Shown: positions 1 through 64,000 of the stretch, piece by piece | Position numbering within the stretch: position 1 is the stretch's first letter | Layout of the letters: each line of letters opens with the position of its first letter | Assembly (NCBI RefSeq): GCF_041146795.1 | Contig: NC_135188.1 | Location: forward strand, 1,007,419-1,071,418 | DNA length: 64,000 nucleotides | Reading direction: 5' to 3' | Source of the DNA: Maylandia zebra | Lineage: Eukaryota > Chordata > Actinopteri > Cichliformes > Cichlidae | The notes under the pieces: model-generated | Seen by the model: the letters and a program-made list of their open reading frames with translations, nothing else | Database searches by the model: none | What the model was told of the DNA's origin: nothing | Program-made: the position numbers and the translations under genes

Positions 1-1547
<1,547 letters not shown>

Positions 1548-2205
1548 AAAGACAAGAGGAGAAACCTGGGACCTCACCCAGCTAGTGTCCACATTAGTAA
1601 TAGCACCTCTGTTACACATCGCACAACCAGACCAGAAATAGGAAAAAAAATGCTCATTAAAAATTTCAGGACTGGAAAGGAGCTCTTGTATTTGATACTG
1701 TGAACTTGTCTGAAATGCTGTCCTTGCTCATTGGACTGAAGCCCTGAGGTCTCTTAGGAGGGTTGGCAGCGAATCCAGTCATATAAAGAAGCGAGGCACT
1801 TTCATTTGGGAGCGAATGCCACCGGTCAGATAATCCTGCGTCCCCTTTAAGTGTAACTCCAGTAGGTCTTAGTTCTGGACACAAGGTGTGTTGTGAACAG
1901 ATGGATTCGCTGGCCCCATACCCGGAGGAATTGATGGACTAATTAGCCAATCAGAGAAGAGAAGGAGATGTAGAGAGGAAGACATTCTTTTGAAGTGATA
2001 TCCTGAGGATGACAAACTGAGGAGGCACACCTAAAGAATGCAACATGCCACATTTCCCCAGAGACGCAACAATAACTGGAGGCTGGCCAAGCTTTCTTCT
2101 GCTGCCAGCAGACTTTAATATATCGGAGAAAGCATGTCACGGAGCTCCCTGGACTCACTGCATTTGTCCTGTCCTGCTTGTGTCTATTATAACTGGGTCA
2201 ATAAA
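1548..2205 (+). other. tmem47: tmem47 3' UTR, likely poly(A) signal at 2200-2205
   Basis: Sequence following the tmem47 stop codon has no coding character. A canonical AATAAA lies at 2200-2205, so the transcript plausibly ends shortly after. The extent is inferred; no transcript data can be read from sequence. Confidence 0.45.
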
Positions 2206-2514
2206 CAAACAGAAGCTACCTAAGACAGCTAACACCTTCCAAACGGGTGGAAGTAACACAATCCTAGTTAATGACTCACGAGTGTCTTCTACACAAAACC
2301 TGATTTACAAGATGCGATCAAGAAGTTCTGAGAACAAAACTATAAAAAAAATCCAAAGCATTGCCTGAATTTAATTTGGTCATCTAACGTTCAAAGTTAC
2401 CTTTTACCCGCGACACGCCCACAAAGCTTCCAGCACAGCTGTTATTTTTAGATCGCTCCCTGGAATTCCAAGTATCCATGACCACAGACTGCAAACATTA
2501 GCTTCTGTTTTCTT

Positions 2515-2667
2515 CCTGTTAAAAGGGAGTTTTTCCTTCCCACTGTCGCCAAAGTGCTGCTCATAGGGGGTCATATGATTGTTGGGTTTTTCTCTGTATC
2601 TATGAAGCGCCTTGAGGCGACTTATGTTGTGATTTGGCGCTATATAAATAAAATTGAATTGAATTGT
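2515..2667 (+). mobile_element. LINE 3'-end fragment
   Basis: The segment includes the motif GCCTTGAGGCGACTTATG, then GATTTGGCGCTATATAAATA and a GAATT-repeat tail. This is a 3' terminus very common in teleost non-LTR retrotransposons, recognised from memory. It is 5'-truncated, with no coding sequence, as is usual for LINE insertions. Confidence 0.7.
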
Positions 2668-4221
2668 TTGAACCTGAGCCCTCCGTAGGGAGGACAGTCG
2701 CTGGTTTAAGATGTCCAGCTACAGGAGTCGAGCTGAAGAGGTTCCTCAGCATTTCCCAGGATAAACTGGAGGAGGTGGCTGGGCTGTGGAGGTCTGGGCA
2801 TCCTTGCTTAGGCTGCTGCCCGGCCCCGGATCATAGCTTTTACACTATGGAAGATCCAGCATCAGTGTCAGAGGGCGATCTAAAAGTAGCGGCCGATCGT
2901 GAGATCACCTGAAGTCTTGGCTTTAGTAAACCTGCTGTGAGAACCTTTCAAATACCCCCAGTCATACCTTCTTTTTCAGGAAACTGCATCATAAATAAAA
3001 TAATAAAGCTTGTTAGTTACAAGCACAGCAGTAGGAAGGTAGAGGGCAAATGACCACGTCTGCTGAGCGAGTGTGCATGATCATACCACCCAGCATGTGC
3101 TCACAGACCTACCCGTGTGATGCCTCCTTATCTTCCCTCTCAGTAGGAAATGAAACGCTCTCAACAGGCACCATTAAAAATACATCTGCTTCCCTAGACT
3201 GTAGCTGAAAAAGGCAACAGACTCGGTTTTAGCGTCTGAGCGAAGGTGCACGCCAGAGTGAGACGTGCTGTGTACGAGTGAAACGAGGACCGCGAGGTAG
3301 ACGACCTACGGCGGCGTGCTGTGGTAACGGGCGTCTTCCTAAAGCTCCTTTATAGCGTTCATGAACTCCCTCCTGCAACATCAAAGTAAATGAATGTGTG
3401 CATGCATTTACAATTCCCACTGGTCTGATAAACACAATAAACATGTAGTAGAAAATAAATCAATCGTGCGTGTTTCATTTGGGAAGGAGAGAAACTCTGC
3501 ACCTGCGCAGGATCAAGTCACATAGAATCAGCTCTTTTATTAAGTACAGCAAGTTGAGGCATTTGCACAGGAAATCAACATCTGTTGAACACATAATACA
3601 GGGTGGTAATAATATGCATAAAAGTACCAGGAACATACTCGTATGCAAGTGTCTTTAGTGTTCTTTCAGTGAGCTCTCATACAGAGCCAGATACAGTGTA
3701 AAGTCTACATTTCGCATTAGTCACAACTTATATACTCATTGCTTTCATTGTTCCACTGTCAGAATGGGGGAGCTGGAGGTCCTGGATAAAACAAGTGTCT
3801 CCATTTGTACTTCGGGAATGGGCACAGTGTAAACAGGGCAGTCATTAGTTCTGCATGGAATGGTCGCCAGGTAAACCACAGCTCCTCCTCCTCAATCCTT
3901 AAAGCGCTCTGACATCTCTGAAGCCTGCTGCGCCCGCCGTCTGAGCCGCAGTATGCTCTTACATGTCTGCCGCCGGAAGCTCCAGCCCTCCGTGGTCATT
4001 ATCCATCAAAGAAAACAAAGGTCAAAGTGCACAGGAGTAGGGGACCAGAGCAGGACGAGAGGGATAAGTGGCTCTTCCTCAGCAGGTAGGAGGGGACGTA
4101 TACTGATTGATGGGATGAGACCTCTACACAGATTCTGCAGACTGTAGAGGGGCGGGGCTTATAGTATCCAGGGATTTGCAAGGGATGAGGCAGGAGTGGA
4201 GATACAGCACAGTGCGTAAGC
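2668..4221. other. Convergent spacer and tab3 3' UTR
   Basis: The region lies between the convergent tmem47 and tab3 genes. On the - strand an AATAAA (seen as TTTATT at 3536-3541) could end the tab3 transcript, giving a 3' UTR of about 680 bases. I see no further gene in 2668-3530. Short open frames lack any recognisable protein. Confidence 0.4.
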
Positions 4222-7200
4222 TCAGGTGTAGCGTGGCATCTCGCACTGTTCACAGCGGTTTAGTGCAGGGTGGTTGAGGAAGGTGCAGCTTTCACAGTTC
4301 CACTGGGCGCCTTCAAAGTCCTCGTCCGTCTGGGGCACCCGCTTCGAGGCCTGTGTCCCTTCTGACAAAAAGAAAGAAGCTCATTCACGTGGTAAAACAT
4401 GCGCATCAGTAATGAAAGGCTGCAACTCAGAGCTGCATTAAAACGAATGCAGGTAATCATTCAAATGGTAAAAATGGTAAATGGCCTGTATTTATATAGT
4501 GCTTTTCTAGTCCCTAAGGACCCCAAAGCGCTTTACATATCCAGTCATCCACCCATTCACGCACACATTCACACACTGGTGATGGCAGCTACATCGTAGC
4601 CACAGCCACCCTGGGGCGCACTGACAGAGGCGAGGCTGCCGGACACTGGCGCCACCGGGCCCTCTGACCACCACCAGTAGGCAACGGGTGAAGTGTCTTG
4701 CCCAAGGACACAACGACCGAGACTGTCCAAGCCGGGGCTCGAACCGGCAACTGTCCGATTACAAGGCGAACTCCCAACTCTTGAGCCACGACCGCCCAAG
4801 GGTGAAACCTGACAGAAACATGCATTTACTAAACCGCAGAGCGAATCTTACATCTCTGTCCGAGGTCCTGCTACACTCAGCAGCTGAGCAACAGGTGCAT
4901 CGTCTGGCCCTGAAGGTTTTTCTCTACATCAGATATTATGATGCTAGATGAACTGCTTCTCATACAGCACCTTCCTACTCTACTCCTTTTGTCTACGCTA
5001 AACTATCATTTTATCGAATGTGAGTGAAGCAGCTCTGGGATCAGTATCTGCTATCAAACTGGAGAAGCTAAGAAACCACCAACTTTCCAATTAGTGGATG
5101 TCCTGCACTACAGCCAGTTCTACTTTTGGGTGGGTAGTGTGGGAAGTGCCGCATGTTTGTTTTGGCCAACTTTAACTCCAGATGCTCGAAAGGGTTTCAG
5201 TGAGGCGATCGTGTAAGCTGTGGGGCCACCACAGCACCTTAGAAAAGCTACACAGCATTTTAATTTCACAACAGTGAAATCAGATTTTTATCCACTAAAG
5301 TTCAGTTGAGTCTGATATAATGTCGACACGTTGCCTAGCAACTAAGTAACCTAAACTGACCTGATTTTAACGTTTATCTTCCTAAAATCCTTTTTTATAA
5401 AAGACTTTTGTTTTAATCTTAAGGCAACAAAAACTCGTTTATAGTTGAATTACACACCTATCGCATCACGATGCTGCCGAGCAACCACATGTTTAAACGG
5501 ACACATTTTTATGCATCTGCAGCACTTTATAAAAAGCTCTGTGTCATTTAATTTCACAGCTGTCAGCATGAACAGACCAAACAGTAAGAATTAAGACCAA
5601 AGTGAGACAAAGATCTGAATGAAGCCTCAAATCTGCACCTTGGTAAAATATTAAAATGTCTCTGACTTCTGCAGAAGTGCTTACCTTTCTTTCCAGATGT
5701 GGGTGGCACCACAGGACCAGGCTGAATGTTGTCATAAAAGTTGTTCATTGCTTTGGGGTCAAACTTCCCTGCAGAGATCAGACAGAAAGCTTTAGTTTGT
5801 TTTAAAGAGAGCCTGTTTCAGCCAGAACTGTCCCAACAGGCAACGACAGACAGAGGCAGCTGTCACAAAGACTCAGTTTACTCAACAACTTGTCGGCCAA
5901 TCAAACACCTGGAAGAAGACGAGCATCGTGCAGGCCTACTTGAAACGTCTTATCCTACTTTGGGAGCATCAAGTAATTGTTGCTTTAACTGTTTGATGAC
6001 AAATAATTAAGTGTTTTATCATCTATAGGAAAATATTTTTTCTCAAAGATTTTTATATTAAATTGAAGCAAAGAAAAACAGACACACACAGAATCGTTAA
6101 ACAACAAACAAGCAGGCTTCACAACGATTGTTTGAACTGAAATAATAGATTACAGATTAATGACACATTCACACATGTTGTGATTGCTTTTATCAGGCTG
6201 GTGAGACGTTTACTTAAATAACTGTTGGATTTTCTCTGTAAGCAAAGTCCTCGAGTTTGTAGAAGAAAGTTGTAAACAAGTTTTATGTAAAATGTTTGCG
6301 TGTTGTCAAATTAATTTTACCTTTAACAGCTACCATTTCAGGACAACAAGAATCTCACGATGTGACATGAATAACATGAGGCCACATCTCACAGGCACAC
6401 GAGCTTATCTTGAATTAACGGCACTGATAATCTTGTCTTTGTTAGAAAATTAGGTATCAGACTCCTAACGGTGCTGGCACAGGTGAACACGAGCACTGTG
6501 ATTTGCTGCCATCCTGTTGAACGAAACGTCTGATCGCACAGGCCAACATTTATGTCACATCCACAGACACACAATGTGCCATGGAGTGTGTTGTGGCAGC
6601 ATCGAGTTGTGGGGCTGCTCTCTGCAGCACATCTTGCAAAGCAGAGGGTCAGACGAACACAGCCAAATGAATCCTGAAGGAAACGGTCCCTGAGAGTGTG
6701 CTGCTTCCATCATCATCATCACTCCTGCTAAACAGATAAAGGATTGGAACTAATGTCCACACGCTGTGTTGTAGGCCAAGTGTTTCAACTGCAGAATCAA
6801 CAAGAATCATGTGCCAGCGAAATACTACGCAGGGCCCAGAGTGGAGGTCGAGCACAGATCAGCCCGAGGCCTGCAACGCACCGGCCAGTCATTTCACAAG
6901 CCTGCATCTGCATGCGCTGCAGCGGATACTCGTCCATCATTCTGGACCCGACACCGTCTGCTTCAGGCCTCGGCTCTTTCAAGATCAGTGCTTTCAAATA
7001 AATCAGAGACACTTCAAAGCTTTGTGTGGGAATGCATTTGTGTGCGAGTGATGCGTACATACCTCTAGACTGCAGTAGATCTGTTTCCTTCAGTGTACAG
7101 TCAATATCAATTTGAAGCTGTCGGTTCTGACTGCGTAGTCGGGTCATCTCCTCAGGCTGCAGACAGTAAGCACACGAGCCGGTCTGATTAGCCCACTCCC

Positions 7201-9835
7201 ACACTCGCACTCCACTTTCATATGTATTAGCAGTGAAATCAAACCAGTCTTAACACCAGCTTGACCGTCTCAGTGATTTTCTAATACTCCTTAAATATGG
7301 TGTTTTTACAGGCAACATATCACCACAAAGTGGTGGCAATATACCTTAACACCACAAAAAGCCATTCACTGCAGGTGTTGGACCGGTGAGGCGTGTGCAG
7401 CGGGTGAGATTAGATAATACTGCACAAACAGGACAAACATGCACAGACAAGTCCTTCAGCACATCAACGAAAATGAAGTCAAGTGAAAACTCTGCAAGGT
7501 AAGCAGCAGCCACGAAGGTCTTGGGAGAATAATCAAGCAGTTCCCAGTGAATAAAATAATAATCAATAAAATCAGTGATCATTTCACAGCTTGCCTTTAT
7601 AGCTTTGGTCAGTGAAGCAGCACACAAAGACTGACATGTAAGACAAGCACACGTTCAGGCCTTACTCGGGGGATAAGACTGGTGGAGTTGACTCGTCGGA
7701 AGCGTCTTTGAAGGGCATCGTATTCCATGTTGTTGACGTCACCCTTCAGCTGCTCGAGTTTCTGCTGCTCCAGCCGCAGCTCCTTCATCAGACGCTCCAT
7801 CCTCGCCCGCTGGTGGAGCAGGAGAGCTGAAGGGAAACGCATCAAACACAAAAAGGCTTTTTTTAAAAAGAAAAGAAAAGCTGCAATGCTCTGCTGCGAC
7901 TCCAATCTGCTATAAGCCTGAAAGTGGTGCAGGTAGAGGGCGTGGGGAAGACTACAATCACATGAAAGCAGTGTCATGTGTACTTAACACGTGCAAAAGA
8001 CCAACATGCAGCCTTAAATTAAAAAAAGAAAAGAAAAAGGCTGACAATCACCTTTTCTCATCACAACACGCAGACAACCAAACATACTTAAAGATGACAA
8101 TCAAGCACAAAGCAGTAAAAAAATATCACAAGGCTGAAGGTGCAGCTGCAACCACACTGTCCAAACAATGAGCAGCAGAAGTTGTCACGCTGCTTAATAA
8201 ACCCATGACAGGCGAGATCTTAAGTATTGCAAAGCATAACATATATAAAATGATATGAATATTGAAATATAAGATTTTGATGGACAAACCAAAACAAGAA
8301 GCCCTTACCTTGCGTGTAGGCATAGTCATCAGAGCCCGAGCTGGAACGTCTGGGCATTGGCTGAAACTGACTGGTGATAGTCCCCGGTAGAGCGGAGATG
8401 GGCAGGATGGGTGCAGGGGCGGCGTTGTGCGCCCCTTGGTCTACTATGTTGAGAATAGGCTCGGCTTCAGTGACGGGTGGTGAGCTCGGGGGCCTCTGAG
8501 CCTGGCCTCCTGGGGACACTTTGATTTTGAACGTATAGGCTGACTGCCCCGGTTGAGGGGACGAGGCGGGCCGAGGTCTTCCCTGCATGTACACCCCAGG
8601 GTGGTACGACTGCGGACCTGCACTCATTGCAATGCCCCTCGAAGGGGAGCTGGGCGAAGAACTGGTAGACATGTAAAGTTGTCCCTGGGGGTGAGGAGTG
8701 TGCACAGGTGAATTGCTGCGAGGCCGCGGACCCTCCAGAGTAATCTCTATCTGGTTCTTAAGGAGGTTCTTTGTTTGGTACGGCCTGTAAACAGGAGGCT
8801 GTTGCTGGGGCGGCTGCTGGTGATGGTAGGGCATGCTGGGAAGAGTTGGGGAGCTAATAGGGAGGAAGACATACTGCTGGTGCTGGGGCTGGTGCTGGGG
8901 TTGCAGCTGGGGTTGCAGCTGGGGTTGCGGTTGGGGCTGCGCCTGGACCTGATGCTGTGGGGAGCTGTAAGGTGAGCCGTATGTGGGAGTGCTGTAAGGG
9001 GACTGCTGATGTTGATAGACAGGTGCACCTGAGGAGGACCAGGGTGCTGGCTGTGGGCTTTGAGATGGCGAGGGTCGAATGTACAGGCTTGGGTTGGTGT
9101 TGTTTGCGTAGTGTCCAGGAGGGATCTGCAGAGCTTGTGGGACGTTGGGTATGCTTTGCGAAAGAGTGACTGTTATAGGGTTCATGGTGTAATGTGAAAC
9201 AGAAGAGTATGTGGGAGACATGCCTGGCATTGTGGGTGGAGGGGTGGGAGTACTGGCCGAGCGGCTCTGATCATTCATGAAAAAAGGATTGTATCCAGGG
9301 GAAGGAGCCATGGCGGCAGGAGCTGACAGCGGTTCGGGGTAGTTGGGTCGCTGCGGATCGATGTGACTGTCACTGGTGCTGTGCACTAGGGAGCGCCCTA
9401 CTCCTCCTGCTCCTCCATTTGATTTGCTTGCATCTGAACCTGGGTAGCCCAAGCTAATGTGTAGCATGTGATTTCGGTTCAGCCGCCCCTCCTCTGGACT
9501 GGGATGGAAATCACCATACAGGTATCTGTTACTCTCCTGAGCCAGCAGATGGCAGCAGAGATCCAGGTTATTGTTGTTCTGAGGCAGAAAGGAGTGTGAT
9601 TAATAGGTATCATGTTCTGATCATAAATATCTTCTGCAATGTTTTTACGATGCAAGAATTAGTGCAAACACATGATGCACTAATACATATATTATAACAA
9701 GTCTCAATCCAAATAGCAGCTTTCAATATGTACCTGCAGAAGGCACTGTGACACTACCCCCTCTGGGATCTCTGGGAAACGCTGCTTGAGGTCCTGCAGG
9801 ATGTGGTAGTCGAGCTGAGAGCCTCCCTGCGCCAT
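4222..9835 (-). CDS. tab3: TGF-beta-activated kinase 1-binding protein 3 (TAB3)
   Basis: TAB3 is the cytoplasmic adaptor that bridges K63-linked ubiquitin chains to TAK1 in NF-kB and MAPK signalling. The exons on the - strand are 9835-9734, 9578-8309, 7826-7666, 7156-7063, 5768-5685 and 4361-4222. They total 1851 bases, with every join in frame, encoding 616 residues. It starts [10 protein letters not shown] at 9835. A CUE domain spans about residues 7-50 ([15 protein letters not shown]). A long proline/serine/glutamine-rich linker follows. A coiled coil at about 458-545 ([27 protein letters not shown]) binds TAK1. A C-terminal NZF zinc finger has Cys593, Cys596, Cys607 and Cys610 with the TF pair after the second Cys. 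Choice of TAB3 over TAB2 rests on [26 protein letters not shown] and the terminal PRYT. Shorter than human (712, from memory), mainly in the linkers. Confidence 0.96.
4465..4802 (-). mobile_element. tRNA-derived SINE in the last tab3 intron
   Basis: Read on the - strand, the element begins GGGCGGTCGTGGCTCAAGAG. It carries a pol III A-box-like block (4778-4788) and a near-perfect B box GGTTCGAGCCCC (4734-4745). It ends in a LINE-type tail containing AAGCGCTTTGGGGTCC and GGCCATTTACC. The plan (tRNA head, unrelated body, LINE-like tail) is that of tRNA SINEs mobilised by L2-type LINEs. It resembles the AFC-type SINEs of cichlids, but I cannot verify the family. It lies in the intron between the last two tab3 exons, in the same orientation as the gene. 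Confidence 0.75.
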
Positions 9836-10573
9836 CCTGAGCCAAAACAGAGAGTCAACGAGCCCAGAGCTGCAAATGTCGAAATAACCGATCTCGTCTC
9901 ATCCCCTGATGACAAACAAAGCAAACAAATAATTGAACGTGGAAATTCCTGCAATGATCCCATCAGGACTGTCGGCCTGCCAAATGACAGTCACACACCC
10001 TATGTGTCAGCAGTAATCTTAACGCACGTATCAATTAAACAGTCACTGTGCGGCATGTCATGTTGCTTATTTAACCGAATACAGTTAATCCGTGAATGGA
10101 AGACACAGACGAAACGAAAACATGGATTATTGTGCCATTTATTCCCATTAGCACACGCGTGCTAAGTAAGGAGGTGGCTGTCAGTCTGTTGTTTGTTTGC
10201 CATACTGTTGCACCAAGCAACGACGACATACCAATGCTAGCTAGCAGGCTAGTTATCAGCATCAATTAGCCTCCGTACATCACTCACATAAACAACCGCA
10301 CCTGTGCACCCTAAAAGACAATCCTGCCACTCCTGGAAGACGCTCCGATGTCACCTGTCACTAACGCAGCGTCATAAACCCCTAAACCAACAATGCGTTT
10401 AAACCAGGCTAACTTAATTCAACAGCCTGTCAGCTAAATATGCTAATGCTAACCCTAGCTCGGTCCGGCTGGCTGGTCAGCTGCTGTCACAAGCCCGGGT
10501 GTTGATGGATTAGCTAGCTAACTATGCTAAAGCCAGCCAACGTTAGCCACTAAAACGGCTCCATGGCTCTTAC

Positions 10574-10760
10574 CACACGTTAAGAGTCCCCTTCATGTCT
10601 CGGGCTGTAGCGGAGTCCCGAGGGATAGCTGTGATACTTCTGAAAAGGTGCGCCGACGTTTCCCGGTTCTTTGTTTGGGCTAAATAACTTATGCTTTTGC
10701 ATTCCAGCGTCAGGCCCGTGCCGCTGAAGTGCAGAAGTACTAACAGATCAGCCCGTCTAT
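10574..10760 (-). promoter_or_regulatory. tab3: tab3 5' non-coding exon and promoter region (inferred)
   Basis: On the - strand a consensus donor (GTAAGAGCC, seen as GGCTCTTAC on +) sits at 10572-10573. It ends a G+C-richer segment without an in-frame start, as expected for a non-coding first exon spliced to the ATG exon at 9835. The sequence just beyond is CpG-rich and contains an ETS-like AGGAAGT near 10790. The transcription start cannot be located by eye. Confidence 0.4.
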
Positions 10761-10936
10761 CGCGATAATGTCAGATTTTCCCGGACCAGGAAGTTGTTTA
10801 TTCGACGTGATGGGCGCTGTCAATAGTGCGCATGTGTGGAGCGTGCGCGCTAAACTGCTTTCAGTATTTTGTCTCGGCACAGGGGCACAAATGCTTGTGA
10901 ATAACAATGTATTTCCTGTAAATACTGAGCCAGTCC

Positions 10937-10943
<7 letters not shown>

Positions 10944-10989
<46 letters not shown>
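10944..10989. repeat. (CA)n microsatellite
   Basis: An uninterrupted CA dinucleotide tract of about 45 bases lies just upstream of the tab3 promoter region. Confidence 0.95.
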
Positions 10990-10993
<4 letters not shown>

Positions 10994-11040
10994 TTTTCAT
11001 ACAGATATATAAATAGATTCTATCTTTTTATTTTTATTTT

Positions 11041-11550
11041 TTGCATATTTGTCACACTCAGGCAAATAACAATAGACAGTTTAAATTATTACGGGAAAAA
11101 AAGCCATCCAAACCTACCTGGCCCTGTGTCGAAAAGCTTTCCACACAGGGCTAAAACAATGTCTAAGAACTGCAGGCCTCACCTGTTAAGTTATTGTTAG
11201 TGTTGATGATTCAACAATAAGGAAGACAGAGTGGGCAAAAACGGAAAGAGCCACTATTAACCAAAAAGAAGACAAAGGCTCGTCTCACATTTTCCAAAAA
11301 AAAACATCTTGATGATCCCCAAGACTCTTGGAAAAATAATCTGCGGACTGACGAGACAAAAACTGAGCTTTTTGGAAGGTTTTTCATAAACAGACCATCG
11401 TAGCTAGTCTGTTAGTATGATGGTCTGAGCTGCTTTGCTGCTTCAGGACCTGGACGACTGCACACTGTAATTGATGGAATCGTGACTTCTGCTCTCTATT
11501 AGAATATCCAGCCATCAGCTCATGCCCAGAAGGTTTAGTGAGACCTTCTA
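11041..11550 (+). mobile_element. Tc1/mariner-like transposon remnant
   Basis: Decayed transposase coding sequence is recognisable from phrases typical of fish Tc1-like elements, including ACTGACGAGACAAAAACTGA (a WTDETK-type motif), a CTTTTTGGAAGG block, GATGGTCTGAGCTGCTTTGC and CTGCTTCAGGACCTGG. The frame is broken. It opens with TTGCATATTTGTCACACTCA, also present at the start of the relic near 56732, so the two are copies of one family. Confidence 0.7.
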
Positions 11551-11562
11551 TGATGTATAGTT

Positions 11563-11919
11563 CAGAGATGGCAGCACTGACAACAAGACAGAAGAAGGAG
11601 CTGGAGGTGGCAGAGTTAAAGATTTTTGGCCTGAGGGACCAGAACGGACAAGATTAGAAATGAGTACATCAGAGTGGAAGCTCAGGATGACCAGCTTGGA
11701 GACAAAATGAGAAAGGAAAAGCTGAGATGGTCTGGACATGTGGAGGGACAGAGGAGGGACAATGGATACGTTGGAGAAAGGATCTTGAATATGGAGCTGC
11801 CAGGCAGCAGGAAAAGAGAAAGACCACAGAGAAGATTCATGGATGTACTGAAGCAGAGCAGGCAGAGGGTTGATGTGTTGGAACCCAAAAGAAGAAGATA
11901 CTTTAACTCTGGAAGCTGA
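11563..11919 (+). mobile_element. LINE ORF2 C-terminal fragment
   Basis: A short open frame encodes DQLGDKMRKEKLRWSGHV and then LNMELPGSRKRERPQRRFMD, the basic C-terminal region downstream of the reverse transcriptase in many non-LTR retrotransposons (the GHV...LPG-RKRGRP pattern). Upstream catalytic motifs are absent, so this is a 5'-truncated and decayed copy. Confidence 0.65.
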
Positions 11920-14718
11920 AAACATGTCAGATGTCACATTTTAGTGAAATAAAGGTAGGTGGGGTATAAGAAAATTGTACTTTTTTCTACAAAAATCACA
12001 CACACGCACACACACACACAAACATATATTTGTCATCATTTTATGACAACAAACATCACATTCATTTAACTTATTTTCAATCGATATTTCCACTAGTCCA
12101 CACCCACACGTCCACTGGCTCTGTGCCCAGCAGTGCCCAGCCCACAGTCTGAAATCCACTGTTTATGATTAATGTTTGACTTTCTTACAGCACTACCAAT
12201 AAAGCATAAACACACCTGTAGACACATGTTTCACAACATTATGGAAATAAAAGAAACAAGGGTGTTAGTATTCAAAGCTCAAATAAAGTAACAAAAAAAC
12301 CCAAAATTCAGCAACAGTCAAAGAAAATCTTAATGTTCTCTCCATAAAATCACTTAATTTCACATTTCAGTGAGACTGAAAGGCTCTGATTCTAAAGTGA
12401 AGTAACGTGTTTTGTTACTTAATAACTGGTTCAGCCACAGTGACACAAACCGACGACATCAATGCAAACACATACACACAGGCTTTTAATGAAGGGGCTT
12501 CAGGTCAACACATCATAATGAGTTTCTTAGTTTGCTCAGGTCGTTGAACAACCTTTAAACTGAAGCATAAAGACATCAAGTGCAGAATAATGAATATTTA
12601 TAATTAGTCACCAGCTCACATGATATATTTCTTGCCTTTCATTTTACGGTCAGGACTGTTACAGGTATTTTCCCTTTGTTTCCACTAGGGGGCAGTGAGA
12701 GACGCTCATATTCTGCATCCACGCTGACAGGAAGGCGCCTCGATGAAGGTTTAATTTGTTTAACAGCACAGGAGGATAAACCAGCTTTCCTCATGATTTC
12801 AGGTAATAAATGTACACAAGCCCCGGGCCATGAGACCAGCTGCTGACTGATGCACGATTACATATAAATCTGTCCTTGTTAATATTGTGTCCAGTCATGG
12901 GTAGTACCATAATAACCGTCCCTCGGAGGGCTGTCACCAAGCCAGTGGTGCAGAGTGGAAGCCAGTGCCTGTTATCAGATAACTGGAATATTTTAACTTT
13001 GGGCTGTTTTGAATCATTATTACGGAAATGTTCTAAGTCCCTACTTTAATACAGAAGAGCCAAATAAAACCACATTGATCTCATGTTTGTATGTAACATT
13101 TCCCAAATTAGTTATAATGTAGTTCAAGAGAGAAACTGTTAAAAACAACAACAACAAAACAAACACGGATGCTAACAAGCATTCATTCTGATTATTTTGA
13201 TTTAGACACACGGGGGCACGAGCTGAACAACAGTCTGCTTGTTCTTCTGAAAACAGCACAAACATCTGTTCATGTCTCAGCTGATGAAGGGTTGTTCTGT
13301 TCTTTCCGGACCACCTAATTTGATCTCATTTAACTATGTAGGCTGGAGAAAAGGCAGAGGCATCACAGAGTTCATGTCCTACAGTGCATTGCCAAGTCTG
13401 GCCAGAACACAGCAATTTCTTCTAAAAATGCAATCATCCAGCTCAACCTGCAGATTAGTACTGCTCTGGGCCCGAGCAGGCTGTTGCTCATGATCACACT
13501 TTGTTACTTTCCATTTGCCTTTTAACTGTTTCCAAAGCACAACTTTGTATCATGATTGCATGCCACTGGACTGGCCTGTCTGCTCAGGAGGAAGGATTGC
13601 TTCACAGTCCGACATGGCTGAGCTTCATCATGACCAAGTGTCAGGAATATATTTTATATGAGGCGTGGATGGAAGAATCAGAGGGTCGCTGAAATGTGTT
13701 TTAACTGGTCCAAGTCCTGCTTGTGTGAATCAGCCTGTTTATAAGTGACTTAAATGAAAAGAGACATAAAAGATTTGATGAGTTTTTTTCCTTTTGCTGA
13801 GCTCATGAGCGTGTCACGTAGCGCCGGCCTTTTCTATTGACTGCTTGGTTATGTGGTTTGAAATTTGCTCATAAGTTATGTGTACCTTTGCTAGAGGTGT
13901 GGACAGGTGTGTCCATTCAGCAGCACATGGCGCAGTTTTGACCCGATGAGCCACTTTACAGGGGTTTCAGCGTGGGGGCGCGGGCTGTACCACCATGAAA
14001 TATCCACAGGGGAGTCTGAGTTGTTGTGCTGCAGCAGCTGATGCTAAGGCCCAGTCTGACTCAGGTTAGCTGTCCTTGCAGTGCTGATTAGTTTCCACAG
14101 CTGTGGTGCTATTTAAAGCAGTCCCCTTGTTGTCCCTAATACCCCACCGGACTCGGAAACAGAGGAGGACCACGACCCCAGTGCCCCGAGAGCTCACTGA
14201 ACAGTACCCCTGACCAGCTAATGCTTTAATCTGGGCAGGAAGTTCATGTGATCATTCAAATGCAAACATCAGTCAAAGTCGAGACGCAGATACAACAATC
14301 CAAAGTTCGATGCCTGCTTGAAGACGTGTAGTGACCTTGGCAAACTCTCTGTGTTTATTATCTACACTGTGCACTTTTGATGAATTGTGTGCACCGAACG
14401 AGTTAACACAACAGCTTAGTCTTAATGTTGTTTCCTCAAAGGACTCCTCGAGCTTTCTTTCTTTTCCAGAGGCACTGTGACTCTCATGTTTCACTTAGAA
14501 GTGCAACACTAGCCCGAGTTTTAGCTCTTCAGTTTGGGAGGGGGGGGTCCAAAATATCAACACCTCTCACATAGTCACAGTGTAATTGCTAGAATCATGA
14601 AGCTTTCCTACATTTTTGGCATGTCCAAAAAGTAGATATGACCAAAGCTTTGACAAATGAGCAGCATGATCAGCAGAGCCTTTTGTGCGCAGCCTCTCAA
14701 AAACTGTCTGCAACATTC
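11920..14718. other. Intergenic, no gene seen
   Basis: The stretch is in the tab3/nexn divergent interval. It is AT-rich with short CA tracts (about 11998-12020). I see no conserved coding frame, RNA gene or clear transposon terminus. Open frames of 60-75 codons show no recognisable protein. Confidence 0.5.
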
Positions 14719-14721
14719 CTG

Positions 14722-15823
14722 GGCCCGTATCCCTAAAGAATCTTTGTGCAAAAAGTGGCCAAATTCTAAGAAAATTCTCAGAGTCATGACCTTTTCTTAG
14801 AATTTCCCCTAAAAGTGACACGACAATCCCAGTTAATATAAAAGCTATTCCTCAAGATTCCTAGCGCTTAAAAGGGCTCCTAAGGCGAGATCTGCTACGA
14901 GCAGGGAAGAGGACTTTTAGTGGCTTAGGAGTTCCCCTAAGCAGCTGCACAAAATGGCCAACAGAAGAGGCAGGAGAGATGTCCTGCAAACACTGGATGA
15001 CAGGGAATTATTGAGACGCTACAGATTGGATCGTGCAGGAATCATGTTTGTGGTGGATCTCCTTAGAGATGCAATTACTTCACCAACTCAACGCCACAAC
15101 GCTATTACACCGGAGACGAAAGTAAGCACAACCCCGAGGTATTTGGCAACCGGGAAAATGCAACAATGCAGCAGTGATGACTTGGGTCTGCAATCACAGA
15201 CATTGCTAAAAGCTGAGCCGTGTTACCCTCGTTAAGACCACACTGGACTTGTAACGTTGTGATTTCTACTTCATTAAGGACAGCCTCTTGAGATAGGCCA
15301 TCTTGTTTTCAACGGGGTCCATATGGGAGTGAAAGTACAAAATATGCCAGCTAGGATATTAATATGAGCAAATAAGACACGAATCATTATTTGAACAGGG
15401 TGTAATGAGTTTAAGTTTTCACATATTTTAGATTCTAATGGCTATAACCCCTACAGCTTACTATTCATTTTCCAGATATTTTCTTGAATGTGAAATATTA
15501 TTTACAATTACAGTCAGCATAAGATTAGAGTGTATAATTATGTTTATTGATTTGAGGGTACATCCTTTGCTCATTATCACCAAAAGCTCATTTCCATCAA
15601 ACTTGTAGGATCAACCAATCACGGCTTTTGAAATGATGACTCATACCTAGCAACGGGGTCAACCACACCTCCTCACTAAGATAGGATTTTCCATCCATTC
15701 CTTGCTCAGAGTTCACTGAAAATGTTCTGGAATCACTTCTAAGCTAAAACTCCTGGCAAGGAATTTTTAGGTTAAGTTAGGAGCTCTCTGAGAGGATTCT
15801 CAGAATCCTTAGGGATACGGGCC
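14722..15823 (+). mobile_element. PIF/Harbinger transposon, internally deleted
   Basis: The 1.1-kb element is bounded by inverted termini GGCCCGTATCCCTAA and its complement (TTAGGGATACGGGCC). It is flanked by a 3-bp duplication CTG (14719-14721 and 15824-15826). Inside, 14954-15235 encodes a HARBI1-like transposase N-terminus, with LDDRELLRRYRLDRAGIMFV, then LLRDAITSPTQRHNA, RYLATGKMQQ and SSDDLGLQ. Only this first part survives. The DDE catalytic region is missing and the frame ends soon after, so the copy cannot be autonomous. Terminal and internal copies of CTAAG-rich sequence add sub-terminal repeats. Confidence 0.85.
14954..15235 (+). pseudogene. Harbinger transposase N-terminal exon remnant
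   Basis: This 93-codon open frame starts MANRRGRRDVLQTLDD and shares the RYRLDRAGI and YLATGKMQQ blocks with HARBI1-type nucleases. The region following LGLQ departs from the family. The catalytic acidic triad region is not found anywhere between here and the right terminus at 15823. Confidence 0.75.
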
Positions 15824-16339
15824 CTGGAGTGCTTGAATGGGGACTTAACTTTGTGCACTTTCTGCCGGATGCCTGTGTGGTCAGTGAGTCAGCAGCTGTG
15901 CATGGGGGCATTAGAGCGGGCTGTCTGCAGCCAGGTTTCTATTTACATCCATCTACAGTGAGAGAAACACTTTGTCACCTCAGTTTAAAGAAGAAGGCTT
16001 ATCAGCACTACCGTGGAGCTGTTATTCAGTTATTTGACTTAAGATAAGTTAAACAGATGCCTGGTTCCTGAGCGCATGTGACACACTGAACAACTGGATT
16101 TGTGTTGGCACAACAATGTCAGCACCAACTGTCACTGCATAGCATACTGACAGCAACATCTAGGTCATTTTAGAAAAAAGGAAAGGGCAAGCTGCTGTCC
16201 CTCTGAACTGATAAGTCCTGAATCTGCGCTGAACTGGATAACGAGCAGATAATTATAATCTGTCTGCATTTAGACTCCAGTTCTACCAAACAGTCCAAAC
16301 GAGCTGCTCTTATCTCAGCAGTGCGTCCTTGGTTAACAA

Positions 16340-16380
16340 CAACAACAACAACAATAATAATGATGATGATGATGATGATG
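16340..16380. repeat. Compound trinucleotide microsatellite
   Basis: Consecutive AAC, AAT and GAT repeats occur, about 40 bases in all. Confidence 0.9.
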
Positions 16381-16659
16381 CTCATTTTGTTCATTCTAAA
16401 AACAAAACAAAAACGTTAATCAGACAAATTAATAAAAACCAAAAATGATAACCTATCCATCTGTTGTCATTGGTATAAAATCAGCAATAATTAGCTCGCT
16501 AATTACACTTTTGTAACGATCTTTTCATAAATACATAAATAATAATCTGACAAAAGTAACGCTGAGTCTGCAGCCAGAAATCCTCCAAAACAATTACTGT
16601 ATTTATTTTATTAAAAACAAAGGCTTCGAGCTGTGAATAAATGACCGGGATAGGGCCGT

Positions 16660-16931
16660 GCGCCGGTGCGCGTGCATGTGTGTGGGAGCGCGTGCGGGGC
16701 TGAACAGCTGAACCTGCAGCAGGCGCGCGCGGAATGCAGTGTCCGGTAGAAAGTAACGGTACTTTTAAGGAAACTGCTCACCAACAGGCAACCAGCAACC
16801 AGAAGCCAGTCGAGTGGGTGGAAGCGGTCGCTCCTCGCATTGTTCCGCTTGGTCTCACTTTAGGTTTTGTGGCTTCCCAGAGGAATAAGAAAGAAAATCA
16901 ATCAAAGCAGGAGGACGAAAGCACTGAAGAG
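16660..16931 (+). promoter_or_regulatory. nexn: nexn 5' non-coding exon and promoter region (inferred)
   Basis: A GC-rich island (about 16655-16740) precedes a segment ending GAAGAG|GTAAAGT, a plausible donor at 16932. The next acceptor in the gene is TTTGCAG at 18334, just before the ATG exon. A muscle-type E-box CAGCTG (16705-16710) and a GGAATG M-CAT/TEAD core (16731-16736) fit a striated-muscle gene, but motifs this short occur by chance. There is an open frame in this segment; I treat it as UTR because known nexilins begin in the later exon. Confidence 0.4.
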
Positions 16932-18386
16932 GTAAAGTCTGGTTTCATAATTCTGTAGCACGAGGGGGATTGGAAAAGACCAAAGTGTGTGGTTTTAGAT
17001 TATTTACCTACACCCTGAATTAGGATTAACCAGCTCTTTGGTTACTGCGGGTTTAGCCATGCTCATTGGTGTCGCTCTAGCTTCACTGCTTAATAATAGT
17101 TTTAAACGTGACTGAGGTTAGAATCAGGCTTTTATGGCATGATTTTGCCAGCTGTGCACAGAAATCACACTAGCGTTTGTTTAAATATTGAGAGAGGTTC
17201 TTTTTATTTATCAGCAGCAATAGAGTTATAATGGATTTCTTTCAAAATCCCTCTAAATTGGAATTTAAACAGTCAGAATATGGCGTGAAGATCCACAAAG
17301 GGCAACAAACACTGTCACTGTCTGACTTTGGCATTCACCTCTTAAAACGAGGGTGGAAAATCAAATCAGCCGTCCCTAAATCAAGCTACAACCTACCCTG
17401 GCTCCAGCAGTGTGTTGTAGGCCTAAAATTGATAACTATAATTGCTTCAATTAGCCACTCTCTGCTATAATGTAAAAGTGCTTCGAATACTTCTGAAGTC
17501 GGGCTGAACCCACCTGTGAGGCCTACAGTGATCCGCCTCAGTGCGTTGACTGTTGGTTCAATGGCAGAGCTTCTGATTAGCTGTGCCGGGTCACAGTGAG
17601 ATCTTCATATCTGAGTCTGAAAGGTATTTGGGGACGCTGATACACAGCAACAGTTTTAGTGTGGGGTGACTAACAGTCCAAACAGCTCTCATTCATCCAG
17701 TTGTCCTGCTCTCAGTTTGGCCATTTTGTCGAGGGTCTGTGGGGCGACATGTGGGTGCCAGCTCGAGCTGTGTCCAACTGCCTATCAGTCATCAGAAATA
17801 GTCACGATCACATGCCCTAGAGCCACAAGTGGGCTATAAATAGGGGCCGGCAAGCTTCCATTGCACTCTTTCTCCAGATACTGAGTAACAGCTCTGTTTG
17901 CAGTGGTAAAAATGTGACAGTGCAGACAGACAGTAACTGTGAAATGTAGCAAAACGACAGTAAAGTGCTACGCTGATATTCAGCTAAAGGATGGAAAATC
18001 AAATTAGGCAAAGATAGAAATGGCATTAAAATGATTGATTCAAAACACAGATTAATAAAAAAAAAAAATTTAAAATTAGGATTTTAATCATGTAAAATTA
18101 ATGTAGTCTGCCATGTTGTCGGCCAAAGGGAGCACTTATGTGCGGCACTACATGGCAAAGGTTAACAAACTCAGCATGTATCTGTCAGTTTAGTTTTAAG
18201 CTTTTATTCTGCTGTGATGAGTGAGTTGTGTCTTTGTGTGTTTAACAGCAGATTCTTAAAAACACGTTTGGTGGAATAAAAAAGCAAGGTTGGCTGGTCA
18301 TCAGTGTTTGAACCGTGACTTGTGTGCTTTGCAGGTGAAGAACTTTAAACAGAGTGTGTTTGTCGGCCTGTCACTGTGGTACAAAC

Positions 18387-21300
18387 ATGACTGAGGTGGC
18401 AGCTGTAGATGCCCACGACGTGGAAGATAAAGAAAGCGATGTGACAGCCAATGACGTCGAGGGTAGAGGTGAGAGAGCATCCACAGAAGATCAGAAACCT
18501 CGTGGCAGGAATGAAACGGCGAGCAATGAGACCGACAAGACACACGTGAACGGCTTGGAGCACAAAGAAAAGAAAGGGCGAAACGAGAGCTCGGGAGATG
18601 TTAATGGTGTTTCACAGAAGGAGGAGGACGAGGAGGAGGAAGAGCCTGAAACAAATGAAGACCAGAACATTTCTGATGTGGCATTCAAAAAAGAGGTGAG
18701 ATGGAAAACACTGGCAGCATCTTTACATTTCTGGTACCATTTTTTCCCACAGTTACATCAACGAACTCATCATTTTTTCGACTGTTAAACCACAGAAACT
18801 CCTCAGATCCAGAAAGCTGGTGGCAAGAAGCTACGTGCCAAAGCTCAACAAAGACAAGGAGAACGTGACGAGCAAATTTGAGGCCATGCAGAAGGCCAGG
18901 GAGGAGCGCAGCAGGCAGAGGAACAGGGAGGAGCAGCAGAAGAGGAAGGAGCAATACATCAAGGAGAGAGAGTGGCATCGCAGGAAGCAGCAGGTCAAAG
19001 GCTGATAACCCCACTAACCTCCCACTGTGATCTGCATGGCATGATGAGGCATGGCGCCGTGACAGAGACTGCGGTTTGTGAGAGAACTCGATTTTTACAC
19101 TGCACCGACACATCTGTCACATCTGTCACATCTCATGTATTAACCTGCTAAACGTTGTAGATATGAGCCCATGTTCAGTCAAACTGGCCTGTGCTTGTTG
19201 TTAAAGTGACCTTTTGTAAAAAGCCATCTTTAACCATATTAATATGCACTGAACAACTTTCTCACCACTACTTTAAATTCAGAATTCACCATATGTCAAA
19301 TATCCAGCGGGTCACGTGATAGTGAAGCAGCATGAACGATGCCCGAAACGTCTGAATCCAGTGATCAACTAATCAGATTAGTCCACGATGGTAAATTGCT
19401 TTAAATTGATTTAATATATCACCAAAACGTCATTAATCCATTAGAAAAAAGCAGACATCAGTCCCACTGAGAAGGTCAGAGATCAAGAATTCCAGGGTTC
19501 AGCTTTTCTTCCTACTCGACTGCAGTGAAATACAGGCAGTGATACGGTGTTGTGTGATTATCAGGCACTCTGACAAAACGCCCTTCCTGTGTACTGCTGT
19601 GCCGTAGCTGGCCAGGCTCGGACACCTGCACTCATCCCCTATCTGTTCAACAACACGACGGGCCAATCAGAGGCCTGCTGCAAGCCACATGACCCTGCTA
19701 TTAGCAGGGATTAGGCTCGTGTTCTTGCTGGGACCAGCATGGCTCCTGAGTGGCAAAGGAGATGATCCCAGCTAAACCGTAACCTCACCTCGTCACACTT
19801 TCTATCTGCTCGATCACAGATAAAAGAACTGCTTGCTTCCAGTGATGAGGAAGAGGAGGTGAAGCCAGCGAAGGTGGAAAAATCTTACGTCCCCAAAATC
19901 AAAGGTAAGGGATGGTAATGAGCGATGACTATCCAGGAGGAAGACGAGGCTTAAGGCTTGTGTCTCGCTTTGTGAAATCCTCAGGTAGCGTGAAGGGGAA
20001 GTTTGCAGAAATGGAAAAACAAAGACAGGAGGAGGAGAGGAAGAGGATGGAGGAAGAGAGGAAGAAGAGGGAGGCCCAGGATAAGCTGGAGAAAGCCAAA
20101 ATCCAGAAAGAACTGGCTCAAAAAGCCGCTGAGGTCAGTGAACCTGGGCTCAAGCAAAAACAAAGTGTGTTTTGGTGTTTGAGAGGCTGCGATGAACCAG
20201 TGTGGTTACCACTGTAATGGTTAATCCTCAGCTGCCTCTCGGATGAGTTGTAATGGGCATTTGAGGTCCAAAGAGTTGGCACAGACTGGATGTAGGTCTG
20301 AATCCACCAGTAGCATTGCTAACATGACCAGTCTGTGAACTGCTGGCACACATTTAACCTCACTATGCAGGAAAACGATTCAAGCTAAATCAGACGGAGA
20401 TTTCCAATTAGTCCACTTTCAGGCTTCTTATACATTCAGACGGTGCAGTTCTTGGAAATGGTTACGTCAGTGATCTCGTGCCAAATAGGCAATTACAAGC
20501 AGCAGTGCACTACTTCTTTGACCTGATTCTGCTGCTGTAGCAAAGCAATAAGGTTCACAATGCTGTCTGAAAATGGGACTTTTATATGGATCCTGTTCAG
20601 TGTGAAACTTTGAATGTGGCTGCAAAGCTCTGCCTTAGTCATCACTAATAACACTGAGCCTGAAAGACCAGGAGCGTAACACTGTTGCTTTCACTGAAAC
20701 ACAATCGGAAAAAAACAAACCCAAAAGATGTTTTCTCCTCAAACTTGAAACAATAACTTCTGCTTATTCAAATATCTCGCTGAATCTGTACCAGTGAACA
20801 GATTCCATTGTACTTTGTACGTTACGTTACACAATTACGTGTATCTGGGACCCTGATTATGGTAAAGATCAGATCATGAAGTCAAATCAGTTTCTTCAAA
20901 GCGTGTCTAAAAAGCTACTCTGACCCCTGACTGCTGCTTTAACCGTTTCCTTTGTGCCTCGTTGACCACATAAGACAATGACGCTTCAGATCACACCATT
21001 AAAAAGAGCCTGTTCACATATAGGAATGCACTGATCTGGAAACAGCTGGAACAGAGCTGCCAGGTGTAGACAGCAGATGACTGGCAGCTGTTTCCCACAC
21101 CTCCCACAGACAGAATTAGCTCGAGCCTTCCCTGCTGCGACTGCTGCTATCTTAGACTGACACCCGTACACTGACCTACTGCGAACTGCAGAGTCGCTCC
21201 CTACCCACACACAGTCCCAGTGAACGTGGGAGGTTTGCTCTCTCAGTGCTGCAGACAACACACATAATAGTAATAATAATATCATATCTGACTCGTCACA

Positions 21301-24300
21301 TTTGCTTTAATATAAACTGTGATGATATTGTTGTTGTGAATTCTCTAGACCGTGATTATCGGCTGTTTTAACTTTTTAGGAAGGAGATGACACAATCCTG
21401 GTGCGTGTGGTCCCGGCGAAGCCGTCACGACCTCCCGGCAAAATCAAAGTGAATTTTGAAGACATGGAGAAGAATCGAGAGGAGGAGCTAAAAAGGAAGG
21501 CAGAAGAGGAGAAAAAAAGACGCTACGACGAAAACAAGCGCTCCTTCCGGGAAGTGAAGAGACGCTCAGTTAATCAACAGGTAAATGAAGATGTCAATGT
21601 GAACGCAGTGTTAACAGGAGATATTGTGTTTTACAGCCACAGGTCTGCTTTCTTGCTTTCTTTTGCTTTAGGATGAAGAGGAGAAAGCTTCCGATAAGGT
21701 TCAAGTCACTCCTGGAAAGCTGAAACTGACCTTTGAGGAGCTGGAGAAAGAAAGGCAGGAGCAGAGGAGGAAGCAAGCGGAGGAGGAAGCCAAACGCCGC
21801 CTGCTAGAGGAGAAGAAAGCTTTTGAGGAGGCCAGGCTGGGAATGGTACACATGACTGCAAAACAGCAAGCATAGCTTTTGTACATGTGCGATTCACTGG
21901 CAGATCTCATGAAGGCAACAAGTGCGCTTCAGCAGCTTTAGCATTCCCATAGTTGCTGTACATCTGCATGTCGCTTTGCAACCCTCCTCTATGCAAGCTT
22001 AGGGCGGTACCAGAGAAACCACACATACATATCTACAGACGGATATAACAACCTTCCTTCTGACTGCCAGCATCTTCCAGTGTACAGTTACTTCAAGCAA
22101 GATATAAATCACGAGCCATGTGAAAATATTTCAGAAGTCCTCCTGGGATTAACATCTCTTAAAAACAACTTTAGGGGATTTGTGTTTGCGCTTCCAAATC
22201 ACCTTTGTGTTGTGAAGATGGCCTAATCACGTTTGCGATATGTTTGTGTCCCATCAGGAAGAAGACGAGGAAAGCACAGGACAGGAAGACAAGGAGGAGT
22301 TTCGCCCAGGAAAACTGAGACTGAGCTTTGAAGAGCTGGAGAGACAAAGGGTAGAGGAAGAGCGCAAGAAAGCAGAGGAAGAGGCCAAGAGACGGATGGA
22401 GGAGGAGAGAAGAGCTTTTGCTGAAGCCAGGAAAAGCATGGTCAATATTAAATCTGCATTTAATACAAAACCTTTCTCTCAGAGTGGATACATATCTGTT
22501 GATTATATCAATGAATTTGTTTGCCTTAAAAGTGTAGATTGAACTTTTGTGCGTGAGGAAGCGATCATCTGCCAACTGAACGTTACACTCTAGTCAGCAG
22601 CTGGTTGGCCTGGTTAGTGAAACAAACTAGTCTGGATAATTATCGAGCTTTCTGTGCAGAGCTGCCTTTACTGTGTGTACAGGCGCTGAGATCAACTGCT
22701 TTTTAAAACCAGGCAGACATTAATGTGGTCTTTGCACCGTTGGGTTTTCACTCAGCTTGTAGACGAGGATGACGAGGTGCTGATGGCCTTGCTGAACCTG
22801 GAGGGCAGTGAGCCTGGGAAGATATGTGTCAGCTTTGAGGAGCTGGAACGCCAGAGGAGAGAGGAAGAGCAGAAAAGGGCAGAGGAGGAGGCTAAGAGGA
22901 GACTGGAGGAGGAAAAGAGGCTGTTTGCTGAGGCCCGCAAGAGCATGGTAAACGTCCATCACTTGGTGACAAAAGCGTTGCACAGTCTGCATGTTTTGGA
23001 CTGATCACTAATGTGTTACTGCTTTTTTGTGCTGTTAAAGCCTCAAGTTGATTTGCTGCTGCTTTGCTGCTCAGCTCTCTTGTTACAGAGCAGGAAAACA
23101 TGCATGAAAAGCAGTTTTACGATATTTGTAAAACAATCAAACACAGTTTCATTCAGCATCAGTGGATTAAGCCAACACCTTCTTTAAGTGACCCTGCAGA
23201 AGTGTTGCCTGTAATAGATTCATGCTGCACATCAGTAATGATGGGCTACAACTGCACTGCTGTTTCCTTGTCTCAATTATTTCTTCAAGAGCCCTGGTCT
23301 GGATCAGGAAAAGTCTGCATTTGGAGATGAAACAGTAAGAGATTTTCAGTTTCAGATATAGTATAAATTATTTTTACTCCAAGAGTCTTATTATCAATGT
23401 GTTCCCTACACATACAAGGACACAGTGGCCTCCAGACGATGCATCTTGTTTTTTTTGCATGCAGCTGTTTATCTAATGTTTGTAATGCTTTAGATTTGCA
23501 CTTGCTTTTGCAAATTGAAGATGTTACTGCTGCAGGATTTCATTAAACATTAAAATACTGAAACACTTTTGTGGGTGCTTGTGTGTTTAGGTACTAGATG
23601 AGGACGAAGGGATGGTAAAGAGTGAGTCTCAGGAAGCCCTGCACCCCAGGAAACTGGAGATCAACTTTGAAGAGCTGCTGAAAGAGAAGGAGGAAGCTGA
23701 GAGGAGACGCAAGGCAGAGGAGCGCAAAAAGAAAATGGAGCAAGAGAAGCAGGAATTCGAACAACTCAGACAAGAGATGGGCGAGGTCAGTCTCGAACAG
23801 CTGAAAATATCAGACAGCAGCCAGTCGAGTCGACAGCGTGTTTTACAGAAAAATGTGACTAAATGTTTAAAGTTGTGTTCCACATATCGTTACAGGAAGA
23901 AATAAATGAAAGCTCGGATGTTGTAAGCAAAGAGTACGAAGAGCTCACTAAGCTCAAGAGAACCGGCTCCATTCAGGCCAAAAGCCTCAAGTCCAAGTTT
24001 GAGAAGATCAAGCAGCTGACTGAGGAGGAGATTCAGAAGAAGATCGAGACGGAGAGAGCCAAGAGGAAGGCCATCGATGATGAAATTAAGGAGAGAGAAG
24101 CTGAGCGGTTCCAGGAGGTAAGAGCACTTTATAGCACATGTGGTTTTTTTTCATATCAATGGAAGATGATCTCGGCAGCATGTATTACAAGTTTTTGTTT
24201 TTTCCGGAGGATGAGGACCAAGAAACGACTCCAGCGAGGGCCGAAGAGTCACCGTTCAAACAGAAAGTGGACATGCGAGCCCGCTTTGAGCAGATGGCCA

Positions 24301-24980
24301 AAGCAAGAGAGGAGGAGGAACGGAGGAGGATAGAGGAGCAGAAACTGCAGAGGATGCAGTTTGAGCAGCAGGAGATCGATGCCGCGCTCCAAAAAGTAAA
24401 TCTTCCATTTTCATGACAAACTGCACCGAGATAACAAACGAACAACTTTTTGTGATTGTTTTGTCCTCTGTTTGCAGAAGGATGACGACGTGGAGGACGA
24501 GGGCAGCATCATTAACGGCTCTGCGGCTTACGAAGATGAGGAGGATCACGCCAGGTCAGGGGCCCCGTGGTTTAAAAAGCCCCTCAAAAACCAGTCGGTG
24601 GTAGATTCTGAGCCAGTTCGGTTCACCGTAAAGATCACCGGGGAACCAAAGCCAGAGGTGACCTGGTGGTTTGAGGGAGAGGTGCTTCAAGATTGTGAGG
24701 ACTATCAGTACATAGAGAGAGGAGAGACATACTGCCTCTACCTGCCGGAGACCTTCCCCGAGGACGAGGGAGAGTACATGTGCAAGGCCGTGAACAGCAG
24801 AGGCACGGCAGCAAGTACCTGCATCCTCACAATAGAAAGTAAGACCACCTTGGTGTGATTGCATGCCCGTCTGGATATGAACCTCTCTTCACGAAGTGGA
24901 TCGCATGCTCCTCTTCCTCGTAGACTCTGCCAGTTGGATAACCGTCCTTCTGTTTCTTTCTTGCAGCTTACGACTACTGA
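18387..24980 (+). CDS. nexn: Nexilin, F-actin-binding Z-disc protein
   Basis: Nexilin stabilises the sarcomeric Z-disc and junctional membrane by binding F-actin. Coding exons: 18387-18695, 18796-18993, 19820-19904, 19985-20133, 21380-21580, 21672-21845, 22258-22440, 22756-22947, 23290-23334, 23591-23785, 23896-24117, 24210-24395, 24478-24838, 24967-24980. They total 2514 bases, all in frame, giving 837 residues. An acidic N-terminus (1-103) precedes two YVPK modules ([37 protein letters not shown]). Next come charged coiled-coil repeats of the [12 protein letters not shown] type, one per exon in exons 5-8 and 10. Then follow [20 protein letters not shown] and [15 protein letters not shown]. 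An I-set Ig domain (about 738-833) begins APWFKKPL, has its Trp in VTWWFEGE and ends [11 protein letters not shown]. It is longer than human nexilin (675, from memory), partly through an extra repeat. The final exon adds only TYDY. Confidence 0.96.
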
Positions 24981-25630
24981 TGCCGCCTCGTGATCTAGAG
25001 AGTTTCCCTCTGTCTCTCACTCCTTTTGTAAAACGTCGTCCCTCCTGGCATTGTCAAACAGAGGGAAGGAAATAGCAGTATGCTTGGCATTCCTAAGGGA
25101 GGGACACATAACACACATATGCAAAAAACAAAGACAAGATGTTGTTTACGTATTGCTCAAATGTAAAGCTGCACTCCCCTCTAGGATAGAAGATGATACC
25201 TGTGCCAAAAACACGTGGTTCTTGTTCCCACGACAAGGGCTGCACCAAAACTTCAAAACGATCTCTCCTGCGCGGCCCTGACAATACTCGTCATACCAGC
25301 ACATTTCCTGCATTGCTCTGGTACTGTTCTGTAAATATCACACGTTTTGGTCCATAAATGGCAAATGTTAAGCTTGAGGTATTGAAATGTTAAATGTAAG
25401 ATGTGCATTCACTTAAAGAACAGCAGTTATATCGACGATTTAGAGGCAGCCACATGTTGCAGGAACAAAACAGCTGCATCCCTGAGTTTTACTTGCAGCC
25501 TCTACAGATGAATTTTTCATGTGTTAAATGTACTACACTTAAAGTTGTCGAGGATTGATAATGAATATAAAAGTAGACATGTCCGATTATTTGTCGTATA
25601 TTATAAATAGAAAAAAAACCTTTTAATAAA
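24981..25630 (+). other. nexn: nexn 3' UTR with poly(A) signal
   Basis: Non-coding sequence follows the stop at 24978-24980. A canonical AATAAA at 25625-25630 is the best candidate poly(A) signal, giving a 3' UTR of about 650 bases. Confidence 0.55.
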
Positions 25631-26377
25631 ATGAACACAAAGAACTGCATTGTTGATTTCTTTCACTGTTACAACCTTTGCAGCAACAAACTGCAACCTG
25701 TTGCCTGAAAGGACGGACTGTCCCGTCACGAATGAGTAACCACAAGCTACACCTGAGGAAACCCATCATCACTCCACAAACACTAGCATCCCAGTGTAGC
25801 ATGCATCCATAGTACAGCACAATGAATGGAGCTGTATGCCATGGAAATGCAGTGGGTGGTAATTTATCAAAATGAAAAGTTCCCCATAAAAACCATGAAA
25901 ATGTTCGAATACTCAGAATGATCCGTTAAGACATGGACAGCGCACCATGGCTCCAAACCGTCTGAGGTGGACATCTTTTTGTCCAACACAGAGCTGTGCA
26001 GAGAAAACATACAACAATAAAGACATGCACATAATAAAAGAACATTATACATGTTCATAAGAAAAGACTGTGGGAAGGAAACTGCAAATACATAAATGTA
26101 ACCTTTGTAGAATGAAATGCCAGAATAGGTTCATTGCTTTTTTCTATAAGTTTTATTTTAAGGCAGCAAAGTATTTAAAATGTCTTGTGACCTGACATTG
26201 TAAGTATTGTGTTCAAATGCAATCAAAGGGCCTTGTAACTACAGGATAACACTGCTGAGTAAACTGCAACACGCTGTGAACACAGGATGAAGCAGTTTCA
26301 AGAAGGAGGCCGCACAAAGTTTTCCTCCCTTACAAAGACATGTTTGGATCCCATCCTTGGTTGACTACACATTAGAG

Positions 26378-26682
26378 CAGGGGTGTCAAACTCAAACACA
26401 CAGTGGGCCAAAATTCAAAACTGGAACAAAGTCGCGGGCTAACGCTAATATTTATTGAAATATATTTATTCCTCCAGATATAAGAATGAATCTTTTCTTA
26501 TGGACACGTTTTGCTGAAAAACTGAATATGGAACAAGCCGAGCTTAATACTAAACAATATATATATTAGCTGTATAATACCAGTGGGCCAGCTCTAATAG
26601 TAATTTGGTGTGGCTTCGCGGGCCAAATGTAATTAGGCTGCGGGCCAAACTTGGCCCGCGGGCCAGAGTTTGACACCTATGC
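26378..26682. mobile_element. hAT-type MITE
   Basis: The ends are CAGGGGTGTCAAACTC and GAGTTTGACACCTATG, a 16-bp imperfect inverted pair with the CAGGGGTGTCAAA start common to fish and mammal hAT elements. GGGCCAA/TTGGCCC sub-terminal blocks are inside. Flanks cattagag and ccttagac match at 6 of 8 positions, consistent with a decayed 8-bp target duplication. No coding sequence. Confidence 0.8.
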
Positions 26683-27189
26683 CTTAGACAAAGCAGGCAA
26701 CTGCCCTCGAACCGCATCGTCGCACTGCCCGTTCATCAGCTGCACTTGATGAGAACTGCACCTCTTTAGTTGTTGTTCTGTCACAAAATGTAGGTATTAG
26801 TTTTGTTATTTTTCTTTATCTGCATCTCTACATTTGTATTCAGAACACGTTCAGCTGAAACGTGATTTCAATACAGTTTGTGTTCAGACTTGAGGAGTTA
26901 CACAGCAGGAACAGGGCCTGTGGTCATAATGTTCAACCAAGGAGCAAGTTCCTCAAAAAGAGGTTTATAGTCTTAGCAATTTACACACTGTCAGTTTAAA
27001 AACATGCATTTGATGTATTTTCTTTTTTAATCATTCCACATATTTGGAGGGTCTACGCCTGTGGTTTGGCGGCCCCTCTAGCCCTCCTTGCTCTGGGCGA
27101 GGTTGTGCTAGCATAAGCTTAGGCTAATACTTCTGTATACAGTGCTGCTGCTCATTGCATCCTGCACTTTGCAGGAGGAACTGTCAGAC

Positions 27190-27485
27190 TGATGGAAAAG
27201 CTTTTTGTTAATTCTTGCAAGAACACTCTCACTCTTATAATCTGAGAGGAAGATGAGAGCCAGGCCCCTCAGCTTTTCCTCATAGTACTTTCAGACACAT
27301 GGTTTAGATACAGGGTCACATGCAAGTCAACAATATTTCTCTGCACAGCAATTATTTCATGGTCAGTCTGTTCCTTTGTCGTCTCTCATGTCCTAGAACA
27401 CATTGTTCCTCGTGCACAGCAGGAGGTGAAACAGACGCACTTAAACGAGCGTTTATAAGCACACAGATTTCTCAGAACTTCATTA
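27190..27485. repeat. Dispersed repeat, copy A (family unknown)
   Basis: This segment aligns by eye with 54009-54330. Shared blocks include ATTCTTGCAAGAA, CACTTTCAGACACATGG (one mismatch in copy A), TTAGATACA-GGTCACAT and ATTATTTCATGG-CAGTCTGTTCC. The two copies are in the same orientation and clearly diverged. I do not recognise the family and see no intact coding sequence. Confidence 0.6.
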
Positions 27486-27539
27486 ACTTTCCTTCTGTTT
27501 ATAATTTAGCTACATATTAATGAAAAAGCTTAAACAGTA

Positions 27540-28252
27540 GTATATAGAAAATATAACAAAGACCGCCTTTTATCATTTGAGGAACATCGCCAAAATCAGA
27601 CAAGTTTTGTCAAGCGACACTGCAGAGGTTCTTGTCCATGCATTTGTGTCCTCACGTATTGATTATTGTAGCGCTCTTCTTTCTGGGCTACCAAAGAAAA
27701 GATTCAGAGGTCTACAGATGTTGCAAAATGCAGCTGCTTGCATTTTAACAAGAACTGGGAAATTTGAGCACATTACCCTGTTCTGAGATCACTGGCTACC
27801 TCGTCAGGTTCGAGCAGATTTTAAGGTCCTGCTGCTCACCTACGCGGCTCTAAATGGATCGGCACCTTCATACCTCTCCGACCTTTTACACCTTTATGTT
27901 CCATCTCGTGCGCTCCGATCTCAGGACTCTGGCCTTCTAAAGGTTCCTAGAGCCAGAAAAAAGACAGTTGGAGAGCTTTTACCTTTCGTGCCCAGTTTCT
28001 GTGGAACAGCCTCCCTCAAGATATTAGGCAGACCTGCACTGTGGAGGTTTTTAAAACTAAGTCGAAGACATGTTTGTTCACCCTATCCTACAGGTCTTAA
28101 TTCTTTGCCTTTTAGTTTTTAAATTCTTACTGTTTTTACTTGTACTGCTATTTATCTCTTTTATTTATTCATCTTCTTACTGTCAAATAGCTGTACAGCA
28201 CTTTGTTTGAAGGCACTTTATAAATAAAGTTATTATTATTATTATTATTATC
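27540..28252 (+). mobile_element. LINE (L2-like) 3' fragment
   Basis: Decayed coding sequence reads FYHLRNIAKIRQVLSSDTAE, SRIDYCSALLSGLPKK, LQMLQNAAACILT and, after a frame break, FKVLLLTYAALNGSAPSYLS. This is the C-terminal region of L2-type reverse transcriptases. The 3' end AAGGCACTTTATAAATAAAG is followed by a TTA microsatellite tail (about 28229-28251), a typical LINE terminus. Confidence 0.8.
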
Positions 28253-28812
28253 TAAACAATATCAAGAAGATCAAAATACATGAGTATAAAGGGTAATAAT
28301 ACCTCACATGGAAAGCCATGAACTATGGAGGAAACGTAGAACACACAGCGTGAGGACACGTATGACAACAATGTGAGAAAGAACAGAGGAAGACTGAAGA
28401 CGTAAACACACACATGAGGTAAGAGCAGAGTGGAAACATCTGGGGAACACAGCTGAACAGAACCCACAAAAGAACCAAAGCTAGCAAAGCAGAACATCAC
28501 ACACGAGACGAAGGACCATCGACGGCTGGGAAAAAGGATCACAAAGGGAATCAACTTAATATGACTGAACTCGGAAGATTAACCAGAACCCAAACAGACT
28601 GCAAATAAAATATAATAAACGCAAAAGAAAAGCTACAACCAAGTTCATATGTAAAGGAGCTAAACCAAACACAAAGCTATAGATCGCCAATACTTGGTGT
28701 CATCATGGCCACCATCTGCCCATCGTGGGTACCTCTGTATACAAAATTATATCATCTATGCAATCTACCTTAATCAGTGCTGTAATAATAATTCTCTGAA
28801 TAAGTCCTTGAA
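28253..28812. other. Intergenic, repeat-like T-rich sequence on - strand
   Basis: Read on the - strand, 28560-28250 is pyrimidine-rich, with CTTTGTGATCC and GTTCTG/TTCCCC runs, and resembles T-rich teleost interspersed repeats, but I cannot name a family. No gene is evident. The last eight bases, 28813-28820, are annotated separately as a target duplication. Confidence 0.35.
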
Positions 28813-28820
28813 GACACGGC
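28813..28820. repeat. 8-bp direct repeat, left copy (gacacggc)
   Basis: This octamer lies immediately outside the left terminus of the first hAT-like element. The identical octamer lies immediately outside the right terminus of the second element (53163-53170). hAT transposases duplicate 8 bp on insertion. Confidence 0.8.
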
Positions 28821-29200
28821 TAGGGTTGCCAACCGTCCCTTAAAATACGGAATCGTCCCGTATTTCGAAACAAAAGCACACGTCCCGTATTGAGCTAATA
28901 AGGGACGCACTTTGTCCCGTAATACAGTGAGAATCAAAAGTAGTCTATAAATGTTAATGGAATTAACGCCTTGTTTGAAAACATAATTCCCAGCCCCTCT
29001 CCTGCTTTGTGACCAATGAGCTCACAGCACACTTATGACAATTCGAGTATGACAATTCAGATTACCGCTCATCTCATTGGTCGAGGAAAGGTCGCTTTCG
29101 GAGAAAATACCGGAAGACAACAGATGACCACAACAAGAAGCATGGCCAACAGGGAAACAAACGCCGACTCTGCGGTGCAAGTCTCGGACGACAGTACACC

Positions 29201-29880
29201 TAAAGCTGGGCAAACACTGTGTGATTTTTTCAGTCACGTTATTCAGCTCCTGCTCAAACTGCACGATTGACTCACAGGGGTTAGAAGTTCATAGGTCACG
29301 ATGTACTCTCACACTATACCGCCCGATGCTCTGATGCGACCTGAGTGCTCACACTGTGCCGCTGTTGTGCCAAAGTAGTTACCCCCGCCATAAAATGAAG
29401 GTTATAACAGAAAATCTGTCGCTCGCTCTCTCTGTCTTTCACTCACACAGACACACCACCACCATCAACTTTGCTAAATTGCTAATGAAAAACATGATCA
29501 GGCAGCTGTGATTGAGCAGCATGTAAATCCAACTATTTTCACGGTTGTTGTGGTCGTGATAATTTTGTGATGCCACATCGAAAAGGCTCGGATGAGCTTT
29601 CCAAAGTTCTACAAGTTGTGCCTCCATCACTTGTGTCCAGATCACACGCTGCACAGCCGTGCTGCTCCATCTTTTACACCAACGTTTACGTGTTTGCGCG
29701 TGAGCAGCTGCGGTGACACCCTCACGAGCGATTGATGATCGGGAGCTGGTCGTGAGGTGTTAATCACTTCTCGTTACCCCACGTATACTACACGACGCAC
29801 GATGAAGGCCAAAATCGGTCCGATCACTCAAAAATCGGCTCAAAATGGGCCTAAAACCGCACAGTGTGAGCCCAGCGTTA
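29201..29880. mobile_element. MITE nested in hAT-like copy 1
   Basis: The inverted ends are TAAAGCTGGGCAAACACTGT and the complement of ACAGTGTGAGCCCAGCGTTA, matching at most positions. The element interrupts the hAT-like sequence and recurs in copy 2 (50767-51447). No coding sequence. Confidence 0.6.
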
Positions 29881-30213
29881 GAGCAGCAATGTTTGTTCCC
29901 CTCAGAGAAAGGGAAGAATGGGAAAAGGAAAACACCTGGCTGGAAAAAGTTAATATGGGCATGTGCAGTGAATATCAGCGCTATGTGGCCAGAAGTGTGA
30001 TAATATAATTTATTTTGTGTAATAAACAACTGCAAGGATAGATGATTACAACAAATAGATGACTAATACATAAAAGTAATACATAGATGAATAATGATGA
30101 TGAGTTAAGATGCGTAATCATGGGAACAAGTGGGTTTACAAACAGGAGCAGCTGATTAGCTTTAGAAAAGCTGAAATAATACCTCAACTGAAGCCAATTG
30201 TACTAAATGCACT

Positions 30214-31209
30214 AAATAGAATAGAATAGAATTCAACTTTATTGTCATTGCACATGCACAGGTACAGGGCAACGAAATGCAGTTTGCATCCATCCAGAAG
30301 TGCTTTAGTGATATAGATATATTACAATATATATTAGCAATAATATAGATATGTGAGTATATTACAGAAATGGGTCTATTATGGTATGTTATAATGTACA
30401 CGGTATGAAGTATGTTGTGAATATTCTATAACTATAAGTATGTACAGGATATGAACAGGATATAAATATGAAAAACTATACAGAATATGAAATAAATAAC
30501 TTTACAGAATCCGAGATATACAGTTATACAGAAATGGGAACTATGCAAGTTGTAAACAGTTGTAGGATTAAAGATTATCGAATGTACAGAATGATTATTT
30601 ACACAGAGCTATACAGTAGTGCAGTTAAGATAAGTGAGGGTGTAGATAGTTTCTACAGAGGCTATATAAAGTGCTGGTGGTTGTGAGTGGTGGTTCACTC
30701 CATGTTATTATTGTGTGTTTGAGGGTACAGTTGTCCATTGTGTGTGTGTGTATGTTCAGTCCATGAGTTTAACGTGGGTCAGATGTCAGGAGGCAGAGTT
30801 CAGGAGTCTGACAGCTGTGGGGAAGAAGCTGTTCCGGTACCTGGTGGTCTTAGTCCGGAGGCTCCTGTGGCGCCTCCCAGAGGGCAGGAGGGTGAAGAGT
30901 CCATGTGATGGGTGACTGGGGTCTTTGATGATTTTCCCAGCCCTTTTCAGACACCGCTTCCTGTAGATGTCTTTTATGGCAGGAAGTGGTGCTCCGGCGA
31001 TGCGCTGGGCAGTTTTCACGACCCTCTGCAACGCCTTCCGGTCCGAGGCAGAGCAGTTCCCGTACCAGACTGTTATACAGTTGGTCAGGATGCTCTCGAT
31101 GGTGCAGCGATAGAAGTTCACCAGGATGTCTGAGGACAGGTGGTTCTTCCTCAGAGTCCTCAAGAAGAAGAGGCGCTGGTGAGCCTTCTTGACCAGCTTG
31201 GCACTGTTA
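30214..31209 (-). mobile_element. 5'-truncated LINE nested in hAT-like copy 1
   Basis: On the - strand the sequence encodes LRTLRKNHLSSDILVNFYRC, TIESILTNCITVWYGNC, DRKALQRVVKTAQRIAGAPL and FTLLPSGRRHRSLRTKTTRY, the C-terminal region of a jockey-superfamily reverse transcriptase. It ends in a tail with CAATAAAGTTGAATTC and TTCTA repeats at 30214-30236. The coding part is open but lacks the endonuclease and RT core. It is homologous to, but distinct from, the LINE at 40864. Confidence 0.85.
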
Positions 31210-31594
31210 CAAGAATATTTTTCTTTCTATTGTTTTCTATTATTTTAAGTTAAGCAGGACAGAGTTCTTTTAAAGAAAGATTTACTTATATTCTCAAAAG
31301 TTAAGCATGACAGGCTTCTGTTTAAGAAAGAGACTTGTTTTATTGTGTTAATGTTGTCATTTTGAGCTAAAAATAAATAGCTAAATGATCATTTGTTTCA
31401 CATGTGTTGATATCACAAAGAATAGAATATGCATCTACTTAAATCAACTTCAAGTCAAATGGTTAAAAAAATAATTTCACACACAAAAAAAGAGCTAGAA
31501 AATTCACCACACTGGGAAGGGTGAAGACAACTGGGTCGCCCGGTCCTGGCCACGAGGTGTCCCTTATTTATTTTTCAGGGAGTTGGCAACCCTA

Positions 31595-32130
31595 GGTTCA
31601 AGGGACGTGCCCCTTTAGCCTTCATCACTGACTGGTGTCCAGTGACTTTAGACTTTAGAGCTTTTATTGTTCGGTTTCTTGCACACTGAAATTGGGTAGC
31701 AGGACCACAAAGGTGCAAAAGTAAAGAAAACAATCTACAACGAGGAAAAAGCAAAATATATGTATCCATATATGTGAGTAAACTGTAGACATGGTGTATG
31801 AAACACTGAAACAGAAACGTTGTTGGGCTGTATACAAGGGCAGTTATATAATATATTAAATAAATGAATAATGGTGAAGGAGCTATGGTGGATGGTAATT
31901 CACTGAGAGCAAAATATTGCACCGAACAAGGAAAGACTGAGATATAGCACATAGCAGTTGATCAATAACAGCGTCAGAGTGGTTGTATGGGAGAAGTGTG
32001 CTCACACAGAGGTCTGACAGCTCACAGGAAGAAGCTGATCTTTAGTCTGCTGGTTTGCACCTGATGGATCTGAACCTTATCCAGAGGGCAGGATGTTGAA
32101 TAGATGATGGTGTTCATCACCAACCCTTTA
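31595..32130 (-). mobile_element. LINE 3' fragment
   Basis: Read on the - strand, decayed coding sequence (ILPSG, then a region comparable to the LLPSGRR-R segment of the nested LINE) is followed by a 3' tail with AATAAAAGCTCTAAAGTC near 31650. Truncated and out of frame. Approximate limits. Confidence 0.5.
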
Positions 32131-32264
32131 CTCCACCCTTGAATATCAGCATGCAAAAGCCCTCGAGATGACTGGAACATATAATGTTTGCTTTGGTTAC
32201 CATTTTAGTTTAGCATTAGCATTAGCACTACAGGTGTCAGGTATGTCAAAGGTAAAATCACCCA

Positions 32265-32790
32265 GGCAACAAATCAAATCACTTTTATTGTCATATCACA
32301 TGTGCAGGTACATTGGTACAGCACATGTGAGTGAAATTCTTGTGTGCGAGCTTCACAAGCAACAGAGTTGTGCAAAATACAATAATGTAAACAAGCAAAA
32401 TACAAGAATGGCTACATCTGAGACTAATAAATATATGTAATATATAATAGTATATGCATTTCTGGATGTGTATACTAAATGTTTTTCTACGTGTGTGTGT
32501 GTGTGTGTACACATATTTTACAAATTAAATAGAGTAAACAATAAAATAAAATATATAAAATATACAGAGTTGAATATGTGCAAAACAGTGGCATTACTGT
32601 ACAGTATGGAGTGCATAATGTTAAAGTTCCAGCAGTGAAGCTGAGGTGTCTATGACGTGTTCAGCAGTCTGATGGCCTGGTGGAAGAAGCTGTCTCTCAG
32701 TCTGCTGGTTCGGGACCGGATGCTGCAGAACCTCCTTCCTGATGGAAGCAGTCTTTTAGGAACGCAACCCCTGATCTGTGAACACCAAAT
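32265..32790 (-). mobile_element. LINE 3' fragment
   Basis: On the - strand a conserved LLPSGRRFCSIRSRTSRLRD and FFHQAIRLLNTS segment precedes a tail with ACATGTGATATGACAATAAA and AGTGATTTGATTTG. It is the same general class as the nested LINE at 30214 but a different copy. It contains a short GT microsatellite (32492-32509). Confidence 0.65.
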
Positions 32791-35700
32791 AAGAGAGAAT
32801 TCACTACAGTGTCACAGGTGTTCACTCACCTGCCTTCACAAGCCTGTGAGCTGATTGGCAGATGGCAGTTTCCTTTTAATTTTTTCAAAGTGCCATTAGG
32901 TTATATATACTGTGTTTTGGACAAATGAGTAGTCAATCCTTTACTTCATGAAGGTCATTCATCAATCACACATGTAATTTTCTTAAACATGGTGATTTGA
33001 TGTTGTATAATTACCTGATGAAAAAAGTTTGGAAAGCTCAAATCTGAATGTTCCTCACAAAAACATTCAAAAACGAACAACACAGCAGAAACACAGAGTA
33101 CAACACGTGTGTGTCAGTGTGCTGCACAGATAAATCTCAGGTTAAAAAGAGAGAAAACAACAGGCTCTGCATGCAGGACTCAGTCTGAACACCAGGTATT
33201 TCTGCACCTGTATTATTACAGCGAACGAGTGACACACGCTTATGTTGCTGTGCACACACACCTGCATCAGCTGATGATGGTGTTACCTGAAGACTTAAAG
33301 AAAGAATCCAGTCACAGTTAACCTTAAGATGGACGGTTACCTTGAAAACGTGTATTAGAGTTCATATAAAACCATTTAAGTGAGACATTTACTCAAAATG
33401 CAGAAAAGTGAGTCCCACGCTCGTCTCGGGTAAAAAAGTGTGACAAGAGTCATGGTGGGAACCTTTGAACAGCAATCTTATAACACTTCGAGTATTGAAC
33501 ATGAAGGAGAAGTTCTAAGTTGTGCCTCCTTTTGTCTTGGCCAACAAAAACACAGGCAGGGAGGTGGGGAATGTGGACAGGAAGCTGCAGGAAGCTACAC
33601 AGCAGCAGCTCTGAGGCTGGCTGAGCTGGAAGTGAGCGGCGTCCTCCAAGAAACACAGACAGCGTCCCACAGATGTCAAATAAACCCATATTCACATCTC
33701 ATCTAAACCCATTCAGTGTTTGTCCAGACACACGAGCATGCATGGATGCTTGTGCTGCATGTTTAACATTTTTCTTCTCTTCTCTTGTTTTTCTTGGTTA
33801 AACACACTCATGCTCGTACATTTAGCTTTGTCCCCTGGTCTCTGTCGGTCCCTTGTTTTGTCAGCACACCAAGACTTCTGTTCTGGAAGATTTCTTCCCT
33901 TTCTTTGTTTCCACTCTTTGTTTGTTTTATTATTCATTTATGTTTTTCTCAATTTTGCTTTCTATTAATTTCTCTCTTCAAACATTCTTTGTGCTCTCTG
34001 CTGTTGTTTTTATTGTTTTGCATTAGTTAATCTCAGAGTGAGACCAGTGAACTTTGCAGCTCTAAGAGCGAGTCTTCGCTCACTCAGTCTGTCAGAGGCG
34101 CAGTTAAAGCAACCGCTGCAGGCTTTCAGTAAAAACGGTGCTGCTGGAGTGATTGGAAGTCTCCTGACTGTTTGACCTCATTCAGCACTGACACAGAGGC
34201 TGCTGTGCTCCTGCAGGGGGCACCAAACATCGCAGGTTAAGTAGAGCAGCATTGGACAGGACGTCGCGCACACGGTGTTTTAAGCATTGCTGCTTTATGA
34301 TAACTGTGCTTACTTAAAAAGGCATAATAATACAATTTTAAAATGAAAGAACAGATCTGAAGTATTAATCATTTTAAAGAGTATTTGTGCTTCAGTTTAT
34401 AGCAGTGCCACTCCAGCAGAGGGTTGGAGTCAGAGAAAATATTATGTGCAGTTGTTTAACCCACAGAAGCGTCTAACCTTTAATTATTGAGACACACAGA
34501 GTGTAAACTGGATAAACATACTTTGTGTTAACAAGTTCTGCAGAACTAAAAGTGCATCGAAGCACATTTTCTCCAGAAATCACCAGTTACTGCTGTAATA
34601 GTTGTATATAAAAGACTTTACTCTGCTTTTCTTTAAATGAGAAGTGGAATAGAGGCACAGGCATCAAAAACAAGCTGCATTTAAGTCTGTAAACAGGTGG
34701 GTGAGAGCTGCTTTGTGGCTTTATGCTGGACCATCAAACGTCTCAAAGACTAATGATGTTTACCTCTCCAGGTCCCCTTGAAGGATGGAAATGTACCTTT
34801 TTCCAAGCACGCGAGCACATGTCTGTGCACAGGCACACGTAATCGTGCTGCTGCTGGCCGGGTTACACTTTTCTTTCTCTATTGTTGCCTCCACAGGTGT
34901 AGAACATCTGACCAATGTTGTTCATTAATTAACAGGCAAACTTCAAGCTAGATGGAGGCTATGTCATCAGTGGAACCAGGCTGGGGGTCATGCTCTCATA
35001 GCTTCACTCTGGAAGAATTTAAGAGACCTTAAAGTCATAAAATATAACCTCCCAGAGAAGCAACCTACGCTGAGTATTGGCAGCATTAACAGTAACAGAA
35101 CTTATTGGTCTTCTAATCAGAAAAGCTGAGGAGGCAAGCAGACCACGAGACAACGCGTACACGTTTGATTATGTTTCGTTTAGTTAGCAAAAGGTCAAAA
35201 GGTCCATTTTTATCTTTTTATCCACAGTAAGTGGAAACAGTCTCACTCGCTGTCACCGTGAAGGCTGATAGAAACAATGGCATTAATCCAAGGTGATGCT
35301 TATTTATATGAACCATTTTTCATAAAGGATTAAAGAGGACATGAAGAGAAAGGGCACTCTGAAATTAAACTATAGTTACATTATCAGGTTAACGAGGGAA
35401 ATGTAATCAACATGTCTTTGCAGGAGGAGGAATTACTCTGTGCGAGGAAGCATGGCCTTTCTTTGGCTGCCGTCATAAAAAGTCTATTTTGAAGCTTTAG
35501 TTTGATGAATGTGACGGTCCCGCGTCTGTGACTCAGTGTTTTGAGTTTGTGGTTTCACTTTGGTTCTTGTTGTTTGTTATATTTCACTTTGTTTATTTCT
35601 CGGCTTCACTTTACTTGTATTTGAATTCTGGTTTCTTTGATCTTCTATGTGGTGTTTGAGTGTGTTAGGCTCTCGTGTAAGTGTTAGTCAGCGACTTCCT

Positions 35701-36325
35701 TCTGCTGTTTTTGCAGTCCTGTGTCTCTTCTGTTGTGTATTTAGTTGTATTCCTTGCCTGTGTCGTTACCTGGATTCTGTTCACCTGTGCCCAGCAGCGC
35801 TCGTGTCCTCTAACTGCCCTGTTGTGTAGATATAGTTGTGTCTTCCTCTGAGTCCTTGTCATAGTTTCCTTTCGTTGTTTTTCTGCCTGCATTGCTAATT
35901 TAAATGTTGTTTCAGTCTGACTCTGGGTCCTTTTCCTGTAATTTCTTAATTTTAGTGGTTAAAAAACTGTTAATCAGAGAAATCTGATAAATTAATAAAT
36001 TTATGAGTAAATCAAAATGCTTAAAATGTTTCTGTGGCCCAAAGAAGATTTAACAAAGCCTTTAGTCTTCGAGGTGATCCATGTCTATCATCGTTTGCTG
36101 TGTCAAATTCTCCCATTGATTTCAATGCAAAGTGTTTGGAGTATTTCTTTGTTACCTTTTTAAAACAGAACATTTCGTACAAACACACAAATGCACACAG
36201 ACACTGGACATTCATTAAATAAAAATGCATATTAACATAAATTTACTACAACAGTCAAAATAGGACTTAATGGGGAAAAAAGATTTGCATTAAAAAAAGA
36301 AGTTCTCCTACTTTAACGATTCGTT
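32791..36325. other. Non-coding interval, no gene seen
   Basis: This part of the bracketed 18.8 kb has no frame with recognisable protein similarity. A pyrimidine-rich stretch (33770-34020) and a T-rich segment (35500-35900) may be old interspersed repeats. I could not define ends. Confidence 0.45.
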
Positions 36326-36329
36326 CGTC

Positions 36330-36740
36330 TCTCCACATCACTGCAGCGCAAAAGCTCTCTCAGCCAAGTTTCAGTGATTATGCAGCTGCACTTTTCCAAA
36401 ATAACCATCAAATAACCGTCTCGGGCTGAAGCAGTCTGCTGTCCAAACGTCTGCTCCGTCTTGATCTTACCTAAAAGTCTTTTGAAGATATTCCAAGAAC
36501 ACAGAGTTTAAGACCAAAAGGGATTTTTCATATTTAGTGTTTCTGACAAACATTTGAAATCTTTCCAAAAGTTCTGGATGTCTGGATATTCCCACAGCCA
36601 ATGAAACAAAGCACCCTTTTCATTCAGGCATTTAGTGCACACATCTGACTTTTGTTGCCATGATGCCAGGTCTCTCTTGGAAATGAGATTTTTAATCTCA
36701 ATGAGATTTTTACCTGGATAAATAAAGGACTAATAACATC
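36330..36740 (-). mobile_element. Possible L1-like LINE fragment
   Basis: On the - strand a decayed frame includes CTKCLNEKGALFHWLWEYPD, resembling the Cys/His-rich C-terminal segment (C-x2-C...H-x-W/F-CP) of fish L1-type ORF2 proteins. An ACCTGGATAAATAAAGG-type motif lies at 36713-36729 on +. The call rests on a short, broken match. Confidence 0.4.
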
Positions 36741-38143
36741 TGAAACACTGGCAGAGACATGATGGGAGTTAAGTGCGTTCTCGTCAGCCACTTACTCTGA
36801 AGCTTAGTTTAGTTTTCTCAGTATTTAACTCATCCTGTAATCATTCATCAACATCTTTGTAGTGTTCCTCATGTACCACTTTATAGAAAGGCGGTGACAT
36901 TTACACTGACAGCGCTGTGAACTCGTCAGTAACATTTGCAACTTACATTGTAGCAAAGCAACATTTTCTTTATTTTTCAAAACTAAACACAAAAATCAAA
37001 CAGGCTAATGTTCAAACACGGTTTCACTGTTGTTCATGCAGCTTCAGAGGACGTGTCGCATGTCTCATCGTGGTGCTACATGCACTCATAAAAACAACAG
37101 AGATCAGTGGAATAACTGAACACATCTGACTGATGACATACACAGTAAATCACAACACGACCTCCTTTGAAAGAAAAGCAACAATTCTGAAATCAGCTCT
37201 GTCACGTGGACTTGGCCACACTCTCTCATCCATGTCAGAACAAATGTTCTCACTTGCCAAACATCTTGGAAAGAACCTTCAGGCGTGACGAATCCAGCCG
37301 GACTCTGGTCTGCTGTGATGTCCCTGCATGCCTCATCCACGGCCCGGAGAAGGGTCACGTGTTGATGCGGACGCCTACCATACACGTTCCACCTCAATGT
37401 GGAGAAAATTCCTCAATAAGGTCGAGGACAGCAGGAGCATCAGGGCGACTACACAGCAGCAGAGTGTGGATGGCTCTGAAACCATTGCCTGCACCAGCTG
37501 AGATTGGTGGGACATGAAAATGTCCCATTTAACAAGACGCACTGTGTTTCTAATGTAGCCGCACACGGTGATGTGTTGGGTACTTCCTCTTCCTGCTCCA
37601 TGTTACAGTACTGCTACGTTGCTATGGAAACCACTCAATAATACTTGCGGCTGAAATGAATCATCAGTAACAAACTGGTGTGAGTGGATCTGAAATTTCC
37701 ATGACCAAAAATGAAGTTAACATCAGCCAACATCTGAAGTGTAATATGTAAATAGTTTTTGGAAATGGTAACGCTTTGATGCTGAGTTGGATCTTTGACT
37801 TAGCTTCATGTTATCCGAGAAACTGGAAACCTGGTTCTGAAGCTAACGTAGGAAACAATTCTTACTACGGTACAACCAGTCCTGCAGCAGCTCTAAAACG
37901 TCTGGAAAGAGAAAACCAGGTGAAGCCGAGCTGCCAAATCATTGCTATCAGCCTTTGGCCCTCAGCTAGGACTACACCTGATGACCTGCTATTATGCAAA
38001 CCTGCTGTTTAGCTACTTTTGTGCGGGCTAAAGGTCACAGACATTCTCATGTATACATGTGTTTTGTGGCATTCCTCTGAGCTGTGTTTTATTTCTTCAG
38101 CTCCTCTGGTTCGTCCTATCACTGCCCAGTCTCGACAGTTATG
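36741..38143. other. Non-coding interval, no gene seen
   Basis: No recognisable coding sequence, RNA gene or transposon ends. Open frames up to about 100 codons on both strands (37104-37517) overlap each other and have no known protein features. Confidence 0.45.
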
Positions 38144-38170
38144 TATATAATAATAATAATAATGATAATA

Positions 38171-38214
<44 letters not shown>

Positions 38215-38398
38215 AATAATGATGATGATGATGATGATGATAATAATAATAATAATAATAATAATGATGATGATGATGATAATAATAATAATGATAATAA
38301 TAATAATGATGATGATGATGATAATACTAATAATAATAATGATAATAATGATGATGATGATGATGATGATGATGATAATAATAATGATGATAATAATA

Positions 38399-38433
<35 letters not shown>

Positions 38434-38458
38434 AATAATAATAATGATAATAATAATA

Positions 38459-38496
<38 letters not shown>

Positions 38497-38518
38497 AATA
38501 ATAATAATAATAATAATA
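38144..38518. repeat. Long compound (GAT)n/(AAT)n microsatellite
   Basis: About 375 bases of pure trinucleotide repeat in which blocks of TGA and TAA units alternate (for example (GAT)14, (AAT)8, (GAT)9 runs). It creates artefactual open frames of poly-Asp/Asn, poly-Met/Ile, poly-Ile and poly-His/Tyr in different frames. These are not genes. Confidence 0.98.
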
Positions 38519-40184
38519 CTTGGGGGATTTGGAGAGAGAGACTGATTCAGAGAAAATAAACAATCTTCTGAATTTCTTTGGTTCTGCACAAACACATCCA
38601 CTCGTGCTCGTTCAAACGTGGCCATCTGATGGTCCAAACAACACGAGGGGGAGAATGACGTCACTACGCCATGTTTCACTAAAACACATGAAAGGACATC
38701 GACCTCTCAGCACCACTTTGCAAAGTTTGAAGCAGATCACAGAGTTGTCCAGGAAAGCAGTTCTTTGATTTAGCAGAGGAACCGGTCAGTAGGAAAGATC
38801 CACGGAGAAGAAGGGAATTAGAATAACAGCTACGGACAGAAATGCATGTAAGTGCAAAGAATCAGTCTTATTCTCCAAGACTCGATTTGCTGACAAAAGC
38901 AAACTGATTCTGTTGATAGGAGGACGACAGCCTGCTGTTCCTACTGAGAGCATCACGCTGTCATGAACACACCGGCTGGTCTCACTGCTGTTGGATGAAT
39001 CCACGTGCTTTTAGCAGGACAGTCGTAGAAAGCCTCTACAGGTTATTGGTTTTTAAATGTAGAAGATTTCCTCACACAATTGTTGGGTTTTTCTGTGTTT
39101 TTCATATTTACAGCAATCGTTTTAATATTTGGAAACCAGAAAAGCTCTGATCTGGAAAATCTTGGCTCCAGAAGATGCTCCGATTTCATCCCCGCTCATC
39201 ATATTAAGTATACACACATTGTTCTTTTTAGGCCTGATTCCCACATGACCTTAATTTTGTTTGTATTTTGCCAAAAGTTTAAAATACAAACGCAGCCTCA
39301 TTGATCATAAATTTTGCAAATCCTTCCAGAATTCACGCTCCCTTTGACAACCTCCACTTAGTCCTTCACAATGAATCTCGCGAGCCTTACTTCATCCCAG
39401 CTGCCCTCAGCCTCGTCCTTTGGCTTCACAGGTCAGGACGTGCACAGCTGCCTCTCTGCACCTCAGCTTTCATTGTCTTCCGCTGACATCACAGAATTAC
39501 TCACGGCGCACGTCTTTCATCATCATTTCAGTAATGATTATCATTATCATACTGCCATTAAGTTCTCTGTAACTGCATCATATTTGGCTGGCTTCTTTCC
39601 CATCTTTAAGAAAAGGGATCACAGGAGGAGAGGAAAAAATGAAGGTTTGGGAGGCACAGAGGGATGTAGGGTGGAGGAGGAAGGAGAGGTGCCGGGGTTG
39701 GAAAACAATGTTCAAGTCGGAGCAACATATGCTGCTGTGGTCATATGTTACTTGGCCTTATTATCATGTAAATACTAATCAGATTTATTATCATCTGATT
39801 GTTGGCTCCCAGCAGACAAACACCAGTCCCAGTCTTTTTATGCGTGCTTTTATTGCCAGCTGCTACTTTGATTCTTTCCCCACCACCTCACTTTTGCCCT
39901 TTTGAGCTCTGAAGTTGTTTGAAGACATTACACACCACGTCTGCCACATGACCTCACGTCACAAGCTCTTTGTACAAGCAGGTAATGAGTGTGCTGTCTG
40001 AGCAGACCGGCCCCTCGGCGAGGCAGGAATGGTCGCCCCGGAGCAACGACGCTTATCATCGGGAACAACAGCCTGGAATGTGTCGGCACGGTTACAAACC
40101 TCCTTGTTTTCATAGCGCTGCTGTATGTTGGCGAGTGGGTGGGTCTCTGTGAGCTAAATGTTCATTGTTTCCTGCACATGCTGA
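38519..40184. other. Non-coding interval, no gene seen
   Basis: The segment runs between the microsatellite and the next repeat. I found no coding similarity and no clear transposon termini. Confidence 0.45.
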
Positions 40185-40187
40185 ACA

Positions 40188-40640
40188 TACACTCACCAGA
40201 CACTTTATTAGGTACAGCGTGCTATTGCCAGCCACAGCTGACCTCCTTCTGCTGTCATTGGACTGAGATCTGTAAGAAGTCAGTGTCATGTCGGAGAAAC
40301 CAGTTTGTGAAACGGTGCATTACTCACCTACACTCAGGTAGGCCGTGGTAATGATGAGTGATTCAATGATGCTCAGTAGAAGGGAACAAAGTGTGCTCAT
40401 CCCCCATCCCATTACGCCACCAGGCAGGATGGATCCCTGCTTTCATGGTGTTTATGCCAAATCCGGACACCTCCATCCAAATGTTGCAGCAGATTCGCCT
40501 TTTCCAGTCTTCTATAGTCAGCTTTGGTGAGGCGGTGCAAATCGTAGCCTCAGTTCCTGCCCTTAGCTGCACCTGCTGTGATCTTCTGCTGTGGCTCTTT
40601 TGCAAACCGTGTTTAAAGTGATCGAGTGAAGCAGTTTGAC
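40188..40640. mobile_element. Interspersed DNA repeat with CACTCACC-AGACACTTTATTAGG terminus
   Basis: The left edge CACTCACCAGACACTTTATT and AGGTACAGC match a terminus widespread in teleost genomes (recognised from memory). The internal sequence is degenerate and the right end is not clear. I cannot assign the superfamily. Confidence 0.45.
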
Positions 40641-40863
40641 CATTCTTCTCTGACCTCTGACCTCTAGCATTAACAATGCATTTTCAGTCAGAAAACTGCC
40701 ATGCAATGCATATTTCCCCCTTCTCAGCGTATTCTCTGTAAACCTTTAAGATGATTATGTGGGAAGGTCCCAGCAGAGCGCCGGTGAGGTCGGCTGCCGT
40801 CACGACTGCTCCGACCACTTTTTCTTTGTCTTTGTTTTTTAAGTTAGTTTTCAGCGTTTCTAA

Positions 40864-43755
40864 ATCGGCAAAATCATCACCATTGGGTACATTAGGTATG
40901 ACAGTGACACTCTTGTTTCTATTGGTTTACAATGTACTCACAATTCGAAGTTTTTAACTCCGGATCCGAGCTGGCCGAGTGAGATCTCGAGGGAGAACAA
41001 AGGGAAGCGGCGGCGGCCTAGAGGGAAGCGAGCCGGCGTCAGGAACAGGCTGAGAGCTCGTGCACACCGCACACCTCTGCCTAGCATCCTGCTCGCCAAC
41101 GTCCAGTCACTGGAGAACAAGCTTGACGACCTCAGGGCCAGGATAAAGTTCCAGAGAGACATTCGGGACTGCAATCTCCTCTGCTTCACCGAGACATGGC
41201 TGAACCCAGCGGTGCCGGACCACGCCATCCAGCCGGCCGAGTTCTTCTCGGTTCACCGCATGGACAGGACACGGGACTCGGGGAAGTCAAGGGGAGGCGG
41301 CGTGTGTTTAATGGTGAACAACAACTGGTGCAACAGTGCGAACGTTGTTCCTCTCACACGCTCCTGCACACCAAATCTGGAACTACTGTCCATCATGTGT
41401 CGTCCTTTTTATCTACCTCGGGAATTTACATCGGTCATTGTAAGTGCCGTTTATATTCCACCACAAGCGGACACGGTCACCGCCTTATGCGAGCTGCATG
41501 AGGCACTCACACAGCACCAGACACAACACCGGGACGCTGCGCTTATTGTGACGGGGGACTTTAATAGCGCCAACCTCAAACGCGCAGCGCCGAACTTTTA
41601 TCAACACATCACCTGCCCCACCAGGGGTGAAAGGACACTGGACCACTGCTACACTACGGTCAAGGACGGCTACAAGGCACAATCCCGCCCCCCGTTTGGC
41701 AAATCTGATCACGCCGCCATCTTCCTCATGCCAAAATACAAACAAAGGCTGAAACAGGAAGTTCCGGTTCAGAGGAAGGTCGCGCGCTGGACGGATCAAT
41801 CGGTGGCCGCGTTACAGGACGCACTCGATGACGCAGACTGGGGCATGTTCAGAAACAGCTCCGACGATGACGTCAACGTGTTTACGGAAGCGGTTGTGGG
41901 ATTCATCGGGAAACTAGCGGATGATACCGTGGAGACAAAGACTATCACAACGTTTCCCAACCAGAAGCCGTGGGTGGATAAAACCATCCGCGACGCTCTG
42001 AGATCCCGCACCGCTGCCTACAACACGGGACTCATGACGGGGGACATGGACCCGTACAAAGCCGCGTCATATAACGTGCGGAGGGCGGTGAAAGAGGCGA
42101 AGCAGCGCTACGGGAGGAAACTAGAGTCACAACTCCAACAGAGTGACTCTAGGAGCCTGTGGCGGGGACTAAGGACAATAACGGACTATAAAGCACCAAC
42201 AACCGGTATGACGAACGCGGCCGTGACTCTGGCAGACGAGCTGAACACTTTCTATGCTCGCTTCGAGGCTGCAGCTAAGGACTCCAACAATGCTAGTGCT
42301 AGCGGCGCTAACGGCTGCAGACAGGAAGATACTGCCAGCACCGGAAACGTGCTCGTCATCTCCGAGCATGAAGTAAGGAGAGCCTTCAAGAGAGTGAACA
42401 CCAGGAAAGCAGCAGGACCAGACAGCATCCCAGGTCGTATCCTCAGAGACTGCGCATACCAGCTAGCTCCTGTGTTCACTGAGATATTCAACATCTCTTT
42501 ATCTCAGTCGGTGATCCCCACATGCTTCAAAGAGTCCATCATTGTTCCTGTCCCGAAGAAACCCCACCCTGCTTCTCTCAATGACTATCGCCCTGTAGCC
42601 CTCACCTCAGTAGTGATGAAGTGCTTTGAACGCCTGGTCAGAGACTTCATCATTTCTTCACTACCAGACACACTGGACCCACTACAGTTCGCTTACCGTC
42701 CAAATCGTTCCACAGACGATGCCATCTCTCATCTCCTCCACACATCACTCACTCACTTGGACACTAGAAGGGGGAATTATGTTAAAATGCTCTTCATAGA
42801 CTACAGCTCTGCATTTAACACCATAATTCCCTCCACACTCACCACCAAGCTGGAGCATCTGGGACTCAGCTCATCTATGTGTCAGTGGGTCTCCAACTTC
42901 CTAACTGGCAGACCACAGGCAGTAAGGATGGGCGGACATGTCTCAGCCTCCACCACTCTCAGCACTGGAGCCCCCCAGGGGTGTGTTCTGAGCCCCCTGC
43001 TGTACTCTTTGTACACATATGACTGTGTGGCCACTACCAGCTCCACCACCATCATCAAGTTTGCTGACGACACCGTCGTGGTGGGCCTGATCTCTGATAA
43101 CAACGAGACGGCCTACCTGAAGGAGATTAGGAATCTGGAGAACTGGTGCCAGAGGAACAACCTCCTTCTAAACGTCAGTAAGACAAAGGAGCTGATAGTG
43201 GACTTCAGCACTAAGCAGGAGAGGAACTACCAGACCCCCGTCATCAACGAGTGCCCAGTGGAGAGAGTGGACAGCTTCAAATACCTCGGAGTTCACATCA
43301 CGCAGGACCTGTCATGGTCCTGTCACATCAACACCGTGGTGAAAAAGGCCCGACAGCGTCTCTACCACCTCAGACGCTTGAGAGACTTCCAACTGCCCTC
43401 CAAGGTGCTCAGGAACTTTTACTCGTGCACCATAGAGAGCATCCTGACGGGAAACATCTTAACCTGGTTCGGGAACAGCACCATGCAGGACAGACGAGCT
43501 CTACAGAGGGTTGTGCGGTCAGCTGAGCGCACCATCCGCTCCGAGCTCCCTGACCTGCACTCAGTCTACAGCAGGCGGTGCTGGACCAAGGCCAGGAAGA
43601 TGGTGAAGGACCTCAGCCATCCCAACAACAGACTGTTCTCTCTGTTGAGGTCAGGAAAGCGATTCCGCTCCCTGAAGACCAACACAGAGAGACTGAGGAG
43701 GAGCTTCTTCCCGCAGGCGATACGGTCTCTCAATCACACCACCACACAGTACTGA
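40864..43755 (+). CDS. LINE ORF2: endonuclease-reverse transcriptase (intact reading frame)
   Basis: A 963-codon frame is open from just after a TAA at 40861-40863 to the stop at 43753-43755. It encodes an AP-type endonuclease and reverse transcriptase of the jockey superfamily (CR1/L2/Rex1-like, clade not resolved). Endonuclease motifs in order: LLANVQSLENKLDDL, LLCFTETWL, GGGVCLMV, VSAVYIPPQ, IVTGDFNSANL, LDHCYT and KSDHAAIFL. RT motifs: DYRPVALTSVVMKCFERLV, LQFAYRPNRSTDDAI, MLFIDYSSAFNTI, TGAPQGCVLSPLLYSLYTYD, the catalytic FADD in IIKFADDTVVVG, and FKYLGVHI. The C-terminal FYSCTIESILTGNI...LRSGKRFRSL region follows. No in-frame ATG lies near the N-terminal end of the frame; it opens IGKIITIGYIRYDSDTLVSI. 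Translation may therefore start further upstream, by frameshift, or at a non-ATG codon, or the copy may be 5'-truncated. No stop interrupts the catalytic domains. Confidence 0.9.
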   Translation: MGKIITIGYIRYDSDTLVSIGLQCTHNSKFLTPDPSWPSEISRENKGKRRRPRGKRAGVRNRLRARAHRTPLPSILLANVQSLENKLDDLRARIKFQRDIRDCNLLCFTETWLNPAVPDHAIQPAEFFSVHRMDRTRDSGKSRGGGVCLMVNNNWCNSANVVPLTRSCTPNLELLSIMCRPFYLPREFTSVIVSAVYIPPQADTVTALCELHEALTQHQTQHRDAALIVTGDFNSANLKRAAPNFYQHITCPTRGERTLDHCYTTVKDGYKAQSRPPFGKSDHAAIFLMPKYKQRLKQEVPVQRKVARWTDQSVAALQDALDDADWGMFRNSSDDDVNVFTEAVVGFIGKLADDTVETKTITTFPNQKPWVDKTIRDALRSRTAAYNTGLMTGDMDPYKAASYNVRRAVKEAKQRYGRKLESQLQQSDSRSLWRGLRTITDYKAPTTGMTNAAVTLADELNTFYARFEAAAKDSNNASASGANGCRQEDTASTGNVLVISEHEVRRAFKRVNTRKAAGPDSIPGRILRDCAYQLAPVFTEIFNISLSQSVIPTCFKESIIVPVPKKPHPASLNDYRPVALTSVVMKCFERLVRDFIISSLPDTLDPLQFAYRPNRSTDDAISHLLHTSLTHLDTRRGNYVKMLFIDYSSAFNTIIPSTLTTKLEHLGLSSSMCQWVSNFLTGRPQAVRMGGHVSASTTLSTGAPQGCVLSPLLYSLYTYDCVATTSSTTIIKFADDTVVVGLISDNNETAYLKEIRNLENWCQRNNLLLNVSKTKELIVDFSTKQERNYQTPVINECPVERVDSFKYLGVHITQDLSWSCHINTVVKKARQRLYHLRRLRDFQLPSKVLRNFYSCTIESILTGNILTWFGNSTMQDRRALQRVVRSAERTIRSELPDLHSVYSRRCWTKARKMVKDLSHPNNRLFSLLRSGKRFRSLKTNTERLRRSFFPQAIRSLNHTTTQY

Positions 43756-44223
43756 CCCACACATACAGTTCTTACACACACACTGGACTTTCTGGACTTT
43801 GGTTTTGCACAACACTGGTCACTATATTCTTCATTTCCGGTTAATACTTGTACAGCTGCTGTTATTGTGTATATATTTATTTATATTTCTTCATACATTC
43901 TTATATAGTTCTATATTGTGTATTTTGTTGTACAGTTATTTTATTTTCAACTTTAATTTATATATTTTATCTTATTCTTTCCCAGTTAAATTTACCCTTC
44001 ATTCTAATTTGTGTTGTACAGTTATTTCATTTTTAACCTTAATTTATATTTTATTCCTTCCTAGTTAAATTTACCCTTTTTAATTTTTCATATTTATTTC
44101 CTATCTTATTCATAGCCTTTTCCTTTTTTGTTTTCTTTAGGTCACGAGCAGTTGTCCAAGCATTTCACTACATATCGTACTGTGTATGACTGTGTACGTG
44201 ACAAATAAAATTTGAATTTGAAT
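40864..44223 (+). mobile_element. Near full-length LINE retrotransposon
   Basis: The coding frame (40864-43755) is followed by a T-rich 3' UTR and the terminus ACAAATAAAATTTGAATTTG with GAATTT repeats (about 44200-44223). The 5' boundary is not defined; I found no obvious target duplication by eye. It is inserted in the + direction within the hAT-bracketed block. Confidence 0.85.
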
Positions 44224-45148
44224 TTTGATTTATGAAATTCCCAGACCAGCCAGTCTGCTGCCAGCAATCATGTTTCAGAGTCACTGAAATCACCTGTCTT
44301 AAAGCCTTCCTCCCATTGGATACACAGCTTCTGGCTATTAAAGAAATCAATGTAAGTGACATGTGCTTCCCAGTTTTCAACCACACGACTCACGCAGCTC
44401 TCGTTAGCTCATTTCTCTTACAGGCTGGCTTCAGTCTGTTACACATCATGTTTTTATCATCCGAGTAATCCTGAGACATTGTCAAAATATATCTAAACTA
44501 ATTAAAGAGTAGTATATATCATTTTAATAGACAGCTGGATCATTTCATAAAATGTTATTCCCACGGAGCTGATACTAACATATCTGAGATGTAAACAGAT
44601 AGAAACACAGCAGCTTTAAGTAAATCACCATTAAGAGACAACACATTACGTCGCATGGTTTACATGCGGTTTGGTAGGAGCTACAAATGTTATCTCTAAA
44701 GCTTCGTAAATCTGTAGCGCGAGTGGATTTTGGCACCGGCGCCTCTTTCCATTGTGAAATTGAACCGTACGTCATGTCGTATAAAAGCCCGACAGCGTGC
44801 ACGAACAGCATATGTTACATTTCAGGCTGAATACCACCACAGCACTACGTGAGCCCACAGCTGTGTCTTGCGCAGCTGGCTGCTTCCTTGAACTTGCCTG
44901 CAATCTCTGCTGAGGTCTTGTATCAACAAAACTTGGATTTTTTAAAACACAGTAAAACCTCACAGCTCCCAGAGAAAAGCCTGAAGTGACTCGTTTGGAT
45001 TTTCCTCTTTTTGTCTGTCTGTCTTCCCCACTCATGTCTTTGATTGTTATCAGTCACATGTACATCGCTGCATTAAACCTACAATAGATGATCCATTGGC
45101 CACTTGTGGGCAGCAGAAACAAGCTAAGATCTCAGCATTTTGTTCCTT
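44224..45148. other. Non-coding interval, no gene seen
   Basis: A short spacer between the LINE and the next MITE. No gene, RNA or repeat terminus recognised. Confidence 0.5.
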
Positions 45149-45152
45149 TTAA

Positions 45153-45495
45153 AGGGACAGTTCACAAAGAAATAAACACACACACGGTTTTCTTCTGGCC
45201 TGTTGTGTTACTTATAAATCAACACCAGTTGCTTTGGTGTTGCTTCTGTGTTGTTGTGCATTTTGTTGTCTGCTAGCTCTTAAAACTACAGTCTTACTAT
45301 ATGGTGCTTTTATGTTTTTGAGGTTTGGCATCACACTGCATGCATTCTTGGACTAAAGTGGGTTTTACTTGTCTAAACTGCACCTTGCTGCGAGCTGTTC
45401 TGCTTCCAGCTCCTGTCCCTTTAAGGCCACCCTCTGGATGGATAAACAGCACTACAAGCTAACATGTTGATTTGATTTTGGGGTGAACTGTCCCT
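45153..45495. mobile_element. piggyBac-like MITE
   Basis: The ends are AGGGACAGTTCAC and GTGAACTGTCCCT, a perfect 13-bp inverted pair. They are flanked on both sides by TTAA (45149-45152 and 45496-45499), the signature target site of piggyBac. The 343-bp body has no coding sequence, so it is non-autonomous. Confidence 0.85.
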
Positions 45496-45499
45496 TTAA

Positions 45500-47229
45500 G
45501 CACATATGGCAAACCTGTCAGCAAGCAGGAAATTAGCATTCAGATGGTCACATAGTGAATGCCACTTCAGTGTTTGATCTCTCCGAGCTCTGTGGGGTTT
45601 GTTTGTTTTCACATCTCTGCTCCTGAATAATATTTCAGACTCTTTAGCTGCGTAATGCTCCACTCTGGCACTGCTGTTTGCATGAACTCTGCCATTTGAT
45701 ATGTTGTTATGATAAAAAAATATGAGCTAAAGTTGCTTAATCTCTCCTTTCCTTTTCTTTGTATGCACTAATTCTAGCTTCTTATCACCTCCCCACGGTC
45801 CTATCTTCATGCCTCCACTCTCCTGGGCTCCTGACCCCCGCTGGCTATGAAACTTGACTGATCCCACTCAGGAATTTGCCCTATATCACAAGAGCTGGGG
45901 CCCACTGGAGAAGTGAATCACATGAGCATTTTGTAGGTATAATGAAGATGGACGGGCTGCAGAGAGCGCTGACAGTACGAGTCACATTCCTCAGGCTGCT
46001 TCTCACTCACACATCCCCACATCACTGTGGTATGCTTTACTGAACTCTAACATTACTGAGCTTAATCCTCATTTATTCAGTGTATACAAACTTTTCCTCT
46101 TCGATATGTAGAAAAAGACACAAACATACTTCAGTTATGCCATCTTATTAGCACGATCCTGCGTGGACCCTGATTGAGAGGAAAGAGGCCGACACTCTTT
46201 CCACACTATTTCTTCATCTGTGAAGGGAAAACACGACCCTGCTTTTGACAAGTGTGTGCACTTATGCTTGCTTTCTGTTAATTAGCTCTCGATGTCTGCC
46301 TGCATGTGGAGTTTTATTTGGTGACGCAGAGTAAAGTTTGCTAATCAAGTCAAACACTGCGCTGCTGTGGTGGAGGCTTTCAAAAATGTGCAGAACAATC
46401 AAACCACCAGCTTTCAAGCCAGATAATGGCGACCACGTTACAGTATAGAAAGGCTTCCATTGGTTTCCTCACTAAGACCACACACACAGCTTCGGTGTCA
46501 TGTCTCTGCTTCTTTTCCTTCTGATTAACATTACAGGAAGCTTTGGGAAAATGTGATGCCAAGGTTTGCTGTTTATTCAGGATATATATTAAAAGTGTTT
46601 TTCACAGCTTTGAAAAAGCATGAATTCAAAGAACCACAAAAATGGTGAACTGGCAGCTGAGCAACATCTCTCAAGAGTTCAACAAGTCTATTACTGACAT
46701 GAGCAGACACACAAAGCACCAAATATTGACTCTTTCTTAGCCCGTCTTTCTTTAGCGCTGGGCTGGCAGAGCAAACAGCTGGACTGCCACAGCACTGTCT
46801 TTCATCCTAACAACCCCTTGTGTCTCACCCCCGGGCCTCTGTCTGCTTGTACACCTACAGCACTGCTTTCTCCATGTGGGGGGCCCACATCACTTCAAAG
46901 CGCCCTGTGTTGGAGCTCCAGTTGGGTGACAAACAGCTATAGCCCAGCTGAGCAGGATCACACTTGTCAGAGCAAAGGAAACACATGTTGGAGAGTGGCT
47001 ATGGCTAGAGTGGCTACTTGTGGTTTGGACCAAGGGAGTCACTGAATACGATTGCATGTCCTTACACTCAAACATAAAGATAAAAGCAGAACGTGCATTT
47101 ATGCTTACAGCCTTTGCCTTAAAAGAGAAACCATGTTTGGCAGATGTGCAAAGGAAGATTCTCAGATCTTTGTAAAAAGAAAGAAAATACAAGCAGCAAG
47201 CTCATGGAGCCAATAAATAATTTAATAAA
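45500..47229. other. Non-coding interval, no gene seen
   Basis: No coding similarity or repeat boundary recognised. Small open frames are isolated and lack features. Confidence 0.5.
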
Positions 47230-47231
47230 TA

Positions 47232-48219
47232 TCATATTTTCCGCACTATAAGATGCACTTAAAATCCTTAAAATTTCTCAGAAATCGACAGTGCACCTTA
47301 TGTATGAATTCTAGTTGTGCTTACTGACCTCGAACCGATTTTATGTGCTACACGGCGCTCAAACATCTGTCAAAAATGTTTTAGTACGACTTTGCTAAGC
47401 TACGAAGCCGCACCGCTGGATGGATTGTTGGAGCATTACAGCTACCGTAGTCAGGAGCCGCGCGGAGTAATCTGGGTCCTAAACTCCGTCTTTTCAGGTC
47501 ACAAAGTCAAGCGAACACTGCAGCATCACTGAGAGTTACAAACTGTCCAAATTCTTTCATCTTTAATAAAATAATCAGCGTTGTAACAATTAAGTTTAAC
47601 ATCCAGACATCCATGAAAACAGAATTTATTAAATTTAACAGTTAGAAGTTAGCAGGAAGTTGGCTCGCTAGCTTCCACCTAAACATGATATAGCATGTTC
47701 TGACTGAGAGATTTCTGAAACAAATTCAAACGTACAGCTCTGTTATCACTTCCAACATAAATGAAGACAGAAAACTAAACAGCAGTGACGTTTGTAGGGT
47801 TACTGAAGTTGGGCTAGCTGCTATGTAATGATTTGCTATGTGATCGCTAGCTACACAGCTATGTTAGCCTAGCATAAACACAGCGAAGCTGGAGGATGAA
47901 CGCTAACTTTTTTCCCCTCGATAAAAGTTAACGTGAGGGTTCCCGATGGTTAGGGACAAATGCAATCGCATGGCAGGATGCTGTAAACGGACCAAACTTC
48001 AGTCAGGAGAACAGCTGAGATCATCCATCCACAATACGAGGTTAGTCATTAATATACTGCAACAACATGGGAATAGAGCAGCTGCAGAGAATTCAACATT
48101 CATAAATCAACGGTACAGAAGTGGAGGAAGCAAGAAGAATGAGTTGAGTAAAGTCTGACTTATCTGACTGTTTTAATGTGCCTTATAATCTGGTGCGCCT
48201 TATGGTCTGAAAAATGCGG
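47232..48219 (+). mobile_element. pogo/Tigger-like deletion derivative
   Basis: Degenerate inverted ends are recognisable: TCATATTTTCCGCACTATAA on the left, and on the right the complement of CGCATTTTTCAGACCATAAG. TA lies on both sides (47230-47231; 48220-48221). Inside, 47946-48158 encodes HGNRAAAENSTFINQRYRSG, matching the helix-turn-helix segment (GNRAAAREF-I-E--VR-WR) of pogo/Tigger-type transposases. The DDE domain is absent. About 20 of 28 terminal bases match between ends, so it is an old copy. Confidence 0.65.
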
Positions 48220-48239
48220 TAAGTATATAGGTCTGTCTT

Positions 48240-48835
48240 TCCTAGCGTCTTCCCAGCATGGGGTCCGCTGCGTGGCTCTTTCTTCTCCATTTGGATCGAT
48301 CTTGGGTGTACTCTGGGGCAAGATCCACTCGGTGATTGCATCCATCCTTCGTTTGGTCTTCCTCACGGTCGGCGGCCTCCAGGGTCGAGTCAGAGGGCTG
48401 TTCTTGACACTGAATTCTCCTCACTGCGCATACGTGTCCATGACGTGCCCATACCACCATAGGCGCACTTCCCTCATCTTCTTTGTGATTGGGGCAACTC
48501 CTAGTCATTTTCAAACAGCTTCATTCGTCACACGATCCAGGAGGGTGAAGCCCACCATCCACCTGACTGTCTTCTTTTCCACAGCATTGAGGATCTGCTC
48601 GTGTTTCGTGGTGGCTGGCCAGCGTTCTGCTCCATACAGGGCCATCGGCCATATGACTGTCTTCTGGATCTTAGCTTTGAGGTGTTCAGGCATCCTCTTA
48701 TCACACAGGATGCTGGTGGATTCGTGCTATTTAGCCATGCTGTGTTGATTCGTGAGCGCACATCTGGAAGCGTCTCGCCATCCACCGGGACCAGGGACCC
48801 GAGGTATTTGGGTGGTCTTCTTTAACTCCTGCCTG
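48240..48835 (-). mobile_element. LINE (RTE-like) ORF2 C-terminal fragment
   Basis: On the - strand the sequence encodes KIQKTVIWPMALYGAERWPA and TTKHEQILNAVEKKTVRWMV, then DRVTNEAV. This corresponds to the TVIRP-ALYGAE-W...E-RMLRW segment after the RT core of RTE/craft-type LINEs. Several stops and frame breaks show it is dead. Confidence 0.75.
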
Positions 48836-50378
48836 TCGATCTGGATCGATCCCAGAGTCTGAGGAGCACATGCTAAAATAAATAAATAGATAAATTACTT
48901 CATTATTAAATTAAAGAAATGCCACCACAGAGTTGCAGTTCATTGAATGGCCACTTGAGGGTGTCTCCAAGAGCAACTCAACCTTTACAGCAGACGTACT
49001 GTATGTCATTATGTTTGTGCGTTAGTGTGGCAAAAGGAAATGACCATCATAATAAATATTATTATATATTATATTATATATTATTATATTATTATTAAAA
49101 GCTGTTCTGCATAGCTCATTTTTGTTGTAGCTGCTAGGCTTCACCCTTACCTGGTTTAAGACACTAAACTGGACTTTGCACACACATGCAAATATTTATA
49201 TTTCCAATTTTTTTGTACATAGTTCCTGATTTTCAGAGTTGATCCCAAGTATCGAACTTGCACCTAGTAGCTGTTCACTCTCAACATGAGGTCCAAAGAG
49301 ATGTTGATGCTGATGTGGAGGTAAAAGACCAAAATAGAGAGACAACAACAACATGACAATCTTCAAAAGAAGAAAAACTGACCAGCTCAGCCTCGGTGAA
49401 AGACCACAAAAAACAACTGGTGGATAAACAGAGCTCTTTCTTTGGTTTATAAAAACTCTGTCACAACATCGAGTCATGAACACTCTTAACGATGTGGGTG
49501 TATTATTGTGGATTTTGGTCCAGGCCTACAGCGCTTTAATGTAACGTTTTTCCCCGTTATGTATTCAAAAGTGGGATTTCAAATGTAATGCATACTTGTG
49601 AATGTACATTTTAGCGTAACGCACAAAATGTCAAACTGAGAACATTGTGGACCGCATACAGCCCAGTTTGATCCTACGTGGGCCAGACAAGTGAAACTAC
49701 TGTTAGAAGCCTCTAAAGTGTTTCTCACCTCGTTTAACTCCACATTTAATCCCTGAGATGTCCTTAGAAGATTAAGTGTAATTTCAACAATATGTCTCAG
49801 TGTTTCCACATTATAAAGAAATGCTGTGGTGTCTGAAACCTTCAGCTTGGCTCTTTGGGCCTTGACTAAGAAATGAAAAAAAAGAAAGTACAGAAAAGCA
49901 CTGGCAGCTCGTTATCTGCACTTTCCTTTGTTAATCTGAAGAAGATGTCCCGTTTTTCTTTTTTAAAAAAGTGCAGTGACTTTCTGGAATAACCTTTTTA
50001 GTACAACACTAACAGTAAGAAAGCACCTTGATCTCTCTCATCCAAAATTTCTCCTTCTTTGCAATTTTAACAACCTTCTCGTGAGCTCGACCGTTTCAGT
50101 TTCCACTGGTATCTATTCGGCTCAGCTCAGCTTGACTCTGTTTTTAGGGTTTCCCAGTAGGCGGTAGTAGCTGGTACCGCATCAGCAGACAAAAAGCCAT
50201 ACACTGAGCAGCAGGTATGTGACGTAAGACGACAGTATGTGATCTGGACTGACCAAAGAACAAAGAGGAAGAAAATCAATCCCCCATCTCCCTCTGCTGT
50301 GAAGCAACACCACTAATCCCCGAATGAAGGTGCAGAAATTAGAAAGTGAGCTAACTAGCTTCTAAAACACTGTGTACA
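48836..50378. other. Non-coding interval, AT-rich simple sequence at 49050-49100
   Basis: No gene is seen. A TAT/ATT-rich low-complexity tract occurs at about 49050-49100. A segment near 50095-50240 (CTCAGCTCAGCTTGACTC; TAGGCGGTAGTAGCTGGTAC) looks like part of a fish DNA-transposon repeat, but I could not find paired ends. Confidence 0.4.
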
Positions 50379-50766
50379 TTAGCAAATAGGGTTGCCAACC
50401 GTCCCTTAAAATACGGAATCGTCCCGTATTTAGAAACAAAAGCACACGTCCCGTATTGAGCTAATAAGGGACGCACTTTGTCCCGTAATACAGTGAGAAC
50501 CAAAAGTGGTCTATAAATGTTTATGGAATTAACGCCTTGTTTGAAAACATAATTCCCAGCCCCTCTCCTGCTTTGTGACCAATGAGCTGACAGCACACTT
50601 ATGACAATTCGAGTATGACAATTCAGATTACCGCTCATCTCATTGGTCGAGGAAAGGTCGCTTTCGGAGAAAATACCGGAAGACAACAGATGACCACAAC
50701 AAGAAGCATGGCCAACAGGGAAACAAACGCCGACTCTGCGGTGCAAGTCTCGGACGACAGTACACC

Positions 50767-51447
50767 TAAAGCTGGGCAGACACTGTGTGATTTTTTCAGT
50801 CACGTTATTCAGCTCCTGCTCAAACTGCACGATTGACTCACAGGGGTTAGAAGTTCATAGGTCACGATGTACTCTCACACTATACCGCCCGATGCTCTGA
50901 TGCGACCTGAGTGCTCACACTGTGCCGCTGTTGTGCCAAAGTAGTTACCCCCGCCATAAAATGAAGGTTATAACAGACAATCTGTCGCTCGCTCTCTCTG
51001 TCTTTCACTCACACAGACACACCACCACCATCAACTTTGCTAAATTGCTAATGAAAAACATGATCAGGCAGCTGTGATTGAGCAGCAGTGTAAATCCAAC
51101 TATTTTCACGGTTGTTGTGGTCGTGATAATTTTGTGATGCCACATCGAAAAGGCTCGGATGAGCTTTCCAAAGTTCTACAAGTTGTGCCTCCATCACTTG
51201 TGTCCAGATCACACGCTGCACAGCCGTGCTGCTCCGTCTTTTTCACCGACGTTTACGTGTTTGCGCGCGAGCAGCTGCGGTGACACCCTCACGAGCGATT
51301 GATGATCGGGAGCTGGTCGTGAGGTGTTAATCACTTCTCGTTACCCCACGTATACTACACGACGCACGATGAAGGCCAAAATCGGTCCGATCACTCAAAA
51401 ATCGGCTCAAAATGGGCCTAAAACCGCACAGTGTGAGCCCAGCATTA
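50767..51447. mobile_element. MITE nested in hAT-like copy 2
   Basis: The same nested element as at 29201-29880, with the same ends and insertion point. Confidence 0.6.
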
Positions 51448-51781
51448 GAGCAGCAATGTTTGTTCCCCTCAGAGAAAGGGAAGAATGGGAAAAGGAAAAC
51501 ACCTGGCTGGAAAAAGTTAATATGGGCATGTGCAGTGAATATCAGCGCTATGTGGCCAGAAGTGTGATAATATAATTTATTTTGTGTAATAAACAACTGC
51601 AAGGATAGATGATTACAACAAATAGATGACTAATACATAAAAGTAATACATAGGTGAATAATGATGATGAGTTATGATGCGTAATCATGGGAACAAGTGG
51701 GTTTACAAACAGGAGCAGCTGATTAGCTTTAGAAAAGCTGAAATAATACCTCAACTGAAGCCAATTGTACTAAATGCACTA

Positions 51782-52777
51782 AATAGAATAGAATAGAATT
51801 CAACTTTATTGTCATTGCACATGCACAGGTACAGGGCAACGAAATGCAGTTTGCATCCATCCAGAAGTGCTTTAGTGATATAGATATATTACAATATATA
51901 TTAGCAATAATATAGATATGTGAGTATATTACAGAAATGGGTCTATTATGGTATGTTATAATGTACACGGTATGAAGTATGTTGTGAATATTCTATAACT
52001 ATAAGTATGTACAGGCTATGGACAGGATATAAATATGAAAAACTATACAGAATATGAAATAAATAACTTTACAGAAATCTGAGATATACAGTTATACAGA
52101 AATGGGAACTATGCAAGTTGTAAACAGTTGTAGGATTAAAGATTATCGAATGTACAGAATGATTATTTACACAGAGCTATACAGTAGTGCAGTTAAGATA
52201 AGTGAGGGTGTAGATAGTTTCTACAGAGGCTATATAAAGTGCTGGTGGTTGTGAGTGGTGGTTCACTCCATGTTATTATTGTGTGTTTGAGGGTACAGTT
52301 GTCCATTGTGTGTGTGTGTATGTTCAGTCCAATAGTTTAACGTGGGTCAGATGTCAGGAGGCAGAGTTCAGGAGTCTGACAGCTGTGGGGAAGAAGCTGT
52401 TCTGGTACCTGGTGGTCTTAGTCCGGAGGCTCCTGTGGCGCCTCCCAGAGGGCAGGAGGGTGAAGAGTCCATGTGATGGGTGACTGGGGTCTTTGATGAT
52501 TTTCCCAGCCCTTTTCAGACACCGCTTCCTGTAGATGTCTTTTATGGCAGGAAGTGGTGCTCCGGCGATGCGCTGGGCAGTTTTCACGACCCTCTGCAAC
52601 GCCTTCCGGTCCGAGGCAGAGCAGTTCCCGTACCAGACTGTTATACAGTTGGTCAGGATGCTCTCGATGGTGCAGCGATAGAAGTTCACCAGGATGTCTG
52701 AGGACAGGTGGTTCTTCCTCAGAGTCCTCAAGAAGAAGAGGCGCTGGTGAGCCTTCTTGACCAGCTTGGCACTGTTA
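51782..52777 (-). mobile_element. 5'-truncated LINE nested in hAT-like copy 2
   Basis: The same nested LINE 3' end as at 30214-31209. The 125-codon frame at 52731-52354 on the - strand differs at one residue seen (TTRYQNSFF here, TTRYRNSFF in copy 1). The shared truncation and insertion point show that the LINE entered the element before the two copies separated. Confidence 0.85.
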
Positions 52778-53162
52778 CAAGAATATTTTTCTTTCTATTG
52801 TTTTCTATTATTTTAAGTTAAGCAGGACAGAGTTCTTTTAAAGAAAGATTTACTTATATTCTCAAAAGTTAAGCATGACAGGCTTCTGTTTAAGAAAGAG
52901 ACTTGTTTTATTGTGTTAATGTTGTCATTTTGAGCTAAAAATAAATAGCTAAATGATCATTTGTTTCACATGTGTTGATATCACAAAGAATAGAATATGC
53001 ATCTACTTAAATCAACTTCAAGTCAAATGGTTAAAAAAATAATTTCACACACAAAAAAAGAGCTAGAAAATTCACCACACTGGGAAGGGTGAAGACAACT
53101 GGGTCGCCCGGTCCTGGCCACGAGGTGTCCCTTATTTATTTTTCAGGGAGTTGGCAACCCTA

Positions 53163-53170
53163 GACACGGC
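53163..53170. repeat. 8-bp direct repeat, right copy (gacacggc)
   Basis: Identical to 28813-28820 and directly abutting the right terminus of the second hAT-like element. Confidence 0.8.
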
Positions 53171-54657
53171 ACACAGCAACAACCAGTAATGGTCAGCTGC
53201 TGCACATCACTTAGTTGGAGCTTGGCCCAGTCTGGTTGGAGCAGGGTGATTTTTCACTCTTTGGTTCCAATGCAGTTGAAAGGTTGGAAGGGCAGAGCAC
53301 ATCGTACACCCTTGCTGTCTTCCTCAGCATCACATAGAAATCTTTCTAACCTTGTACCAGCCCTCCTGTTTGTTTAGGCATAGCAAGGCCCATGGCTCAA
53401 TAAGGCTCTCTACAGTTAAATGTGCCTATGTTATCTCAAAGTAGTTCCCAGTGCATCAGACGTCATCTCTTTGTGTGTGGCTTGCTTCCCATTTTGATCT
53501 GTTGATCATTTAAATCAGGTCGGGTATCTGTGTTTATAATATAAAGGTACAATGTAGTTCTGATAGTTGTTGCTAAGTTGTCTTAAATGGCATAATTATG
53601 TCTTGGTTTTTCTGCAAAGATCAGAAGTTATTGAGGATCGGGTTGCAGAAGTTCCCTGCACTTCAATGACTTAACAAGCAAGCTTCTCGTTCACTAACCT
53701 GATGGCTCGCTTTCCCTTTGCACTTGGAATTACACTTAAGTCTGATTTTATCGTCAAACATTTTCCTGGTAAATTTATTGGATAAGATTCAGATAACACA
53801 AATGTTGTCGGACAGGTCTTTTGAATTTGTGGTCAGTGGGAGTAATAAGGTATCCAGCAATGGTCCCAAGGCCTCCCACAATTTGCAGGTTCCTTATTTT
53901 TGGCAAAGGGCTGGGATGTAGGATCTGACTTGAAGGAGCGGAATGTCAGATAAATCCAAAGGTGACACCACTTTAATAAAAACCAAGGCAATGGAGACCC
54001 TGATCGATGTGCTGAAAGAGCTTTTTCTTTTATTCTTGCAAGAAGAAGCAAAATTGTGATAGTCTGAGAGGACGCTGAAGAGCAGTCCTGTCAGCTTGTT
54101 TGAACCGTGGGTTTCCCAGCATAGTTTCATAGCACTTTCAGACACATGGATTAGATACAAGGTCACATAAAGCTCTAAGATATTTTTCTGCAAACACGAT
54201 TATTTCATGGGCAGTCTGTTCCTTTTGTCTTCTCTCATCTCCAAGCACACATTGTTCCTCTTTGTTGGCAGGGTGGTGTGGTAATTGAAATAGTGACAGT
54301 TTACAATCACACTGATTTCTCCAAACTTAACAGTCACGGAGGGGAAATGATCATGAATCAAATATTTAAAAAAATCAGTGGTGATGTATTTAAATGAAGG
54401 ATGAAACATCATTTCAGCAGCAGCTCCTGAGCTGTTTGTTGTCCGTAACAATTTATTATCTGTGGTGCATCTCTGTGGTATTTAGATATGAAATCATCCC
54501 AGACTGGTTTCTTGAACATGAGTGACTTCACTGTACTCACATGGTTTCCACAGTAACCACATCTCAATCTATAGAGCCGCTTTGGGATGTGGTGCAACAG
54601 GAGATTTGCATCATGTGTAGTGAACAAATCACTACACAAATTGAACGAACGTAATTC
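53171..54657. other. Non-coding interval containing dispersed repeat copy B (about 54009-54330)
   Basis: The section at 54009-54330 is the diverged partner of 27190-27485, in the same orientation. On the - strand, overlapping open frames (54738-54409; 54451-54200) look protein-like in composition, but I recognise no family, and they are not conserved in the partner copy. Nothing else supports a gene here. Confidence 0.45.
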
Positions 54658-54688
<31 letters not shown>

Positions 54689-54692
54689 GGGG
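54658..54692. repeat. Poly-A/poly-G homopolymer junction
   Basis: A run of 23 A is followed directly by 12 G. It lies about 430 bases upstream of the mindy4 start. Confidence 0.95.
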
Positions 54693-55038
54693 TCGAATCC
54701 AGTGCTACCGAGCTGTACCGGATAGAAGCTGTACCCACAAACCTGAGAGAAGGGCACCAAGGCTAAAGTAGCCCAGGGCATCAAAAAAGCTCGAAGCGTC
54801 CGTGAACGACTAGCTTTGCCATGGTAACGCAGCCGTACAGGGTCAGAAAGGGCCGCAGTTTCACGGAGCTGTAGCCCCCGCGAGGACACCCCACGACACC
54901 GAGTGGAGATTGCATGTTTTTCACCCTGTTTGAACCTAAACTGTACCCAGCTATGATTTATTAAGACCTTAACAATAAGCAGCTAACTCAGCTCTTCAGT
55001 GCTGTCGGCGCAGCATCCCGCTGCTGTTTGCTAACACC

Positions 55039-55056
55039 ATGGCCGCTTCTCGTTGA
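55039..55056 (+). promoter_or_regulatory. mindy4: Upstream ORF before mindy4
   Basis: ATG GCC GCT TCT CGT TGA is a six-codon frame (MAASR, stop) in a strong initiation context (ACCATGG). It ends two bases before the next ATG at 55059 and 35 bases before the preferred mindy4 start. If the transcript begins upstream of 55039, which I infer but cannot show, ribosomes would meet this frame first. Confidence 0.45.
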
Positions 55057-55091
55057 TCATGTATGCTAACACGGACAGACTCGTCCTCGGC

Positions 55092-61207
<6,116 letters not shown>

Positions 61208-61855
61208 GCGATCATCTGTTTTCAGTTTGCTTTTGTTATTCTGCTGGTTTATTTCACGTCGGTTTTATTACGTACGAACTTGACAGTGGATACAGAAAAG
61301 TGCGATCGAAAGGTTCAGAGCCTGAGCCCGTAAGAAAGTGAAAACTGTGACCCGTTTAAATTTGGCCGCCGTCCTTTTCCAAGTAGTTGCTTTGTTCCTC
61401 TTCTCCTGCCATGCCTGACACATTCCCTGGAAGTCAGCTTTTTAATGGATGTATATTTATTTATTTTGAATGCCCAAAGTGCTGCTTCTGAGGTCTGCAG
61501 TTAAACTTTTAGAGGCACATCTGGCGCTGGTCACAAAAATACATGCACTCCTGATGTTGGTTGTGCAACATGTCTCTGAATAATGACTCCGCGTGTTTTT
61601 ATTATTTACTTTTTCATTTGTTTTCATTCAACAGGGATGATTTACAGACTACTGCCAGTAAATGCCCTTTAGTAAAATGAAGCCGGGGCGGTCCACGAAG
61701 AGCCGCAGAGCTCGCCATAATTTGCAGGTTTTGTCCTCAGTTGGCTTTGAAGGTAACAAAGTCACAGAAACATAAAAACGGAGCCGAGAACAGGGAAAGG
61801 AAACACTTTGATGTTGACACATTTTGTTCAGGCCAAAACGTTTCCTAATAATAAA
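61208..61855 (+). other. mindy4: mindy4 3' UTR with poly(A) signal
   Basis: Non-coding sequence follows the TGA at 61205-61207. AATAAA occurs at 61850-61855, the likely cleavage signal. The AATAAT/AATAAA cluster there supports this. Confidence 0.5.
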
Positions 61856-64000
61856 GACGTTCTTAACATGACGTTTTTATTTCTGATGGCAGCGTGTGAG
61901 CTGATGCACACGACCACGACGTGTTCCATCCACACGTAACGGGAACACTCCCAGAACCTTTCGATTGCACTTCTTGCGTTGCTGTTTTGTCCGTCTGAGA
62001 CGAAGCGTTGTGCAGACACATGGAAAGCTGTCGGCCGCCATCGTGTCGTCTGTCACAGCCTGATTCTGCTGCCCGCACATTTACCATATTTTGGGGAATA
62101 GTTGGTCTTCTAAAGTTTGGCAATAAGAACATGTGCATGTGAATATTTTAGATGTGTTGCTGCAGGACAGTGTTCACCACAGTGGCCTTCTGCTGTCAGC
62201 TGGTCCTTTTAACATAAAAGCATCGTATCCACATTTTACACTAAATTAATTTGATTTCTCTGCTGATAAATATTTGGTAAATGGACTCAAAGCGCTCTAT
62301 ACAAAATATATGTAACATGTTATTATTTTAAGGACTTGTGACACATATAATCTAGATGAACTTTTAGTGAGTGTGACATTCCTCATCATTGCCTTGATGC
62401 TTGTTCACATTGGACAAACCACCTGTGTGGACAATAAAATAATTGAATACCTCAGCTGTCTCCATGCTTGATGTTTTCTACACTAAGCACTGTGCCCTCC
62501 TGCTGCCTGCCATCCTGATGGAAACTGCAGAACACAGAGTATGTACTGAATACTGCAGTGCAGTAACTTTGTTATGTAAGCTGCTCTTTGTTGTCTGTAT
62601 CTTGGTAATCAGAAAAGACCATGAACATGGCCTTAAGGGTCAGACTGGGACAGGAAAATCCACGGATACTTCACCGCCGCCCAGGTGACACACATACAAA
62701 GACAACAGCTTTAATGGAACTACTGGGTTGATGCTCTGTTTCAAGAGCAAGTCTGTAATAGCAGGTCACCGCTGTGAGAGCATGTACTTATTGTTTTTAA
62801 AGAGAAATAAAGGAGCAGTCCTGAACACAAAGCCACTTCAGTCAGTGTTAGCTGCTGACTGCTCGACAGGCAGCCGAAGCTAAAACTATACCGAGCTTCA
62901 TCTTTACATTTATCCATCAAATGCATCCAGAAACGTTTTGGACCCAACTCATAGGAATGCTCTTCAGCATGTAAATGAGACTCATCACCTCTTAGAGCAA
63001 ATGATAAAAATTCAACCACTCAGGAACAAAGGGCTAAATCGTGTTTTTTACACGCCTGTTTAACTGTTGTTTTGTTTTAGGTAATGATTAAATGTATTTT
63101 GGGTTTATTGTTTATTAAATAAATGGTTTTTTGTACCGTTTTAGAGCACCTTCATTCAGACATACAACCCAGAGAGCTCACAGGACAATATTATAAAAGT
63201 ATAATAATAATAATTAGAAAGGCTTCATGCACCGTTCACCACAAAGTGAATTCCGATTTAAAGGTTATACAGCAAATATTCTTTACATTTATCAAACATT
63301 TCGTTAAAAGTTTTGTTTAAAGCTGTTAAACAAACCAAGGAATCCTTAGTTATGATACAGGCAGCCAGGCTGCTGGGATTCCCATGATGCACTGTGTTTC
63401 TTCGCATGTTTATACACCACTTTAATTCAGTTATTAGTTCTTCTCTGGCTCTCTTCTCAACGCTGCTTCGTCCCTGTTCTATTTTAAATATGAATAGATT
63501 TATCCAGACATTCACGTCATTTTCATGGATAGTAGCTATAAATGACTAGTGGGCAATAAATTAAAATAATCCAGTTCTATGAGGAAACTCCACGGTCTGG
63601 AAGCCCATAAAGAAACTCTTGCATTCCTGTCAATTGAGTCGCTTGTCATGAGGCCTCTTGCAGAGCTATGGGAACTGCCTGCAGGAATTAAAGTGGATGG
63701 ACCGGGCACCTTTCTTTTCCATAACGGGGTGCTCAAAAATAAATAAAATGTAGATGAAAAACAGGCTGCACAAGCAAACCTCAGAGGGACATGACCACAA
63801 GGATTTCTGCTAGTGCTCTGTTCATCGGGGGGATTCTCATTAAAAGAGATGGACATGTGCACCCACAGTTTATGGTTGTAAGGTAGCCTGTGGCTATTGC
63901 CATGTTGTTTTCTGTTGTCTGAAATAACAGTCTTTGGATGAGAGGACAGCTGGAAAGCTGGAGCCAATAGACAAACCAGTGACAAAATGCATGTCCACAA
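61856..64000. other. Downstream intergenic, no gene seen
   Basis: A short SINE/LINE-tail remnant (GGTAAATGGACTCAAAGCGC) is at 62276-62295. A second AATAAA-bearing segment (62432-62437) follows. Open frames at 63536-64000 and 61863-62138 on the - strand show no recognisable protein and no conserved splice structure. Nothing else can be supported. Confidence 0.5.

Follow-up and report, generated by a model that had tools for sequence, protein, structure and literature searches.

We examined a 64-kb window of the Maylandia zebra genome (contig NC_135188.1), free of N throughout, in which a 24.3-kb unit lies between nexn and mindy4. The unit consists of two elements in direct orientation around an 18,792-bp interior, here called the cargo (31595-50386). 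The first element, E1, occupies 28821-31594 on the plus strand (2774 bp), and its sister copy, E2, occupies 50387-53162 on the same strand (2776 bp). Both begin with TAGGGTTGCCAAC and finish in the reverse complement of TAGGGTTGCCAAC. The octamer GACACGGC adjoins the unit on both outer sides, at 28813-28820 and 53163-53170, whereas the inner octamers are unlike, with GGTTCAAG to the right of E1 (31595-31602) and TTAGCAAA to the left of E2 (50379-50386). The initial annotation had described perfect terminal inverted repeats in a shared orientation, with equal outer and unequal inner octamers, and the window sequence bears out both statements.

Short terminal inverted repeats starting with C/TA are a hallmark of hAT elements, as is a target bias toward T at position 2 and A at position 7; 8-bp duplications are also produced by the P, Merlin, and Zisupton superfamilies. 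The inverted repeats of E1 and E2 are 13 bp long. The 5′-terminal 30-mer of the family has 233 exact matches in the assembly (962 Mb, 63 contigs), 118 on the plus and 115 on the minus strand. Of 24 other copies with both ends read, 22 are flanked by perfect 8-bp duplications. Among the first 20 copies fetched, 18 have an 8/8 duplication, L024 is 5′ truncated, and L039 is mismatched; five more were read at both ends, four with 8/8 duplications (L057, L060, L061, and L064) and one mismatched (L059). The unmatched flanks of L039 are explained by a 16-bp deletion, as seen by comparison with L064 in the same repeat. L029 carries an 8/8 duplication, yet has nine mismatches across its last 25 bases. 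Among the octamers of 21 of the 22 matching copies, 12 have T at position 2 and 12 have A at position 7; GACACGGC has neither of these bases at those positions. The exact terminal patterns had no matches in viral contigs or in genome contigs outside this genome, and TAGGGTTGCCAAC was not found in the literature searched for a family name. Judged by its sequence features, the family is probably non-autonomous and hAT-like. Since an 8-bp duplication is usual in this family, the shared outer and unmatched inner octamers of the unit are a departure from the family rule.

A Pfam search of all six frames of E1 found no hAT domain at E ≤ 0.1, and no transposase gene turned up for the family; a weak MADF-like coding remnant (29526-29615, minus strand; E = 0.041) falls under the Pfam cut-off. 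E1 contains an insert at 30215-31201 on the minus strand (element positions ∼1395 to 2381), which we read as a LINE 3′ fragment because it gives the same Pfam match, ALKBH8_N, as the LINE frame in the cargo. The insert is common to E1, E2, and six other fetched copies and is missing in 14. The LINE open reading frame of the cargo (40864-43755, plus strand) runs 963 codons from stop to stop and includes a reverse transcriptase domain. Across most frames of the unit, that is, apart from the third plus frame at 37.5 to 43.5 kb, the plus frames at ∼43.5 to 43.8 kb, and the minus strand of E2 (50.5 to 53.2 kb), Pfam returned only the reverse transcriptase, two ALKBH8_N matches read as LINE, and the weak MADF remnant. 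Rfam gave no matches over the window at gathering thresholds.

We read the two copies of GACACGGC as the halves of a target-site duplication of the whole unit. The probability that a random octamer from the left flank (8.8 kb) matches a random octamer from the right flank (8.8 kb) is 2.7e-5. This bears on the idea that E1 and E2 are two unrelated solo insertions that each lost their other duplicated octamer, with outer octamers that match by accident. Loss of a flank does occur, as the deletion beside L039 illustrates, but such a history requires the chance match and leaves unexplained why the cargo has a counterpart whose limits fall at the element ends; we find it scarcely credible. Tandem duplication by reversed ends was also considered and dropped, as the window contains no duplicated flank.

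The counterpart is found on the same contig, ∼270 kb away and inverted (C22:1330902-1350402, matching the cargo on the reverse strand as C22:1350402-1330902), and is a contiguous stretch of 19.5 kb. Three cargo queries, together 6.5 of 18.8 kb, each returned this same second place, reversed (scored among the best 40 of 2266, the best 40 of 269, and 2 of 2 candidates), so the genome holds at least one long counterpart. Cargo and source stretch were then aligned end to end. Outside two variable blocks, they differ at 46 sites in ∼17.9 kb (∼99.7% identity), a divergence compatible with alleles. The exceptions to collinearity are a 217-bp stretch (34681-34897) that is inverted relative to the source and adjoins ∼215 bp present only there, and an (ATG)n microsatellite (38162-38496, plus strand) that is ∼500 bp longer at the source. 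The source runs unbroken from GGTTCAAG to TTAGCAAA, each octamer is single, and element and footprint are both absent. No repeated octamer was found at the source, and no exact 13-base element end occurs in the 40 kb around it, less 5 kb. The limits of homology coincide with the element ends to within one base; beyond them, the source flanks share only short repeat matches with the rest of the window (121 bp at 79% and 43 bp at 91%), and Pfam detected nothing at E ≤ 0.01 in the flank pieces scanned, L041 and the opening 4.8 kb of L044. The initial annotation had predicted a donor with GGTTCAAG and TTAGCAAA either unduplicated or beside solo elements, and here it is in the same genome, inverted and free of elements, which gives the interior a counterpart elsewhere on the chromosome.

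The contiguity of the source argues against a composite of the maize re-replication type, in which the inner ends would have transposed during replication, leaving an interior made of two formerly outer flanks fused together. Such composites likewise combine two elements with an outer 8-bp duplication and unmatched inner flanks (PMC4270019). They predict switched flanks joined at a fusion, whereas no such junction is present in this interior, which follows one source stretch except for the 217-bp inversion and the microsatellite difference. We therefore regard this origin as highly improbable.

A divergence of ∼0.26% between cargo and source is of the order of heterozygosity. It could be supposed that a source haplotype carrying two elements was misjoined into a solo-element locus by way of the near-identical copies, and E1 and E2 are indeed 99.2% identical. 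However, this assembly error demands two separate misjoins through 2.8-kb repeats that are told apart by 22 differences; the window has no gaps, and the 962-Mb assembly comprises 63 contigs. It also still needs a solo sister element between two copies of GACACGGC. We consider it very unlikely.

Altogether, we think it probable that the 24.3-kb unit is a macrotransposon that moved as one block. As in macrotransposons of the Ac/Ds type, the two copies belong to one family, share an orientation, and have intact outer ends; the target site is duplicated at the outermost ends only; and the cargo is contiguous at the donor, with limits at the element ends. A former source haplotype at ∼1.33 to 1.35 Mb on C22 would have carried two direct sister elements, non-autonomous and hAT-like, at GGTTCAAG and TTAGCAAA. 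Transposase supplied in trans would have brought together two outer ends, the left one of the first element and the right one of the second, so that both elements and the intervening DNA were excised in a single event. The block would then have reinserted ∼270 kb away between nexn and mindy4, inverted relative to the source, duplicating GACACGGC. The source seen in the one assembly would represent a haplotype without the elements; because that haplotype is element-free, both copies of the cargo now stand in one sequence. This assembly showed neither an element-bearing source haplotype, nor a deleted source, nor an empty target site.

The divergence between the elements adds a complication. E1 and E2 differ by 20 substitutions and two one-base indels, and the substitution rate (20/2774) exceeds that between cargo and source (46 in ∼17,900; Fisher P = 0.0003). 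Unless gene conversion is invoked, it therefore does not fit that one element simply arose from the other by a late local hop. If ten substitutions at which E1 has the allele of other copies are set aside, a choice made post hoc after inspection, significance is lost (P = 0.32). In favor of the block transfer, the bases of E1 and E2 at positions 57 and 2515 agree with each other and are absent from the other comparable copies (19 and 20, respectively). Their final 761 bp are identical, which is somewhat unexpected in a largest-gap simulation (P = 0.02) and could mean exchange between the elements. In addition, E1 has the commoner base of the LINE-less copies at positions 114, 861, 881, and 1267. 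Given these bases and the identical tail, exchange among copies may have occurred.

Such exchange is central to another possible history, in which a circle or conversion template from a haplotype with elements at GGTTCAAG and TTAGCAAA met a solo element at GACACGGC and left the cargo between two hybrid elements. Recombination among three elements would yield the same octamer pattern from the same source, and the LINE-less bases of E1 and the 761-bp identity are in its favor, though at 861 and 1267 the copy L021 also has the commoner LINE-less base. It requires that the target already carried another, third member of this private sublineage, plus one or two homologous exchanges, and no element end is found at the source. 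We judge this history unlikely. A circle bearing a single element was dropped, as it would make the inner octamers equal, yet GGTTCAAG and TTAGCAAA differ. The initial annotation had left open whether the interior arrived as cargo or by recombination of a circle; the C22 counterpart supports a transferred interior, and we favor the cargo route, which is more economical since it needs two elements and one event rather than a resident third element plus additional recombination.

We also looked for further units of this kind, testing one partner from each of four close same-orientation pairs among the matches listed (100 of the 233 for the 30-mer). L057 and L060 are each flanked by their own 8/8 duplication, the 3′ end of L058 is absent within 2 kb, and L061, the neighbor of L059, is a simple insertion. 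The L059 octamers do not occur at the position required of a partner beside any exact element end in the genome. The L039 octamers recur next to copies on C10 and C13, all in one shared repeat. No second composite unit was found in this small part of the family.

If the unit did move as a block, then animal genomes acquire dispersed duplications of host DNA through cooperating copies of a DNA transposon, and 18.8 kb of foreign DNA was set down upstream of mindy4, ∼1.9 kb from its exon 1. Two-element sources, deleted sources, and empty targets should then segregate in populations. It is tempting to go further and see here a recent, perhaps still segregating natural vertebrate macrotransposition by a family whose cooperating copies shift tens of kilobases of host DNA between them and thereby give rise to dispersed segmental duplications, a broader reading that we hold only tentatively. 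The octamer pattern, shared outside and unmatched inside, is diagnostic and lends itself to searches of any long-read genome. Movement of host DNA by paired transposons is well known in maize; no natural vertebrate case was found in the literature searched.

Macrotransposons of maize Ac/Ds are reportedly treated by Huang and Dooner in 2008 and Wang et al. in 2022. In maize, a macrotransposon of the Ds/Ac kind carried as much as 100 kb (PMC3260210) and a 28-kb one was excised (PMC9910405), and Tol2-ended BACs of >100 kb entered the zebrafish genome (PMC3146455), which indicates that hAT transposases can move DNA of such sizes. For P elements of Anopheles, too, macrotransposition has been put forward (PMC1562414). 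Our unit resembles the maize cases in its paired hAT elements, use of the outer ends, outermost 8-bp duplication, and host DNA in the range of ∼10 to 100 kb. In contrast, it lies in a vertebrate genome, both elements are non-autonomous, and it is known as a product and an element-free source alone rather than from genetic crosses. The maize composite insertions that arise by reversed-ends transposition and re-replication share two copies flanking host DNA and an outer 8-bp duplication, but their interior is two fused flanks (PMC4270019) instead of one contiguous source segment. Tol2 with BAC-sized inserts likewise involves a fish hAT transposase and >100 kb between the ends; that case is an engineered vector (PMC3146455), whereas natural host DNA lies here between two natural copies. 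Teratorn, the 180-kb piggyBac-herpesvirus element of medaka, is another fish case in which the ends of a DNA transposon enclose a very large cargo, although that cargo is viral and sits within a single element (PMC10175614). That paper uses the terms macrotransposon and macrotransposition one time each, in its reference list only. For the Galileo inversions of Drosophila, target duplications that had changed partners, together with a reference site free of the element, similarly pointed to a transposon-driven rearrangement; there, ectopic recombination of opposed copies gave an inversion and chimeric elements (PMC2775673), whereas here direct copies enclose a transferred segment.

The two hAT-like elements, E1 (28821-31594) and E2 (50387-53162), lie where the initial annotation placed them. 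They share one orientation, have perfect terminal inverted repeats of 13 bp, and enclose a cargo at 31595-50386. The annotated reading of the flanks also stands: the outer octamers are identical and the inner ones unlike, in the order GACACGGC, E1, GGTTCAAG ... TTAGCAAA, E2, GACACGGC. The chance that a random left-flank octamer equals a random right-flank octamer is 2.7e-5. The insertion lies about 1.9 kb before exon 1 of mindy4, which was located at about 55089 with a human peptide as the query; a MINDY-3/4 domain was detected in this downstream gene. The upstream gene, recognized by eye from its open reading frames, we take to be nexn, and a minus-strand frame at 8220-9599 presumably resembles TAB2/TAB3, again by eye only. 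The cargo holds a LINE with an open 963-codon frame (40864-43755), and no other Pfam domain was found in the frames scanned.

A donor locus, anticipated in the initial annotation, was found elsewhere on C22 (NC_135188.1), the contig on which the window spans 1007419-1071418, at 270,313 bp from the unit formed by the elements and their cargo. One full-length second match was obtained for each of the first 2 kb of the cargo (C22:1348403-1350402), the middle 2.5 kb (C22:1334388-1336885, identity 100%), and the last 2 kb (C22:1330902-1332901), all reverse, with the best 40 candidates scored for each end query, where shorter repeat matches were present too, and 2 of 2 for the middle one. Homology with this source spans GGTTCAAG to TTAGCAAA, 19,501 bp versus 18,792 in the window, and ends within one base at the outer flanks, which elsewhere in the window have only two short repeat matches. 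As also foreseen, the inner octamers are unduplicated there: each occurs once, with no element and no footprint-like repeat. No exact 13-base element end was found in the 40 kb around the source, of which 5,000 bases (C22:1355919-1360918) are N. With everything counted, cargo and source differ by 198 mismatches and 19 indels; outside two variable blocks, there are 46 differing sites in about 17.9 kb (0.26%), densest at 41.6-44.6 kb of the window (20 of 46). In one block (34681-34897), 217 bp are inverted, and about 215 bp are found only in the source; in the other, the (ATG)n array of the source exceeds that of the cargo by about 500 bp.

Macrotransposition predicts this pattern: a segment bounded by element ends, equal outer octamers, and inner octamers that each stand once at a source free of the elements. 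The outer ends of two direct copies would have worked together as one transposon, and the inner octamers would be halves left over from two older duplications. A one-element circle, by comparison, would make the inner octamers equal, whereas GGTTCAAG and TTAGCAAA differ. Because the assembled source lacks the elements, it and the unit presumably come from different ancestral haplotypes. A crossover within the 270 kb may have brought these together, as may transposition of the unit to the homologue or a haplotype switch in the assembly. A second haplotype misjoined in the assembly is a possible alternative to macrotransposition; the window contains 0 N bases.

The duplication rule was assessed across the element family in the 962-Mb, 63-contig genome, where the copy list is a lower bound (best 40 of 3449 candidates scored). 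Among 20 further copies fetched, 18 have 8/8 duplications, including L029, in which 9 of 25 bases at the 3' end are changed; the other two are L024, which is 5'-truncated, and L039, whose octamers mismatch. Five more were read at both ends, with matches in L057, L060, L061, and L064 and a mismatch in L059, so that 22 of 24 copies with both ends read have matching 8-bp duplications. Outside this count are L024, L058 and L063 (3' end absent from the fetched stretch), L062 (70 bases only), and L065 (3' end only). Comparison with L064, which is inserted in the same repeat, identifies L039 as a simple insertion that is missing 16 bp from one side. L059 (C3:24001533) is a complete element with unmatched octamers, CTTGTGTT and TCTGACAC, and the partner octamers searched for were not found beside exact element ends elsewhere in the genome. 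One other repeat, possibly an insertion hotspot, holds L039, L063, L064, and L065 only a few bases apart: one copy on C5, two on C10, and on C13 an element end. The family has 233 5' ends; among the 100 listed, all seven neighboring pairs closer than 125 kb share orientation, a cut-off chosen after looking. The next pair, 128 kb apart, has opposed orientation. In one pair, just 385 bp separate the two ends (C6:6918101).

E1 and E2 both carry a LINE insert (30215-31201 in E1), shared with six others (8 of 22 aligned copies); the remaining 14 lack it and measure about 1.72-1.78 kb. The two elements group together in a tree of the 22 copies (support 0.80), and their common bases at positions 57 and 2515 occur in no other compared copy (L024 lacks position 57). 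They have 22 differences, 20 of them substitutions, and this divergence (20/2774 sites) exceeds that between cargo and source (Fisher p=0.0003), so the move probably did not make them as identical copies. At 10 of the 20 substitutions, the E1 allele is also found in other copies; with those sites, picked after looking, dropped, the rate does not differ from that of cargo and source (p=0.32). The last 761 bp are identical, which is mildly unusual (p=0.02). These features allow gene conversion among copies, and they are the main support for another possible explanation, recombination with a resident third element.

Judged by title or abstract, seven of the 14 papers found to mention macrotransposition concern maize and four concern other plants, while single papers treat Anopheles, Drosophila, and Teratorn, an element of fish. 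No natural vertebrate case was found in the literature searched, which excluded many subscription papers, and we do not claim absence from print. The re-replication composites of maize would have switched and fused flanks (PMC4270019); a composite of that type is very unlikely here, where the source is, in contrast, contiguous.
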